DNA from: Xanthomonas rydalmerensis
Lineage (GTDB): Bacteria; Pseudomonadota; Gammaproteobacteria; Xanthomonadales; Xanthomonadaceae
DNA length: 64,000 nt
Direction: 5' to 3'
Assembly: GCF_033170385.1 (NCBI RefSeq)
Contig: NZ_CP126170.1
Location: 4,736,001-4,800,000, forward strand
Part shown: piece after piece, positions 1 to 64,000 of the stretch
Numbering within the stretch: the stretch's first letter is position 1
Layout of the letters: each line of letters opens with the position of its first letter
Program-made: the position numbers and the translations under genes
The notes under the pieces: generated by a model
What the model saw: the letters and a program-made list of their open reading frames with translations, nothing else
What the model was told of the DNA's origin: nothing
Databases searched by the model: none

Positions 1-729
1 CCCCTCGTTGACCAGCGCCCAGGTCGGCAGGTCGAACAACTCGGCGGCGGCTAGGGCTGTTTCGATTCCCTCAGCCACACCAAGATGCTCGGCGACGGGG
101 AACAGACGAATTGCACTGCCTGGCTCATAGCCGCTCGACACCAGTTTTCGAGGGGCGGAAACGGGGGCTTTCTTGCCTCCCTCAAGGTAGGTGACGTGCA
201 ATGTCTGCGTCTTGCCGTCCTTGCCGCGCATGGACGCCACCATGGCCGTGTATGTACCTTTCGGCCCCCGCTCGCCCCTCTCGAAGTAGTCCAGCGTTGC
301 CTTTGCGATGCCTTGTGGTGGCAGCTTGAGGCCGCGCCCCGCCAGATACTGGGCAACGGCATCGCCTGCCTCGATCGGCCTAGCCTTTGCTGCGTACTTG
401 GCAACTCGCTGGCGCCCATCGACCGGGACGGACGGGGGCGTTGCGACCGCTGCGCCCGCCACCTTCTCGATCTCGCGGCAGGCTTCGGCATACCCGATTC
501 CCTTGCAGCACATGACCAAGGCAATACCGCCCTTGTCCCCGCGGCTGCAGTTACAGAAGAAGCTGCCCGACCCGTTGCGATCGGCAAAGCGAAAACGGTC
601 CTCCCCCTCTCCGTTGGCAGGGCAGCGGTGATGCTTCTTGTCCAAGTAGTTGGCCGGCACGCCCAACATCGGCAGGATAGACGGCCATTTCCCGGCCGCC
701 AGGTCTTTCGCTCGTTCCCGGTCGCTCAT
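1..729 (-). CDS. Phage-type DNA primase with zinc-binding and Toprim-like domains, 3' part cut by window edge
   Basis: The frame is open from ATG at 729 to the window edge (243 codons visible, no stop). The N-terminus carries a putative zinc-binding region with His33/His34, Cys36, Cys59 and Cys61, in the style of gp4/P4-like phage primases. A Toprim-like motif, VAEGIETALAA, has its acidic residue near position 220. The protein would make RNA primers for element replication. Its ATG overlaps the helicase stop codon (ATGA), so the two are translationally coupled. The remaining C-terminus (rest of Toprim and possibly a helicase domain) is off the window. The family call rests on motifs and context; the exact family is inferred. 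Confidence 0.8.
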   Translation of the reverse strand, partial: MSDRERAKDLAAGKWPSILPMLGVPANYLDKKHHRCPANGEGEDRFRFADRNGSGSFFCNCSRGDKGGIALVMCCKGIGYAEACREIEKVAGAAVATPPSVPVDGRQRVAKYAAKARPIEAGDAVAQYLAGRGLKLPPQGIAKATLDYFERGERGPKGTYTAMVASMRGKDGKTQTLHVTYLEGGKKAPVSAPRKLVSSGYEPGSAIRLFPVAEHLGVAEGIETALAAAELFDLPTWALVNEG

Positions 730-2249
730 GGGACGAACTCCGGCGCGCCACTGCGTTCGCGAGACTTGGCATAGCGGATGGCCCTAGACTTCAGCCAGCG
801 CTTGAGTTCCGGCGAATATTCCATCGGCGGGACATCCTTCACCCGCGGGTCGTTCGGCCACACCCCGAAACGGTCCTTGTACTTGTGTGCGACCCAGCCG
901 GCGGCATAGCCATGTGCGGCGGCGTAGGCACGAAGCCCGCCGATGAACGTGCGCTTTTCCTCCCAGGTGGTCGATTTGTTGAGGTTCGTCCCCTCCACCT
1001 CGACCATCTGCCCCGGCGCCATGTCGATCAATGTGCGGGTTCGGCGCTCCGCTCCACATGCCGGGCATGCCTTCTGCCCAGGTTGCAGGATCAGGCCGCA
1101 CTTACAGCGCACCTGCTCGCGCTCCTTCTGGCTCGGCTCCTTACGCGCCTGCGACTCGCGCTTACCGTCATCCAGCGTGTGCACACCCTCGCTGAAAACC
1201 TGCTCTGTGTCCTTGTAGAACCGCAGGTAATTGCCGCTGTGATCCAGCCATAGGCCGAACTCCTTGCCCGGAGCGGTCCGCATCAGCCGGCCTAGTTGCT
1301 GCATGTGGCTCGACAGGCTCTTACGGTAAGGGCGCGCGGAGATCCCGCACAGCACGTCCGGCACGTCGAATCCCTTGGTAAGCACCTCGCAGGACACCAG
1401 TCCGTGGATCGTGGAATCAGGGCGCTTGAACTCTTCCACCAGCCTGCGCCGCGTATCGGCGTCACCGTCCTTGTAGCTGATCTGCTGGAAGTTGAAGCCA
1501 GCCGCGGCGAACTGGCGGCACAATTCCTCGCCGTGCTTCACGGTCGCAGAGAACACAATCGTCTTGACTGGGCCGCCGAAATGTAGCTCTGTCTTCTGCT
1601 GCCACTCGGCGACGATGTCGCCAATGATGGACATGCCGCGCTTCTCGATTTCCTTCTCCGACCACTCGCCGGCCACAACCTTCATGCCCTTGGTGTTGAT
1701 CGCCGTCGCGGCGTAGACCTTGAGCGGCGCCAGGTACTCGCGCGCGATCAGTTCATTGGTCGTCGTGACGTTGACCATACCGCTGTAGACCTTCGCCATG
1801 CCCTTCGTGAAAGGCGTGGCCGTCAGGCCGACCACGATGGCATCGGTCTTTTCCAAGAACTCGGTGACCTTCTTGCGCATGCAATGCGCTTCGTCCACGA
1901 ACACCACCTGCACGTCGTCAGGGATGCCGCGGCGCTCCAGGGTCTGCGCGCTGCAGACCTGCAGGCGCTCCCAGCCGCGGAAGCGCCAGTGTCCGGCCTG
2001 CACCACGCCGTGCGGGATGCCGTATTGGTCAAGGCGCTGGCTCGTCTGATCGACCAAAACGACGCGATCCACAATGACCATGGCGCGGGACAGCTTCCGG
2101 GCCGCCTCCTGCAGCATGTAACAGGCGATTTCGGTCTTGCCCGACCCGGTCGGCGACACCAGCACCTGCTTACGCTTGCCCGCCGCAATCCCGGCGCGTA
2201 GCTGCGCGACGCTCTCGGTCTGATAGTCGCGAAGTTCGACGGCGCTCAC
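726..2249 (-). CDS. Superfamily 2 DEAH-type helicase of a phage replication module
   Basis: A 507-residue protein starting at a GTG that overlaps the ParB-like stop codon (GTGA). An in-frame upstream ATG at 2327 lies inside the ParB-like gene and is less likely. It opens with a Q-motif-like RDYQ, followed by Walker A (PTGSGKT, about residues 33-39), Walker B as DEAH, motif III GLTATPF, and motif VI with QQLGRLMR. A C-terminal four-cysteine knuckle (CKCG...CPACG) suggests DNA or zinc binding. It resembles the type III restriction-subunit-like helicases of phage replication modules. It sits between the ParB-like and primase genes with 4-base overlaps on both sides, indicating one operon and a role in unwinding during element replication. 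Confidence 0.85.
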   Translation of the reverse strand: MSAVELRDYQTESVAQLRAGIAAGKRKQVLVSPTGSGKTEIACYMLQEAARKLSRAMVIVDRVVLVDQTSQRLDQYGIPHGVVQAGHWRFRGWERLQVCSAQTLERRGIPDDVQVVFVDEAHCMRKKVTEFLEKTDAIVVGLTATPFTKGMAKVYSGMVNVTTTNELIAREYLAPLKVYAATAINTKGMKVVAGEWSEKEIEKRGMSIIGDIVAEWQQKTELHFGGPVKTIVFSATVKHGEELCRQFAAAGFNFQQISYKDGDADTRRRLVEEFKRPDSTIHGLVSCEVLTKGFDVPDVLCGISARPYRKSLSSHMQQLGRLMRTAPGKEFGLWLDHSGNYLRFYKDTEQVFSEGVHTLDDGKRESQARKEPSQKEREQVRCKCGLILQPGQKACPACGAERRTRTLIDMAPGQMVEVEGTNLNKSTTWEEKRTFIGGLRAYAAAHGYAAGWVAHKYKDRFGVWPNDPRVKDVPPMEYSPELKRWLKSRAIRYAKSRERSGAPEFVP

Positions 2250-3082
2250 TTGGCACCTTCCAGCTTGGCCAGCTTGCGCTGCAGGGATGTCACTTCCTTG
2301 CGCAACTCGCCGCAGGTGGTCATCCACTGATTGCGCGTCGCCTCGACGGTGCGAATCTGCGCCTTCAGCCGGGCCATTTCCTTGGCTATCGATGCCTCGC
2401 CCTCGCTTACGGTGTCGTAGCTTTCCAGCATTTCCGCCAGTTCGGCCGCGTTGTCGCGCACGGCTGCAAGCTCTGCCTCAAGCGCAGCGATGCGAGATTC
2501 CGGTTCCTGTGGGGCCTGCGCGCTGCCCTGCACGCGCTTCGCCGGGGCGGGCGGCTGCGGCTCCTTGCCCTCAACCTTCGCCACCGCCTTGGGTAGCGAG
2601 ACCTCGCCATGCGCCACCTGCTTTGCCAGGGCCGGGTCTGCCTTGGCGACCTTGTCGGCCATGCGCTGGGTGCGCTCGCTGGCGCCGGATTGCGCGGCGC
2701 GGTCGGCGACCCGATCAAGCGGCAACGTTGCCGGTTGATCGCTCTTACGGTCGCCACCGTGGCTCTGAGCCTTCGCCCAGTCCTGCGCCGTGGCGACGAT
2801 CGCCGCCTGCTGACCTGCCGACATGTGCCGGCGATGCAGGTTCGCCGACAGCACGAAGGAAACGATGTTTCCGCCCTTGAACTCGGAAAAGTGCGGCTCT
2901 ACGCCGGCTTCCAGGCATGCGCGGTAACGGTTGCCGCCGTCCAGAATTTGTCCGTCCAGCAGCACGATAGGCTGGCTCAGGCCGTTGGCTGCGATGTCGT
3001 CGCGCAGGGAGTCGAACTCAGCGCCAGACAGGCGCGGAAACAGGGTGCAAAGGGGGTGCAGTTCGTATTGCGGATGTGGCAT
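2246..3082 (-). CDS. ParB/sulfiredoxin-fold domain protein with C-terminal coiled coil
   Basis: 278 residues. The N-terminal half has the ParB-like signature: a hydrophobic 'GLSQPIVLLDGQILDGG' segment followed by NRYRA, equivalent to the GERRYRA box of ParB. The middle contains a helix-rich segment with low-complexity A/P/Q stretches. The last 90 residues are rich in heptad-like leucines and alanines and charged residues, a likely coiled coil. Standalone ParB-domain proteins upstream of helicase and primase genes are common in temperate phages; some are nucleases or CTP-dependent DNA clamps, and this one is not resolved. It is translationally coupled to the helicase through GTGA. A strong hairpin (3100-3136) lies directly upstream of its ribosome binding region. 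Confidence 0.8.
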   Translation of the reverse strand: MPHPQYELHPLCTLFPRLSGAEFDSLRDDIAANGLSQPIVLLDGQILDGGNRYRACLEAGVEPHFSEFKGGNIVSFVLSANLHRRHMSAGQQAAIVATAQDWAKAQSHGGDRKSDQPATLPLDRVADRAAQSGASERTQRMADKVAKADPALAKQVAHGEVSLPKAVAKVEGKEPQPPAPAKRVQGSAQAPQEPESRIAALEAELAAVRDNAAELAEMLESYDTVSEGEASIAKEMARLKAQIRTVEATRNQWMTTCGELRKEVTSLQRKLAKLEGAK

Positions 3083-3099
3083 GATGGGCCTCGTAACTT

Positions 3100-3136
3100 G
3101 AAGCCCCGGTTCTGTTCGCGAGACGGCCGGGGCTTC
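3100..3136. other. Perfect 10-bp inverted repeat just upstream of the ParB-like gene
   Basis: GAAGCCCCGG at 3100-3109 is the exact reverse complement of CCGGGGCTTC at 3127-3136, with a 17-base loop. It lies 18 bases upstream of the ParB-like start codon on the transcribed strand. No clear U-run follows on either strand, so an mRNA leader structure or attenuator is at least as likely as an intrinsic terminator. Confidence 0.7.
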
Positions 3137-3295
3137 GTCGTTTCTGACGAATGGGCCGCCGTAGCGACCCGCTTAGCGCCAGACACCTGCAAGCCCCATT
3201 TCCGCCTGCAGGGTGGTCGCCGTCCTTGCCCCATCGCGCCCGATCCTTCGGGCGAATTCGCGTCACGCCTCGCGTATCTCAGTTATCTAACTACC

Positions 3296-3439
3296 CTAGA
3301 GATACTTCTTCCCATGCTGCTGGACTACTTCCTGACAGATGCCAGTGGCCTGTCTGGAGACAGCCGAGAGCATCCAAGCGCGGGGGCTGGACGTTCTCGG
3401 CCGGTAACCCTTGAGTGGGTCAGTCTTGCCGGTAAGCAT
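3296..3439 (-). CDS. Possible small protein downstream of cro (47 residues), unsupported by homology
   Basis: The 482 bases between the Cro-like gene and the ParB-like gene have no obvious gene. The best short frame in the leader is this one: ATG at 3439, stop TAG at 3296-3298, 47 residues. It starts MLTGKTDPLKG, contains RAWMLSAV, and ends QQHGKKYL. About 70% of its third positions are G or C, similar to neighbouring element genes, and it lies where lambdoid phages place a cII-type gene. It has no convincing ribosome binding site and no recognisable domain. A second frame (2977-3234) reads through the hairpin at 3100-3136 but overlaps the ParB-like start and is not called here. Confidence 0.25.
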   Translation of the reverse strand: MLTGKTDPLKGYRPRTSSPRAWMLSAVSRQATGICQEVVQQHGKKYL

Positions 3440-3564
3440 CTTGTCCGGGACGTGCGCTATGCCTACTACGGCGCACCCTGCTGTTTCAGTCCCTATCCCA
3501 CGGTTGCAGGCTTCTACGATGTGGCCCCGTCGTTACCCGACGACCGCACCGGCCGATGTCGCCA

Positions 3565-3786
3565 TCAGGTATTCGGCAGATCCTTGCTTAGCGCCGTTGG
3601 CATCAGGGCGCCACTCTCATCGAAGCTCTCAGGCTTCAATAAAAATCTGATCTTCAACTCATGGACCTTCGGGATGCCTCGATCTTTTGGCCACATCGAA
3701 ATGGCAGCGTGGCTCTTCAGCCCAAGCGCTTCCTGCAGCGCCTTTGCTGAACCGAAAAGTGCGATGGCCTGGGGCTTTGTAAGCAT
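3565..3786 (-). CDS. Cro-like / YdaS-like phage repressor
   Basis: 73 residues starting MLTKPQAIALFG. An in-frame extension to 3927 would run through the operator and into the divergent CI gene, so the start at 3786 is preferred. The central helix-turn-helix region, with SAKALQEALGL followed by SHAAISMWPKDRGIP, matches the small Cro proteins of P22-like and Xanthomonas prophages. It is transcribed away from the CI repressor across a 69-base operator region, the classic lysis-lysogeny switch arrangement. It heads the leftward early operon carrying the ParB-like, helicase and primase genes. The likely role is repression of the CI promoter during lytic growth or element activation. Confidence 0.75.
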   Translation of the reverse strand: MLTKPQAIALFGSAKALQEALGLKSHAAISMWPKDRGIPKVHELKIRFLLKPESFDESGALMPTALSKDLPNT

Positions 3787-3855
3787 GCCAGTAGACTGAC
3801 AGGCTGACACCCGCGTGTCAATACACTGACAGACGGCTTTGGTAAGCTCACTGAC
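3787..3855. promoter_or_regulatory. cro-cI intergenic operator with TGACA half-sites
   Basis: CTGACA occurs at 3796-3801, 3804-3809, 3826-3831 and 3851-3856; the last one overlaps the CI start codon. The site at 3805-3820 is a perfect dyad, TGACAC-CCGC-GTGTCA. The 12-mer AGTAGACTGACA at 3790-3801 recurs exactly at 4606-4617, upstream of the rightward operon. These are the expected binding sites for the CI and Cro proteins encoded on either side. Confidence 0.75.
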
Positions 3856-4536
3856 ATGACTACTCAAACCCCCCTCCCCTGGTATCGCTTCAAGGAAGCG
3901 AGGCTCAATGCGGGACTCTCGATGCAAGAGGCGGCCAAGAAGATTGGCTGCTCACGACCGCTGATCATTTCTTGGGAAGCTGGCATAGCGAAATCGATTG
4001 GTGGCGCCTACCTGCTCGCTGCGGCCGAAGCGTATGACGTAAGTCCTGCGTGGCTTCTTGGCAAAACCGATGAAGACGGTCCTAGTAACTACATCAGGCC
4101 CAAAAAGTGGCTTGAAGGCATGTATCGGGTTGAACACATACGCTTTAGCGACCCGTTGTGGGCGTTCATCCAAGGCCGTGATGCCGAGCCGATAAGTTCG
4201 ATCGATGTAAGCGAGACGTACTTGAGATCTTTGCTGGGCCATGTCCCGCAGCCTGGTCGTCTGAAGCTCGTGACCGCGAGCGGCGACTCAATGGCTCCGA
4301 AGGTTGACCCTGGCACGATGGTGCTCGTGGATACAGGCATCAATGCCTTTGAGGGTGATGGTATCTACCTGATCGACCTTGGATCTGGCAGGCAACTAAA
4401 AGCGCTTCAAGATCGCGGCGACTCGGTCTATGTCGTGAGCGCAAACGCTGCACTGTATCCGGCCTTTCCAGCAAATGAAGGTATGAAAGTGATCGGCAAG
4501 GCTCACTTGATCACGAAGCTGGAGCGCCTGGGATAA
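3856..4536 (+). CDS. CI-type repressor: HTH plus S24 (LexA-like) self-cleaving domain
   Basis: 226 residues. Residues about 11-70 form a Cro/CI-type helix-turn-helix (AGLSMQEAAKKIGCSRPLIISWE). The C-terminal half is an S24 peptidase domain with the nucleophile Ser145 in ASGDSMAP and the general base Lys182 in GRQLKAL, so RecA-stimulated autocleavage is expected. It would maintain the integrated state by binding the TGACA operators on both sides of its gene and would release them after DNA damage. A TGACA half-site overlaps its own ATG, which suggests direct autoregulation. It is divergent from the Cro-like gene. Confidence 0.9.
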   Translation: MTTQTPLPWYRFKEARLNAGLSMQEAAKKIGCSRPLIISWEAGIAKSIGGAYLLAAAEAYDVSPAWLLGKTDEDGPSNYIRPKKWLEGMYRVEHIRFSDPLWAFIQGRDAEPISSIDVSETYLRSLLGHVPQPGRLKLVTASGDSMAPKVDPGTMVLVDTGINAFEGDGIYLIDLGSGRQLKALQDRGDSVYVVSANAALYPAFPANEGMKVIGKAHLITKLERLG

Positions 4537-4560
4537 GATGAATTTTTGCTTAATGGAGTA

Positions 4561-4640
4561 AGCATACTGACATCCGCGACTGTCAGAGTGTTGACTTGTT
4601 CTGTTAGTAGACTGACACTCTCCCCATAGCGCCGGATCGC
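4561..4640 (+). promoter_or_regulatory. Second TGACA operator and candidate promoter for the rightward operon
   Basis: Directly after cI lies a second operator cluster. It has a 20-base inverted repeat, CTGACA-N8-TGTCAG, at 4567-4586 and a further CTGACA at 4612-4617 within a 12-mer shared exactly with the cro-cI operator. A TTGACT at 4591-4596 stands 17 bases before GACACT, a plausible but weak -35/-10 pair overlapped by the operator. CI binding here would silence the operon running from 4660 to 7257. Confidence 0.6.
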
Positions 4641-4659
4641 CCGGCTGCTGGGAGAGGCA

Positions 4660-4878
4660 ATGAGCGGCACCAGCACTATCACCATCGATCACGCCTCAGC
4701 GCTGATCGAGCGATACAGAGAATCCGACTGGATCACCCAGGAGATCGCCGAGCGCGCGCAGCGCGCGATCCGGGAGCGTCTCTACTACGGGAACCCAATG
4801 ACCACTGCCCACCGCGCCAGGATGCTGGCGTTGCGCTTTGGCATCGTGGATGCCCCTTTTGAGGCCCTGGGAAATTGA
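4660..4878 (+). CDS. Hypothetical small phage protein (72 residues)
   Basis: First gene after the second operator, with a good GGGAGAGG ribosome binding site just before ATG at 4660. The product is 72 residues and mostly helical by composition, with a polar N-terminus and a segment RAQRAIRERLYYGNPMT. No domain is recognised. Its place at the head of a repressor-controlled operon suggests an early accessory function of the element. It is followed by a 106-base gap before the CsrA-like gene. Confidence 0.6.
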   Translation: MSGTSTITIDHASALIERYRESDWITQEIAERAQRAIRERLYYGNPMTTAHRARMLALRFGIVDAPFEALGN

Positions 4879-4984
4879 ATTGGCGCACGGCACCATCCCT
4901 TCCCTCGCGCCCGCTCGCCGATAACGACGACTCTCCCCACTTTTGCATTTTCACATTACACAACGTCCCGAGGAAACCGGATTT

Positions 4985-5227
4985 ATGAGTAGGGAAATTC
5001 CTACGCGCACGCGCAAGCCGGTCGTGATGTCAGCGACAGCGGGAACCACCGTGTCCATCGGCAACGACATCACGGTGGAGATTCACTATGCCTACCGCGG
5101 CCGCGCGGTGCTGCATGTGCGAGCCCCCAGCAGCATGGCAATCGACCGCGAACGCAATTTCGCAGCACCCCAAAACGATGACGGCCCGAGCGTTGGCGCG
5201 CCCGAGCCGTCTGCCAAATCCCCGTAA
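4985..5227 (+). CDS. CsrA/RsmA-like RNA-binding protein encoded on the element
   Basis: 80 residues from ATG at 4985, preceded by AGGA about 10 bases upstream; an upstream in-frame ATG at 4943 lacks a site. Residues about 17-55 align without gaps to the CsrA core. GTTVSIGNDITVEI corresponds to GETLMIGDEVTVTV, a shared AP (VRAP) follows, and AIDRER corresponds to the VHREE segment that carries the key RNA-binding Arg44. The usual N-terminal LILTRR strand is replaced by a longer basic leader and the C-terminus is an acidic/proline tail, so it is a divergent paralogue. The inferred role is binding GGA-containing mRNAs to tune host or element gene expression. Confidence 0.7.
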   Translation: MSREIPTRTRKPVVMSATAGTTVSIGNDITVEIHYAYRGRAVLHVRAPSSMAIDRERNFAAPQNDDGPSVGAPEPSAKSP

Positions 5228-5251
5228 TCGACCAAGACTCAGGAGAACCAC

Positions 5252-5491
5252 ATGGCGAACGATAGCGTACAGGAAAAGCCGGTCTACGGCATGACCGTGG
5301 CCCAATGGGACGAACTGCAAGAGAGAATGAGGTTGATGCACGCAGTCTGCGATGCCTTCACCACCCGCGCAGCTAATGACATGCTGGAACAAAGCATCTC
5401 CACCTTGGCAAGGCTCGGCTTTGATGCCGGCTGCGATGCAGAAAAGCTGCTGGCGGCAATCAGCGAACAGCGTGTGGGAGAAGCTGCATGA
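5252..5491 (+). CDS. Hypothetical phage protein (79 residues)
   Basis: A 79-residue helical protein with AGGAGAA just upstream of ATG at 5252. It contains a segment around WDELQERMRLMHAVCDAF and a Cys-containing C-terminal helix. No family is recognised. Its stop overlaps the next start by four bases (ATGA at 5488-5491), so it is coupled to the 227-residue gene that follows in the CI-controlled rightward operon. Confidence 0.65.
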   Translation: MANDSVQEKPVYGMTVAQWDELQERMRLMHAVCDAFTTRAANDMLEQSISTLARLGFDAGCDAEKLLAAISEQRVGEAA

Positions 5492-6171
5492 GCGCTATCG
5501 ACCCGATCGACAAGTTGGCGGCCTCCGGCATCAGCATTCGCACGCTGGTTTCCTTCCAACTCGACCATCTCGAATGGCTGGCGCAGCACCAAGGCGATAC
5601 GTTCCGGCTCTGCTACCACGACGAAGCCGGAGCACTGGTGGTGGAGACGATCAAGGGAGATCCGGCCGCGCTTTTGCAACGCGCGCAGGAGCTTGGTTGG
5701 CAAGCCTGTAAAGATGAACCGGCAGAGACCGGGGCGCCCTGGATTTTCCAAGAAGCCTACTACCACCAGTTGCGCGGTGCACATTGGTTTTCGACGGCGA
5801 CAGAAGATTTCATAGACGAAGTAGTGCCGCTTGGCTTCCCGTCCAAGATGCTCGACGCCGCACGGCGCCGCCGCGAGCGCAAATACAGCCCCGAAGCCAT
5901 CGCCAAGCGGGCCACCGCTATGGCACGTGTGATCGCACGCGACAAACTGGCGAGGGAGAAGGCGGCGGAATCGGAGTATCGCGGCCAACACTCGGCGGCG
6001 GCCAGGCTGCTTGCCAAGAACTATAGGGACGCCGCCGACATCATCGAAAAGCCGATCACCCAGCGAACCGCATTGAACAAGGCTAAGCAGTTCTTGAAAG
6101 ACTGCAACGACGGTGATTACAACATGTGGCTAGCGCGCGCTGCCCGGACCAACAACGGGGGTGCCAAGTGA
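5488..6171 (+). CDS. Hypothetical phage protein (227 residues)
   Basis: 227 residues, soluble. The N-terminal half is mixed alpha/beta (DHLEWLAQHQGDTFRLCYHDE). The C-terminal half is a highly basic helical region (DAARRRRERKYSPEAIAKRA) that could bind nucleic acid. No known domain is recognised. It is coupled by ATGA to the gene before it, and its TGA overlaps the ATG of the S24-like gene by one base. The arrangement suggests co-production with the S24-like and excisionase-like proteins. Confidence 0.7.
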   Translation: MSAIDPIDKLAASGISIRTLVSFQLDHLEWLAQHQGDTFRLCYHDEAGALVVETIKGDPAALLQRAQELGWQACKDEPAETGAPWIFQEAYYHQLRGAHWFSTATEDFIDEVVPLGFPSKMLDAARRRRERKYSPEAIAKRATAMARVIARDKLAREKAAESEYRGQHSAAARLLAKNYRDAADIIEKPITQRTALNKAKQFLKDCNDGDYNMWLARAARTNNGGAK

Positions 6172-6578
6172 TGGCTCTTTCCAAGCACGAACTGAAAGCG
6201 CTCGCGATAGAGTTGGTCGCCGTGATGCCGCCGAGCGCTGATCCGATGGGCGACTGCGGGCTGACGGCGCACCCTTCCGCGCTTTTCCCGCTGCCCGAGG
6301 GGAATTACGCCCATGTGCTGGTGCAGGACACCGCGAACGCCCCGCGCTACATGCCCGGGGACGTGCTGCTGGTGAACCTAGCCGTCACCAGCTTCGTCGC
6401 CGACGGCCTCTATGCGGTCGAACTCAACGGGCGGCAGTTGGTCCGCTACCTTCGCGACGGGCCGGATGGGATGGTGATGTTCAGCGGATCGGCACCGCAA
6501 CACGACTTCAAGCCGCCCCAGGACTTCCGCATTCTCGGCATGGCCGAGTCCGCTGCTCAGATTCGGAGAATCGCATGA
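6171..6578 (+). CDS. Standalone S24/LexA-like domain protein lacking both catalytic residues
   Basis: 135 residues. The C-terminal 90 residues align with the S24 domain of the CI repressor in this same element: APRYMPGDVLLVN with APKVDPGTMVLVD, and DGLYAVELNGRQLV with DGIYLIDLGSGRQLK. The position of the CI nucleophile Ser145 is Ala55 here and the base Lys182 is Val91, so peptidase activity is not expected. No helix-turn-helix is present. An upstream in-frame ATG at 6126 lies inside the preceding gene; ATG 6171 overlaps that gene's stop and is preferred. A dimerisation partner or antagonist of the CI repressor is a reasonable inference. Confidence 0.65.
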   Translation: MALSKHELKALAIELVAVMPPSADPMGDCGLTAHPSALFPLPEGNYAHVLVQDTANAPRYMPGDVLLVNLAVTSFVADGLYAVELNGRQLVRYLRDGPDGMVMFSGSAPQHDFKPPQDFRILGMAESAAQIRRIA

Positions 6579-7000
6579 CCACGGAACTCATCAACGAATT
6601 GCGTTCGGCCGCGGCGACCCTGCGCAAGCCATTGTTCCCCAGGGGTGAAGCGCTGTCCACCGACCTGACTGCTGCCGACCTGCTGGAACGTGCGGCCGAC
6701 TCGCTGGAAGCGCTGCGTGCGATCAGTTCGACGGTTGAACGAACTACCGGACAACTGGCCCGCCCGTCGTGGCTAGAAGGTGGCGAGGAAGCAGTGGCCA
6801 TAGCGATTGAAGACGGCCTAGTCCCGGGCTACGACGCGGCCTCCGAACGCGCCCTTGGCGTACTGGATGTCATCGCCGAAAACCTGTTCGATCGCGTGCG
6901 GAGGGGCGTACTGACGCCTGCGCAAGCTGCGGCAAAGGTGCGTCGCCACACCGCGGAACTGCGAGACATGCTGACGGGAGCTAGTGAGGCGCAGCCATGA
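6575..7000 (+). CDS. Hypothetical phage protein (141 residues)
   Basis: 141-residue, Ala/Leu/Glu-rich and largely helical (ELINELRSAAATLRKP; DLLERAADSLEALRAI), with several heptad-like stretches. No domain is recognised. ATGA overlaps couple it to the S24-like gene before it and the excisionase-like gene after it. Its codon use matches the rest of the element. Confidence 0.7.
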   Translation: MTTELINELRSAAATLRKPLFPRGEALSTDLTAADLLERAADSLEALRAISSTVERTTGQLARPSWLEGGEEAVAIAIEDGLVPGYDAASERALGVLDVIAENLFDRVRRGVLTPAQAAAKVRRHTAELRDMLTGASEAQP

Positions 7001-7257
7001 GCAACGAAACTTCGATTGACGTTGGCACCATCGCTGCGATGGCCCGGGATGCGGAGTGGCTAAACGCCGACGCATGCGCGTTCATCCTGGGGCTTACCAC
7101 CCGCAAAGGCACAGTGAACCGGCGCGCTTTTCTTGAGCGTGTCGCTGTGCGCCCCAGCTTCCCCAAGCCCATGAGCATCGGTGCGAAAAAGCTGTGGAAG
7201 CGATCGGACGTAGTGCTGTGGGCTGAAGACGAGTCCAGGATCAGGCGAGCTTCTTAG
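6997..7257 (+). CDS. AlpA/excisionase-like DNA-binding protein
   Basis: 86 residues with the layout of small winged-helix MerR/AlpA proteins: WLNADACAFILGL as the first helices, a basic RRAFLERV segment, then FPKPMSIGAKKLWKRSDV with the typical 'FP.P...G.....W...D' wing and terminal helix. Such proteins act as recombination directionality factors or activators of integrase expression. It is the last gene of the rightward operon and overlaps the convergent integrase gene by 17 bases at the 3' ends, so transcription of the two may interfere. Confidence 0.7.
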   Translation: MSNETSIDVGTIAAMARDAEWLNADACAFILGLTTRKGTVNRRAFLERVAVRPSFPKPMSIGAKKLWKRSDVVLWAEDESRIRRAS

Positions 7258-8218
7258 CAAGCTCTGCCGCGGTGGCGCGATAGTAGATCAGGAGGCTGGA
7301 CAGGTTGCGATGTCCGATCACTCGGGCTAGTTCTAGGATATCCAGCTTCTTCGATAGCCGCCAAATTGCCTCTGCACGCGTGTCGTGGAAATGCAGATTC
7401 TTGATGCTGGCAATACTGTCGCGGACCTTGCGGAACAAGCCATCACGCTTCGCGGCATCCAGCCCAAACGCTGGCCCGAAGCTCAACGGAAGCGCACGTA
7501 GGATCTGCACTGCTCGCATCGTCAGCGGGACATCGCGGCTGTCGCCGTTCTTGCTATCCCTAACGGTGACGTAGCGCTCTTCCAGATGCACATCCGGCCA
7601 TCGCAGCGCGCAGATTTCCCCCGAGCGCATCGCGGTTTCTAGGGCGAACAGGAAAGCGAGGCCGATGCGGTGGCGCTTGGTCTCGGCCTTTAGCGAGTCC
7701 CACACGTCGAACGCTCTTGCAAGCGCCTCCACTTCTTCAGCCGAGATCCGGCGCGCGCGCCCTTTCGGCTTCTTGGGCTGGCGCACGTCGCGCATCGGGC
7801 TTTCTTTTAGCCAGCCCCATTCCCGCCGGGCCACCTCCAGCACCGCGGCAATCAAGTTCATCTCGCGGGCTACTGTGCTTGGCTTGACCTGCTTCAACCG
7901 CGCATCGCGCCACGCTGCCAGGTCGTTTGCAGACAGGCCCAATAGCCGGCGCTTTGCGATTTTGTCCTCGCGCTTGAATCGGTCAATGCGGATGCGATCC
8001 CAGCGGCCACCCCGCTTGCTGGGGGTCACCTCGTCGGCGTACTTCGTAAACGCCTCTTCTAGTGTCTTGTCGGGCAGTTCCTTGCCGCTGAGCAACCCCT
8101 CCTGCTCCTGCGCCCAGGCGAGCGCTGCGCGCTTCGTGTCGAAAACCTTAGTTGCGCGGCGGCCGTCAACTTTGACGAACGCGCGGTATCGATTGCCCTG
8201 GGGTCGGATGGATGCCAT
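7241..8218 (-). CDS. int: Tyrosine recombinase / phage integrase
   Basis: 325 residues from ATG at 8218 (MASIRPQGN); an in-frame upstream start at 8263 is possible but adds a poorly conserved leader. The N-terminus has an arm-binding-like strand (GNRYRAFVKVDGRRATKVF), followed by a core-binding SAM-like domain (about residues 55-150) and a catalytic domain. Catalytic residues visible are Arg in AMRSGEICALRW, the His-x-x-Arg box as FHDTRAEAIWRL, His in VIGHRNLSS, and a nucleophile Tyr in the LLIYY segment. The gene faces away from the tRNA-Thr 3' end, the likely attB. The set of residues supports a functional integrase. Confidence 0.93.
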   Translation of the reverse strand: MASIRPQGNRYRAFVKVDGRRATKVFDTKRAALAWAQEQEGLLSGKELPDKTLEEAFTKYADEVTPSKRGGRWDRIRIDRFKREDKIAKRRLLGLSANDLAAWRDARLKQVKPSTVAREMNLIAAVLEVARREWGWLKESPMRDVRQPKKPKGRARRISAEEVEALARAFDVWDSLKAETKRHRIGLAFLFALETAMRSGEICALRWPDVHLEERYVTVRDSKNGDSRDVPLTMRAVQILRALPLSFGPAFGLDAAKRDGLFRKVRDSIASIKNLHFHDTRAEAIWRLSKKLDILELARVIGHRNLSSLLIYYRATAAELAKKLA

Positions 8219-8371
8219 GACCCCATTTTGTGCCTTTCCGTGTGCCCGTGTGCCTTTCAGCACGGGGCAAGGCGGGCCGCCACAGGAAACGCCAGAACTC
8301 GTAAGCCGCTGATTTGGTGCGACTTTGTGACAATACGGGGGGGGGCTAGGGAGTCGCCGAAAAGGCGGGGA

Positions 8372-8447
8372 TGGTGCCGCTTATCCGAATCGAACGGATG
8401 ACCTACTGTTTACAAGACAGTTGCTCTACCGACTGAGCTAAAGCGGC
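8372..8447 (-). tRNA. tRNA-Thr (anticodon TGT), encoded CCA
   Basis: Read on the minus strand it begins GCCGCTTTAGCTCAGTCGG. The 7-bp acceptor stem GCCGCTT/AAGCGGC is complete, with discriminator A and an encoded CCA. The anticodon loop CTTGTAA gives anticodon TGT, the T loop is TTCGATTC, and total length is 76 bases. Its 3' end is the likely integration target of the neighbouring element, which has kept the gene intact. Confidence 0.97.
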
Positions 8448-8549
8448 AAGGTGCACGACACCCGCGGGCGGGCCCGAGGCAGTCTACCTGCTGGCGCGAG
8501 CCTCGACACGTCTTGCGGCGAGGCGCTGAACACCGGCAGGCGCGGCATT

Positions 8550-9386
8550 CTAACGCAGCGTGGCGCAGTCCACGGTGCGCTGGCGCGCCGCGCCGAGCTG
8601 GCGGCGCAGGGCGGCGGCCTGCGCCGCGGAGCCGGCGCGCAGGTCCAGCCACCAACGCGACTGGCCGTCGCCGCCGCTGGGGATCAGGTCGGCGTTGAAG
8701 CCGGCACGGGCCAGCTCCGCGCGGCGGCGCTCGGCCCCCTCGCGGCTGCGGTACTGGCCCAGGGCGATGGCATTGCCGGCATCGCCCTGGCGCAACGGGT
8801 AATAGTCGCGGATGCCGGCGGCGACGATGCGCTCGGTGGCCTGCCTGAGGCCATCCTCGCCGCCGATGGTCGGCAGCAGCACGCGGAAGCTGGTGGCACC
8901 GCTGTCGGCGTCCTCGCGCAGGCGCGGACGCGGCGCTCCCGAAGCCAAGGTTGCGATGGCCGCCTGGGCGGCATCGCGGTCAGGGTACGGCCCCACGCTC
9001 AGGCACACCGCCGCGTCGGCGGCGGGCTTGGCCGCAGGATCGGCCTGGGCCTGGGTGGGGGCGGGCGCAGGGGCGGCAGCGGGTGGCGTTGGCGCGGCGG
9101 CCGGGGTGGCCGCCTGGGTACTGGCCGGTGCAGGGGCAGATTCGGTCGCATCGGCAGCGACGGCGGTGTCGTCCTGCGCATCGGCTGGCACGGCGACAGG
9201 CGCGGCCGCCGGCAGGGGCGGCGCCGCGGCCGGTGCCGGCGCCTCGTTGACCAGTTGCAGCGTCGCCACCCCGGCCGGCACGGCCGGCATCGGCACCGCC
9301 GGCGGGGTGGGCGGCTGCATCGCCCACCACACCGCGACGCCGAGGTTGAGGATGGTCAGGACGACGAGCAGGGCGCGAACGAGCAT
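8550..9386 (-). CDS. Membrane-anchored SPOR-domain protein
   Basis: 278 residues. An N-terminal membrane helix (about residues 4-22, VRALLVVLTILNLGVAVWW) is followed by a long Ala/Pro-rich periplasmic linker (to about 125). A C-terminal part with two SPOR-like stretches follows (CLSVGPYPDRDAAQ; AIALGQYRSREGAERRRAEL). SPOR domains bind denuded septal peptidoglycan, so a role in cell division or cell-wall remodelling is likely. It lies downstream of coaX on the same strand with a 112-base gap, the common birA-coaX-SPOR order of xanthomonads. Confidence 0.85.
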   Translation of the reverse strand: MLVRALLVVLTILNLGVAVWWAMQPPTPPAVPMPAVPAGVATLQLVNEAPAPAAAPPLPAAAPVAVPADAQDDTAVAADATESAPAPASTQAATPAAAPTPPAAAPAPAPTQAQADPAAKPAADAAVCLSVGPYPDRDAAQAAIATLASGAPRPRLREDADSGATSFRVLLPTIGGEDGLRQATERIVAAGIRDYYPLRQGDAGNAIALGQYRSREGAERRRAELARAGFNADLIPSGGDGQSRWWLDLRAGSAAQAAALRRQLGAARQRTVDCATLR

Positions 9387-9498
9387 GGCCGGATTCTAGA
9401 GCGTGCGATGCACATTGGGAGAGACAGCGGCGTTCGTGTGGGACGTGACCGCCTGGACGCAGCGCCTGCGCTGCACGCCACCGCCAGCGCCGCGCCGC

Positions 9499-10236
9499 TC
9501 AGCGGTAGCCGGCCACGGCGTGCGCCTGCGCCCACAACGCCAGTCCGTCCAGGACCAAGGCCGGGCGCTGCTCGGCCACCGGCAGTGCGTGCAACAGCGG
9601 CGGCACGCCGCCGCCATGCAGCAGCAGCCGCGGCCGTCGTCCAAGCAAGGCCTCGCCCTGCTGCAGACTGCGTTCGATCAGCGCCACTGCGGCGCCATCG
9701 CAGCCGGAGGCCAGCGCGTCGGCGGTGTCGGCGGCGAACTCTTGGTAATCGCCGCCTTCGGCCGGCAGTTGCGCTGCCTTCTGCTGCAAGGCCTGGCGCA
9801 TGACGGTCGGCGACGGCGCGATGCGGCCGCCGCGATGCAGGCCATCGCGGTCGAGCAGGTCCACGGTCAGCGCCGTTCCCACGCCGACCACCAGCACGTC
9901 GCCGCCGCCATGCGCGGCAAGCAGGGCCAGGAACCGGTCCACGCCGAACGCCTGCGGTCGCGCATAGGCGATCCGCACCCCGGCGCACGCAGCCTCGGTG
10001 CGCACCACCTGCACCTGCGCGAAGCGGCTGCGCAGCGCCTCCAGTACGGTCGCGGTCAGGGCCGGCGCGGCGACGCTGGCCACGTAGGCGGTACCACCCT
10101 GCGGCAGCGCCGCGACCGCCGCCGCGTCCATGGCTTCGGCGCCATGCGGCCAGGCCTGCACCGCGCCCACCTGCCCGTGTTCCAGCGCGGCGAACTTGAA
10201 GCGGGAATTGCCCAGGTCGAACAGCCAGTCGCTCAT
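9499..10236 (-). CDS. coaX: Type III pantothenate kinase
   Basis: 245 residues. Phosphorylates pantothenate in the first step of coenzyme A synthesis. The phosphate-binding start MSDWLFDLGNSRFKF, the GVDRFLALLAA segment and VGVGTALTVDLL are the hallmark motifs of CoaX in the ASKHA fold. Its ATG at 10236 overlaps the birA stop by four bases, so the two are coupled. The open frame continues upstream in the coaX phase, but only as the alternate frame of birA. Confidence 0.93.
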   Translation of the reverse strand: MSDWLFDLGNSRFKFAALEHGQVGAVQAWPHGAEAMDAAAVAALPQGGTAYVASVAAPALTATVLEALRSRFAQVQVVRTEAACAGVRIAYARPQAFGVDRFLALLAAHGGGDVLVVGVGTALTVDLLDRDGLHRGGRIAPSPTVMRQALQQKAAQLPAEGGDYQEFAADTADALASGCDGAAVALIERSLQQGEALLGRRPRLLLHGGGVPPLLHALPVAEQRPALVLDGLALWAQAHAVAGYR

Positions 10237-11210
10237 GCCGCCCTCACGCTGACATCGCCCGCATGCACCGGCTGCTCGCCGTCGGCGAAGGCCACCCGCA
10301 GCGCGCCGTCCTCGGCCAACCCGAGGGCCGTGCCTTCGCGCACCTGGCCGCCGTCGTCGATGCGCACGACACGCCCGGCAAGCAGATCCAGCGCGGCGTA
10401 GCGCGGCAGGAACGGCGCCAGCCCTTCGGCGTCGAACAGCGCCAGCGCCGGCAGCAGGTGCGACAGCACCACCGCGGCGACCGTGTTGCGCGACACAGGG
10501 CCACCGGCCAACCGCGTCAGGTCGGTCCACGGCTGGTCGATGTCTGCGGCACTGGCCGCCGGCATCGCCACGTTCAGGCCCAGGCCGATCACCGCCCGCG
10601 CCGGCCCGGCGAACTCGCCACCACCTTCCACCAGCAGGCCGCCCAGCTTGCGCCCGTCGGCCAGCAGGTCGTTCGGCCACTTCAGCCCGACCGTGGCGAA
10701 GCCGGCCGCGCGCAGGGCTTCGGCCACGGCCACGCCGGCGGCCAGGCTCAGGCCGCCCAGCCGGCCCAGCCCACCCTGGAAGCTGCGCGCCACCGACAGG
10801 TACAGATGCGCCGCCAGCGGCGAGGCCCAGACCCGGCCACGGCGGCCACGCCCGCCGGTCTGGCGCTCGGCCAGCAGGACCTCGCTGCCCTGCGCCGGCG
10901 CCGGCCGCTGCAGCAGCGTGGTGTTGCTGGAGACCAGGCTCCAGGCGATCTCCAGCCCGGCCAACTCGGCGCGCGCCGGCCCGCTGAGTCCGTCGCGGAT
11001 CGCCGCGGCGTCGAGCAACTCCAGCGGCCGCGCCAGTCCATAGCCCTCGCCGGCCCGGCCCTCGATCTCCACCCCAGCCGCGCGCAGCGCCTGAATGCGC
11101 TTCCACACCGCCGCCCGGGTCAACCCGCAGGCGCGCGCCAGGGCGTCGCCGGACAGGGGTCCCTTGCTGAGCCTGGCCAACAGTTCGCGCTCGTCCAACG
11201 CCGGTTCCAT
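10233..11210 (-). CDS. birA: Biotin--[acetyl-CoA-carboxylase] ligase / biotin operon repressor
   Basis: 325 residues. An N-terminal winged helix-turn-helix (GPLSGDALARACGLTRAAVWKRI, about residues 17-40) precedes the ligase domain. The ligase domain carries the biotinyl-AMP loop GRGRRGRVWASP, KWPNDLL and a C-terminal SH3-like domain. It activates biotin and attaches it to the AccB carrier, and with the HTH present can also repress biotin genes. First gene of the birA-coaX unit. Confidence 0.94.
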   Translation of the reverse strand: MEPALDERELLARLSKGPLSGDALARACGLTRAAVWKRIQALRAAGVEIEGRAGEGYGLARPLELLDAAAIRDGLSGPARAELAGLEIAWSLVSSNTTLLQRPAPAQGSEVLLAERQTGGRGRRGRVWASPLAAHLYLSVARSFQGGLGRLGGLSLAAGVAVAEALRAAGFATVGLKWPNDLLADGRKLGGLLVEGGGEFAGPARAVIGLGLNVAMPAASAADIDQPWTDLTRLAGGPVSRNTVAAVVLSHLLPALALFDAEGLAPFLPRYAALDLLAGRVVRIDDGGQVREGTALGLAEDGALRVAFADGEQPVHAGDVSVRAA

Positions 11211-11353
11211 CGCCTCGTTTCGCCCCCGGGCGCGCCGCGGCGCACCCTCGTAAACCGAAAAGTATGCGGCAACGCTCCCCGGGCGCCCAGGGCCGGGGTC
11301 CTGCAGCCGGTGAAAACCGCGTTAGAATCGGGATTCACCGCCGCTCGCCCTGG

Positions 11354-11632
11354 ATGCCGACGATGCGCCGTTCCCTGCCCTGCCTGCTCCTGTTGCTGCT
11401 GCCACTCGCCGCCGCCCACGCGTCCAATGTGCTGGCGGAGAAGCCGCATACCGACTGCGCCTACGGCGACACACCCGATGCCGACAGCGCGCCGACGCGT
11501 GCGCCGGCGACGCATGCGCCCTCCTCCACCAAGCCGGCCTCGACCACCACGGGTGGCGGCAGCGACAGCGACCTGGTGCCGCGCATGCGCATGCCGAAGT
11601 GGCACAGCTTCCTGCCGGGGATGTTCCGCTGA
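11354..11632 (+). CDS. Small secreted hypothetical protein
   Basis: About 92 residues from ATG at 11354 (or ATG 11363). A clear signal peptide, MRRSLPCLLLLLLPLAAAHAS, is followed by a short mature part rich in Thr/Ser/Pro that ends in a conserved-looking segment around DLVPRMRMPKWHSFLPGMFR. The longer frame from 11264 lacks a signal at its start and is not favoured. No function is recognised. It overlaps the start of the mtfA gene by 34 bases. Confidence 0.6.
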   Translation: MPTMRRSLPCLLLLLLPLAAAHASNVLAEKPHTDCAYGDTPDADSAPTRAPATHAPSSTKPASTTTGGGSDSDLVPRMRMPKWHSFLPGMFR

Positions 11633-12390
11633 TTCCACGCTGGCTGCGCGGGCTGTGGTCGACGCCCGCCGCCGCCATCGATGACGCCACCTGGCAGGCC
11701 GTGCGCCGCGACTGCGCCTGGGTCGCGGCCCTGGATGCGCCGCGCGAGCAGCGCCTGCGTGCGCTGGCCAGCGAATTCCTGCACCGCAAGACCATCTCGC
11801 CGTTGGGCGGCCTGCAGCTGGATGCCCGGCAGTGCGGCCTGCTCGCCGCGCTGTGCTGCCTGCCGCTGCTGGAGTACGGCGTCGGCGGCATGAGCGGCTG
11901 GTCGCAACTGCTGGTCTACCCGGACGCGTTCCGCGTGCAACGCAGCCATGTCGATGCGGCCGGCGTTCTGCACGAGTGGGAAGACGAACTGATCGGCGAG
12001 TCCTGGGACAGCGGCCCGTTGATCCTGTCGTGGGCCGATGTGCAGGCCGACCTGGACGATCCGCGCGCCGGCTACTGCGTGGCCGTGCACGAAATGGCGC
12101 ACAAGCTCGACGTGCTCGACGGCGCCCTGGACGGCACGCCGCTGCTGCCGCGCGCGTGGCAGCGGCAATGGGCCGACGATTTCCAGCGCAGTTACGACGC
12201 CTTCTGCGCGCGCGTGGATCGCGGCGGCGCCAGCGAGATCGACGCCTACGCTGCCGAAGCGCCGGAAGAGTTCTTCGCCGTGGTCAGCGAATATCACTTC
12301 TCCGCGCCGGAGCGACTGCAGCGCGCGATGCCGGAGGTAGCTGCACACTTGGCGCGGTTCTACGGTCGCTCTCCGTTTGCCGCGGACTGA
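11599..12390 (+). CDS. mtfA: MtfA-type zinc peptidase (M90 family)
   Basis: 263 residues if read from GTG at 11599. That start lies inside the 3' end of the preceding gene, and a CTG a few codons later is also possible, so the N-terminus is uncertain. The catalytic motif HEMAHKLD (HExxH) and a downstream Glu in EAPEEFFAVVSEYHF match the MtfA/M90 peptidases. E. coli MtfA binds the glucose regulator Mlc and has aminopeptidase activity. In xanthomonads the physiological substrate is not known, so only the enzymatic class is asserted. Confidence 0.85.
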   Translation: MAQLPAGDVPLIPRWLRGLWSTPAAAIDDATWQAVRRDCAWVAALDAPREQRLRALASEFLHRKTISPLGGLQLDARQCGLLAALCCLPLLEYGVGGMSGWSQLLVYPDAFRVQRSHVDAAGVLHEWEDELIGESWDSGPLILSWADVQADLDDPRAGYCVAVHEMAHKLDVLDGALDGTPLLPRAWQRQWADDFQRSYDAFCARVDRGGASEIDAYAAEAPEEFFAVVSEYHFSAPERLQRAMPEVAAHLARFYGRSPFAAD

Positions 12391-12534
12391 GTGGCGATCG
12401 CGTCTTGATGCATTGCTTCAAGACTTTGCCGCGATGAACGCGACAAAGCATGCGTTATGAGGAGTCGAGCGCGTAACGCGTCGGGACTGAAGTCCCTCGC
12501 ACGGTGCACCCGTAGGGCGCCAGGTCCAGATACA

Positions 12535-12595
12535 AGGAGCGGCTTCAGCCGCGACGGGGCGTTCCGGTACCTGTCGCGGCTGAAGCCGCTCCTAC
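12535..12595. repeat. REP-like palindrome (GTAG/GGAGCGGCTTCAGCCGCGAC family), copy 1
   Basis: Two inverted arms, AGGAGCGGCTTCAGCCGCGAC and its complement ending in CCTAC, are separated by about 16 bases in the mtfA to DUF1501 intergenic space. The 5' GTAG tetranucleotide is degraded on the left arm (ACAAGG) and intact on the right. Related copies lie at 24950-25014, 48414-48437 and 61570-61635. Confidence 0.85.
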
Positions 12596-12632
12596 GGGAC
12601 ATTTCCCGCATCCCTTCATCGCGGAAAAGGCA

Positions 12633-13823
12633 TCACACCAACTTCAAATCCCGCGCATGCGCCTGCGGGAATACCTTCTGCAGCTGCGTCGGCGACAGGC
12701 CCCACATGCGGCCGAGCAGGCCGGCGAACATGTCGCGGTAGTTGGTCAGCACCGGGTAGTCTCGGTCCTGGAACAGCTTGTCCTTGCTCACCGCGACTTG
12801 CTCGCCAGCGATGCGGCCGCCGTTGACCCCGCCACCCAGCACCCAGTACGTGGTGCCGTGGCCGTGGTCGGTGCCCTTGTCGCCGTTCTCGCGGAAGGTG
12901 CGGCCGAACTCGGACAGCACCACCACCACGGTGTTGCGCCACTCCGGTCCCAGCGCCTCGGCATAGGCCGACAGCCCCTCGGACAGGTTGGCCAGGTTGT
13001 TGGCCAGCGCGCCGTCGGTGCTGCCCTGGTTGACGTGCGTGTCCCAACCGCCGACGTCGACGAACCCGAGCCGGTAGCGCTCGCGCATCAGCGTGGCGAT
13101 GCGGCGGGTCTCGTCGGCGAAGGTGCGCGCACTGGCGGCGCCGCGGTTGGCCTGCTGCATCTCGTCCTGCAGCGCGCGCGAGACCTGCTGGCGCAGCGCC
13201 AGGCCGTCATGCGCGGCGCTGGCCAACTGGGTGCCGTGGTACATGCGGGCGAGGATGTCGGCCTGGCGCTGGTCGAAGGCCGGGGTCGGATTGCGCTTGA
13301 GCGAGAGATTGGGAATGTCGCCGCCGCCCTGGAAGCTCAGCGGCAGCGAATCGGTGAAGGCGATCGACGGCGTGCCGGTGGCCACCTGCGACAGCCGCGC
13401 CAGGAAGCCGGTGCGGTAGTCGCTGCGCTGCCCGGCCGGCTGCCCGGCCTCGATGCTGTCCTGGGTCTCGAAGTGGCTGCGCGACAGGTCGTCGGTACCG
13501 GCGAACGGGACGAACGCCAGCTGCTTGTCGTTCCATAGCGGCATCAGCGTGTCGCGCAGCCGCGGATTCAGGCCCCACTGGGTGTCCAGCGCAATGGCGC
13601 TGTTGGGATTGGCCGGATCCGGCTTGGCGATCGCCAGGCTCGGCCGCGAGGCGTAGTAGAAATCGCTCGCGTACGGGACCAGCAGGTTGTTGCAGTCGTA
13701 GCCGCCGCGCAGGAACACCACCAACAGGCGCGGCGACGGCGCAGGCGCGGCGAACAGGCGCCCGGCGAACGGCAGGCTGGCCGCGGCGGCGGCGGACGCG
13801 AGCAGGAAGCGGCGACGGTGCAT
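12633..13823 (-). CDS. DUF1501 family exported protein
   Basis: 396 residues. The N-terminus MHRRRFLLASAAAAASLPFAG has a twin-arginine-like motif and hydrophobic core, suggesting Tat export. The body has the sulfatase-like DUF1501 features: LLVVFLRGGYDCNNLLVP near the start, DVGGWDTH, VVVLSEFGRT and TDHGHGTTYWVLGGGV. Biochemical function is unknown. DUF1501 proteins are almost always encoded next to a DUF1800 protein, as here, which points to a shared extracytoplasmic complex. It follows the DUF1800 gene by 29 bases on the same strand. Confidence 0.9.
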   Translation of the reverse strand: MHRRRFLLASAAAAASLPFAGRLFAAPAPSPRLLVVFLRGGYDCNNLLVPYASDFYYASRPSLAIAKPDPANPNSAIALDTQWGLNPRLRDTLMPLWNDKQLAFVPFAGTDDLSRSHFETQDSIEAGQPAGQRSDYRTGFLARLSQVATGTPSIAFTDSLPLSFQGGGDIPNLSLKRNPTPAFDQRQADILARMYHGTQLASAAHDGLALRQQVSRALQDEMQQANRGAASARTFADETRRIATLMRERYRLGFVDVGGWDTHVNQGSTDGALANNLANLSEGLSAYAEALGPEWRNTVVVVLSEFGRTFRENGDKGTDHGHGTTYWVLGGGVNGGRIAGEQVAVSKDKLFQDRDYPVLTNYRDMFAGLLGRMWGLSPTQLQKVFPQAHARDLKLV

Positions 13824-13852
13824 GGCGGATCTCCGTGCGGCGAAGGCCGCGG

Positions 13853-15436
13853 TCAGCGGTAATTGAAGTCGGGCGAGGCCAGCAGGTAGCCGTTCCATTC
13901 CTGCTGCGAGCGCGCCTGCGCCAGCGCCTGGCGCGTGGTGTCGCTCAGTTGCGGCTCGATCGCGTGGTAGTACAGCGGCGTGCTCAGTTGCGGGAAACCG
14001 CCGCGCTGCTGCCCGTCGACGGTGAACAGCTGGGTGTTGCCGTTGCCGATCGCACGCGCGATCTCGAAGCGCTGTGCCATCTGCCCCGAACTGTTCCAGG
14101 CACTGGACTGCAGCGACCAGCCATCGGGCGTGATCCGTCCGAAGCTCGGCTCGCCCATCTGATTCAACCAGCCCAGCAACGGTTGCGGATTGACGATGGT
14201 CTGCCCGTCGTAGGCCAGGCGCAGCGCCGAGACCAGGAAGCGGTACGGATCCTTGAACTTGTGCGGCGCGCCGGCCGCCATCTCCGGTGCGGTGAACATC
14301 ACCTGCAGCACCGCGGCGATGTCGCCATCGCTGCGCTGGAACGTGCGCGCCATCTTCTCCACCAGCGCCGGCGGCGGATCGTCGGCGACGAAGTATTCGG
14401 CCAGCTGCCGCGAGATGAAGTGCGCGCACGCCGGCTGGCGCACGATCAGTTGCACCGCGCGCTCGACCTCGTCGAAGCCGCCGCCGGCGATGCGCTGGCC
14501 GAGCAGGGTCTTGTCGCCGGGCTGGTGCCGTGCCGGATTGAACTCGAACGCGCCGCGGCGCACATACTGGGCCTGCAGCGCCGGCGGCAGTTTCGGCGGC
14601 CCGTCGCGGTCGACCGGCGCGATGCCGACGCCGGTGAGGATCAGCGCCAGTTGCTGCACGTCCTTCTGCGTGTAGCCGGCGTTGACGCCGAGGGTATGCA
14701 GCTCCATCAGTTCGCGCGCGTAGTTCTCGTTGACCTTGCCCTTGGCGTTCTGCGCGTTGTCCAGGTACTCCAGCATCGCCGGGCTCTGCAGCGTCGCCAT
14801 CACCAGGTCGGAGAACTTGCCCAGCGCATGCGGGCGGATCGCGTTGTCGGCGTAGTCGGCCACGGTCCAGTGCAGGCGGCCCTTGTCGGCGAACACGCTG
14901 AAATGGTTGAGCCAGAACCACACCATCTGCTCGCGCAATTGGTCCGGCGCGTAGATCGCACGCAGCAGCTGCGCCTGCCGTGCCTGGTTCAGCAGCAGAT
15001 CGCCGCGCTGTTGCGCGGCCTTCTTCGCCGCGACCTTGGCATCGCCGTCCGGCATCGCCTTGATCGCCTGCTGTGCGGCAGCCTGCTGCTTGAGCAATTC
15101 CTGCACCGGCGTGTGCAGCGCCTCATAGCCATCCAGTTGCGCGCGCACCGGTGCCGGCAGCGCGGCATCGCCCGTATCGGCCTGCAGTTGCTCGCGCAGG
15201 AAACGCTTGCGGCCGTCGTGCTCGAACTGCGCCACGCTGGCGCTGTCCAGGCCGAGGGTCATCGACTGCAGCCAGCGCGCGTCGTCGCGCTTGATCACCT
15301 TGTCGCTAGCGGCGATGGCGCCGACGGTGAACAGCACCAGCAGCAACGACAACAACAGTCGCTGGGTGTTGCGCAATACACGCCGGCCGCGCACGCGCAG
15401 ACGCGTTGCTGCAGGACGATGCCGGGATGCGGACAT
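13853..15436 (-). CDS. DUF1800 family exported protein
   Basis: 527 residues. A hydrophobic segment at about residues 25-43 (RLLLSLLLVLFTVGAIAA) acts as signal or anchor. DUF1800 hallmarks include MVWFWLNHFSVF, NYARELMELHTLGV, YTQKDVQQLALILTG and a C-terminal LL-SPDFNYR ending. Function is unknown, but it is the constant partner of DUF1501 proteins and is first in a two-gene unit with one here. A 212-base gap with a CTGCTGC/GCAGCAG hairpin (around 15550-15567) separates it from phoQ. Confidence 0.9.
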   Translation of the reverse strand: MSASRHRPAATRLRVRGRRVLRNTQRLLLSLLLVLFTVGAIAASDKVIKRDDARWLQSMTLGLDSASVAQFEHDGRKRFLREQLQADTGDAALPAPVRAQLDGYEALHTPVQELLKQQAAAQQAIKAMPDGDAKVAAKKAAQQRGDLLLNQARQAQLLRAIYAPDQLREQMVWFWLNHFSVFADKGRLHWTVADYADNAIRPHALGKFSDLVMATLQSPAMLEYLDNAQNAKGKVNENYARELMELHTLGVNAGYTQKDVQQLALILTGVGIAPVDRDGPPKLPPALQAQYVRRGAFEFNPARHQPGDKTLLGQRIAGGGFDEVERAVQLIVRQPACAHFISRQLAEYFVADDPPPALVEKMARTFQRSDGDIAAVLQVMFTAPEMAAGAPHKFKDPYRFLVSALRLAYDGQTIVNPQPLLGWLNQMGEPSFGRITPDGWSLQSSAWNSSGQMAQRFEIARAIGNGNTQLFTVDGQQRGGFPQLSTPLYYHAIEPQLSDTTRQALAQARSQQEWNGYLLASPDFNYR

Positions 15437-15648
15437 GCGAGGCTCCTGGACGAAAAGCGGCGTGAAGACCGGCGCAGTATCGCCAGCTGTGCGCCGGTCG
15501 CGTTAAGCCACTGTCGGAAACCTCCCGGTCATTTGCACGGGATTCACCTGCTGCTGCGGCGCAGCAGCGTCATGTGCGGTCTGTCAGTGCTCATGGCCGC
15601 TGCGCGGCGGGATGTCGGTCCCAAGCCAGCGCGGGGACGCCGCTGGAC

Positions 15649-17064
15649 TCAAAATCCCGGCGGCAGGGTGACCAGGAAGCGCGCCCCGCCCAGTTCCTCG
15701 GAGCGGCTGACCTGCAGTTCGCCGCGATAGCCCTTGACCAGGTCCTGCACGATCGCCAGGCCGATGCCATGGCCGTGCACGCGCTCGTCGCCGCGCACGC
15801 CGCGCTGCAGGATGTGCGCGACCTCGTCCGGGGCGATGCCGGGGCCGTCGTCCTCCACCGAGATGATCAGGCCGGCGCGGCGGCTGCCGGCGGCCGGTTC
15901 CGGGCGCACGCTCAGCAGCACCCGCCGGCGCGCCCACTTGAACGCATTCTCCAGCAGGTTGCCGAGCAGTTCCTGCAGGTCGCCAGGCTCGCCATGGAAG
16001 CGCGCGCTCGGCTCGATGTCGAACTCGCACAGCACGCCCTTGGCCGCGTAGACCTTCTCCAGGCCGCGCACGATCTCCTCGGCATTGGGCTCGATCGGCA
16101 ACGGCGCGGCGAACAGCTTGTGGCCGCTGGAGGCGGCGCGCGCCAACTGATACGACACCAGGTTGTTCATGCGCCGCAGCTGCACGTCCAGCTCTTCGCG
16201 CAGCTCCGGCCCCTGCGCGCCGCTGTCGAGCTGGGTGCGCAGCACCGCCAGCGGCGTCTTCAGGCTGTGCGCCAGGTCGGCCAGGGTGTTGCGCTGACGG
16301 TCCAGGTTCTCGCGCTCGCTCTCGATGAAGGCGTTGATGCTGTCGGTCAGCGGTTCCAGCTCGCGCGGATGGCGATCGCCCATGCGCATGGCTTCGCCGC
16401 GCTGCACCTTGGTCAGTTCGTTGATCACACGGCGCAGCGGGCGCAGGCTCCATTGCAGGATGAAGGCCTGCAGCACCAACAGGATCAGGCCGGCGCCACC
16501 GAGGTTGAACCACACCCGGCCGCGGAACACGCGCAGCTGCGCGCCCAGCGCGCGGGTGTCCTCCATGATGTAGATGGTGACCGGGGTTTCCTTGTCGCGG
16601 CGCACGTAGGCCAGGCCGATGCCGTAGCGGTAGACCTCGCCCTCGCTGCCGTCGATCTGGGTCATCGGCCAGGGCCCGTCGAAGGTTTCCTGGCGCGGCT
16701 CGAGCATGCCGCCGCGCGGTGGCAGCGGGCCCTCGCTGGACATCGAGATCCAGCCTTCGGTGGGCAACACGATCTGCGCGTACAGGCCGCTGCCGGGCCG
16801 GTCGAAATGCGGGTCCGGCGGCGGCTTGTCGTTGTTGATGTACAGCGATCCGTCGCGGGCGACGTCGATGTTGTTGGCGTACGCGGTGGCGTAGCTCTTC
16901 AGGCGCTCGCGCAGGTTGCTCAACGCGGTGTCGGCGAACGCCTGGTCCAGCGCGTAACCGGCCGCGGCCAGGAACGCCAGCAGGCTGAGGCTGGCGGCGA
17001 GCAGCTGGCGCGCCTGCAAGGAACGCGGGCGCCAGCGTTTGTACCACCTGGGTCGTGCCGCCAC
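15649..17064 (-). CDS. phoQ: Sensor histidine kinase PhoQ
   Basis: 471 residues. Two membrane helices (about 18-40 and 188-208) flank a periplasmic sensor domain rich in acidic and proline residues. A HAMP-like linker follows, then the H-box DLAHSLKTPLAVL with phospho-acceptor His266, and an ATPase domain with NLLENAFKWA (N box), DDGPGI (G1) and GHGIGLAI (G2). Partner of PhoP, encoded immediately upstream in the same direction. In Xanthomonas PhoPQ responds to low divalent cations or peptides and controls envelope and virulence genes; that is family knowledge, not visible here. Confidence 0.9.
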   Translation of the reverse strand: MAARPRWYKRWRPRSLQARQLLAASLSLLAFLAAAGYALDQAFADTALSNLRERLKSYATAYANNIDVARDGSLYINNDKPPPDPHFDRPGSGLYAQIVLPTEGWISMSSEGPLPPRGGMLEPRQETFDGPWPMTQIDGSEGEVYRYGIGLAYVRRDKETPVTIYIMEDTRALGAQLRVFRGRVWFNLGGAGLILLVLQAFILQWSLRPLRRVINELTKVQRGEAMRMGDRHPRELEPLTDSINAFIESERENLDRQRNTLADLAHSLKTPLAVLRTQLDSGAQGPELREELDVQLRRMNNLVSYQLARAASSGHKLFAAPLPIEPNAEEIVRGLEKVYAAKGVLCEFDIEPSARFHGEPGDLQELLGNLLENAFKWARRRVLLSVRPEPAAGSRRAGLIISVEDDGPGIAPDEVAHILQRGVRGDERVHGHGIGLAIVQDLVKGYRGELQVSRSEELGGARFLVTLPPGF

Positions 17065-17101
17065 GCGGTCGCTTCCTCGGTGTGCTCGCCGGCGCCTGCG
17101 A

Positions 17102-17785
17102 TCAGCCTTCGGTGCGCGGAATCGCGAACCGGTAGCCGCGGCCGCGCACGGTCTCGATCGGCTTCAACTCGCCGTCCGGGTCCAGCTTCTTGCGCAGGCG
17201 GCCGATGAACACTTCGAGCACGTTGGAATCGCGGTCGAAATCCTGCTGATAGATGTGCTCGGTCAGGTCCGCCTTGGAGACCAGTTCGCCGGCATGCATC
17301 ATCAAATACTCAAGTACCTTGTACTCGTAGCTGGTCAGGTCGACGTTGCTGCCGCTGACGCTGACGGTCTGCGCCGCCAGGTCCAGCGCGACCGGACCGC
17401 ATTCCAGGGTCGGCTTGCTCCAGCCGGCGGCGCGGCGCAGCAGCGCATTGACGCGCGCCAGCAGCTCTTCGACATGGAACGGCTTGACCAGATAATCGTC
17501 GGCGCCCTGCTTGAGGCCTTCGACCTTGTCCTGCCAGCTGGAACGTGCGGTGAGGATCAGCACCGGAAACTTCTTGCCTTCGTCGCGCAGCGCCTTGATC
17601 AGTTCCATGCCCGACATCTTCGGCAGGCCGAGATCGATGATGCCCACGTCGAAGGGCACTTCGCGGCCCATGTACAGGCCTTCCTCGCCGTCCTGCGCCG
17701 CATCCACCGCAAAGCCTTCGCGCTTCAGGCGAGCGGCCAGGGTCTCTCGCAGCGGAGCTTCGTCTTCGACCAGAAGGATACGCAT
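17102..17785 (-). CDS. phoP: Response regulator PhoP (OmpR family)
   Basis: 227 residues. Receiver domain with acidic pocket EDE at 7-9, phospho-acceptor Asp51 in IIDLGLPKMSG, and the conserved Lys in DDYLVKPF. C-terminal winged helix with TSYEYKVLEYLM and NVLEVFIGRLRKKL. It is 37 bases upstream of phoQ and downstream of a PepSY-like gene, a conserved xanthomonad order. Confidence 0.92.
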   Translation of the reverse strand: MRILLVEDEAPLRETLAARLKREGFAVDAAQDGEEGLYMGREVPFDVGIIDLGLPKMSGMELIKALRDEGKKFPVLILTARSSWQDKVEGLKQGADDYLVKPFHVEELLARVNALLRRAAGWSKPTLECGPVALDLAAQTVSVSGSNVDLTSYEYKVLEYLMMHAGELVSKADLTEHIYQQDFDRDSNVLEVFIGRLRKKLDPDGELKPIETVRGRGYRFAIPRTEG

Positions 17786-17858
17786 GAACTCTCCCTAGTA
17801 ACTTACAGGTGGCCGGTGGCCGGGGCGGTGTGTGGAACCTGAACCGAACTATCCGGAC

Positions 17859-18251
17859 TCACGGGTGATCGTCGCGTGGTGGCTCGGGAGGCTCGCCCGA
17901 CCGCGGCGCCCGCGGCGGTGCCGCACGGCCAGGCTGCGGATCGTCCATGTAGCGTACCCGCCCACGGCCGTCCATGTACTTGACGCGGTTGATGTCGCGT
18001 CCGTCGAACGGCACGCGCTCGGCGCCGAGGATCTGACCGCCGGTGGACCGCTGCACCCGGCGCACCGCATCGGACAGGGAACTGCCGGCATAGTCACGGC
18101 TGCGTCCCGCGTCGCGCTCCGGCGGCGCCATCGCGCCCGGCATGGGCGGCTGCTGCGCACGGCCATGCCCAGCCGCGACCGACGCCAGCGCGAGCGCGAA
18201 GACGGCGGCAAAGCGGTAGTGGCGGGAAGCAGGAGAAGTCACGACGGGCAT
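17859..18251 (-). CDS. Exported PepSY-like protein upstream of phoPQ
   Basis: 130 residues from ATG at 18251; the longer frame from 18401 has no signal peptide at its start. A signal-peptide-like segment (RFAAVFALALASVAAGHGRAQ) is followed by a proline-rich stretch. A PepSY-like unit comes next, LSDAVRRVQRSTGGQILGAE with DINRVKYMDGRGRVRYM, and then a proline/arginine tail. PepSY domains are inhibitory or sensor modules. Its position directly before phoP suggests it may modulate the PhoQ signal, but that is an inference. Confidence 0.75.
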   Translation of the reverse strand: MPVVTSPASRHYRFAAVFALALASVAAGHGRAQQPPMPGAMAPPERDAGRSRDYAGSSLSDAVRRVQRSTGGQILGAERVPFDGRDINRVKYMDGRGRVRYMDDPQPGRAAPPRAPRSGEPPEPPRDDHP

Positions 18252-18662
18252 CCTAACGGACTGATCGGAAACGTTCAAAACTTGTGAAGCGCGACACCTC
18301 GTGGAAACGAAGACGACCTCGAGAAATCGAGGCAAATTCTTGATTTTTCGGGGTGAATCCGGTCTGAACTTTTCCGGCCGCCACGGGCGACATTCAGTCA
18401 AATGAACCTATGAAGAGTCGATGCAAGGGCCGCGCCAGGGGTCTGGAGAGGCCCTGCGGCAGGTGCTTCGCAGCGTCTCCGGGAACGCAGAGACTAGCCG
18501 GCCATACCTGAACGGAATCCCTGAACGAAAGGAGGAAAGTGGGATGCGGACCCGTCGCCGACCGATTCGCGACGTTGTCCTACACTCTAGAGAAGAGACG
18601 AGGTCGACCAGCGACGAGCAAGGCAATGGCGCCTCCACTGCGTTCCGATTGGCTCCCGCCGA
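18252..18662. other. Intergenic region between the PepSY-like gene and dusA; no gene supported
   Basis: 411 bases. It holds the upstream region of the PepSY-like-phoPQ unit and the 3' flank of dusA. A small hairpin, CCTCGA-GAAA-TCGAGG at 18317-18332, is followed by a T-rich stretch. A plus-strand ATG at 18544 has a strong AGGAGG site, but its frame runs antisense into dusA and looks like chance. Confidence 0.5.
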
Positions 18663-19682
18663 TCAGGCCGCCGCGCGTGTCGCTTCATCGGTGACCGCCA
18701 ACGCCCGCTCCAGCAGCGCCCAGTCCGCGCCCGGCCGGTGCGCGCCTTCGCTGAGCACCTGGCGGAAGGCGCGGCCGCCGGGCTGCCCGTGGAACAGGCC
18801 GAGCAGGTGCCGGGTGATGTGCTTGAGCGCCAGGCCCTCGGCCAGGCGTGCCTCGACGTAGGGACGCAGCGCACGCAGCAACTCCGCGCGCGGGCGCGGC
18901 GCGGCGCCGGTCAGGGCCGCGTCCAGCCGATGCAGGACGTAGGGGTCGTGATAGGCCGCGCGGCCCAGCATCACCCCGTCCACCGCCTGCAACTGCGCCT
19001 GCGCCGTCTCCACCGCGGCCAGGCCGCCATTGAGCACCACCTGCAACTGCGGCCGCTCGCGCTTGAGCCGATGCGCCCAGTCGTAGCGTAGCGGCGGCAC
19101 TTCGCGGTTCTCCTTCGGCGACAGGCCCTGCAGCCAGGCATTGCGCGCATGCACCACGAACAGTCCGCAACCAGCCGCGGCGACCTGGTCGACGAAGGCC
19201 AGGAACACCGCATAGTCGTCGTCCTGGTCCACGCCCAGCCGGCATTTCACCGTCACCGGGATGTCCACCGCCGCGACCATCGCCGCCACACACTCGGCGA
19301 CCAGCGTCGGCTCGCGCATCAGGCAGGCACCGAAGCGCCCGGCCTGCACCCGGTCGGACGGGCAACCGCAATTGAGGTTGATCTCGTCGTAGCCCCAGTC
19401 CTGGCCGATCCGCGCCGCCTGCGCCAGCAGCGCCGGCTCGCTGCCGCCGAGCTGCAGCGCCAGCGGATGCTCGGACGCATCGAAATCCAGCAACCGCGCA
19501 CGATCGCCCAGCACCACCGCATTGGCGTGCACCATCTCGGTGTACAGCCGCGCCGACGGCGCGAGCAACCGGTGGAACACCCGGCAGTGGCGGTCGGTCC
19601 AGTCCATCATCGGGGCCACGGACAGGCGCAGCGAGGCGGCGTAACGCGCGGGGAGATCGGCGGTGGGGAGCGGAAGCGTCAT
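18663..19682 (-). CDS. dusA: tRNA-dihydrouridine(20/20a) synthase
   Basis: 339 residues from ATG at 19682 (MTLPLPTADLP). FMN-dependent reduction of uridine 20/20a in tRNA. Motifs: RLSVAPMMDWTDRHCR at the N-terminus, INLNCGCPSDRV with the catalytic Cys, VTVKCRLGVD, and LNGGLAAVETA at the FMN phosphate site. The protein is standard length. Divergent from metE; the 160 bases between it and the riboswitch must hold both promoters. Confidence 0.94.
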   Translation of the reverse strand: MTLPLPTADLPARYAASLRLSVAPMMDWTDRHCRVFHRLLAPSARLYTEMVHANAVVLGDRARLLDFDASEHPLALQLGGSEPALLAQAARIGQDWGYDEINLNCGCPSDRVQAGRFGACLMREPTLVAECVAAMVAAVDIPVTVKCRLGVDQDDDYAVFLAFVDQVAAAGCGLFVVHARNAWLQGLSPKENREVPPLRYDWAHRLKRERPQLQVVLNGGLAAVETAQAQLQAVDGVMLGRAAYHDPYVLHRLDAALTGAAPRPRAELLRALRPYVEARLAEGLALKHITRHLLGLFHGQPGGRAFRQVLSEGAHRPGADWALLERALAVTDEATRAAA

Positions 19683-19842
19683 CGGCACGACGGGCGGGCG
19701 CCGCCGGCTATCCGCCGCAGCGCCAGTCATTGACTTAGGGATCAATAGCTTACACGTTCGCCATGAACGTTGCCGGGACCTACCGACAAAAACGCACTGG
19801 CGCTTGACCCGCCACCGCATCCGGCCTATCGTGCGCTCGCCG

Positions 19843-20064
19843 AAGGTATTCATCTCTTCATTCGGATGAAGGGATGGATTTAAACGGGAATCCGGTGACG
19901 GCCGGCGCCGCAAGCGCCTGCCCATTCCGGAGCTGCCCCGCAGCGGTGAATGGAAACGACCTCCGTCAATGGCACTGGGCCAGCGCATGCCGGCCTGGGA
20001 AGCGACGGACAGTAGGTGCGCAGCCGGCACGGTGCGCGTGTCCATCAGCCCGAATACCGGCCCC
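19843..20064 (+). ncRNA. Cobalamin riboswitch controlling metE
   Basis: All the conserved segments of the adenosylcobalamin aptamer are present in order. They include an outer stem GGTATTC (19845-19851) pairing with GAATACC (20052-20058), then AATCCGGTG and the long GCTGCCCCGCAGCGGTGA segment. TGGGAAGCGAC follows, and the B12 box CAGCCCGAATACCGGCC is at 20046-20062. A 7-bp hairpin, GGAGGAC-CGTGC-GTCCTCC, at 20069-20087 immediately follows and may belong to the expression platform. High B12 is expected to shut off metE. Confidence 0.92.
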
Positions 20065-20290
20065 GGCCGGAGGACCGTGCGTCCTCCGATTCGACCTGGC
20101 GCCTCCGCGGGGAGGCGGCCGGACCGCGACCCGGCCTTGCGCCGCGCCGCGTCGTCCGCCTGCCCGCGCGGTACCGGTTCGCCCGCGGGGGCGAAGGTCG
20201 CTGGCGTGGCGGGCGGTCCGTGCGAACGGGACGCGCGGCGCGCGGTTCCTTCGTTCCTCAATGCCCTTGAACGCAATGAGGAAACGCAAC

Positions 20291-22582
20291 ATGACGATCG
20301 TGACCAACCTAGGCTTCCCGCGCATCGGTGCGCGGCGCGAGCTCAAGCAGGCGCTGGAACGCTACTGGCGCCGCGACATCGATAGCGCGCAACTGCAGGA
20401 CACCGCACGCGACCTGCGCCTGCGCCACTGGCAGCTGCAACGCGAGGCCGGGGTGGACGTGCCACCCAGCAACGACTTCAGCCTGTACGACGCGATGCTC
20501 GACACCGCGTTCCTGTTCGATGCGATCCCGCAGCGCTACCGCGCGCTGGCCGATGCCGATCCGCTGGCCGGCTACTTCGCGATGGCGCGCGGCACCCAAG
20601 AAAACGGCCTGGACCTGCACGCGCTGGAAATGACCAAGTGGTTCGACACCAACTACCACTACCTGGTGCCGGAGCTGGCGCGGCGCCAGCACTTCCGCCT
20701 GCGCGGCGACAAGCCGGTGGTGGAGTTCCTGGAAGCCAAGGCGCAGGGCATCCAGACCCGGCCGGTGCTGATCGGGCCGGTGACCTTCCTGGCGCTGTCC
20801 AAGACGGTGGACGGCAGCGACCGCTGGGCACTGCTGGACAGTCTGCTGCCGGTGTACGCCGACCTGCTGCAGCGCCTGCATGCGGCCGGTGCCGGCTGGG
20901 TGCAGCTCGACGAGCCGGCGCTGGTGCTGGACCTGGACGACGCCGCGCGCGCCGCCTATCGCCGCGCCTACGACGTCCTGGCGCAGGCGCCGCGGCCGAA
21001 GCTGCTGCTGACCAGCTATTTCGGCGAGCTGGGCGACAACCTGGAGCTGGCGATGGCGCTGCCGGTGGACGGCGTGCACGTGGATCTGGTGCGCGGCGTG
21101 GCGCAACTGGACGCGGTGCTGCAAGCCTTGCCAGCCGGTCGCGTACTCTCGGCCGGCCTGGTCAACGGCCGCAACGTGTGGCGCACGCCGCTGGACAACG
21201 CGCTCACCCTGGCCCGTTACGCGGCCGGCCATGTCGGCCGCGAGCGGTTGTGGCTGGCGCCGTCGTGCTCGCTGCTGCATGTGCCGGTGGATCTGCAGCA
21301 GGAGACCAAGCTGGACCGTGAACTGGTCGGCTGGCTGGCCTTCGCCAGGCAGAAGCTGCAGGAACTGCGCACCCTGGCCGATGCGCTGGACGATCAGCCG
21401 CAGGCGCAGGCGGGACTGGATGCAGCGCGCGATGCGTTGGCCAGCCGCCGTGCCTCCGCCCGCGTGCACCGCGCCGAGGTGGCGCGACGGGTAGACGCAC
21501 TGACCGACGATGCCGGCCGCCGGCAGTCGCCTTATGCGCAGCGCCGCCAGGCGCAGCAGGCCGCGTTGCGGCTGCCGCTGTATCCGACCACCACGATCGG
21601 CTCGTTCCCGCAGACCGAGCAGGTGCGGCAGGCGCGCGCGCAGCACAAGGCCGGCAAGCTCGACGATGCCGCGTACGACGCGTTCCTGGCTGCCGAGACC
21701 GAACGCTGCGTGCGCGCGCAGGAGCAACTGGGCCTGGATGTGCTGGTGCACGGCGAGTTCGAGCGCAACGACATGGTCGAGTACTTCGGCGAGCAACTCG
21801 ACGGCTTCGCCTTCACCCGGCACGGCTGGGTGCAGAGCTACGGCTCGCGCTGCGTGAAGCCGCCGATCATCTACGGCGACGTGCAGCGTCCGGCGCCGAT
21901 GACGCTGCGCTGGACCCAGTACGCGCAGTCGCTGACCGAGCGGCCGATGAAGGGCATGCTGACCGGGCCGGTGACGGTGCTGCAGTGGTCGTTCGTGCGC
22001 GACGACCAGGAGCGCGCGCAGACCTGCCGGCAGATCGCGCTGGCGCTGCGCGATGAGGTGCGCGACCTGGAGGCGGCCGGCATCGGCGTGATCCAGATCG
22101 ACGAGCCGGCGATCCGCGAAGGCCTGCCGCTGCGCCGCGCCGACTGGCAGGCGTACCTGGACTGGGCGGTGCAGTGCTTCCGCATCGCCGCGGCCGGCGT
22201 GCGCGACGCCACGCAGATCCACACCCACATGTGCTACTCGGAGTTCAACGACATCATCGAGGCGGTGGCGGCGATGGACGCGGACGTGATCTCGATCGAG
22301 ACCTCGCGCTCGCGCATGGAACTGCTCGATGCCTTCGTGCGCTTCCGCTATCCGAACGCGATCGGGCCCGGCGTGTACGACATCCATTCGCCACGCGTGC
22401 CGAGCACGCAGGAGATGGTGGAGTTGCTGGAGAAGGCGCGGGCGGTGCTGGATCCGCAGCAACTGTGGGTCAACCCGGATTGCGGGCTGAAGACCCGTGG
22501 CTGGGCGGAAACGCGTAGCGCCCTGGAAGCGATGGTCGCCGCGGCGCGGCAATTGCGCAGTCAGCAGGCGCAGGCAGCGTGA
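20291..22582 (+). CDS. metE: Cobalamin-independent methionine synthase
   Basis: 763 residues. Transfers a methyl group from 5-methyltetrahydropteroyl-triglutamate to homocysteine using zinc. The start at 20291 has GAGGAAA seven bases upstream; an in-frame ATG at 20276 lies upstream of that site. It begins [18 protein letters not shown], as MetE proteins do. The C-terminal half has [11 protein letters not shown], the zinc ligands in [12 protein letters not shown] and [11 protein letters not shown], and DEPAIREG. The upstream B12 riboswitch fits its role as the replacement for cobalamin-dependent MetH. Confidence 0.97.
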
Positions 22583-22820
22583 CCGGCGATGCCCGGCGCC
22601 ACGTGCGCCGGGCATCGTTGTGCTCCAGGCATGTCCGGCATCCCAGTTCGGTGCGCATTGCTGCATTGCGTCTTTGTCCGGCAATGTGCGCTGGCTATAA
22701 CCGGAGGCGAACGCGTGGCGAGGGGGCGCTGCGTCCTCGCCGACGTGCTGCCGGCGGCGCACCGCGCCGCGAGGTCCGGCAGGTGCGTCTGCTACTCAGC
22801 ACCGCCAGGGAGAGCGCGTC

Positions 22821-24818
22821 ATGCCGAAGCTGTCGAAACTGTCCGCCGTCTGCGTCCTGTATCTCATCATCCCCACCGCCGCGCTGCACGCGGCCGAACT
22901 GATTCCCAAACAACTGGCCGGCCCGCCGGAGGAGTTCGCGCAGATGCGCGCGCCCGCCCCGGCGGAAGCGGCGATCCTGTCCAAGAGCGCGTTGCTGCCG
23001 GTGGAGTTCTCCGCCGCACGCAGCAGTGGGCCGGCGCAATGGCACACCACACTGCCGGTGGAGAACGGCAAGCTGCGCTTCGTGGTGCTGTCCGGCGAAC
23101 ACGATTGGCAGCCGCGCCTGAGCGCGCCGGCCACGGCCAGTGCGCGCGCCGGCACCGCCGCCGCGACGCCGATGCTCGCGCCCAGCGCCAAGGCCACCCA
23201 ACTGGGCGCCGGCGGCGCCGCACTGCCAGCCCGCGAGTACCGCGTGGACACAGCCGCTAACGGTGAGTGGACCCTGACCCTGCAGGCCGACAGCAACAGC
23301 ACGGCGCAGCGCGGTTATGTGCTGATGGAAGGCGATGCGCGCACGCAACTGGCGTCCTATCCCAGCGACCGCGCGCAACTGCAGCGCGGGCAGCGCATCG
23401 GCCTGACCGCCCTGCTCGGCGGCATCGATGCGCAGGGCAGCGTGTCGCTGGCGCGCAGCGCCGGCAGCGGCCGCATCGACACCGCCCAGTTGCGGGTGAT
23501 CGCGCCGGACGGCTCCGTCAGCCAATGGCCGATGGCCGACGACGGCCGCCACGGCGACGGCGCCGCGGGCGACGGCGTGTATGCCGGCGACTTCCCGGCG
23601 ACCGCCACCGGCACCTATATCGCGCAGGTGGTGGTGCACGGCCACGACGCCGGCGGCCAGCCCTTCGTGCGCACCAGCGAGCACGTGCTGCCGGTGCTGG
23701 ACACCACCTTGCGCATCAACGCCGATGCGGTCGCCGCCAGCGCCCAGCCCGGCACCCGCCTCACCCTGCCGATCCCGGTACGCATCGGCGGCGGCCAGGC
23801 GCCGGCGCACTACCGCGTGCTCGGCGAACTGTGGGGCACCGGCCGCGACGGCAGCGCGGTGCCGGTGGCCTGGCTCGGCGGCATGATCGCGCCGCAGGAT
23901 GGACGCCTGCCGCTGAGCGTGGACGAACGCTGGATCGCCCGCGCCGGCGCGCGTGCACCGTTCACCCTGCGCAACCTGCGCGTGGAGGATCCGGACAACT
24001 TCGTGCCGCTGGCCACGCGCGCGACGTTGCCACTGACCCTGCCGGCGTTGCGCCGCAGCAGCGTGGCGCGCAGCACCGGCGCGATCGACGAGAGCATGCG
24101 CATGGGCGAGCGCCCGGCGCAGTTGAGCGCCGCCACCACCGACATGCAGGCGCAGGCCACCGGCAAGCGCCTGGTGCTGGTGCACGGCTACTGCTCGGGC
24201 GGCGTGTGGCCGGTGGCGCAGTTCACCAACGCCTCCGCGTTCCTGGACGTCAACCAGAACCGCAGCAACGACCAGTTCGCGCAGCGCCTGGCGCAGTTCG
24301 GCAGCCAGTGGAACTCGTTCGGCACGGTGGCGCACAGCCAGGGCGGCATGGCCGCGCTGCATCTGTACGTGTACTACTGGAGCGGGCTGGACAACGCCAG
24401 CGGCGGGCGGGTGATGCAGTCGGTGGGAACCCCGTACCAGGGCACCAACCTGGCCGGCATCCTGGCCACGGTGGGCTCGTGGTTCGGTGTGGGCTGCGGC
24501 ACCAACAACGACCTGACCTATGACGGCGCCAAGGCCTGGCTGGCCGGCATCCCCAACTCGGCGCGGGCGCTGGTGAACTACTACACCACCTCCTTCGCCA
24601 AGACCAACTGGTACACCAACGACTACTGCAATGCGGCCTCGGACCTGGTGCTGAGCGATCCGGAGGACGGCACCGTGGAACAGGTCAACGGCCAGCTGCC
24701 CGGCGGCGTCAATCGCGGCCACACCACCGGCGAATGCCACACCACCGGCATGCGCGATCCGGCGCAGTACCTGGACGCCAGCCGCAACGCGACCATGAAC
24801 GCCAACGCGGCGCGTTGA
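22821..24818 (+). CDS. Secreted 'conditioned medium factor'-like protein with C-terminal alpha/beta-hydrolase module
   Basis: 665 residues with a good GGGAGAG site before ATG 22821. A signal peptide (to about residue 24) is followed by a large beta-rich region. Within it are Ig-like segments, including DDGRHGDGAAGDGVYAG, a motif of 'choice-of-anchor' extracellular domains. The C-terminal third resembles a lipase-like alpha/beta hydrolase: HGYCSGG around residue 454, then AHSQGGM with the putative nucleophile Ser506, and several Cys in the cap region. Related xanthomonad proteins are annotated as conditioned medium factor or choice-of-anchor proteins. Substrate is unknown; a secreted esterase or lipase is the best inference. 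Confidence 0.7.
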   Translation: MPKLSKLSAVCVLYLIIPTAALHAAELIPKQLAGPPEEFAQMRAPAPAEAAILSKSALLPVEFSAARSSGPAQWHTTLPVENGKLRFVVLSGEHDWQPRLSAPATASARAGTAAATPMLAPSAKATQLGAGGAALPAREYRVDTAANGEWTLTLQADSNSTAQRGYVLMEGDARTQLASYPSDRAQLQRGQRIGLTALLGGIDAQGSVSLARSAGSGRIDTAQLRVIAPDGSVSQWPMADDGRHGDGAAGDGVYAGDFPATATGTYIAQVVVHGHDAGGQPFVRTSEHVLPVLDTTLRINADAVAASAQPGTRLTLPIPVRIGGGQAPAHYRVLGELWGTGRDGSAVPVAWLGGMIAPQDGRLPLSVDERWIARAGARAPFTLRNLRVEDPDNFVPLATRATLPLTLPALRRSSVARSTGAIDESMRMGERPAQLSAATTDMQAQATGKRLVLVHGYCSGGVWPVAQFTNASAFLDVNQNRSNDQFAQRLAQFGSQWNSFGTVAHSQGGMAALHLYVYYWSGLDNASGGRVMQSVGTPYQGTNLAGILATVGSWFGVGCGTNNDLTYDGAKAWLAGIPNSARALVNYYTTSFAKTNWYTNDYCNAASDLVLSDPEDGTVEQVNGQLPGGVNRGHTTGECHTTGMRDPAQYLDASRNATMNANAAR

Positions 24819-24853
24819 GGGGCCGGGATTAGGGAGTCGGGATTGGGGATTGG
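24819..24853 (+). repeat. G-rich GGGATT-type tract immediately after a stop codon
   Basis: Starts at the base after the TGA of the preceding gene: GGGGCCGGGATTAGGGAGTC followed by GGGATTGGGGATTGG. Its AAGCGCTGC continuation meets an imperfect complement (GCAGCGC) about 30 bases on. The same GGGCCGGGA(A/T)T start right after a stop codon is seen at five other genes in the window. Confidence 0.75.
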
Positions 24854-24949
24854 TAAAGCGCTGCCCGGGCATGTCAGCCTGGTGCAGCGCCGATCTTTCC
24901 CCAGTGCCGAAGCCGCCGCTGGTGCAATTCGCTCGGCGTGCGGCTTTTT

Positions 24950-25014
24950 GTAGGAGCGGCTTCAGCCGCGACGGGCGTTGTAGGTCATGCCTTCGCGGCT
25001 GGAGCCGCTCCTAC
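24950..25014. repeat. REP-like palindrome, copy 2
   Basis: GTAGGAGCGGCTTCAGCCGC at the left arm and its near-complement GCGGCTGGAGCCGCTCCTAC at the right arm, with a ~24-base centre. Both arms carry GTAG/CTAC ends, the tetranucleotide recognised by REP-associated (RAYT) transposases in other bacteria. It lies between two convergent genes. Confidence 0.88.
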
Positions 25015-25032
25015 GGTGGTGCGGGGAATACG

Positions 25033-26483
25033 CTAACGCGCCGCATCCGCCACGGCCTCGCGGCTCTGCGCATCGGCGCCGCCGCCGAGCACCTTGTACA
25101 GGGTGACACGGTTGCCGGCCTCGGTCAGCCGCAGCGTGATCAGGTCCTGCTGCGCCGCGTACAGCGAGCGCTGCGCGTCCAGGGCATCCAGATAGCTGTC
25201 CACGCCGTTGCGATAGCGGGCCTCGGCCAGGTCGTCACTGCGCTGGGTGACCGCGACCAGGGCGCGCTGCGCATCCATGCGTTCGTCCAGCTGCGCGCGC
25301 GTGGCCAGCGCATCGGCCACTTCGCTGAAGGCGCTCTGGATGGCCTTCTCGTAGCTGGCGACGTTGACGTCGCGGGTGATGCGGGCCACGTCCAGTTCGG
25401 CCTTGAGCGCGCCGGCGCGGAAGATCGGCACGCTGATGCTCGGCACGAACGACCAGGTGCGATTGCCGGCGTCGAACAGGCTGGACAGCGCGCTGCTGCT
25501 GCGCCCGGTGGAGGCGGTCAGCGAGATGATCGGGAAGAACGCCGCGCGTGCCGCACCGATGTCGGCGTTGGCCGACTTCAGCGTGTGCTCGGCGTACAGC
25601 ACGTCCGGGCGCTGCAACAGCACGCGCGATTCCAGTGGCGCCGGCAGCGGCGCCAGCGCCACGCCGCCCTCCAGCGCGCCGGCCTGCGGCAGGGCATCGG
25701 CCGACACCGGTGCGCCGACCACCAGGTCCAGGGCATTGCGCGAGGTGGCCAGCTGCGTGGTGTAGCTGGCCACGTCGGCACGCGCGCTTTCCACGCTGGT
25801 CTGCACCTGCGCCAGGTCCAGTCCGGAGGCGATGCCTTCGCGGTGCCGCGCCTCGGTGAGCGCCAGGGTCCGCCGCTGGCTGTCCAGGGTCTGCTGCGCC
25901 AACGCCAGGCGCTGCTGGTCGGCGGCCACGGCCAGCCAGTCGGCGGCGACCTCGGCGACCAGGCTCATGCGCGTGCTGCGCTGGGTCTGCGCGGTGGCCA
26001 GGTAGGTTTCCAGGGCTTCGTCCTTGAGGCTGCGGATGCGTCCGAACAGGTCCAGCTCCCAACTGCTGATGCCCACGTCGGCCGCATAGGTTCGCGCGAC
26101 GTCGGAGCGCCCGCTGCTGCTGGTCGACGCGCTGCTGCGCGAGGCGCTTTGGCTGCCGCTCAGGCTCACCGACGGGAACAGGTCCGCGCGCTGGATGCGG
26201 TACTGCGCACGCGCCTTGTCGATGTTGAGCACCGCCACGCGCAGGTCGCGGTTGTTGTCCAGCGCCTGCGCGATCACCTGCTGCAGGCGCGGATCGAGGA
26301 ACACCTGGCGCCAGTCCAGGGTCGCGACGTTGGCGCTGTCGCCAGCGGCGCCGCTGCCGCTGTCGGCGAAGGTGGCCGGCACCGGCGCGTCGGGACGCGC
26401 GTAGCTCGGCGCCAGGCTCGCGCAGCCGGCGAGCAGGCCGGCGCAGGCCAGCGCCAGCGCCGAGCGGGCCAGGGTCACGGGGG

Positions 26484-26487
<4 letters not shown>
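25033..26487 (-). CDS. Outer-membrane efflux lipoprotein (NodT/OprM family)
   Basis: 484 residues from GTG at 26487, overlapping the RND pump stop (GTGA). A lipobox LLAGCAS gives an acylated Cys after a signal peptide. The body has the paired TolC-like repeats: VGISSWELDLFGRIRSLKDEA and the C-terminal RRYRN-like EARYRNGVDSYLDALDAQRSL. It forms the outer-membrane channel of the tripartite pump encoded upstream. Length and motifs are typical. Confidence 0.93.
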
Positions 26488-29630
<3,143 letters not shown>

Positions 29631-29639
29631 GGCGGTTCC

Positions 29640-30860
29640 TCAGTCGGCCTTCGGCGCCGCAGCAGCGCCCTGCGTGGCCACCTTGGCGGTCGTGGCGCTG
29701 CTGCCGGCCGTCGCGGTCTCGGTCACTTCCACCGCCTTGACCTCGGCGCCGACCGATACCTTCTGCAGGCCCTGCACGACGACCCGGTCGCCAGCCTTCA
29801 GTCCGTCGCGCACCACCCACTTGTCGCCGATCGCATCGCCGGTGGTCAGCACGCGCTGGGCGACCTTGTTGTCGCGGCCGACCACCATCGCCACCGCCTC
29901 GCCCTTGCTGTTGCGGCTGATCGCCTGCTGCGGCACGAGGATGGCCTGCTCGTCCACGGCCATCGACAGCATCGCCTTGACGTACATGCCCGGCAGCAGC
30001 AGGCGATCGGGATTGGGCACCACCGCGCGCAGCTTGACCGTGCCGGTGGCGGTATCGACCGCGGCATCCACCACCTCCAGCGTGCCGCCGCGCGCATAGG
30101 TGCTGCCGTCCTCCAGTTGCAGCGTCACTTCGGCCTTGCCGTCCACCGCCTTGAGCTGGCCGGCGTCGAGCTGGCGGCGCAACTGCAGCAGTTGCGCGCT
30201 GGACTGGGTCACGTCCACGTACATCGGGTCGAGCTGGTTGATGGTGGCCAGCACCTCGCTCTGGCCGGCGCTGACCAGCGCGCCCGGCGTGTAGCTGGAG
30301 GTGCCGATGCGGCCGGAAATCGGCGCGGTGATGCGGGTGTAGTCGAGATTGATGCGCGCAGTCTGCAAGGCGGCCTTGGCCGCGACCACTGCCGCCTCGT
30401 TCGCGCGCAACGTGGCCACCGCATCGTCTCCGTCCTGCTTGCTGACCGCATCCAGCCCGACCAGGGTCTGGTAGCGCTGCGCCTTGGGCCTGGCCGACAA
30501 CACCGCCGCCTCGGCCTGCGCAAGGTCGCCCTTGGCGGTGTCGTACGCGGCCTGGTACGTGGCCGGATCGATCTCGTACAGCACTTGCCCGGCGTGGACG
30601 TCCTGCCCCTCGGCGAACAGCCGCTTGCGCAGGATGCCGCCGACCTGCGGGCGCACGTCCGAGCTCATGTAGGCCACGGTACGGCCGGACAGGGTCTGAT
30701 CCACAGCCAGGCGCTGCACCTTCACCGTCTGCACGCCGACCTGCGTCTGCGGCATCTGCGGCGGCGGCTTGGAGGAACACGCGGCCACGACCGTGGCGAC
30801 GACGGCGAGCAGCAGCCAGCGCGAGGACGAAATGGAGAAACGACGGGCGACCGACGACAT
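29640..30860 (-). CDS. Periplasmic adaptor (membrane fusion) lipoprotein of the RND pump
   Basis: 406 residues. Signal peptide with lipobox VVAACSS. Barrel-sandwich, helical hairpin and beta-barrel segments are in order: VRPQVGGILRKRLFAEGQDV, the hairpin with LAQAEAAVLSARPKAQRYQT, INLDYTRITAPISGRIG, and the membrane-proximal C-terminus. First gene of the pump operon. About 160 bases separate it from the divergent sensor kinase gene, so both promoters lie there. Confidence 0.94.
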   Translation of the reverse strand: MSSVARRFSISSSRWLLLAVVATVVAACSSKPPPQMPQTQVGVQTVKVQRLAVDQTLSGRTVAYMSSDVRPQVGGILRKRLFAEGQDVHAGQVLYEIDPATYQAAYDTAKGDLAQAEAAVLSARPKAQRYQTLVGLDAVSKQDGDDAVATLRANEAAVVAAKAALQTARINLDYTRITAPISGRIGTSSYTPGALVSAGQSEVLATINQLDPMYVDVTQSSAQLLQLRRQLDAGQLKAVDGKAEVTLQLEDGSTYARGGTLEVVDAAVDTATGTVKLRAVVPNPDRLLLPGMYVKAMLSMAVDEQAILVPQQAISRNSKGEAVAMVVGRDNKVAQRVLTTGDAIGDKWVVRDGLKAGDRVVVQGLQKVSVGAEVKAVEVTETATAGSSATTAKVATQGAAAAPKAD

Positions 30861-31020
30861 ACGGCGAACTCACGGAAGATCCGAAGGTCGCCACGCTAGG
30901 ACCCGAATGTGCAGCAAATTTGGAGATTGCCGGCGACAGCGTGGATTGGCTTGCTTTCCCCTGCCGCGGCGCGGCTAATACGCAGCATCAGCCGTTCCTG
31001 CGCCGCGCCGCGCCTCGCCG

Positions 31021-32397
31021 ATGAAACTGGGCCTCACCGCCAAGCTGTTCCTCGCCATCCTCGCCGCCTGCGTGACGGTGCTGCTGATCAATGGCCTGGC
31101 CGTGCAGGCCTTCGTCAAACGCCAGTTCCTGGACTACCTCAACGAACAGGGCGTGGAGCGCATGCTGGAGGCCATGCCGCGGGTCAGGGCCGAGTATGCG
31201 CGGCACGGCAACTGGGAGTTCGTGCGCGACAACCCCGACGCCTGGTTCGGCATGATGCGCCCGGAGCCCCGCCCCAGCCTGCCGCTGCGGCCGCCGATTT
31301 CAGACCAGACCGGCGCGGTATTCCGCTTCGCCGTGCTCGACCAGGACTACAAGCCGGTGATCGGCAATCCCGATGTCGGGCGCGACGACATCCTGCGCCC
31401 CGTGGTGGTCGACGGCCGCACTGTCGGCTGGATGGCGATGCTGCCTTTCCAGAAGGCGCTGGCGGCGGCCGACGCGCGGTTCTACGCCGCGCAACAGCGC
31501 GCATGGTGGGCGATCGGTGGCGCCTCGCTGCTGGTCGCCGCGCTGCTCGGCTGGCTGTTGTCGCGCACCATGCTGCGGCGCCTGCGCGGCCTGACCCGCG
31601 CCACCCACCTGCTGGCGGCCGGCGACTACGCCACCCGCATCGACGCGGCCGCGCGCGACGAACTCGGCCAACTCGCGCGCGACTTCAACCTGCTGGCGCA
31701 GGCGCTGGAGCACAACGAACGCGCGCGGCGCGCGTTCATGGCCGACATCTCGCACGAGCTGCGCACGCCGCTGGCGGTGCTGCGCGCCGAACTGGAAGCG
31801 CTGCAGGACGGCATCCGGCCGATGACGTCGGACTCGCTGGGTTCGCTGCATCAGCAGATCGGCCAACTCGGCAAGCTGATCGAGGATCTGTACGACGTGT
31901 CGCTGACCGACGTCGGTGCGCTCGCCTATCGGCGCGCGCCGGTCGACCTGGCGGTGATCCTGGCCACCGTGCTGAACGGTATGCGCGCGCGCTTCGCCAC
32001 CGCGCGGCTGCAGCTGCAGGAGCAGATCCAGGCCGGCCCGCTGCCGGTGGACGGCGACGAACGCCGTCTGCAGCAACTGCTCGGCAACCTGCTGGAGAAC
32101 ACGCTGCGCTACACCGACGCTGGCGGCGTCGTGCAGGTGCGCTGCGCGCGCCGCGACGCGGTGCTGGAACTGGTGGTGGAGGACAGCGCGCCGGGCGTGG
32201 AGGCGGACAAGCGCGCGCGCCTGTTCGAACGCTTCTACCGCGCCGAGGCGTCACGCAACCGCGCCAGCGGCGGCAGCGGCCTGGGCCTGGCGATCTGCCG
32301 CAACATCGCCGAGGCGCATGGCGGTGCGATCGACGCCGAGGCCTCCGCGCTTGGCGGATTGCGCGTGGTGTTGCGTTTGCCGGCGCTGGCGGCATGA
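31021..32397 (+). CDS. Sensor histidine kinase, BaeS/SmeS-type
   Basis: 458 residues. The N-terminus LTAKLFLAILAACVTVLLI and the sensor stretch EYARHGNWEFVRDNPDAWF are close to BaeS of enterobacteria and SmeS of Stenotrophomonas. Two membrane helices (about 8-30, 163-182) bracket a 130-residue periplasmic domain. HAMP, then ADISHELRTPLAVL with His245, N box NLLENTLRYTDAGG and GGSGLGLAI follow. It is divergent from the RND operon and coupled by ATGA to the response regulator, so envelope-stress or drug-responsive control of the pump is likely. Confidence 0.92.
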   Translation: MKLGLTAKLFLAILAACVTVLLINGLAVQAFVKRQFLDYLNEQGVERMLEAMPRVRAEYARHGNWEFVRDNPDAWFGMMRPEPRPSLPLRPPISDQTGAVFRFAVLDQDYKPVIGNPDVGRDDILRPVVVDGRTVGWMAMLPFQKALAAADARFYAAQQRAWWAIGGASLLVAALLGWLLSRTMLRRLRGLTRATHLLAAGDYATRIDAAARDELGQLARDFNLLAQALEHNERARRAFMADISHELRTPLAVLRAELEALQDGIRPMTSDSLGSLHQQIGQLGKLIEDLYDVSLTDVGALAYRRAPVDLAVILATVLNGMRARFATARLQLQEQIQAGPLPVDGDERRLQQLLGNLLENTLRYTDAGGVVQVRCARRDAVLELVVEDSAPGVEADKRARLFERFYRAEASRNRASGGSGLGLAICRNIAEAHGGAIDAEASALGGLRVVLRLPALAA

Positions 32398-33077
32398 GCG
32401 GCCTGGACCCGATCGGGCACGTGCTGATCGTCGAGGACGAACCGCGGCTGGCGGCGGTGATGGGCGAGTACCTGCACGCGGCCGGCTATTCGCACGACTG
32501 GATCGCCGATGGCGCGCAGGCGCTGGGCGCATTCCGCGCGCAAAAGCCGGACCTGGTGTTGCTGGACCTGATGCTACCCAATCGGGATGGGCTGGAACTC
32601 TGCCGCGACCTGCGCAGTGAAAGCACGGTGCCGGTGATCATGGTCACCGCGCGGGTGGAGGAGATCGACCGCCTGCTGGGCCTGGAGATCGGCGCCGACG
32701 ACTACATCTGCAAACCGTTCAGTCCGCGCGAGGTGGTGGCGCGGGTGCAGGCGGTGCTGCGCCGCCATCGCCACGATCCCAATGGCGCGCCGGCGCCGGG
32801 CCTGCAGATCGACGAGGACGCCTGCCGCGCCAGCGTGCACGGCCGCGACCTGGACCTGACCCAGGTCGAGTTCCGCCTGCTGCGCACCCTCGCCGCCGCC
32901 CCGGGACGCGTGTACTCGCGCGAGCAGCTGATGGACCGGCTCTACGTCGACCACCGCATCGTCACCGACCGCACCGTCGACAGCCACGTCAAGAACCTGC
33001 GCCGCAAGCTCGCCGACGCCGGAGTCGCGGATTGGGTGCGGTCGGTGTATGGGGCCGGTTATCGCTTCGAGCCGTGA
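32394..33077 (+). CDS. Response regulator, BaeR/SmeR-type (OmpR family)
   Basis: 227 residues from ATG at 32394 (ATGA overlap with the kinase). Receiver acidic residues VEDEP, phospho-acceptor Asp58 in LLDLMLPNRDG, Lys in DDYICKPFSPREVV. The winged helix has TQVEFRLLRTLA, REQLMDRLYVDHRIVTDRTVDSHVKNLRRKL; the last part is a BaeR signature. Expected to activate the divergent pump operon. The stop is followed at once by a G-rich GGGATTC tract (33078-33102). Confidence 0.93.
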   Translation: MSGLDPIGHVLIVEDEPRLAAVMGEYLHAAGYSHDWIADGAQALGAFRAQKPDLVLLDLMLPNRDGLELCRDLRSESTVPVIMVTARVEEIDRLLGLEIGADDYICKPFSPREVVARVQAVLRRHRHDPNGAPAPGLQIDEDACRASVHGRDLDLTQVEFRLLRTLAAAPGRVYSREQLMDRLYVDHRIVTDRTVDSHVKNLRRKLADAGVADWVRSVYGAGYRFEP

Positions 33078-33102
33078 TTGGGGATTCGGGATTGGAGATT
33101 CG
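33078..33102 (+). repeat. G-rich GGGATTC tract after the response-regulator stop
   Basis: TTGGGGATTCGGGATTGG followed by AGATTCG directly after TGA. It is paired with an inverted copy at 33153-33179 on the other side of a ~50-base spacer, so the intergenic space between the two convergent genes can form one long hairpin. Confidence 0.75.
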
Positions 33103-33152
33103 CAAAAGCGGCTTGGCTGATCACCGTTGCGGTTGCAGCGCTGCCGGCTTTG

Positions 33153-33179
33153 GCGAATCCCGAATCCCCACTCCCGGCC
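33153..33179 (-). repeat. G-rich GGGATTC tract after the purU stop (minus strand)
   Basis: Read on the minus strand, the base after the purU TGA begins GGCCGGGAGTGGGGATTCGG, then GATTCGC. It is the inverted partner of 33078-33102. Confidence 0.75.
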
Positions 33180-34031
33180 TCACCGAAACACGACCGTCCG
33201 ATGCCCGTTGAGCAGGATGCGATGCTCGACGTGGCGGCGCACGGCGCGGGCCAGCACCTGCGACTCGGTATCGCTGCCCAGGCGCACCAGTTCGCGCGGG
33301 GTCATGGCGTGGTCCACGCGGGCCACGTCCTGTTCGATGATCGGGCCTTCGTCCAGGTCACCGGTGACGTAGTGCGCGGTGGCACCGATGATCTTGACCC
33401 CCCGTGCGTGCGCCTGGTGGTACGGCTGCGCGCCCTTGAAGCTGGGCAGGAAGCTGTGGTGGATGTTGATCGCGCGTCCGGCCAATGCCGCGCACAGCGT
33501 CGGCGACAGGATCTGCATGTAGCGGGCCAGCACCACCAGGTCGATGCGTTCGCGTTCGACCAGCGCCAGCAGCTGCGCTTCCTGTTCGGCACGGTTGGCA
33601 GCGCTCACCGGCAGGTGATGGAACGGCACGCCGTAGGAACCGGCCAACGCGGCGAAATCGGGATGGTTGGAAGCCACCGCGGCGATGTCGACCCGCAACT
33701 GCCGGCTATGCGCGCGGAACAGCAGGTCGTTGAGGCAGTGGCCCTGCTTGCTGACCAGCACCAGCAGGCGCGCGCGCCGGCGGGCGTCGTGCAGTTGCCA
33801 GTCCATCGCGTAGTCGGCGGCCAGGGGCTCCAGTTGCAGCTTCACCGCGGCGGCGACGCCGTCGGCGGGTACATCGAAATGCACGCGCAGGAAGAAGCGG
33901 CCGCTCTCCTCGTCACCGAACTGCTGCGCATCGAGGATGTTGCAGCCGTGTTCGAACAGCAGGCCGCTGACGCGGAAGACGATGCCGGTACGGTCCGGGC
34001 AGGACAGGGTCAGGATGTAGTCGGGGCGCAT
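33180..34031 (-). CDS. purU: Formyltetrahydrofolate deformylase
   Basis: 283 residues from ATG at 34031 (MRPDYILTLSCPDRTG). The N-terminal ACT domain (about 1-80) is a regulatory module. The C-terminal hydrolase has VASNHPDFAAL, LARYMQILSP, INIHHSFLPSFKGAQPYHQA and TGDLDEGPIIEQDV with catalytic Asn, His and Asp. Releases formate from 10-formyl-THF, balancing one-carbon pools and purine synthesis. The open frame upstream of 34031 lies in repeats and is not coding. Confidence 0.95.
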   Translation of the reverse strand: MRPDYILTLSCPDRTGIVFRVSGLLFEHGCNILDAQQFGDEESGRFFLRVHFDVPADGVAAAVKLQLEPLAADYAMDWQLHDARRRARLLVLVSKQGHCLNDLLFRAHSRQLRVDIAAVASNHPDFAALAGSYGVPFHHLPVSAANRAEQEAQLLALVERERIDLVVLARYMQILSPTLCAALAGRAINIHHSFLPSFKGAQPYHQAHARGVKIIGATAHYVTGDLDEGPIIEQDVARVDHAMTPRELVRLGSDTESQVLARAVRRHVEHRILLNGHRTVVFR

Positions 34032-34050
34032 TTGCAGATGATAGGGGACC

Positions 34051-34252
34051 CGTACCCTCACCCCAACCCCTCTCCCGAGGGGAGAGGGGCTAAAAGCAAT
34101 CCAGCCGAAGCCGGCTTTTCCTTCTCCCCTCGGGAGAAGGTGCCCCGAAGGGGCGGATGAGGGTCCGGGCGAAGCCTCGTGCAGTCGAAACACACCGCGT
34201 GCGCTACGCGCTCGTACCCTCACCCCAACCCCTCTCCCGGAGGGAGAGGGGC
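34051..34252. repeat. Two direct copies of a CTCACCCCAACCCCTCTCCC element with a related inverted segment between
   Basis: Copy 1 at 34051-34091 and copy 2 at 34213-34252 both read CGTACCCTCACCCCAACCCC and then a TCTCCCG...GGGAGA hairpin and GGGGCT. Between them, 34119-34165 carries the related CTTCTCCCCTCGGGAGAAGG hairpin and a CCCCGAAGGGGCGGATGAGGGT end, the inverse form of the same family. The remaining 34032-34322 shows no gene. Confidence 0.8.
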
Positions 34253-34322
34253 TCAGCCATGCCTGCACTGAAATCAGGTCGCGGCTAACGCCGCGCCGAG
34301 AACATTACTCACGTGCCTGCGC

Positions 34323-34763
34323 TCACTCCGGGCGCAGGCGCAGCGCCAGGCGGCGGTTGACCTTCTCTAGGCGCGCCAGCGAATCTTCCACCGACATGCC
34401 CACCGCTTCGTGGGTGGTGATGTGCGCGCGCAGGTGCGCCGGATCGTCCAGGTCGCCGCGCACCAAGAACACGTTCTCGCCATCCTCCACGTCGCCGATC
34501 TCGCGGCTAAGTACCACGTGGTCGACCTGGTCGAAACCGTACTCCTTGGCCAGCGGCAGCAGCCGCGCCACCATGCGCTCGCTGATCGCGTCCGGCGCGC
34601 GGCCGCAGGCGGCGTCCAGCGCGTGCACGCCCTCGCGGATCTGCGCGTACAGGAGGTGATCAGGATGGTCCGGATGATCGGGGCCGGGCACGGCCTCGCG
34701 CACCACCGCGCGCGGTGGCTGGATCGGGGCTCTGTCGCCGGGATCGGACGAATTCGGACTCAT
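34323..34763 (-). CDS. XVIPCD-domain protein without a recognisable effector domain
   Basis: 146 residues from ATG at 34763, with a strong GGAGG site. Residues about 35-146 match the XVIPCD, the C-terminal signal of substrates of the Xanthomonadales bacteria-killing type IV secretion system. HPDHPDHLLYAQIREGVHALD is followed by the diagnostic YGFDQVDHVVLS and VFLVRGDLDDPAHLRAHITT boxes and a Gln/Leu-rich tail. Effectors normally carry a toxin domain before this signal, but here only ~35 Pro-rich residues precede it and no immunity lipoprotein gene is adjacent. It may be an effector remnant, a decoy or adaptor, or a split effector. Confidence 0.8.
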   Translation of the reverse strand: MSPNSSDPGDRAPIQPPRAVVREAVPGPDHPDHPDHLLYAQIREGVHALDAACGRAPDAISERMVARLLPLAKEYGFDQVDHVVLSREIGDVEDGENVFLVRGDLDDPAHLRAHITTHEAVGMSVEDSLARLEKVNRRLALRLRPE

Positions 34764-34886
34764 GGCATCCTCCTGTGATGCGCCAGCAAATCGCCGCACC
34801 TTAGCGGCAAGCGTGCGCCAGGCTCAAGCGGGCACGCAGTGTGCGGCATGCCCCGCCAAGGTCCGCTGAAGATCCGTTGGCCTCGC

Positions 34887-35765
34887 TCAGCCCTGCCCGG
34901 CGCGGCGCGCGGCGACCTTGGCCAGCGCCGCCCAGTCCAGATCGCCGTCGCCGTGCGCGATCGCCTCGATGAAGGCATCGCGCAGCACCGCCGCCAGCGG
35001 CATCGGCACGTTTCTGGTCTCGCCGGCGTTCAGCGCCAGGCGTACGTCCTTCAAGCCCAGCGTGGCCTTGAAGCCGGCCGGGCTGTAGCGCTGCTCGGCG
35101 ATCATGCCGCCGTAGGTCTGGTAGGCCGGCGCGGCGAACACGGTGCTGGTGAGCATGTCGAGGAAGTCGGCCGCTTCCACGCCGTGCCCGCGTACCAGTG
35201 CCGATGCCTCGGCCATGGTGCCGATGGCGCTGGCCAGGCACAGGTTGGCGGCGAGCTTGACCGCGCTGGCCTGTTCCGGCGCGGTGCCGAAGTACCAGGT
35301 CTTGCGCCCGATGACATCGAGCAAGGGCTGCACCCGCGCCAGCGCCGCGGCGTCGCCGGCGGCGAGCAGGTTGAGCTGGCCGGCCGCGGCCACCTCGACC
35401 CGGCCCAGCACCGGCATCGCCAGGTAGGCGACGCCGCGCTCGGCATGCAGCGCGTGCAGTTCGCGCGCCAGTGCCACCGAGATGGTGGCCATGTTGACGT
35501 GCACGCTGCCGGCGGTGAGCGCGTCCAGCGCGCCGCGTTCGAGCAGGGTCTCGCGCACCGCGGTGTCGTCGGCCAGCATCGAGAACAGCACCGGCCCACG
35601 CACCGCATCGGCCGGTTGCGCGGCCAGTTGCGCGCCGGCCTCGAGCAGGGGCTGCGCCGCCGCGGCGCTGCGGTTCCAGACCGTCAACGCATGGCCGGCG
35701 CGCAGCAGGTTGAGCGCGATCGGCTGGCCCATCGTGCCCAGGCCGAGAAATCCAATCGTCGTCAT
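34887..35765 (-). CDS. NAD(P)-dependent beta-hydroxyacid dehydrogenase-like oxidoreductase
   Basis: 292 residues from ATG at 35765. Rossmann start IGFLGLGTMGQPIALNLLRAGH and NRS suggest NADP preference. Substrate motif VNMATISVALA, the GRVEVAAAGQLNLLAAGD segment in place of the usual D-APVSGG, and catalytic Lys in SAVKLAANLCLASAI complete the fold. It belongs to the 3-hydroxyisobutyrate dehydrogenase/GLYR family. The altered substrate loop argues against assigning valine catabolism. 58 bases downstream of the flavin oxidoreductase gene, possibly co-transcribed. Confidence 0.88.
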   Translation of the reverse strand: MTTIGFLGLGTMGQPIALNLLRAGHALTVWNRSAAAAQPLLEAGAQLAAQPADAVRGPVLFSMLADDTAVRETLLERGALDALTAGSVHVNMATISVALARELHALHAERGVAYLAMPVLGRVEVAAAGQLNLLAAGDAAALARVQPLLDVIGRKTWYFGTAPEQASAVKLAANLCLASAIGTMAEASALVRGHGVEAADFLDMLTSTVFAAPAYQTYGGMIAEQRYSPAGFKATLGLKDVRLALNAGETRNVPMPLAAVLRDAFIEAIAHGDGDLDWAALAKVAARRAGQG

Positions 35766-35823
35766 TGCATGCTCCCTAGAGGAATCGAAATGGAGGCCGC
35801 CACCAGCGCGCGCGGCGCGCCGG

Positions 35824-36921
35824 TCAGGCGTCGAACACGCCGCGCGCCGCATGCGGCTCGCAACGCAGGTACTGCGGCGACGGCCGCAGCCGCGCGCCCA
35901 GCGCGGCGGCCGCATGCCATGGCCATCGCGGATCGTAGAGGATGCCGCGAGCCAGCGCGATGGCGTCGGCGCGGTCCTCGGCGAGGATGGCCTCGGCCTG
36001 CTGCGGCTCGGTGATCAGGCCCACCGCGATCACCGGCATGCGCACCGCGCGGTGCAGGGCCTCGGCCAGCGGCACCTGGTAGCCGGGCGCCACCGGAATG
36101 CGCTGGCGCCGGTCCAGCCCGCCGCTGGACACGTGCAGATAGTCGCAACCCTGCGCCTGCAGCGCCTGCGCCAGCACCTCGCTCTGCGCCAGGTCCCAAC
36201 CGCCGCCGACCCAGTCAGTGGCGGAAATGCGCACGCCCACCGCGATGCCGGGCGCCACGGCGTCGCGCACCGCCGCATGCACGCGCAGCAGCAGGCGCAT
36301 GCGGTTCTCCAGACTGCCGCCGTAGGCATCGGTGCGCTGGTTGCTCAGCGGCGACAGGAACTGGTGCAGCAGGTAGCCGTGTGCCGCATGCAGTTCGATC
36401 AGCTCGAAGCCCAGGCGTTCGGCGCGCCGGGCCGACGCCACGAACGCGTCGACGATGGCGTCGATACCGGCCAGGTCCAGCGCCTGCGGCGGTGGGCCGT
36501 CGGCGGCGAACGCCTGCGCCGACGGCGCCACGGTCTGCCAGCCGTTCGGCTGGTCAGGGGCGATCGCGCCGCCGCCGTCCCAGGGCTTGCGCGTGGACGC
36601 CTTGCGCCCGGCATGCGCGAGCTGGATGCCCAGCGGCATCGGCGACCAGCGCCGCACCGAACGCAACACCGTGGCCAGCGCGGCCTCGGTGGCGTCGTCC
36701 CACAGGCCCAGGTCGGCGTAGCTGATGCGCCCACGCGGCTCCACCGCCGTCGCTTCCAGGATCAACAGACCGGCGCCGGACTGCGCCAGCTGGCCCAGGT
36801 GCTGCACGTGCCAGTCGCTGGCACGGCCGTCCTCGGCGGAGTACTGGCACATCGGCGCGATCACGATGCGGTTGGACAACGACAGCGGCCCCAATGCGAG
36901 GGGCGAGAACAACTGACTCAC
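35824..36921 (-). CDS. NADH:flavin oxidoreductase / old yellow enzyme, YqjM-like
   Basis: 365 residues from GTG at 36921 (SQLFSPLALGPLSLSNRIV); an in-frame ATG at 36972 adds an unlikely leader. FMN TIM barrel with IAPMCQYSAEDG (the Cys typical of YqjM-like enzymes), GIQLAHAGRKAS, HAAHGYLLHQFLSPLSN and the NRMRLLL helix. Reduces activated C=C bonds or xenobiotics with NAD(P)H. Confidence 0.9.
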   Translation of the reverse strand: MSQLFSPLALGPLSLSNRIVIAPMCQYSAEDGRASDWHVQHLGQLAQSGAGLLILEATAVEPRGRISYADLGLWDDATEAALATVLRSVRRWSPMPLGIQLAHAGRKASTRKPWDGGGAIAPDQPNGWQTVAPSAQAFAADGPPPQALDLAGIDAIVDAFVASARRAERLGFELIELHAAHGYLLHQFLSPLSNQRTDAYGGSLENRMRLLLRVHAAVRDAVAPGIAVGVRISATDWVGGGWDLAQSEVLAQALQAQGCDYLHVSSGGLDRRQRIPVAPGYQVPLAEALHRAVRMPVIAVGLITEPQQAEAILAEDRADAIALARGILYDPRWPWHAAAALGARLRPSPQYLRCEPHAARGVFDA

Positions 36922-37008
36922 GATAGGGATCCATAAAGGCGCCGCGCGCGGCGCAGAAGACGGCCATTGCACTCCTGCCGCGCAGCGCGATCAACCACTG
37001 CCGGTGGA

Positions 37009-37884
37009 TCAGTTCGTGCCGGGATTGGGAACGCGCGCCCGCAGCAGGAAGGCCAGCGCCTGCGCGCACGGCTGTTCCACCTTCAGGCGCAGCAGGTCGT
37101 CGCCGCGGGTGCGGCCCAGGTTGACCGCGGCAATCGGCAGCCCGGCCTTGGCCGCGGCCTGCACGAAGCGGAAGCCGGAATAGACCATCAGCGACGAGCC
37201 CACCACCAGCACCGCGTCGGCGCGCTGCAGATGCGCGAAGGCGCTGGCCACGCGCTCGCGCGGCACGTTCTCGCCGAAGAACACCACGTCCGGCTTCAGC
37301 ACGCCGCCGCAGCGCGTGCAGGCCGGCACCACGAAGCTGGCGAAGTCCTCGCCCTCCAGGTCGGCATCGCCGTCGGGTGCCGGTGCGGCCTGCAGCGTCG
37401 CCCACTGCGGGTTGTGCTGCAGCAGATGCTGCTGGAACGCCTCGCGCGGCATGCGCCGCTCGCAGCCCATGCAACGCACCACGTCCAGGCGCCCATGCAG
37501 GTCGATGGTGGCGCGGCTGCCGGCGGCCTGGTGCAGGCCGTCCACGTTCTGGGTCAGCAGCACTTCCACCTGGCCGCGCGCTTCCAGTTGCGCCAGCGCG
37601 GCATGGGTGGGATTGGGTCGCGCATGGCCGAAGCGCGGCCAGCCGAGCAGGCTGCGCGCCCAGTAGCGCTGCCGCGTCGCCAGCTCGCCCATGAAGGCCT
37701 GATAGGTCACCGGCTGCGCCCGCTTCCAGTCGCCGGCGGCATCGCGGTAGTCGGGAATGCCCGAGTCGGTGCTGCAGCCGGCGCCGGTCAGCACGAACAG
37801 GCGCCGATGGCGGTCGACGAACGCTTCCAGCGCGGAAGACGCGGCCTGCGCGGACGCGGCGTGATCCTGCAGCAACTGCGACAT
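37009..37884 (-). CDS. NAD-dependent deacetylase, class II (SIRT4-like) sirtuin
   Basis: 291 residues. NAD-binding VLTGAGCSTDSGIPDYRD, then RQRYWARSLLGW (a class II-type segment), TQNVDGLHQAAGS, the catalytic His in DLHGRLD, and zinc ligands CMGC and CTRC. It ends with VNLGRTRGDDLLRLKVEQ. It is distinct from the second sirtuin at 53984. 87 bases downstream of the flavin oxidoreductase start on the same strand. Confidence 0.92.
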   Translation of the reverse strand: MSQLLQDHAASAQAASSALEAFVDRHRRLFVLTGAGCSTDSGIPDYRDAAGDWKRAQPVTYQAFMGELATRQRYWARSLLGWPRFGHARPNPTHAALAQLEARGQVEVLLTQNVDGLHQAAGSRATIDLHGRLDVVRCMGCERRMPREAFQQHLLQHNPQWATLQAAPAPDGDADLEGEDFASFVVPACTRCGGVLKPDVVFFGENVPRERVASAFAHLQRADAVLVVGSSLMVYSGFRFVQAAAKAGLPIAAVNLGRTRGDDLLRLKVEQPCAQALAFLLRARVPNPGTN

Positions 37885-38096
37885 CGTGGCGGTCCCGGAC
37901 GTGGTGGAGGTGCGCGCCGATGGCGCGACGCCTTCCTATCTTGGGCGCGCACCGCGGTAACGCAAGTCCGAGCCGCCACGGCCGCTGAAGCGTTGCCCGC
38001 GCATTGAAAGCCCGTTGGAAACTGGCTACTGTCCGGGACGCGGCAGGATGCTCAGCGGTCACGGCGTCCTCGACGCCGTACGCTGCTGTGTGAGGA

Positions 38097-38864
38097 ATGC
38101 CGTCCCTTCGCCGATTCCGCCTCGTGAGCCGCGCTTCCGATCCCAGCCCGTCCCCGCTCGCCGCCACTGCCAACGCCCTGCTGCGGGTGGCGTTGCTGGA
38201 GGACGACGATGTGCTGCGCGACCGCGTGCTGTTGCCGGGATTGCTGCGCCACGGCTTCGAGGCCACCCCGCTGCGCACCGCGCAGGCGCTGTGGGCAGCG
38301 CTGGAGGCGCAGCGTTTCGACCTGATCGTGCTCGACATCGGCCTGCCCGACAGCGACGGCTTCACCCTGACCCAGCAACTGCAGGAACGCCGCCCCGGCA
38401 TGGGCATCGTCATCCTCAGCGGCCGCGGCGAGCAGCCGGATCTGGTGCGCGGGCTGGTGCAAGGCGCGGATGCGTACCTGATCAAGCCGGTGCAGATCGA
38501 GATCCTCGCCGCCACCTTGTTCAGCGTGGCCCGGCGCATGCTGCGGCCGAGCGCGCCGGCCAGCGAGGAATGGCAGCTGCAGGACGATGGCTGGTGCCTG
38601 TTCGCGCCGGACGGGCAGGCGGTGCCGTTGACCGCGTCCGAACGCAAGGTGCTGCAGAGCCTGTGGCAGGCGCGCGGGCGGCTGGTCAGCCGCGAGGCGT
38701 TGATCGGCATGCTCGGCGGCAACGCCGGGCTGGAGATCGACCCGCACCGGCTCGACGCGTTGCTGCATCGCTTGCGGCAAAAAGTGCAGGAGCGCACCGG
38801 TAGCGCGTTGCCATTGCGCGCGGTGCGCGGCGAAGGCTATCTGCTCATGCCGCAGGAACGCTGA
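38097..38864 (+). CDS. OmpR-family response regulator of a convergent two-component pair
   Basis: Up to 255 residues. ATG 38097 has GAGGA too close to it, and GTG 38124 is an alternative, so the first ~27 residues are unsure. Receiver LLEDDDV, phospho-acceptor Asp80 in IVLDIGLPDSDG, and Lys in AYLIKPVQ. C-terminal winged helix with PLTASERKVLQSLW and HRLDALLHRLRQKV. Its 3' end overlaps the 3' end of the kinase gene by 20 bases on the opposite strand, an unusual layout for a cognate pair. Confidence 0.85.
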   Translation: MPSLRRFRLVSRASDPSPSPLAATANALLRVALLEDDDVLRDRVLLPGLLRHGFEATPLRTAQALWAALEAQRFDLIVLDIGLPDSDGFTLTQQLQERRPGMGIVILSGRGEQPDLVRGLVQGADAYLIKPVQIEILAATLFSVARRMLRPSAPASEEWQLQDDGWCLFAPDGQAVPLTASERKVLQSLWQARGRLVSREALIGMLGGNAGLEIDPHRLDALLHRLRQKVQERTGSALPLRAVRGEGYLLMPQER

Positions 38865-40257
38865 GCCCGGCCAGCGGCAGGCGCAGCACGAAACAGCTGC
38901 CGGCGCCGGGCGCGCTGCGCACCTGCAGGCTGCCATGCGCCTGTTGCGCCATCTCGAACGCCACCGCCAGGCCGAGGCCGGTGCCCTGCCCCGCCGGCTT
39001 GGTGGTGAAAAACGGCTCGAAGATCTGCCGTTGCACGGCCTCGCTCATGCCCACGCCGGTATCGGCAATGGCGATGGCGACGGCCTCGCCATCGCGGCGC
39101 AGCTGCAGCGAAAAGTAGCCGCCGCTGGGCATCGCGTCGCGCGCGTTGGCGGCGAGGTTGAGCAATGCCAGGTCGAAACGGCTGCGGTCCAGGAACACCG
39201 GTGCCGGCTCGGCGGCCAGGTCCAGCCGCACCTGCACCGTGGGGCCGAACAGTTGCCGCAGCATCGGCTGCAAACTGCGCAGCGCTTCGCCGGCGTCGAA
39301 GCGCTCGGGCACGCTGGCCTCGCGGCGACTGAAGCTGAGCAGCTTGCGGCTGACCGCCACGCCGCGCTGCGCGGCCAGGGCCACGCCTTCCAGCGCCTCG
39401 GCCAGCAGCAGCGCATCGCGCGGCGGGTGATAGTCCAGCTCGTGCACGCAATGGCGCTGCTCGGTGTAGCCGAGGATCGCGCTGAGGATGTTGTTGAAGT
39501 CGTGCGACACGCCGCTGGCCAGTTGTTCGACCAGCTCGATCTTCTGCAGATGCAGCAGCCGCTGCTGGGCCTGCGTGCGTTCGCGCATCTCCACGCGCAG
39601 GCGCGCGGCGCTGCGGCGCGCACGCCACAGGCTCTCGCGCAGCGCGGCGACGGTGCGGTCCAGCACCAGAGTGATCATCAGGTAGCTCAGCGCCAGCGAC
39701 GGCAGGTTCTGGAACGGGCTGCGGTTGCCGTGCGGGTCCTGGCCCCAGGGGCTCTCCATGCCCAGCCAGAAGATCAGCGGGATGCACAGGTACACCAGCC
39801 ACAGCGCGCGGCGCCCGATCACCAGCGCGGCCAGGGTCAGCATCATCATCGGATACGGATCGAAGGCCTGCAGTTGGTAGCCGAAGGCCAGGTTGGCGGC
39901 GACCGCCGAGCACAGCACCACCGCGATGAACGCAGCGGCGGCCTGTTTGAGCAGGCCGCGACGGATCATCCAGACCCCGCCCCAGGCTGCGGCGGCGATC
40001 GCCGCATCGGTGCCGACATCCACCGCCAACTGCACCGCACTCATCTCGATGCGCGGCGCGGTCAGCAGGTGATACAGCTTGTTGAGCGGAATCTCGCTGC
40101 CCAGGAACACGAACAGCACCTGCAGTGCGGGCGCGTTGCGCCGGTCCAGCGGGTCGGTGATCGGCACCCGGCGCAGCCACAGCGAGAGGCGCCGCCACAG
40201 CCGCGCAGCCAGCGCGACCGGCGGAGAGTGCGCACCCCATCTCACCCAGACTCCCAT
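38845..40257 (-). CDS. Membrane sensor histidine kinase (multi-helix sensor)
   Basis: 470 residues from ATG at 40257. Five or six membrane helices (about residues 45-60, 78-98, 106-122, 136-148, 152-167, 188-200) form the sensor, with no large periplasmic domain. A coiled-coil linker follows, then ASGVSHDFNNILSAILGYTEQ with His252, as in hybrid-type HisKA kinases. The ATPase domain has NLAANARDAMPSGGYF, ADTGVGM and GQGTGLGLAV. Likely partner of the convergent response regulator at 38097. Divergent from the adhesin gene by about 120 bases, which makes the adhesin a candidate target. Confidence 0.88.
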   Translation of the reverse strand: MGVWVRWGAHSPPVALAARLWRRLSLWLRRVPITDPLDRRNAPALQVLFVFLGSEIPLNKLYHLLTAPRIEMSAVQLAVDVGTDAAIAAAAWGGVWMIRRGLLKQAAAAFIAVVLCSAVAANLAFGYQLQAFDPYPMMMLTLAALVIGRRALWLVYLCIPLIFWLGMESPWGQDPHGNRSPFQNLPSLALSYLMITLVLDRTVAALRESLWRARRSAARLRVEMRERTQAQQRLLHLQKIELVEQLASGVSHDFNNILSAILGYTEQRHCVHELDYHPPRDALLLAEALEGVALAAQRGVAVSRKLLSFSRREASVPERFDAGEALRSLQPMLRQLFGPTVQVRLDLAAEPAPVFLDRSRFDLALLNLAANARDAMPSGGYFSLQLRRDGEAVAIAIADTGVGMSEAVQRQIFEPFFTTKPAGQGTGLGLAVAFEMAQQAHGSLQVRSAPGAGSCFVLRLPLAGLSVPAA

Positions 40258-40380
40258 GTCGGTGAGTCTACCGTGAGGAAGGCGTGAATCTGCGTGCATT
40301 GAAGGGGTGGCGCCCTTGCGGCCTTAATCGGGCCTGACTCGTTGTCGGGACGACGCTCCCGACCCAGCCCGGAGCCGACC

Positions 40381-42741
40381 ATGCCTCTTCTGCTTACCGC
40401 TTTGCGCACCGGTGTGCGCCCGCTGTCGCCAACTTCGTCCATCCTGCCGCAGGCGTCTGACGGTCTGTTGACCGCCGCGTTGCTGCTCGCGCTGAGCCTG
40501 CCCGCGAGCGCCTTCGCCGCCACGGCGCCGGCTGCGACCACGCAGCCGCAGCCACACGCACAGGCGACGTACAGCGGTACTGCCGCCGCGGCCGCCAGCA
40601 CCGAGACCGACAGCGCCGAGGCCGCGCCCCAGGATGCCACCACCCAGGACGTGCAGCCGGGCAGCCAGAACACCGCCCGTTATTTCCTGGCCGAAGGCTT
40701 GAACGACGGCAGCGACTACGCCAGCGCCGCTGGCCTGCGCGCGGTGGCGATGGGCGCCCGCGCCGATGCCTCCGGCGCCTTCGCCGTCGCCATCGGCCAC
40801 CACACCGTCGCCTCCGAGAGTGCCGCCATCGCCATGGGCGACGGCGCGGTCGCCAGCGGCACCTCGGCGATCGCGATCGGCGGCAGTTTCTTCGGCAGCA
40901 CCTATGGCGACTCGGCCGGAGCGCAGAGCACCGGCTTCGGCTCGCTGGCCCTGGGCACCGCCGCCACCGCGACCGCCGACTCCGCCAGCGCGCTGGGCTG
41001 GAACGCCAGCGCCACCAGCGGCGGCGCCACGGCGGTGGGCTCGACCTCCGCGGCCACCGGCGAGTACGCCACCGCCAGCGGTTCCTCCACCACCGCCAGC
41101 GGCGTGCAGTCCAGCGCGTTCGGCTACGCGGCCAATGCCGGCGGTACCGGCGCCATCGCCACTGGCGGCTACAGCGTCGCTTCCGGCTTCTTCGGCGTGG
41201 CGATGGGCTATTCCGCCACTGCCAGCGGCGATGGCGGCATCGCAATCGGCGACAACGCCGCGGCGGCCGGCCAGCAGAGCGTGGCGATCGGCGCCAGCAA
41301 TGCCGGCGTGCCGGCGCAGTCCAACGGGCTGGGCGCGGTCACCGTCGGCGCTGGTGCCTGGGCGCTGTCCGACTACGGCACCGCGCTAGGCTTCGACAGC
41401 CATGCCGATGCCGACTACAGCATGGCGCTGGGCGCCTCGGCGGTGGCCACCAGCAGCCATGCGCTCGCCGTGGGCGCGACCTCCTTCGCCGACGGGCAGG
41501 ACGCCAGCGCCTTCGGGTCCGTCGCCAGCGCCAATGCCGCCGGCGCCACCGCGCTCGGCAGCGGCGCCACCGCGCTCACCGCGGGCAGCGTCGCGCTGGG
41601 CTACAACAGTGCCGCCACCGGCATCAACAGCGTGGCCATCGGCGCCGGTTCGATGGCCGACCGCGACAACGTGGTGGCGTTCGGCAACGACGGCGCGCTG
41701 CGCCAGCTCACCTACGTCGCCGCCGGCACCGCCGACACCGATGCGGTCAACGTGCTGCAGTTGCGCAGCATCGCCAGCGCGCTCGGCGCCGGCAGCGCGG
41801 TCGGCGGCGATGGCAGCTTCAACGGCGGCAGCTATCTGATCCAGGGCCGCAGCTACGGCACGGTCGGCTCGGCGCTGTCGGCGCTGGACGGTGCGCTGTC
41901 GTCGCTGGACACCCGTGTCGGCAGCGGTGCCGGCGGCGTGGCGGTGGGCGGCGGTGCCGAGGGCGGCCCCAGCGTCGGCGCCGGCACCAACGCGGTGGCA
42001 GTGGGCGCGCAGGCCACCGCCAACGGCCAGAACGGCACGGCGATCGGTTCCAATGCGCTGGCCTATGGCCCCAACGACACCGCGCTAGGCGGCAACGCGC
42101 AGGTCAATGCCGACGGCAGCACCGCGGTCGGCGCCAACGCCAGCATCAGTGCCAGCGCCACGAATGCGGTGGCGGTGGGCGAAAGCGCCACGGTCACTGC
42201 GGCCTCCGGCACCGCCATCGGCCAGGGCGCCTCGGTCTCGGCGACCAACGCCGTGGCCATCGGCCGCGGTTCCTCCGCCACCCGTGCCAACACCGTCTCG
42301 GTGGGCAGCGCCGGCAACGAACGGCAGATCAGCAACGTCGCGGCCGGCAGCGCCGCCACCGATGCGGTCAACCTCGCGCAGATGCAGGCCGGCGACAGCG
42401 CCACCCTCAGCAGCGCCAACGCCTACACCGACAGCCGCATGGCGGGGTGGGACGACAACCTGACCAAGCTGCGCAACGACACCGACCAGCGCTTCCAGCA
42501 CCTGGACCGGCGCATCGACCGGATGGGCGCGGTCAGCGCCGCCTATGCCGGCATGGCGGTCAACACCTCCGGCCTGGCCGGAGCCAATCGCGTCGGCGTC
42601 GGCGTCGGTTCGCAGGGCGGCGAAAGCGCACTGGCCGTCGGCTACCAGCGCGCGATCGGCAACCGCGCCAGCGTCTCGCTCGGCGGCGCCTTCTCCGGCA
42701 GCGAGAAGAGCGTGTCCGCCGGTGCCGGCTTCAGTTGGTGA
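40381..42741 (+). CDS. Trimeric autotransporter adhesin (YadA-like head and anchor)
   Basis: 786 residues from ATG 40381. Signal region with hydrophobic LLTAALLLALSLPASAFA (about residues 35-52). A long passenger of degenerate ~14-residue YadA-head repeats of the form A.A.G..A.A....S.A.G (about 120-640). Two neck motifs follow, RQLTYVAAGTADTDAVNVLQL and RQISNVAAGSAATDAVNLAQM. A short coiled coil and the C-terminal membrane anchor come last, starting MGAVSAAYAGMA and ending in Trp (SAGAGFSW). Mediates attachment at the cell surface. The protease gene follows 64 bases downstream. Confidence 0.93.
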   Translation: MPLLLTALRTGVRPLSPTSSILPQASDGLLTAALLLALSLPASAFAATAPAATTQPQPHAQATYSGTAAAAASTETDSAEAAPQDATTQDVQPGSQNTARYFLAEGLNDGSDYASAAGLRAVAMGARADASGAFAVAIGHHTVASESAAIAMGDGAVASGTSAIAIGGSFFGSTYGDSAGAQSTGFGSLALGTAATATADSASALGWNASATSGGATAVGSTSAATGEYATASGSSTTASGVQSSAFGYAANAGGTGAIATGGYSVASGFFGVAMGYSATASGDGGIAIGDNAAAAGQQSVAIGASNAGVPAQSNGLGAVTVGAGAWALSDYGTALGFDSHADADYSMALGASAVATSSHALAVGATSFADGQDASAFGSVASANAAGATALGSGATALTAGSVALGYNSAATGINSVAIGAGSMADRDNVVAFGNDGALRQLTYVAAGTADTDAVNVLQLRSIASALGAGSAVGGDGSFNGGSYLIQGRSYGTVGSALSALDGALSSLDTRVGSGAGGVAVGGGAEGGPSVGAGTNAVAVGAQATANGQNGTAIGSNALAYGPNDTALGGNAQVNADGSTAVGANASISASATNAVAVGESATVTAASGTAIGQGASVSATNAVAIGRGSSATRANTVSVGSAGNERQISNVAAGSAATDAVNLAQMQAGDSATLSSANAYTDSRMAGWDDNLTKLRNDTDQRFQHLDRRIDRMGAVSAAYAGMAVNTSGLAGANRVGVGVGSQGGESALAVGYQRAIGNRASVSLGGAFSGSEKSVSAGAGFSW

Positions 42742-42805
42742 CGCGCGCAGCGCATCCCGTCACGCCTCCCACTCCGCCTCCCCGCTCTTCTGCAGAGACA
42801 CCGCC

Positions 42806-44755
<1,950 letters not shown>

Positions 44756-44792
44756 GCGCACGACGCGGGCGCTGCCACGGCGGCGCCCGCGG

Positions 44793-45173
44793 TCACGACG
44801 GGTTGGCGACCTCGATCAGGTTGCCGTCCGGGTCGCGGAAATACAGCGACAGGATCGGGCCGGTGGCGCCGGTGCGTTGCACCGGCCCGTCCTCGATCGG
44901 CACGGCGGCGGCCTGCAGTTCCTCGGCCACCTGCGCCAGTGGCGTGGTGGTGAGGAAGCACAGGTCGCCGGAACCGAGCGTGGGCACGCGCGCCTTCGGC
45001 TCGAATTCGCGGCCGGCGGCATGCAGGTTGATCTTCTGCCGGCCGAACGCCAGCGCGGTGCGGCCTTCGCCGAAGCGCTGCACCTGCATGCCGAGAACGC
45101 GCGTGTAGAACGCGCAGCTGGCCTCGATGTCGGCGACGGTGAGAACCAGATGGTCGAGGTGGTCGATCTGCAT
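44793..45173 (-). CDS. VOC-family (glyoxalase/bleomycin-resistance fold) protein
   Basis: 126 residues. Paired beta-alpha-beta-beta-beta modules start IDHLDHLVLTVADIEASCAFY and end SLYFRDPDGNLIEVANPS. Metal-ligand candidates are His near position 8, His51 and the Glu of LIEVA. It matches the small VOC 'virulence protein'-like lyase/dioxygenase group; the substrate is unknown. 32 bases downstream of the MFS gene on the same strand, so probably co-transcribed. Confidence 0.88.
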   Translation of the reverse strand: MQIDHLDHLVLTVADIEASCAFYTRVLGMQVQRFGEGRTALAFGRQKINLHAAGREFEPKARVPTLGSGDLCFLTTTPLAQVAEELQAAAVPIEDGPVQRTGATGPILSLYFRDPDGNLIEVANPS

Positions 45174-45205
45174 TGCGGATCCTCGTTGGCTGATGGCGGC
45201 GCGGC

Positions 45206-46468
45206 TCACTCGCCGCGCGGCGGATGCGGCCCGAAGCGGCCGTAAGGGCGGCTGTCGTCGGCGCCGCGGTGCAGCACCTGCGCGGCGACCAGGCCGATGC
45301 CCAGCAGGACCAGACAACAGGCGACCAGCGCATTCCAGCCGCCGTGCTGCCAGGCCGCACCGCTGAGCGAGCCGATCACGCTGGCGCCGGCGTAGTAGGC
45401 CAGCAGGTACAGCGAGGCGGCATGGCTCTTGTGCTGGCCGCCCAGGCGTCCGACCCAGGCGCTGGCCGCCGAATGCGCGACGAAAAAGCCGATGGTCAGC
45501 AGCACGATGCCGGCGATGATCGGCACCAGCGCATGCGCCAGGGTCAGCGCCACGCCCAGCGCCGCGGTGGTGATGCCGGCCAGCACCACCGGGCCGCGGC
45601 CGAAGCGGTCCGACGCCGCACCGGCGACCGACGAGGACACGATGCCGAACACGTAGGCGCTGAAGATCAGGCCGAGCTGGCTCTGGCTCAGCCCGAACTC
45701 CGGCCCGCCCAGGCGGAAGCCGGCGTAGTTGTAGACGCTGACGAACACGCCCATCGCCAGGAATGGAATCGCAAACAGCCACGGCAGATGGCGATCGCGC
45801 AGGTGCCCGCCCCAGGCGCGCAGGTGGAAGCGCAGGTTCACGCCCTGGCGGCGAACGAAGTGCCGCGACGGCGGCAGCAGCAGGACGAAACCGATCGCGA
45901 CCAGCAGATCCACCACGCTCAGCGTACCCAGCGCGATGCGCCAGTCGAAATGGTCGGTGAGCATGCTCATGCCGATACGGCCGACCATGCCGCCGAAGGC
46001 ATTGCCGGCCACGTACAGCCCGGTCGCCGCGCCGAGCCGGTTCGCCGGCAGTTCCTCGGCCAGGTACACCATTGCCACCGCCGGCACGCCGCCCAGGGCG
46101 ATGCCGGACAGCGCGCGCACCACCACCAGGGAACCCCAGTGCGGCAGGCACGACGCCAACAGGTTGAGCAGCGCCGCCAACGCGATCGACACGAACATCA
46201 GGCCGCGCCGGCCCAGCGTTTCCGACACCGCGCCGGCGCAGAAGATCGCGATCGCCAGGCCGCCGGTGGCCAGCGACAGCGGCAGCGAACTGGTCGCGGC
46301 GCTGAGCCCGAACTCGTGCGCGAACTCGGGCAGCAACGGCTGCACGCTGTACAGCAGCGAAAAGGTGGCGAAGCCGGCAAGGAACAGGGCCAGGCGGATG
46401 CGCAGCAGCGGCGCATCGTCCACCGCCTGCACGGGCGGGCATTGGCTGGAAGCGTTCACGACGGACAT
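45206..46468 (-). CDS. MFS transporter (YnfM-like, 12 TM)
   Basis: 420 residues from ATG 46468. Twelve hydrophobic helices; first TM FLAGFATFSLLYSVQPLLPEFA, the MFS loop signature in GRRGLMF and GRGPVVL, and a cytosolic central loop with RHFVRRQGVNLRFHLRAWGG. Resembles YnfM-type drug or metabolite exporters. Divergent from a LysR regulator across ~90 bases, the usual regulator-target arrangement. Confidence 0.9.
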   Translation of the reverse strand: MSVVNASSQCPPVQAVDDAPLLRIRLALFLAGFATFSLLYSVQPLLPEFAHEFGLSAATSSLPLSLATGGLAIAIFCAGAVSETLGRRGLMFVSIALAALLNLLASCLPHWGSLVVVRALSGIALGGVPAVAMVYLAEELPANRLGAATGLYVAGNAFGGMVGRIGMSMLTDHFDWRIALGTLSVVDLLVAIGFVLLLPPSRHFVRRQGVNLRFHLRAWGGHLRDRHLPWLFAIPFLAMGVFVSVYNYAGFRLGGPEFGLSQSQLGLIFSAYVFGIVSSSVAGAASDRFGRGPVVLAGITTAALGVALTLAHALVPIIAGIVLLTIGFFVAHSAASAWVGRLGGQHKSHAASLYLLAYYAGASVIGSLSGAAWQHGGWNALVACCLVLLGIGLVAAQVLHRGADDSRPYGRFGPHPPRGE

Positions 46469-46558
46469 CGTAGGAGTGGATGGAGGTGCAGTATTCGCCT
46501 GCGCCGACCCCACGTCCAATATATGATGCACCCACTCTCCATACGTGATGGATATGAC

Positions 46559-47464
46559 GTGGAACTGCGCCATCTGCGCTATTTCCTGGCCGTGGCCGAG
46601 GTCGGCCATTTCACCCGCGCCGCGGCGCAACTGGGCATCCAGCAACCGCCACTGAGCCAGCAGATCCGCGCGCTCGAAGAGGAACTGGGCACGCCGCTGT
46701 TCGTGCGCACGCCGCGCGGCGCCGAGCTCACCGAAGCGGGGCACGCCTTCCGCACCGAGGCACGGCGCGTGCTGGCCGACCTGGAACGCGCCAGCGAGGC
46801 GGCCCGGCGCGCCGCGCGCGGCGAAAGCGGCGTGCTGCGGCTCGGCTTCACCGCGTCGGCCGCATTCAATCCGGTCGTGCCCACGCTGGTGCGCGGCTTT
46901 CGCCGCGGCTGGCCGGCGGTGGCGTTGTCGTTGGAGGAAACCAATACCGCCGGCCTGCTCGCCGCGCTGCTGCAGGGCCGTCTGGATGCGGCCTTCATCC
47001 GCTACAGCGTGGTCACGCCGCCGGAACTGCAGTTGCTGAAGTTCCCCAACGAGCCGATGAAGATCGCGGTGCCGGCCGGGCACCGGCTGGCCAAGCGCAA
47101 GCGCGCGCCGCTGTCGGCGTTGGCTGGCGAACCCTTCATTCTGTTCCCGCGCAGCTTCGGCACCAGCCTGTACGACGAAATCCTCGACGCCTGCCGCCAG
47201 GCCGGCTTCGACCTGCGCATCGACCAGGAGGCGCCGCAGATGTCCTCCATCGTCAACCTGGTCGCCGCCGAACTGGGCGTGTCGGTGGTACCGGCCTCCA
47301 CCACCCAGGTGCAGTTGCCCGGCGTGCGCTACCTGGACATCGAAGGCCGCGTGCCGATGGCGCGGCTGGCACTGGCCGCGCTACCGGCCACCGTGCAGAC
47401 GATGCCGATCGTGCGCCACCTGTGGCAGTTGGCGCAGGGGCATGCGGCGGGCAGGCGTGGATAG
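46559..47464 (+). CDS. LysR-family transcriptional regulator
   Basis: 301 residues from GTG at 46559 (MELRHLRYFLAVAEVGHFT); an in-frame ATG upstream adds about 12 residues. HTH AAAQLGIQQPPLSQQIRALEEELGTPLF, then a substrate-binding domain beginning LRLGFTASAAFNPVVPTLV of the aromatic/catabolic LysR type. Likely controls the divergent MFS-VOC genes in response to a small ligand. Confidence 0.92.
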   Translation: MELRHLRYFLAVAEVGHFTRAAAQLGIQQPPLSQQIRALEEELGTPLFVRTPRGAELTEAGHAFRTEARRVLADLERASEAARRAARGESGVLRLGFTASAAFNPVVPTLVRGFRRGWPAVALSLEETNTAGLLAALLQGRLDAAFIRYSVVTPPELQLLKFPNEPMKIAVPAGHRLAKRKRAPLSALAGEPFILFPRSFGTSLYDEILDACRQAGFDLRIDQEAPQMSSIVNLVAAELGVSVVPASTTQVQLPGVRYLDIEGRVPMARLALAALPATVQTMPIVRHLWQLAQGHAAGRRG

Positions 47465-47534
47465 GGGAGTGCTTCGCTCCCCTAGAGGGAATGTAGAAGT
47501 GACTTTAGCCGCGAGCTCTCCCCGTAGACGAGAG

Positions 47535-47772
47535 CAAAGGCTTTCGCCCTTTCGGGCGAGTTACTTTTCTTTGCTCGCGCAAAGAAAAGGTAACCAAAAG
47601 AAAGCGCGCCCTGCCTCGCGCCCTCCGCGCTCCGGGTCCGCGGATGCACCGGGGATTCGCGGAAGGGGCATCCTGCCCCTGCCGCGAACGGCGTACATCC
47701 ATGTACGCCGCCCTTCGGGTTTTTCCCCGGTCCATCCGCCGCTGCGGAAGGGAACCCGGTAAGTCAAAAGCC
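47535..47772 (+). repeat. ~240-bp interspersed repeat, copy A (forward)
   Basis: Starts CAAAGGCTTTCGCCC and contains a CGCCCTTTCGGGCG hairpin and GTTACTTTTCTTTGC/GCAAAGAAAAGGTAAC. GGGGCATCCTGCCCC and a TACATCCATGTA dyad follow, and it ends GGGAACCCGGTAAGTCAAAAGCC. The same unit occurs at 48079-48325, 61288-61529 and 61672-61915. Frames through it are open by composition only and are not called as genes. Confidence 0.92.
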
Positions 47773-47829
47773 AAAGCAACATCAACATCAACAGCAAAAG
47801 CAAAAGCAAAAGCAGAAGCAGAAGCTATT
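47773..47829 (+). repeat. Low-complexity AGCAAC/AGCAAA tail of repeat copy A
   Basis: Directly after AAGTCAAAAGCC come AACATCAACATCAACAGC and several AGCAAA and AGCAGA units. A similar purine-rich, CAA/AGC-rich tail follows the same end of all four copies, with different length and unit. The rest of 47830-48078 holds an inverted pair GTCATTGCA/TGCAATGAC (47851-47859, 48016-48024) and no supported gene. Confidence 0.8.
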
Positions 47830-48078
47830 GCGGATACAGCGCATGCATACGTCATTGCACTGGTGATGCGCCTGCCTAGGCGCACGCCGGCACAGCCGCC
47901 TATACGCCACGCACAACCGCGCCTGCAGCTTCTTCCGGAACCAGGGTGATTGCGTGTCCACCACGATCAACAGCCGACATGGGCCGCCACGTGCAGCGCA
48001 TTCGCTGGCGGACACTGCAATGACGCAGGTGTGCGCAGCAGTCGCAGTCGCCTCGGCCTTTGCTGTTGATGTTGCTTC

Positions 48079-48325
48079 GGCTTTTGACTCACCGGGTTCC
48101 CTTCCGCAGCGGCGGCCAGCCCGGGGGAAAACCCCGAAGGGGCGGCGCACAGGGACGTGCGCCGTTCGCGGCAGGGGCAGGATGCCCCTTCCGCGAATCC
48201 CCGGGATGGACGCGGACCCGGAGCGCGTTAGCGCGGAGGGCGCGAGGCAGGGTGTGCTTTCTTTTGGTTACTTTTCTTTGCACAAGCAAAGAAAAGTAAC
48301 TCGCCCGAAAGGGCGAAAGCCTTTG
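48079..48325 (-). repeat. ~240-bp interspersed repeat, copy B (inverted relative to A)
   Basis: Inverse orientation to copy A. Contains a perfect 15-bp stem GTTACTTTTCTTTGC with 4-base loop ACAA (48270-48303 region) and the CGCCCGAAAGGGCG hairpin. Its AGTCAAAAGCC end faces copy A, and its own tail is TTTGCTGTTGATGTTGCTTC (48059-48078). The hairpin could act as a bidirectional terminator between LysR and thioredoxin. Confidence 0.9.
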
Positions 48326-48413
48326 CCTTTGCCTTTGCTGCTTGAGATTTGCGCTTCGGACAAGCACAACCGCAAGAGTCGGCTTAGCAGCGACAGGCTC
48401 TATCGGTGAAGCC

Positions 48414-48437
48414 CGTCGCGGCTGAAGCCGGTCCTAC
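48414..48437. repeat. REP-like half element, copy 3
   Basis: A single arm, CGTCGCGGCTGAAGCCG followed by GTCCTAC, beside repeat copy B and 17 bases before the thioredoxin stop. Only one arm is present. Confidence 0.7.
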
Positions 48438-48453
48438 GAGAGCATGAGCGCGC

Positions 48454-48786
48454 TCAGCCCAAGTGCGTGCGCACCACTTCGTCGATCTTGGCCGGCGGCA
48501 CGAAGCCGGGCACGCGCGCCACTTCCTCGCCCTGGCGGAACAGCATCAGGGTCGGGGTCTGGCGCAGGCCCTGGGCGCGGAAGAAGTCCTCGCCCACGTC
48601 TTCCATCTTCACCTTGAGCAAGGTCACGCCCTGCGCACTCTCACCCTCGGCGAAGCGCTCCAGCGACTTGTCGAGCATGCGGCAGCCGGGGCAGTTGTCC
48701 TTGTTGAAATCGGCCAGCACGCGCGGGTGGGCGGCGAGCGCATCGGCGAACTGTTCGGCGCTGGAGACGGTGATGGTGGTAAGCAT
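48454..48786 (-). CDS. Thioredoxin-family protein
   Basis: 110 residues from ATG 48786. Single thioredoxin fold with active site Cys32-Pro-Gly-Cys35 in NKDNCPGCRML, rather than the canonical CGPC, and cis-Pro in RQTPTLMLF. Last gene of the nrdA-nrdB-flavodoxin-thioredoxin cluster, so a role as reductant for ribonucleotide reductase is likely. Confidence 0.88.
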   Translation of the reverse strand: MLTTITVSSAEQFADALAAHPRVLADFNKDNCPGCRMLDKSLERFAEGESAQGVTLLKVKMEDVGEDFFRAQGLRQTPTLMLFRQGEEVARVPGFVPPAKIDEVVRTHLG

Positions 48787-48874
48787 GCAACGGAACCTTG
48801 TGTGATGTCGGAGGAAGCCCGGCGTGCGATGAGGACGCCGGCGATGCCAGGAAAACGGATGGACGACGACGGCG

Positions 48875-49435
48875 TCAGCCACTGCCGCGCAGCGGCAACG
48901 CCATCGCAGCGAACCCGGCCGCGGCCGCGGAGGTGGGCTCGACAGCGGCCACCGGCACGTCGCCAGCCGACGACGCCCGCGCCGCGCGCAACGCCAGCAC
49001 CTGCGCGCACCAGGCGTCGATCGCCGTGTTGTCACGGTCGCCATGCGGCATCTGTTCGATCTCAAGCAACGGATAGGCGCTGTCGAAGAACCGCGCAATG
49101 CGCTTGACCGCACCGCAGTAATACTCCAGCCCCCACTGCGTCTCGCCAGTGCCGAACGCCGCGACCTCGATCGCCTTGCCGGTCGCCTCGACCAGCTCGG
49201 CGATGTAGCGCTTCATCTCCGCCGGCGTGCGCCCGGCGTTGTCGCTCCAGCTGCCGAGCAGGTGCAGGTCGAAGTCCGCCGCGCGCGCGGCATCGCCGAG
49301 CGCGCCCTGCAGCGTCTGCAGGTCGGTATGGATCCAGGTCACCGCGTGCCCAGCCGCCTCGCACTGCGCATGCACGCGGCGGGCGACGTCGCGGGTGTTG
49401 CCGCTGAGCGAAGCGTAGGCGAGCAGGATACGCAT
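48875..49435 (-). CDS. Flavodoxin of the ribonucleotide reductase operon
   Basis: 186 residues. FMN phosphate loop AYASLSGNTRDVA, the LLGSWSDNAGRTP loop and FGTGETQWGLEYYCGAV match flavodoxins. The C-terminal ~45 residues are an Ala-rich extension that looks non-domain. Placed between nrdB and thioredoxin; it probably supplies electrons for tyrosyl-radical cofactor assembly or upkeep (as NrdI does in class Ib), though it is not a clear NrdI. Confidence 0.82.
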   Translation of the reverse strand: MRILLAYASLSGNTRDVARRVHAQCEAAGHAVTWIHTDLQTLQGALGDAARAADFDLHLLGSWSDNAGRTPAEMKRYIAELVEATGKAIEVAAFGTGETQWGLEYYCGAVKRIARFFDSAYPLLEIEQMPHGDRDNTAIDAWCAQVLALRAARASSAGDVPVAAVEPTSAAAAGFAAMALPLRGSG

Positions 49436-49440
49436 GGAGC

Positions 49441-49470
49441 CGGGATTGGGGAGTCGGGATTGGGGATTCG
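49441..49470 (+). repeat. G-rich GGGATTG tract upstream of flavodoxin
   Basis: CGGGATTGGGGAGTCGGGAT followed by TGGGGATTCG on the plus strand. It faces the inverted copy at 49566-49600 across ~95 bases, so the space between nrdB and flavodoxin can fold into a long hairpin. Confidence 0.7.
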
Positions 49471-49565
49471 AAAGAGCGGGTCGACGTGGTTTCCACCCGT
49501 CGCGCAGAACAAATTCCTGCGCACGGGATCAGGGACTGGGAAAAGCGGGTTCCACGTTGCTGCTA

Positions 49566-49600
49566 CGAATCCCGAATGCCAAATCCCAAATCCCGGCCCC
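49566..49600 (-). repeat. G-rich GGGATTT tract immediately after the nrdB stop
   Basis: On the minus strand, right after the nrdB TGA: GGGGCCGGGATTTGGGATTT then GGCATTCGGGATTCG. Same start as the tracts after 24818 and 59329. Confidence 0.75.
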
Positions 49601-50641
49601 TCAAAGATCGTCGAAACCGTTGTCCGAGTTGGTCTTCTTGTAGCTGGCGTTGCGCATCTCGAAGAAGTCGGTCTTGGTCTCGGTGAAGTTGTCGGCGTAG
49701 GCCTTGATCCACGGCATCACGTTGTCGCTGGCGCCGCTGTACAGCTTCTCGATGCCGAGCATGCCGGACATCTTGTTGGCGCGGTACTTCACGTATTGGA
49801 TCATTTCGTCCACGTCGATACCCTCGATGCCGTCGAGCACTTCCGAGGACCACTCGGTCTCCAGGCGGATCGCGTGTTCGAAGGCCTGGTGCACGTAGTC
49901 GGTCAGCTCGTTGGTCTGCAGCTCGGCGTTCTCGCCGATGATGGCGCGGATCAGCTCGCTGATGAACTTGGTGTGGGCCAGTTCGTCGCGGTTGATGAAG
50001 CTGATGATCTTGCCGGTGCCGGTCATGCGGTTCTGCCGCACCAGGTTGTAGAAATACGCGAAGCCGGAATAGAAGTTGATGCCTTCCAGGATCGAGGACT
50101 GGATCAGCGAGCGCAGCAGGGTCTCGGCGGTCTTCTCGCGCATGAAGTCGTCGTAGGCCTGCATGATCGGCTGGTTGCGCGCGATGATGGTCGGGTGCGT
50201 CCGCGCGATCTCGAACACGCGGTTCTGGTCGGCCAGGCCGGCGATCGACGCCAGCACGTACGAGTAGCTCTCGTTGTGGATCACTTCCTGCTGGCCGATG
50301 ATCGCGGCATTGGCGTGCGCGGCCGGGTCGGTGATGTATTCGGCGACGTTGTAGATGAAGCGCGTCTGCGGCGAATCCAGCGTGGCCAGCAGGCCGATGA
50401 TCGAGTCGTAGGCGTTCTTCTCGCGCGCCGACAACTCCCCGTACTGCTTGGCATCGCCCTTCATGTCCACTTCGTCGGGGATCCAGAAGTTGGTCGACAG
50501 TTCCTTGTACGCCCGGTAGAAGGACGGGTACGGGATGTCGTTCCAGTTGAGGATGCCGCTGGTGGTGCCGTTGATGATGCCGGTGGAGCGGTTGGGGTGC
50601 AGCGGTTCGAGGATCTTGATGCGGTCGAGCGCGATGGCCAT
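49601..50641 (-). CDS. nrdB: Class I ribonucleotide reductase, beta subunit
   Basis: 346 residues. Metal ligands and radical are in place: Asp in ATLDSPQTRF, the E-x-x-H ligand pair of QQEVIHNESYSY with the candidate radical Tyr four residues after the His, then Glu in SSILEGINFY and the E-x-x-H of NRDELAHTKF. The C-terminus SDNGFDDL is the alpha-subunit docking peptide. Reduces ribonucleotides together with NrdA. The tyrosyl Tyr argues for a class Ia-type enzyme. Confidence 0.95.
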   Translation of the reverse strand: MAIALDRIKILEPLHPNRSTGIINGTTSGILNWNDIPYPSFYRAYKELSTNFWIPDEVDMKGDAKQYGELSAREKNAYDSIIGLLATLDSPQTRFIYNVAEYITDPAAHANAAIIGQQEVIHNESYSYVLASIAGLADQNRVFEIARTHPTIIARNQPIMQAYDDFMREKTAETLLRSLIQSSILEGINFYSGFAYFYNLVRQNRMTGTGKIISFINRDELAHTKFISELIRAIIGENAELQTNELTDYVHQAFEHAIRLETEWSSEVLDGIEGIDVDEMIQYVKYRANKMSGMLGIEKLYSGASDNVMPWIKAYADNFTETKTDFFEMRNASYKKTNSDNGFDDL

Positions 50642-50748
50642 GGATTTGCTTCGTCAAGTCGGGTGAACGGCGCCGGCGGGAGGCGCGGGAATGCGAAACG
50701 CACGGCGGCCATGGGCCGCCGCGCGCCGGTGGCGTCAGACGCCGGCGA

Positions 50749-53169
50749 TCAGCTCGAGCACCACTCGCACTCGCTGATGTCGATGTCGTTGGAACGCACG
50801 TAGTAGGTGGTCTTCAGGCCTTCCTTCCACGCGGTCATGTGCAGGTCCAGCAGGGTGCTGGCGCGGATGCCGCTGGGCACGTAGAAGTTGAAGCTGATCG
50901 ACTGGTCGACGTGGCGCTGGCGGCGCGCGTTTTGGCGCACGCTGGCGAACTGGTCGACCTTGTAGGCGCCCTTCTCGTAGTACGGATAGGTGTCCACGGT
51001 CAGCCCCGGCGCCACCACCGGACGGCGGAAGTCCTTCTTCTCTTCGTAGTAGAACGCGCTGTAGATCGGGTCGATCGACGCGGTGGAGCCGGCGATCTGC
51101 GCGGTGCTCATGTTCGGCGCCACCGCCACCATCCAGGCGTTGCGCACGCCATGCACGCTCACCTGCGCGGCCAGTTCCTGCCACTCGGCGCTGTCGTAGC
51201 CGCGCTTGCTGAAGTACTCGCCGTTCTGCCAGTCGCTGCCCTTGAACACCTTGTACGCGCCCTTCTCCTTGGCCAGCGCCAGGCTCGCCTGGATGGTCAG
51301 GTAGTTGATGCGCTCGTACAGCTCGTCGCTGTAGTCTTCGGCCGCACGCGAGTTCCAGTCGATGCCCTTCTGCGCCAGCAGGTGGTGCCAGCCGAAGGTG
51401 CCCAGGCCGATCGCGCGGTACTTCTGGTTGGTGATGGTGGCCTGCGGCACCGGCAGCTCGTTGAGGTCGATGACGTTGTCGAGCATGCGCACCTGCACGC
51501 GGATCAGCCGCTCCAGGATATCCGGCGACAGCAGGTCCGGCTGCGCGGTGACCGCGCGGCCCAGGTTCACCGAGGACAGGTTGCACACGACGAAGTCGCC
51601 GGCCTGCTTGGTGGTGACGATCTGGTCGCCGCTGATCATCTCCTGGATGACCCGCGTCGGGCTCATGTTCTGCAGGATCTCGGTGCACAGGTTGCTGGAA
51701 TAGACCATGCCCTGGTGCTTGTTCGGGTTCATGCGATTGACTTCGTCGCGATAGAACATGAACGGGTTGCCGGTCTCCAGCTGGCTGACCATGATCCGCT
51801 TGAACATGTCGATGGCCTTGACCACCTTGCGGCCGATGCGCTCGTCGGCCACCACTTCCTCGTAACGCGCGCGGAAGCTGCCTTCACCGCGCTTCTCGTC
51901 GAAGAAGTCCTGCAGGTACCAGCCCTTGACCTCCTTCACCTCGTGCGGGTCGAACAGGTACCACTCGCCGCGGCGCTCGACCGCTTCCATGAAGATGTCC
52001 GGCACGCACACCGCGGTGAACACGTCGTGCGCGCGCAGGCGCTGGTCGCCGTTGTTCAGGCGCAGGTCCAGGAACGCCTCGATGTCGCGGTGCCAGATGT
52101 CCAGGTACACGGCGATGGCGCCCTTGCGCTGGCCGAGCTGGTCCACCGACACGGCGGTGTTGTTGAGCTGCTTGATCCACGGCACCACGCCGCCGCTGGA
52201 GTTCTTGACCCCGCGGATCGCCGAGCCGGAGGAACGCACGTAGCCCAGGTAGGCGCCGACGCCGCCGCCGTGCTTGGACACGCGCGCCACGTCGGTGTTG
52301 GAGTCGTAGATGCCCTGCAGGCTGTCGTCGACGGTGTCGATGAAGCAGCTCGACAGCTGCCCGCCGATCTTGCCGGCGTTGGCCAGGGTCGGGGTGGCCA
52401 CGGTCATGTACAGGTTGGACAGCGCCCAGTAGGCCTCGCCGACCAGCTGCATGCGGCGCTCGCGCGGCTTCTCGTCCTGCATCAGGTACAGGGCGATGGT
52501 CAGCCAGCGCTCCTGCGGCAGTTCGTAGACCTTGCGCGAGTTGTCGGTGGCCAGGTAACGCGTGGCCAGCAGGTACAGGCCGTTGTACGCGAACAGCTTG
52601 TCGCGCTCCGGATCGATCATGCGGCCGGCTTCGGCCAGTTCGTCCTTGGAGTAGTTCTTGAGGATGTCGATGGAGTACACGCCGCGGTCGGCCAGGCTTT
52701 CCTGCAGACCGACATAGGAGCCGTACTTCTCGCCGGCATCGTAGAAACGGTTCTTGCTGGCGCGCTTGTACAGGCGGTCCAGGTACAGGCGCGCGGCGAA
52801 GTACTCCCACTCCGGCGTGGCGATGTCCACGCGCGACTCGGCCTCGCGGATCAGGTAGTCGACCATGTCGTCGGCCGACAGGCTTTCCCTCTTCTCGATG
52901 AAGGCGAAGGCCTTGCGCTCGTAGTCGCTCACGTCCAGCTGCGGGAACTCGGCGTGGATCCGGTCCAGGGTGCGCTGCAGGCGCGAGCGGTCGAAGGCCA
53001 TGCGGCGGTTGCCGCCGTCCTTGACGATCCAGGTCACGGCGCGCTGGTCGTTGCTCGGCTCGCTGCTGGCCGGCTCCGGCTGGGCGGTGGCGGCAGTGGC
53101 GGCGGCGGTCGTGGGGTCGACGGCGGCGTCGACGGACGCGGTGGCCGGCAGGCTGTGGGTCTGGCTCAT
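50749..53169 (-). CDS. nrdA: Class I ribonucleotide reductase, alpha subunit
   Basis: 806 residues from ATG 53169. N-terminal ATP-cone (IVKDGGNRRMAFDRSRLQRT, about 47-66) for allosteric control, after a disordered Ala/Pro leader. Catalytic barrel with GGQLSSCFIDTVDDSLQGI (first active Cys), NLCTEILQNMSP (Asn-x-Cys-x-Glu radical motif), and C-terminal ECEWCSS redox pair for thioredoxin. Upstream is a 200-base leader with a cobalamin riboswitch (53365-53550), so B12 sufficiency should lower its expression. Confidence 0.95.
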   Translation of the reverse strand: MSQTHSLPATASVDAAVDPTTAAATAATAQPEPASSEPSNDQRAVTWIVKDGGNRRMAFDRSRLQRTLDRIHAEFPQLDVSDYERKAFAFIEKRESLSADDMVDYLIREAESRVDIATPEWEYFAARLYLDRLYKRASKNRFYDAGEKYGSYVGLQESLADRGVYSIDILKNYSKDELAEAGRMIDPERDKLFAYNGLYLLATRYLATDNSRKVYELPQERWLTIALYLMQDEKPRERRMQLVGEAYWALSNLYMTVATPTLANAGKIGGQLSSCFIDTVDDSLQGIYDSNTDVARVSKHGGGVGAYLGYVRSSGSAIRGVKNSSGGVVPWIKQLNNTAVSVDQLGQRKGAIAVYLDIWHRDIEAFLDLRLNNGDQRLRAHDVFTAVCVPDIFMEAVERRGEWYLFDPHEVKEVKGWYLQDFFDEKRGEGSFRARYEEVVADERIGRKVVKAIDMFKRIMVSQLETGNPFMFYRDEVNRMNPNKHQGMVYSSNLCTEILQNMSPTRVIQEMISGDQIVTTKQAGDFVVCNLSSVNLGRAVTAQPDLLSPDILERLIRVQVRMLDNVIDLNELPVPQATITNQKYRAIGLGTFGWHHLLAQKGIDWNSRAAEDYSDELYERINYLTIQASLALAKEKGAYKVFKGSDWQNGEYFSKRGYDSAEWQELAAQVSVHGVRNAWMVAVAPNMSTAQIAGSTASIDPIYSAFYYEEKKDFRRPVVAPGLTVDTYPYYEKGAYKVDQFASVRQNARRQRHVDQSISFNFYVPSGIRASTLLDLHMTAWKEGLKTTYYVRSNDIDISECEWCSS

Positions 53170-53364
53170 GAAGGTCTCCAAGCGTGGTGCACGCGGCCGC
53201 CCGACCCTCGCAGGCAGCGGTCCGACCGGGTCCGAAGGGGGCAGGCGGTGTCGCGAAGACTGCAAACGGCGCAGGCACCGGGCCTGCGGGCGGTCATCGC
53301 TGCACCGACCATCTCCCCCCGGAGATCGCGCGGTCGGCGCCGCGCGGTGTGCTTCGCGCGGCTG

Positions 53365-53550
53365 TCGGCAGGTCTTCGGGCTGATGGGCAACGGCCGTGG
53401 CCGGTTCCTAGCCCGTCGCTTCCCAAGGCGGGCGCCTCAGTGCGGATGACGGGTTCGTTCCCAATTACCGCTGCGGGGCAGCGCCGGAATTGGCGTTGGC
53501 ACGCCGCACCGGCTTCCCTTTTGATCCCGCGGCTTGGGGCCGCCGGAACC
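53365..53550 (-). ncRNA. Cobalamin riboswitch in the nrdA leader
   Basis: On the minus strand, in order: AAGGGAAGCCGGTG, CCGGCGCTGCCCCGCAGCGG then TAATTGGGAACGA, CCGCACTGAGG, TTGGGAAGCGACGGGCTAGG, and a canonical B12 box CAGCCCGAAGACCTGCC (plus-strand 53367-53383). This is the same set of conserved blocks as in the metE riboswitch. About 195 bases separate it from the nrdA ATG, enough for an expression platform; several GC-rich hairpins lie there but I cannot choose one. The rest of 53170-53789 shows no gene. Confidence 0.92.
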
Positions 53551-53789
53551 GACCACCCCAAGATAGTGTGGTCGGTCGACGACGTCAACGCTAAATATGG
53601 GTCAAATTACGAAAACCTAAGCCTGGCAACGGTTTGCCGTCGGCAGCCGGTTTCGGCCCCGCCGCGGAGAACGTTCGCGACCATAACGGGGCCGTGAAGC
53701 CGGGCCCCGGAGAGGGGCAAGATGCCATCGAAACGGCCCGCCGGCCGCCCGGCGCGCGCCCTCCCCGGCCATCCGCGCCGCCGGTCGGC

Positions 53790-53924
53790 TCAGTCGCCTT
53801 TCTTGTGCTTGTGCGGCTTGAGGGATTTCGTGTTTCCCGGAATGTCCTTGTTGTCCCGCTGACGCCGATCCGGCTTGCCGGTGCTCTTTGCGATGCGCTT
53901 GGGGCCAGGTTTGATGCCCATCAT
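53790..53924 (-). CDS. Small basic conserved-type protein (44 residues)
   Basis: 44 residues from ATG 53924 with GGAGTG just upstream. It is very basic and low in hydrophobics: MMGIKPGPKRIAKSTGKPDR then RQRDNKDIPGNTKSLKPHKHKKGD. No hydrophobic segment; a nucleic-acid-binding or ribosome-associated peptide is plausible from composition only. It stands between cobB and the nrd leader on the same strand. Confidence 0.55.
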   Translation of the reverse strand: MMGIKPGPKRIAKSTGKPDRRQRDNKDIPGNTKSLKPHKHKKGD

Positions 53925-53983
53925 CACACTCCACGGGTGGTCGACCGAAGCAATCGAAGCCACATCTTCAACGTGCAGCGGCC

Positions 53984-54754
53984 TCAGGCCACCATGCACT
54001 GCTGCAACAGCAACGGCAGCGCCACCGCCGCGCTGTCGCGCCAGTGCAGATCGGCGCGCGCCGACAGCGCGCTGGGTTCGGGGTTGATCTCGACCACGCA
54101 GGCGCCGCGCTCCTTGGCCTGCAGCGGCAGGCTGGCGGCCGGATAGACCAGGCCGGAACTGCCGATCACCAGCACCAGGTCGGCGGCGTCCGCCGCGGTC
54201 TGCGCGCGCGTCCACTCCGCCGCCGGCAGCGCTTCGCCGAACCACACCACGCCCGGGCGCACCGTGCCGCCGCAGGCCGCGCACACCGGCGGCGCCAGGC
54301 GCTGGCTCGGCGTGTGCACGTCCACCGGCGGCAGCAGCCCACGCCAGGGCTGGCCGCAGTCGCTGCAGCGCAGCGCCGACAGGCGGCCGTGCACGTGCGC
54401 GGCGACCTCGCTACCGGCGCGCTGGTGCAGGTCGTCCACATTCTGGGTCACCAGCGTGGTGTGGCGGACCTCGGCCAGGCGCGCCAGCGCAAGATGCCCG
54501 GCATGCGGCTGCGCCAGCGCCACGATCGCCATGCGCCAGCGGTACCAGCCCCAGACCAGGGCCGGGTCCGCGCGCCAGGCGTCCTCGGTGGCCAGTTGCT
54601 CGGGATCGAAGCGCGACCACAGGCTGTCGTCCTGGCCGCGAAAGGTCGGCACCCCGCTCTCGGCGGACATGCCGGCACCGGTCAGCACCAGCACACGACG
54701 CGCGCCCTGCAGGAAGGCGGCGACGGTCTCGGCGTTGTAGGCGGAACTGAGCAT
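53984..54754 (-). CDS. cobB: NAD-dependent protein deacylase, CobB/SIRT5-like (class III) sirtuin
   Basis: 256 residues. VLTGAGMSAESGVPTFRG, TQNVDDLHQRAGS, catalytic His in HVHGRLSAL, zinc ligands CSDC and CAAC, VVWFGEALP and IGSSGLVYPAASL. The segment WYRWRM has a Tyr and an Arg three residues apart, the pair that binds succinyl/malonyl lysine in SIRT5 and CobB, so desuccinylase activity is likely. It is the second sirtuin in the window. Confidence 0.92.
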   Translation of the reverse strand: MLSSAYNAETVAAFLQGARRVLVLTGAGMSAESGVPTFRGQDDSLWSRFDPEQLATEDAWRADPALVWGWYRWRMAIVALAQPHAGHLALARLAEVRHTTLVTQNVDDLHQRAGSEVAAHVHGRLSALRCSDCGQPWRGLLPPVDVHTPSQRLAPPVCAACGGTVRPGVVWFGEALPAAEWTRAQTAADAADLVLVIGSSGLVYPAASLPLQAKERGACVVEINPEPSALSARADLHWRDSAAVALPLLLQQCMVA

Positions 54755-54917
54755 GGCGCGCCCGATTTGATGAAGCTCACACTATTGCATCGCCGCGGGA
54801 CGGCCTCAATGTGCGCGGCAACACGCGCGGCACCCGCAACGCGAACGGGCGGCCACTGGCCGCCCGTCGCTTACCGCCATGGACCGGCGCACGCGCCGGC
54901 CAAGACATCCCGCTGGC

Positions 54918-55349
54918 TCAGCCGAGCACAACCAGCTTGACGTCGATGTTGCCGCGGGTGGCGTTGGAGTACGGGCACACCTGGTGCGCCTTCTCCACCA
55001 GCGATTCCAGCGTCGCACGCTCCACGCCCGGCGCCGCGATGCGCAGTTCCACCGCGATACCGAAGCCGCCCGGGATCTGGCCGATGCCGACATGGCCCTC
55101 GATGTTCGTCTCGGCCGGCAGCGTCACCTTCTCCTGCCCGGCGACGAACTTCAGCGCGCCGATGAAGCAGGCCGAGTAGCCGGCCGCGAACAGCTGCTCC
55201 GGGTTGGTGCCGTCGCCGCCGGCGCCGCCCAGCTCGCGCGGGGTCGACAGCTTGACGTCCAACGCCTTGTCGGGGGTGGCGGCGCGGCCGTCGCGGCCCC
55301 CGGTGGCGGTGGCAGTGGCGGTGTAGACGATGGTGGTCGGTGAAGCCAT
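54918..55349 (-). CDS. ohr: Organic hydroperoxide reductase (OsmC/Ohr family)
   Basis: 143 residues from ATG 55349. The two catalytic cysteines are present: Cys61 in [10 protein letters not shown] and Cys125 in [13 protein letters not shown], with Arg in STPRELGG. Reduces organic hydroperoxides, with lipoyl proteins as electron donors in known members. 74 bases downstream of ohrR, in the ohrR-ohr order known in Xanthomonas. Confidence 0.96.
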
Positions 55350-55423
55350 GGTGGTTCTCCTTGGAGGGTGGCGCCGCGGCGCCATGGGTGTAGAGGGGAT
55401 GGGGTGATCGGAGCCGGAATCGC

Positions 55424-55882
55424 TCAGGGCGCGGCCAGCAACTTGCCGCGGACCTCTTCCAGGTCGTGCTTGAGCCGGGTCAGTTGCTGCAGGTCGCAGG
55501 CGACCGCGCACAGCACGCCTTCCGGCACTGCCTGCGCACGCGCACGCAGGGCCTGGCCCTCGGCGGTCAGCGCGATCAGCACGCGGCGCTCGTCCTCGGC
55601 GGCGCGGCGGCGGGTCAGCAGGCCGACCGCCTCCAGGCGCTTGAGCAGCGGGGTCAGCGTGGCCGAATCCAGGAACAGCTTCTCGCCGATGTCCGAGACA
55701 CTGCAGCCGTCCTGTTCCCACAGCACCAGCATCACCAGGTACTGCGGATAGGTCAGGCCGAGCTCGCCCAGCGGCCCGCGGTAGAGCTTGTGCATCGCCA
55801 GGTTGGCCGAATACAGCGCGAAGCACAGCTGGGTGTCCAGCTTCAGCAGCGCGGTGGCGTCGGGGGGAGAGGTACGGTCCAC
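55424..55882 (-). CDS. ohrR: Organic-hydroperoxide-sensing repressor (MarR family)
   Basis: 152 residues. Sensor Cys20 in [11 protein letters not shown], and a C-terminal pair Cys125/Cys129 in [10 protein letters not shown], one of which should be the resolving Cys of two-cysteine Xanthomonas OhrR proteins. Winged helix with [26 protein letters not shown] and basic wing [17 protein letters not shown]. Represses its own operon until oxidised. A 15-bp palindrome lies 22 bases upstream of its start. Confidence 0.93.
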
Positions 55883-55903
55883 GGGAGGAGATATTACATA
55901 GTG

Positions 55904-55918
55904 TGCGATTCAATCGCA
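55904..55918. promoter_or_regulatory. Candidate OhrR operator palindrome
   Basis: TGCGATTCAATCGCA is a perfect 7+1+7 dyad just upstream of the ohrR start. No equivalent lies in the ohrR-ohr gap, consistent with one autoregulated operon promoter. Confidence 0.55.
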
Positions 55919-56025
55919 AGCGATATTTTTGCCGGTGCTAACTTCCGGCTGAAGCGCTCGGCGTCCTGCCCCTGTGCCGCCGCTGGCGCAGGATTACGCT
56001 GCCGCGCAGCCCGAGGAGTCTCCGC

Positions 56026-56418
56026 ATGCGCGCATCGTTCCTGCTGCTGGCCGCGCTTGGCGGTGCGCCCGCCGCCGTCGTGCCGAACACCCTGCCCGCC
56101 GGCCCGGTGCTGGTCGGCGCCGGCGCCGACGCGCTGGCGCGTGAAACCCATCGCCAATGCCCAACGGTGCCGACCGACCGGCTCACCCCGGCCGACCTTC
56201 TCGATGCCGAGGACACGTTTCGCGACGGGCTGTCGGTGGCGCAGCGCCAGGCCATGGACCGGCAGTTGCCGCAGGACGGCGCGTTCGGCCCGGCCCGCTG
56301 CGCACGCAGCGAAGGCGGCGCCAGTTGCCCGGCGGCCGCCTATCTGCAAGAGATTGCGGGCGCGGGCCTGATGCCGCGCTTCGTCGCCGGGCTGTGCGCG
56401 CCCGGCGCAGTGCGCTGA
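56026..56418 (+). CDS. Secreted hypothetical protein
   Basis: 130 residues with a short signal peptide (MRASFLLLAALGGAPAA). The mature part has four Cys, which could make disulfides, and a helical segment TPADLLDAEDTFRDGLSVAQ. No domain is recognised. It converges with zapE. Confidence 0.65.
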   Translation: MRASFLLLAALGGAPAAVVPNTLPAGPVLVGAGADALARETHRQCPTVPTDRLTPADLLDAEDTFRDGLSVAQRQAMDRQLPQDGAFGPARCARSEGGASCPAAAYLQEIAGAGLMPRFVAGLCAPGAVR

Positions 56419-56440
56419 GCGCGCGCCGGCGCTCCTGCGT

Positions 56441-57538
56441 TCAGACCCGGTGCGCGGCCGACAGGTACTCGGCGCTCTGCATCTCGATCAGCCGCGAGGC
56501 GGTGCGCTCGAAGGCGCCGGCCAGGCGCTCGCCGGTGTACAGCAGCGGCGGCGGATCCTGCGCGGTGCAGACCAGGTTGACGTGGCGGTCGTACAGCTCG
56601 TCGATCAGGTTGACGAAGCGCCGCGCCGCATCCTCGTTCATGCGGTCGAAGTGCGGGATGCCGCCGAGCAGCACGGTGGTGAACTCGTGCGCGATCTCGA
56701 TGTAGTCGCTGGGACCGCGCGGGCCTTCGCACAAGGCGACGAAATCGAACCAGACGATGCTCTTGCCGCGCGCGCGCACCGGGATCTTGCGCCCTTCGAT
56801 CTCGATGTTGCCGCGGCGCGCCTCGGCCTTGCCGGTCAGCGCGCTCCAGCGTTGCTCCAGCCAGGCGTCGCTGTCCTCGACCAGCGGCGCGCGGTACACC
56901 GGCGAGCGGGTCAGCGCGCGCATGCGGTAGTCCTCGGCGCCCTCGGCGTACAGCTCCACGCAGTAGGTCTGCAGCAGCGCGATCGCCGGCAGGAAGCTGT
57001 CGCGCTGCAGGCCGTTGAGGTACAGGTTCTGCGGCGCGGTATTGGAGGTGGTGACCAGGGTCACACCCTCGGCGAACAGGCGCTCGAGCAGGCGCGACAG
57101 CAGCATCGCATCGCCGATGTCGGTGACGAAGAACTCGTCCAGCACCAGCACGCGCAGCCGGCTGCGCCACTCCTGTGCGATCTTGGCCAGCGGATCGCTC
57201 TGCCCGGCATGCGCGCGCAGGCGCTCGTGCACGCCGCGCATGAAGCGGTGGAAATGGGTGCGGTACTTCCGCGTGATCGGCAGGCCGTCGTAGAACAGAT
57301 CGACCAGGAAGGTCTTGCCGCGGCCGACCCCGCCCCAGAAGTACAGGCCGCGCACCGGCTCGGGCTTCTTCCAGAACGCCGACAGGCGGTCCAGCCAGCC
57401 GTCCTGGTCGCCATCCACGATCGCGACGTGGATGCGGTCCAGTTCGGCCAGCGCCGCATGCTGGGCCGGATCGTCGCGCCAGTCGCCGCGCGCCACGCCC
57501 TCGGCGTAGCGCTGCGACGGCAATGCCGCCGCGCTCAC
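56441..57538 (-). CDS. zapE: Cell division ATPase ZapE (AFG1-like)
   Basis: 365 residues from GTG 57538, which overlaps the hydrolase stop (GTGA). Walker A GGVGRGKTFLVDLFYD, Walker B VLVLDEFFVTDIGDAM, sensor TSNTAPQNLYLNGLQRDSF and FDFVALCEGPRGPSDYIEI are typical of ZapE/AFG1. E. coli ZapE acts at the Z ring under low oxygen or stress. Confidence 0.93.
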   Translation of the reverse strand: MSAAALPSQRYAEGVARGDWRDDPAQHAALAELDRIHVAIVDGDQDGWLDRLSAFWKKPEPVRGLYFWGGVGRGKTFLVDLFYDGLPITRKYRTHFHRFMRGVHERLRAHAGQSDPLAKIAQEWRSRLRVLVLDEFFVTDIGDAMLLSRLLERLFAEGVTLVTTSNTAPQNLYLNGLQRDSFLPAIALLQTYCVELYAEGAEDYRMRALTRSPVYRAPLVEDSDAWLEQRWSALTGKAEARRGNIEIEGRKIPVRARGKSIVWFDFVALCEGPRGPSDYIEIAHEFTTVLLGGIPHFDRMNEDAARRFVNLIDELYDRHVNLVCTAQDPPPLLYTGERLAGAFERTASRLIEMQSAEYLSAAHRV

Positions 57539-58200
57539 GCCTGTGCCGCCGGCAGCCAGCCCTTGACCGCGTGCTGCAGCGCGCCGCGCAGGTCGATCAG
57601 CTTGCGATGGAAGAAGTGGCTGGTGTCGGGCATGCGCACCAGCTCCGGCTGCGCTTCCAGGGTCTCCAGCCAGTCGTACACGGCCTGCGGATCGACGATC
57701 TCGTCGGCCTCGCCCTGGATCACCAGCCACTGCGGCGGCGGCACCATCTCGGAAAAATCCCAGCGCCCGGCCGGCGGCGCGATCGAGATCAGCACCTGCG
57801 GCTGCAGCGCGGCGCTGGCGCGCAGCGAGACATAGGCGCCGAAGCTGAAACCGGCCAGCCACAGCGCGTCGTGCGGGCGCTGCGCGCGCACCCAGGCGGC
57901 CACCGCGGCCAGGTCCTGCTGCTCGCCCTCGCCGTGGTCGAAGCTGCCGGCGGAAGCGCCGACGCTGCGGAAGTTGAAGCGCACCACGTGCACGCCCAGT
58001 TCGCGCAGCGCGCGCGCGACCATCGTCACCACCTTGTTGTGCATGCTGCCGCCCTCGGTGGACAGCGGATGGCAGACGATGGCGGTGACCGGCAGCGCGG
58101 CGACGTCGGTGTCGGGCAGATCGACCGCGGCCTCGATCGGGCCGGCGGGGCCTTGCAGCGTCACTGGGCCGGAGGCGGTGGGGAAAGCGGGAGAGGTCAT
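57535..58200 (-). CDS. Alpha/beta hydrolase, YfhR/dienelactone-hydrolase-like
   Basis: 221 residues. CHPLSTEGGSMHNKVV near the start, nucleophile elbow LAGFSFGAYV (Ser), Asp in QGEADEIVDPQAV and His in PDTSHFFHRKLIDL. This is the short cytosolic hydrolase family often paired with zapE; the substrate is unknown. Confidence 0.88.
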   Translation of the reverse strand: MTSPAFPTASGPVTLQGPAGPIEAAVDLPDTDVAALPVTAIVCHPLSTEGGSMHNKVVTMVARALRELGVHVVRFNFRSVGASAGSFDHGEGEQQDLAAVAAWVRAQRPHDALWLAGFSFGAYVSLRASAALQPQVLISIAPPAGRWDFSEMVPPPQWLVIQGEADEIVDPQAVYDWLETLEAQPELVRMPDTSHFFHRKLIDLRGALQHAVKGWLPAAQA

Positions 58201-58286
58201 GCGGTCATAATACCGGGGCTGGGTCGTGGCCACATGCGGATGCGGTGCACGCAGCGTTCTTTTTCCCTTCCCGATCCGGATCCCGC

Positions 58287-59150
58287 GTGGCGTTCGTCCT
58301 GTTGAGTGTTGTGTGCAGCGTGCTGGTCTCGGCACTGCTGAAGCTGGCGTCGCAACGGCGCATCGACCTGGCCCAGGCGGTGACCTGGAACTACCTGGCG
58401 GCGCTGCTGCTGTGCGCGGCCCTGCTGCAGCCGCCGCTGGCCGCGCTGGACGGCGCGCATACGCCGTGGGCGTCGCTGCTGGCCCTGGGCGTGCTGCTGC
58501 CGGGCATCTTCCTGGTGCTGGGCCGCGCGGTGGCCAGCGCCGGCATCGTGCGCACCGACGCGGCGCAGCGGCTGTCGCTGCTGCTGTCGCTGGCCGCGGC
58601 CTTCCTTTGGTTCGGCGAACACGCCAACGGCGCCAAGCTGGCCGGCCTGGCGCTGGGCCTGCTGGCCATCGCCGGCATCGTGCAGCGGCCGGATACGACG
58701 CCGCGCAGCGCCGCAGGCACCGCGCCGTGGCTGCTGCTGGTATGGGTCGGCTTCGCCGCGATCGACGTGCTGCTCAAGCGCATCGCCCAGGCCGGCACGC
58801 CGTTCGCCGCCTCGCTGCTGGTCGCCTTCGCGCTGGCCTTCGTGCTGCTGCTGGGCGTGCAGCTGTGGCGCCACCTGCGCGGCACCGCCCCGCTGGCCTG
58901 GCGCAACCTCGGCGCCGGCCTGCTGCTGGGCGCGCTCAACTTCGGCAACATCCTGTTCTACGTGCGCGCGCACCAGGCCCTGCCGGACAGCCCCGCCAGC
59001 GTGTTCGCGGCGATGAACCTGGGCGTGATCGGCCTGGGCACCCTGCTCGGCGTCGCCGTGTTCGGCGAGCGCACCAATCGCTGGAACCGCCTCGGCCTGC
59101 TGCTGGCGGTGCCGGCGATCGTGCTGATCGCGGTGGGTGCGGGTAGCTAG
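58287..59150 (+). CDS. DMT-superfamily (EamA-like) transporter
   Basis: 287 residues from GTG 58287; an upstream GTG at 58245 adds 14 non-hydrophobic residues. Ten hydrophobic helices in two five-helix halves, the first FVLLSVVCSVLVSALLKLAS and the last VAVFGERTNRWNRLGLLLAV. Metabolite exporter by family. Divergent from the hydrolase-zapE unit. Confidence 0.85.
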   Translation: MAFVLLSVVCSVLVSALLKLASQRRIDLAQAVTWNYLAALLLCAALLQPPLAALDGAHTPWASLLALGVLLPGIFLVLGRAVASAGIVRTDAAQRLSLLLSLAAAFLWFGEHANGAKLAGLALGLLAIAGIVQRPDTTPRSAAGTAPWLLLVWVGFAAIDVLLKRIAQAGTPFAASLLVAFALAFVLLLGVQLWRHLRGTAPLAWRNLGAGLLLGALNFGNILFYVRAHQALPDSPASVFAAMNLGVIGLGTLLGVAVFGERTNRWNRLGLLLAVPAIVLIAVGAGS

Positions 59151-59293
59151 TTCTCAGCGCGCGCCTGCAACTCCCGCTGCCGATTCTCGAATCGCAAGCG
59201 CATCAGTGTCATCACGCTGGAAATGGATCGCCACGAATCTGGCCTGATCGTGCCGGCAGGCAATCAACCCTCAGCACCCGCACCCCGCTCTTA

Positions 59294-59328
59294 CGATTCC
59301 CCAATCCCGATTCCCGATTCCCGGCCCC
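59294..59328 (-). repeat. G-rich GGGAATC tract immediately after the COG0523 gene stop
   Basis: On the minus strand, directly after TGA: GGGGCCGGGAATCGGGAATC then GGGATTGGGGAATCG. It is four heptad-like G-runs, a possible G-quadruplex on the RNA strand. The gene-free stretch 59151-59293 holds no other feature. Confidence 0.78.
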
Positions 59329-60663
59329 TCAACGCCTCCACGCCGGAAACGGATCCTCCAACCCCTGCCACGCCACCGGCCCCTGCCGCAGTTCGGCGTC
59401 GTCGAGCAGGCAGGCATCGAGTTCGGCGCGCACCCGCGCCTCGTCCAGGCCGACGCCGATCACTGCCAGTTCCTGGCGGCGGTCGCCCCATAGCGGATGC
59501 CACATCGCCCGCAGCGCCGCGTACTCGCGCGCATCGCCGACCTCCTCGGCCTGCGGCGGCGGCGCGTTCCAGCACGCGGTCTGCTGGCGCTGCCAGCCCA
59601 GCTCGGTATACGGCAGCGGCGACGGCGGCAGCACCAGCGGCGTCTCCAGCAGGCCGCGGTCCACGCGCTCGCGCGCCGCGTACCAGAACCCGGCGGCCTG
59701 GGTCTGGGTGGCGGCGCCGACGATGGACAGTTCGCCGACCCAGTCCATGCGGCTGGCCAGCCAGAAGAAGCCCTTGCTGCGGATCACGTCGCGCAGGCCG
59801 CGCTGCGCCAGCCGTGCGAAGCGCAGCGGATGGAACGGCCGGCGCGCGCGATAGACGAAGCTTTCGATGCCGAACTGCTCGGTCTCCGGTGCGTGCTCGC
59901 CGCGCAGCGCCTGCATCCAGCCCGGCGCCAGCTGCGCGCGCACGAAGTCGAAGCTGCCGGTGTCCAACACCAGCTCCAGCGGTACGTCCCCGCGGCTGGC
60001 CTCGACGATGCGCGCATCGCGGTTGAGCGCACGCAGCACCGCGCGGGTGCGGTCGAGGGTGGCCGCATCGGCCAGGTCGGCCTTGCTGATCACGACCACG
60101 TCGGCGAACTCGATCTGTTCCACCAGCAGGTTGACCAGCCCGCGGTCGTCGTCGGCCCCGGCCTGCAGCCCGCGGTCGGCCAGCCGCTCTGCCGAACCGA
60201 AGTCGCGCAGGAAGCTGACCCCGTCGACCACGGTGAGCATGGTGTCCAGGCGCGCGACATCGGCCAGACCGCGGCCGTCGGCATCGCGCACGGCGAAGGT
60301 GGCCGCCACCGGCATCGGCTCGGAGATGCCGGTGGATTCGATCAACAGGTAGTCGTAGCGCCCGCTCTCGGCCAGGCGCTGCACCTCCTGGCGCAGGTCG
60401 TCGCGCAACGTACAGCAGATGCAGCCGTTGCTGAACTCGACCAGGGTTTCCTCGGTGCGGCTGAGCGCGGCGCCGCCGTCGCGGATCAGCGCCGCGTCGA
60501 TGTTGACCTCGCTCATGTCGTTGACGATCACCGCCACGCGGCGGCCGTCGCGGTTGTGCAGCACGCGGTTGAGCAGGGTGGTCTTGCCGGCGCCCAGGAA
60601 GCCGGACAGCACGGTGACGGGAAGGCGGCGATCGGAAACGGTGGAGATGGACATGGCGGGCAT
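59329..60663 (-). CDS. zigA: COG0523 G3E GTPase, ZigA-type zinc chaperone
   Basis: 444 residues from ATG 60663 (or 441 from 60654). Walker [13 protein letters not shown], the metal-binding CxCC in [24 protein letters not shown], and the GTPase NKxD-like SKADLAD. The long C-terminal CobW_C domain has the [15 protein letters not shown] segment and [17 protein letters not shown] Zur-like box lies in its promoter, so it likely supplies zinc to key enzymes during zinc starvation. Confidence 0.9.
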
Positions 60664-60686
60664 CGGCGCGAAGGCGTGGCGGGCTG

Positions 60687-60708
60687 GAAATGTTACTATA
60701 TAACACTT
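60687..60708. promoter_or_regulatory. Zur-like box between zigA and the MerC-type gene
   Basis: GAAATGTTACTATATAACACTT is a near-perfect inverted repeat that matches the gammaproteobacterial Zur box (GAAATGTTATA-TATAACATTTC type). It lies in the only 66 bases between two divergent genes and could repress both when zinc is plentiful. Confidence 0.8.
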
Positions 60709-60729
60709 AATGCACTGGAGTGGACGTCG

Positions 60730-61113
60730 ATGAAATCCCTGCCGCAATCCTTCTTCGATGCCTCGGCGATGGTGTTGTCCGGGCTGTGCTTGCTGCACTG
60801 CCTGGCGTTGCCGTTGCTGGCCGCGGCGCTGCCGCTGTTCGGGGTCTGGGCCGAGGCCGAATGGGTGCACGTGCTGTTCGTGGCGATCGCCGCGCCGTTG
60901 GCGGGGCTGGCGCTGTGGCGCGGGCATCGGCGCGACGCGCTGCCCTGGCCGCTGTGGACGCTGGCGGCGCTGGGGCTGCTCGGTCTGCTGGCCGGCGCCT
61001 TCGGCATTCCCGACGAGGCCAGCGAGACCGCGATGACGGTGAGCGGCAGCCTGGCGCTAGCCAGTGCGCACCTTTGGAATTGGCGCCGACACCTGCGGCG
61101 TTGCCGGCATTGA
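60730..61113 (+). CDS. MerC-domain membrane protein
   Basis: 127 residues. Four hydrophobic helices; the first includes [18 protein letters not shown] with the Cys-x4-Cys pair of MerC family metal transporters. Further TM are [15 protein letters not shown] and [15 protein letters not shown], and the C-terminus is basic. As it shares a Zur-like box with zigA, zinc handling is more likely than mercury uptake; no mer genes are nearby. Confidence 0.82.
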
Positions 61114-61186
61114 GCGCAGACGCGAGCGCGGGACATGCGGCATAGCGTGCGGCCGCCGAGCGGCAATCAGGGCCGAGGCGCAGTTT

Positions 61187-61287
61187 GCTGTCGCTGTCGC
61201 CTTGGCAGTTGCCGTCGCCTCTGCTGTTGCTGACGCTTTGGCAGTTGCCGCTGTTTCTGCCGTTGCTGTTGCCGTTGCCGTTGCTCT
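61187..61287 (-). repeat. Low-complexity GTTGCC/GCAACG-type tail of repeat copy C
   Basis: A run of TTGCCG, TTGCTG and CTTTGGCAGTTGCCG units leading into copy C. Read on the minus strand it follows the AAGTCAAAAGCC end as AGAGCAACGGCAACGGCAAC. The stretch 61114-61287 has no supported gene. Confidence 0.8.
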
Positions 61288-61529
61288 GGCTTTTGACTTA
61301 CCGGGTTCCCTTCCGCAGCGGCGGATGGACCGGGGAAAAACCCGAAGGGCGGCGTACATGGATGTACGCCGTTCGCGGCAGGGGCAGGATGCCCCTTCCG
61401 CGAATCCCCGGTGCATCCGCGGACCCGGAGCGCGTAGCGCGGAGGGCGCGAGGCAGGGCGCGCTTTCTTTTGGTTACCTTTTCTTTGCGCGAGCAAAGAA
61501 AAGTAACTCGCCCGCAAGGGCGAAAGCCG
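61288..61529 (-). repeat. ~240-bp interspersed repeat, copy C
   Basis: Same orientation as copy B: GGCTTTTGACTTACCGGGTTC at the left; GGGGCAGGATGCCCC in the middle; and GTTACCTTTTCTTTGC/GCAAAGAAAAGTAAC then CGCCCGCAAGGGCG at the right. With copy D it forms an inverted pair, here joined by the opposite ends from the A/B pair. Confidence 0.92.
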
Positions 61530-61569
61530 TTGCTGTTGCTCGAAGTTTGTGTGTCAGGCGAGAAGGTCT

Positions 61570-61635
61570 GTAGGAGCGGCTTTAGCCGCGACAGGCAGAA
61601 TGGACTCGCGCTGTCGCGGCTAAAGCCGCTCCTAC
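61570..61635. repeat. REP-like palindrome, copy 4
   Basis: GTAGGAGCGGCTTTAGCCGC and its exact inverted arm GCGGCTAAAGCCGCTCCTAC with a ~24-base centre, lying between copies C and D. The T/A change in the loop region is compensated on both arms. Confidence 0.9.
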
Positions 61636-61671
61636 AATTCAGCGGCCGCCGCCGTAGCAGCAAGTGCAAGA

Positions 61672-61915
61672 GCAAAGCTTTCGCCTTGCGGCGAGTTACT
61701 TTTCTTTGCTTGTGCAAAGAAAAGTAACCAAAAGAAAACACACCCTGCCTCGCGCCCTCCGCGCTGGCGCGCTCCGGGTCCGCGTCCAGCACGGGGATCC
61801 GCGGAAGGGGCATCCTGCCCCTGCCGCGGACGGCGCACGTCCATGTGCGCCGCCCCTTCGGGGTTTTTCCCCGCGTTGGCCGCCGCTTCGGAAGGGAACC
61901 CGGTAAGTCAAAAAC
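61672..61915 (+). repeat. ~240-bp interspersed repeat, copy D
   Basis: Forward orientation like copy A: GCAAAGCTTTCGCC at the left, GTTACTTTTCTTTGC/GCAAAGAAAAGTAAC with a 4-base loop, GGGGCATCCTGCCCC, and GGGAACCCGGTAAGTCAAAA at the right. It is followed by a CAAC/AGC-rich tail and an 18-bp tandem array. Confidence 0.92.
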
Positions 61916-61943
61916 AAGAGCCAAAGCTAAGCAACAACAACAG

Positions 61944-62033
61944 CAACTGCCAAGGCGAAAGCAACTGCCAAGGCGAAAGCAACTGCCAAGGCGAAAGCAA
62001 CTGCCAAGGCGAAAGCAACTGCCAAGGCGAAAG
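61944..62033 (+). repeat. Five exact tandem copies of an 18-bp unit (tail of copy D)
   Basis: The unit CAACTGCCAAGGCGAAAG is repeated five times without error. It directly extends the CAACAACAACAGC tail after copy D. The remaining 62034-62311 shows no convincing gene. Multiples of 18 keep every frame open here, which explains the open frames through it. Confidence 0.93.
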
Positions 62034-62311
62034 CAACAGACGATGCTGTCGCTCTATCGCGCAAAGCACCGCATCTACCGACTTCGATTGGCACAACGGC
62101 AAAACGCGCAGCCAACGCCGTGAAAGACACCAGCACTCCTTCAGAATCGCTGGTGACACGCAAGGCAGGACGCGCAGCGGCAGTCCTCCCGAAACGCAAC
62201 GCAGCGCAACTCCGCATGACGGCAGTCGTACGCTTTGCAAACAACAGGAGCCCAGATAGGGACGTCCCGCAAGTCGAGGATGGGGAAAAGGAGGCCGACG
62301 ATCGGCTTTTT

Positions 62312-62344
62312 CCGATTCCCCATTCCCGTTTCCCCATTCCCAGC
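62312..62344 (-). repeat. G-rich GGGAATGGGG tract immediately after the nuclease stop
   Basis: On the minus strand after TAG: GGCTGGGAATGGGGAAACGG then GAATGGGGAATCGG. It is a diverged member of the post-stop G-rich family, with an inverted partner (GATGGGGAAAA) about 25 bases further on. Confidence 0.65.

Positions 62345-64000
<1,656 letters not shown>

Follow-up and report, generated by a model that had tools for sequence, protein, structure and literature searches.

What are the four copies of a ~240-nt structured repeat that lie as two inverted pairs in the window, the whole 64,000-nucleotide stretch of Xanthomonas rydalmerensis DNA analysed here? Sequence comparison gives their folded strand, a predicted fold with a pseudoknot, third-strand covariation, an inverted pair layout and a wide spread, and the repeats seem to belong to a widespread bacterial type that is so far undescribed; in the open-licence literature, as far as its available text extends, nothing was recognised as this element.

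All four copies lie where the earlier note had placed them (the third ending at ~61532) and match one another in inverted orientation over 224, 207 and 102 nt (91-97%), and its arrangement of one head-to-head and one tail-to-tail pair was confirmed. BLAST searches with copy 1 as query recovered the window copies at 100, 96, 88 and 84% and, genome-wide, revealed a family of 27 copies by our own grouping of 61 BLAST places. Eight clear inverted pairs account for 16 of these 27 copies, while a ninth, degenerate partner precedes the copy at 4929283, and in 8/8 pairs the partners are one type A arm (loop CGCG) and one type B arm (loop UUGU). The 15-bp GTTACTTTTCTTTGC stem that had been described as perfect is so in both type B copies and carries one bulged base in both type A copies. 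No transposase lies within the repeats, which bear out their first description as structured, dispersed and non-coding-looking, and Rfam at gathering scores returned no rRNA/tRNA or other family match over the window copies. The features of the two pairs are as follows.

47535..47772, sense minus: arm A1, type A, S1 loop GCGCG (BLAST, fold)
47560..47608, minus: predicted A1 triple-helix pseudoknot, CGCGC-TTTCTTTT-GGTTACCTTTTCTTT-GCGCGAGC-AAAGAAAAGTAAC (covariation)
47668..47676, minus: second A1 GGA hairpin loop, GCAGGATGC (GGA kept in 40/41 aligned Xanthomonas arms)
47695..47704, minus: A1 CsrA-type hairpin loop, ACATGGATGT (GGA kept in 41/41 aligned Xanthomonas arms)
47771..47825, no strand: hexamer-like tract (AAAAGC/CAACAG) adjoining the A1 5' end
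47826..48059, no strand: A1-B1 spacer with glyoxalase/VOC-type gene remnant (congener comparison)
48079..48325, sense plus: arm B1, type B, S1 loop GCACA (BLAST, fold)
48149..48158, plus: B1 GGA hairpin loop, ACAGGGACGT
48177..48185, plus: B1 GGA hairpin loop, GCAGGATGC
48253..48300, plus: predicted B1 triple-helix pseudoknot
61288..61532, sense plus: arm A2, type A (BLAST, fold)
61356..61365, plus: A2 GGA hairpin loop, ACATGGATGT
61384..61392, plus: A2 GGA hairpin loop, GCAGGATGC
61459..61507, plus: predicted A2 triple-helix pseudoknot
61569..61636, no strand: GTAG-type REP pair (REPIN-like) between A2 and B2
61672..61915, sense minus: arm B2, type B (BLAST, fold)
61695..61742, minus: predicted B2 triple-helix pseudoknot
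61810..61818, minus: B2 GGA hairpin loop, GCAGGATGC
61837..61846, minus: B2 GGA hairpin loop, ACATGGACGT
61918..62046, no strand: hexamer/18-mer tract (CAACTGCCAAGGCGAAAG) adjoining the B2 5' end

A1 and B1 are divergent, with their pseudoknots facing outward, and the pseudoknots of the A2/B2 pair face inward. The folding strand is the reverse complement of the copies that the earlier note had called '+', and copy 1 folds with a z of -7.5 as RNA and -8.4 as DNA against dinucleotide shuffles, 0/200 of which were as stable. Each arm is modelled as a closed multi-hairpin domain followed by an H-type pseudoknot, with a short hairpin 3' of the pseudoknot in Xanthomonas and its relatives. Across 121 distinct knots, symmetrical scoring gave 80 G·U against 10 A·C on the folded strand. 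The predicted pseudoknot is backed by compensatory changes in both of its interleaved helices: two-sided changes affect 4/5 S1 pairs and 4/13 S2 pairs, and double-change cells number 34 against 5.4 in shuffles (reached by 0/500) in a set of 39 sequences picked for diversity out of 70 distinct ones. These were mostly found through an exact pattern that fixed L1 and most of S2 and left S1 free, so that the invariance of L1 and S2 in this set is partly by choice; the test supersedes an earlier permutation with few types (6/19 versus 1.2). S1 is fully Watson-Crick in 83 of 123 model-found knots, and over the whole arm 20/79 predicted pairs keep double changes in an alignment of 41 Xanthomonas arms, which leaves out this genome's own copies with nested inserts or truncations. 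Pseudoknot-free folding programs instead pair the Xanthomonas S1-L1 stretch with GGAGGGCGC just upstream, a helix with double changes in 0/9 pairs of the Xanthomonas arms. The earlier note had held that an rRNA/tRNA-type match or a lack of structural covariation would count against its element; Rfam gave no such match and the compensatory changes are strong, and because of that covariation the element came through the note's own refutation test. Long ORFs cross the copies in several frames, and here the base-pairing covariation and strand asymmetry favour structure over a protein-coding reading. Our analysis goes beyond that note in the sense strand, the predicted pseudoknot and triple helix, the GGA loops, the TwoAYGGAY link and the spread outside Xanthomonas.

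Within the predicted pseudoknot, the U-rich loop L1 corresponds to the purine strand of the stem beside it, as expected of a U·A-U/C·G-C triple helix. With the anatomy of each sequence picked by base pairing alone, 44 variant rows held 218 matching places against 188.0 +/- 4.6 in 2000 shuffles (maximum 202), and all 112 distinct rows held 680 against 621.7 +/- 5.9 (maximum 641). An earlier version of this test, in which anatomies were picked partly for triplex matches, had given 237 against 196 +/- 4.8; removing the triplex term leaves the count above every shuffle with a smaller excess. Pairs of 7-mers such as UUUCUCUU/AAAGAGAA, UUUUGUUU/AAAAUAAA and UUGUCUUU/AAUAGAAA (L1/purine strand) exemplify these variants. 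In the aligned sequences the putative third strand thus co-varies with the stem in parallel register across distant bacteria, and L1 seems to lie in the S2 major groove as a triple helix.

In the domain 5' of the knot, each window arm has two predicted hairpin loops with a GGA motif, loop 1 reading AUGGAU, AUGGAC or AGGGAC and loop 2 AGGAU; loop 2 and the AGGGAC variant do not fit the AYGGAY form. The window loops ACAUGGAUGU and ACAGGGACGU resemble the CsrA consensus. At least two GGA loops occur in 47/116 arms versus 38/348 shuffles and 1/116 antisense arms, and at least one in 72/116 real versus 154/348 shuffled arms, 8 of 124 knots being dropped from this count for want of a usable 5' domain. 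GGA lies wholly in a loop in 42/71 CsrA-bearing versus 0/15 CsrA-less genomes (p 1.5e-5), with CsrA absence read from match lists and some CsrA-less genomes being drafts; by family the figures are 33/52 versus 0/7 (p 0.002), and a looser count gives 43/71 versus 1/15 (p 1.2e-4). This comparison had no usable arm in G063 (CsrA-less), G216, G282, G312 and G362, and no locus for the CsrA-less, knot-bearing G349 and G385. GGA loops are absent from the sampled arms of 29/71 CsrA-bearing genomes, and none were seen by eye in five Pasteurellaceae loci. CsrA does not predict the knot, being present in 83/90 knot-bearing and 241/280 other genomes. The GGA part of the arm is optional, and since CsrA-less (and some CsrA-bearing) sampled genomes keep the knot without GGA loops, the knot is the common core.

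The same domain resembles the Rfam family TwoAYGGAY (RF01731; Weinberg 2010, PMC2864571), which is predicted, in the excerpted text of PMC4333381, to bind CsrA, and in some genomes it is RF01731. Among the 29 matches in the 7 genomes with positions in both the RF01731 and knot lists, at least 15 immediately precede a same-strand knot match, as do those in L177 (60.6 bits) and L187 (43.6 bits); the RF01731 loci L287, L290 and L291 have no visible knot. Neither the window nor G000 was matched by the RF01731 model, and L001 yielded nothing up to E 1.

Of 370 genomes from the class, 90 gave a knot match to a covariance model. Neighbouring knots mostly form inverted pairs with the knots outward (38/43, antisense self-matches of the palindromic stem having been removed by hand), and in Xanthomonas pairs the knots are mostly inward. 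One genome holds 63 matches, and 14 copies there align with a fifteenth over 700-880 nt; in G537, our own scan found outer inverted repeats at both ends of 10/20 copies. The genes between arms in the loci seen include PAAR/Tae4, Shedu with GIY-YIG and lipoprotein-like ORFs; these ORFs differ from locus to locus and no shared protein recurs by eye, ten of them having been compared with Pfam. Four congeners carry a glyoxalase/VOC-like gene and no arms at the A1/B1 locus (Pfam E 0.002 to 6.5e-5, 2/4 over the cut-off), and the spacer remnant matches the G010 gene over 101 nt at 72% (E 1e-10) and those of the other three weakly. In G006 both arms are absent and one arm end is kept, while the lysR-trx locus and a second locus, set against congeners, showed no clean duplication and no clean insertion site. 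IMG/VR contained one contig with a motif match, and plasmids a 58-nt match in 6 Burkholderia records. A phage origin was set aside, there being no phage match for the copies, and an integron attC origin was also considered and dropped, since the ends seem unlike those of attC sites.

On balance we favour, with somewhat better than even confidence, the reading that these repeats are a dispersed, probably mobile paired RNA element, putatively CsrA-binding and triplex-capped. Each arm would be transcribed and read in one direction (a scan of the sigma-70 type found 0 promoter-like sites near the window copies), and the multi-hairpin domain of its RNA would present the GGA loops. These hairpins may bind CsrA/RsmA where the genome has one, which would sequester the protein or tether the flanking transcript to it, and the triplex knot may block 3'-5' decay or otherwise cap the RNA. 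Inverted pairing would supply one sense arm for either direction of transcription, and the element could spread as a unit via an enzyme supplied in trans. More tentatively, it might represent an unrecognised class of mobile element whose ends are outward-facing RNAs with triplex pseudoknots, moving alone (~430-800 nt) or with accessory genes between its arms, and linked to its host by CsrA-binding loops that disappear where CsrA does.

The strongest competitor, which we consider rather unlikely but worth serious attention, is that the fold acts as single-stranded DNA, the arms marking the ends of a mobile DNA element or serving as its recognition sites, with the knot or H-DNA read by a transposase, recombinase or replication enzyme. 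H-DNA is conceivable given the mirror repeat of L1 with the S2 strand, and the DNA folding as extreme as that of RNA, the many similar copies per genome, the outer inverted repeats of G537 and the outward inverted layout all speak for it. G·T is better tolerated than A·C in DNA too, which also counts in its favour. Against this, the two arms of an element have different S1 and lower S2 stems (GUUAC versus CCUAC for lower S2 in L142), whereas a single enzyme would be expected to read like ends; retention of GGA loops tracks CsrA, an RNA-binding protein; and the listed between-arm ORFs offer no recurring protein by eye.

It is improbable, in our estimation, that the inverted arms are a terminator or mRNA-end module that terminates or protects transcripts from either side, although the terminator-like sites, 4 and 5, outnumber the 1.4 and 1.9 of shuffled sequence. 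Four of these nine are in the folded strand, 4 opposite it at the terminal hairpin and 1 in a tract; the sense strand has one per arm, before the knot stem, and at the terminal hairpin each arm has one that faces transcripts reaching the knot end. By our own gene caller, 19/19 loci of this genome are intergenic, with only 1 divergent, which suits such a module, as does the tail-repeat-tail bias published for other repeats in the consulted part of PMC2718517. However, T runs are imperfect in all 9 sites, the contexts are mostly tandem (14, with 4 convergent), and the module leaves the triplex covariation and the GGA-CsrA link unexplained. In single copies between tandem genes the sense strand opposes the genes in 7/9, so that simple read-through would mostly make antisense RNA, a point against the favoured RNA element too. 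The bidirectional terminators first suggested for the hairpins are weakly supported by the excess of sites, and are weakened as a 3'-end module by the tandem contexts and antisense single copies.

We give very little credence to a selfish, functionless repeat moved with REPINs by a REP transposase, its compensatory changes reflecting template switching in palindromes. REP pairs do lie inside 6/8 pairs of this genome, which has one Y1 transposase gene, and template switching can homogenise palindromes. It cannot, however, co-vary a parallel third strand with a stem or hold GGA loops while stems change, and REPs between or beside arms were seen in Xanthomonas, the genus looked at. A new riboswitch-like or cis-regulatory leader is scarcely credible given dozens of copies at many sites per genome, even though AGAGGA and ATG directly follow the knot in A. 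minor (L142) and Glaesserella (L112) and a start codon, sucC-like by eye, follows ~30 nt 3' of it in M. haemolytica (L085).

If the paired, triplex-capped RNA element is real, an RNA triple helix sits within an interspersed repeat in about a quarter of sampled class genomes, and its many natural variants would inform RNA triple-helix rules, including G·U-A triples. The decade-old TwoAYGGAY-CsrA prediction would then connect a repeat with a global regulator in a form open to testing, and the absence of GGA loops in sampled CsrA-less genomes backs that connection.

Among known systems, REP/REPIN, ERIC and NEMIS and the P. fluorescens R-families, the last in the excerpted account (PMC2718517), are likewise short, intergenic, structured repeats without genes, whereas each arm spans ~240 nt, keeps a complex fold and lacks the GTAG REP consensus; by eye, no 20-25 nt GTAG hairpin units were seen within the arms. 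R200 of P. fluorescens SBW25 (320 bp, 47 copies), known by partial description alone, may or may not be a relative. The CsrA/RsmA-binding sRNAs CsrB/RsmX/RsmY/RsmZ and RsmU, the last derived from the comEA 3' UTR, similarly carry GGA in hairpin loops in the available text of PMC7694677, and we set RsmU beside the arms by description. Unlike these sRNAs, the window arms have only two GGA hairpin loops each, are dispersed in many copies and end in a predicted triplex knot with no promoter seen. TwoAYGGAY shares two adjacent GGA-loop hairpins in a closing stem, and in related copies it immediately precedes the knot in the same orientation; yet the published account, in the part consulted, mentions neither a pseudoknot or triplex nor inverted pairing or many copies, and the window copies fall below the RF01731 model threshold. 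RNA triple helices also occur in ENE elements, telomerase and the SAM-II/preQ1 pseudoknots. In these, as predicted for the repeat knot, a U-rich loop occupies the major groove of a stem rich in A-U pairs, beside a short coaxial stem, but the knot is bacterial and lies on a dispersed repeat, with 6-8 consecutive predicted triples, and its predicted C·G-C and G·U-A triples co-vary.

BLAST and sequence comparison bore out the four ~240-nt repeat copies (arms, of type A or type B) that the earlier note had placed in the window, with mutual identities of 84-97%, and its perfect 15-bp stem held in the type-B copies only, those of type A having one bulged base each. Copy 1 folded 7.5 SD under dinucleotide shuffles as RNA and 8.4 SD under them as DNA. 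The orientation that the note had called '+' proved to be antisense, such that the folding strand is the opposite one (hereafter the sense strand). Base pairs in the H-type pseudoknots of the arms (121 distinct knots) included 80 G·U against 10 A·C on the sense strand under a scoring that treats both alike, one-sided pair-keeping changes in the whole-arm alignment were mostly G·U there (largest groups 15, 12 and 8 cells), and the terminal hairpin loop was GNNA in most own-genome copies (GAAA, GCAA, GUCA, GCCA, GUAA), a loop not universal among congeners. Because of this G·U excess, these one-sided changes and these loops, selection seems to act on the sense strand as a single strand, either RNA or single-stranded DNA.

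Arm anatomy was derived from 41 Xanthomonas arms, read 5' to 3' on the sense strand:

Part 1: outer helix CGGGUUC/GGACCCG
Part 2: long variable helix, rich in double changes
Part 3: small hairpin
Part 4: hairpin P4, loop AUGGAU, AUGGAC or AGGGAC
Part 5: hairpin P5, loop AGGAU
Part 6: GCGC hairpin
Part 7: pseudoknot (knot)
Part 8: short hairpin

The knot runs from stem S1 (5 nt) through loop L1, UUUCUUUU(G), the 5' strand of stem S2, GUUACUUUUCUUU, the 3' strand of S1 and 2-3 nt to the 3' strand of S2, AAAGAAAAGUAAC, with S1 occurring as UGUGC/GCACA, CGCGC/GCGCG, GGUGC/GCACC, UCGCC/GGCGA, GUGCCC/GGGCAC and others. The structural covariation on which the earlier note had staked its element was found, with pairing kept through double changes at 20 of the 79 predicted pairs in the 41 arms and through two-sided changes at 4/5 S1 and 4/13 S2 pairs in 39 aligned knot sequences. 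Double-change cells in the knot numbered 34 against 5.4 when shuffled (0/500 shuffles as high). These 39 sequences were picked from 70 distinct ones, and because many came via an exact pattern in which L1 and most of S2 are fixed but S1 is not, core invariance in the set is partly by choice. Pseudoknot-blind folding pairs the S1-L1 stretch with upstream GGAGGGCGC instead, a helix without a double change in any of its 9 pairs across the 41 arms.

L1 lies parallel to the purine strand of S2 and matches it in register as U·A and C·G, the pattern expected of a major-groove triplex. In the distant copies that the model picked up, changes in the core are accompanied by changes in L1 (UUUCUCUU/AAAGAGAA, UUCUCUUU/AAGAGAAA, UCUUCUUU/AGAAGAAA), 7-mers going with 7-mers. 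Of the 6 cells from distinct cores in which the purine strand has U, 4 show G in L1, one U and one C; G is known as the best third base over a T-A pair in parallel triplexes. When only base pairing set the anatomy and the shuffles likewise had a free register, the triplex match score was 218 for 44 variant rows against 188.0 +/- 4.6 (maximum of 2000 shuffles, 202) and 680 for 112 distinct rows against 621.7 +/- 5.9 (shuffle maximum 641). Several weaker model matches had mismatches or no visible triplex.

Two further modules occur within arms. One, a ~28-nt hairpin (GCGCTTTACCACAGCCGAAGGCTGGTCA and variants) at A-rich GAA/AAG sites that often splits L1 or S2, looks like a separate miniature insertion; the other, ~91 nt with multiple hairpins, replaces the apical loop of one GGA hairpin in six own-genome copies:

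~28-nt module: own-genome loci L031, L032, L035, L039 and L041, and several congener copies
~91-nt module: own genome, C1:1759674, 2592037, 3746006, 3913362, 4805167 and 4929283

A 57-position covariance model of the knot matched 90 of 370 gammaproteobacterial genomes in an even sample (75/273 genera) and 50 of 299 from the Pseudomonadota, 18 of these 50 lying outside the class at weaker scores, with up to 63 matches in one genome. Arm matches appeared in all 20 genus genomes searched, own included (3 to 61 per genome). The exact pattern was carried by Xanthomonas, Stenotrophomonas, Lysobacter, Pseudoxanthomonas and [Pseudomonas] boreopolis, and by Solimonas, Stenotrophobium, Stagnimonas and Sulfuricaulis MAGs, other MAGs and Pasteurellaceae; a 58-nt match lay on Burkholderia replicons. 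Both Mannheimia copies have the knot and adjoining CAAAAGAAAGCACACCC in common with Xanthomonas, and the five Pasteurellaceae copies share a GAAGGGA motif near the other arm end; the middle is different. The exact pattern was also seen on one IMG/VR contig (9508-9548 of the extracted locus L292).

A Solimonas copy scored 42 bits against RF01731, the TwoAYGGAY RNA of Rfam, and copies in other families exceeded its threshold. RF01731 was found in 23/370 class genomes, 14 of them also with the knot, and by-eye comparison of 7 genomes with places given in both lists showed at least 15 of 29 RF01731 matches among those listed to be followed immediately 3' by a knot match in the same orientation. 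Since no triplex knot was visible at TwoAYGGAY loci L287, L290 and L291, from genomes without knot matches, the two parts can occur apart. CsrA binding has been predicted for RF01731 from its loops (PMC4333381). GGA was retained in the P4 loop of 41/41 Xanthomonas arms and the P5 loop of 40/41. Across genomes, 42/71 with CsrA and 0/15 without it had one or more sampled arms with GGA entirely inside a hairpin loop (p 1.5e-5); the count by family, a rough handling of relatedness, was 33/52 against 0/7 (p 0.002), and the looser count that allowed closing bases was 43/71 against 1/15 (p 1.2e-4). CsrA itself occurred in 83/90 knot-bearing and 241/280 other genomes; its association is with the GGA loops, not the knot.

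Turning to layout, 51 of 91 loci (up to about 3 kb) held a single knot, and the 43 pairs of neighbouring knots comprised 38 facing outward (26 spanning 398-596 nt), 3 inward and 2 in the same direction. The own genome, a single 5.04-Mb contig in which we grouped 61 BLAST places into 27 copies, deviates from this outward norm: 16 copies form 8 clear inverted pairs, each of a type-A and a type-B partner, with knots inward in 7 (a pair of REPs, short GTAG-type repeats, between the arms in 6) and outward in window pair A (47535..47772 and 48079..48325). It has one Y1-type transposase gene (G000:C1:4890569-4890889, 231-aa open frame), a possible REP-associated transposase. In genome G537, 14 copies were alignable to a fifteenth over 700-880 nt, and 10/20 copies inspected were bounded on either side by an outer inverted repeat resembling TTGATACCGGACTGGCAAG. 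Accessory genes (PAAR + Tae4, SduA_C + GIY-YIG, DUF2059, lipoprotein-like ORFs) lie between the arms of some outward pairs with a spacing of 1-3 kb; no ORF of 80 residues lay between the arms of L306, and none that could be named between those of L303, L304 and L311.

Outward pairs around accessory genes such as PAAR + Tae4 and Shedu SduA + GIY-YIG: L293, L294, L295, L187, L188

The spacer of window pair A holds a remnant of a glyoxalase/VOC-like gene, which four congeners retain at the same place without arms. At this locus the gene seems to have been resident already when the arms came in on either side of it, and not to have been brought by them. That spacer (47826-48059) matches pieces of the G010 glyoxalase-like gene both ways, with query 49-147 in plus and 177-227 in minus orientation, which makes a small fold-back. 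At the lysR-trx locus of G006 (L149 3353-3564) both arms are gone and ~15 nt of one arm end persist, suggesting a deletion and not an untouched site. By eye, seemingly the same Pasteurellaceae gene start adjoins opposite arms in two species (L137 4130-4700, L142 7330-7880), as if the element had inverted in place. An Rfam search of the window also returned:

8375-8447 (-): tRNA
19826-20079 (+): cobalamin riboswitch
53350-53568 (-): cobalamin riboswitch

Judged from sequence, the constant part is the predicted triplex knot at the 3' side and the frequent second part two CsrA-type loops. Together they are most simply read as a probable stable RNA, or stable 3' RNA part, holding CsrA where present. 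This reading starts from the observed fold, strand, covariation and GGA-CsrA association; the arm would then be transcribed, its GGA loops would bind CsrA, the knot would protect the RNA and the element would be mobile. Counting against a stable RNA, no promoter-like site was found near the window copies, and of the 9 single own copies that lie between tandem genes, 7 run antisense to these genes. The fold may instead act as single-stranded DNA, a reading we retain, as the folding statistics and the tolerance of G·T are compatible with RNA and ssDNA alike.

On TwoAYGGAY, the literature offers a table row (PMC2864571) and, in PMC4333381, PMC7657543 and PMC11701678, the prediction of CsrA binding as well as an extended helix and two additional pairs; in the passages compared from these four sources, knot, triplex, pairing and copy number go unmentioned for TwoAYGGAY, and we found no recognisable description of the paired knot element in the open-licence literature. 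Read as a stable RNA holding CsrA, the arms would work partly like CsrA-binding RNAs, and they work partly like interspersed repeats, but their structural core fits neither.
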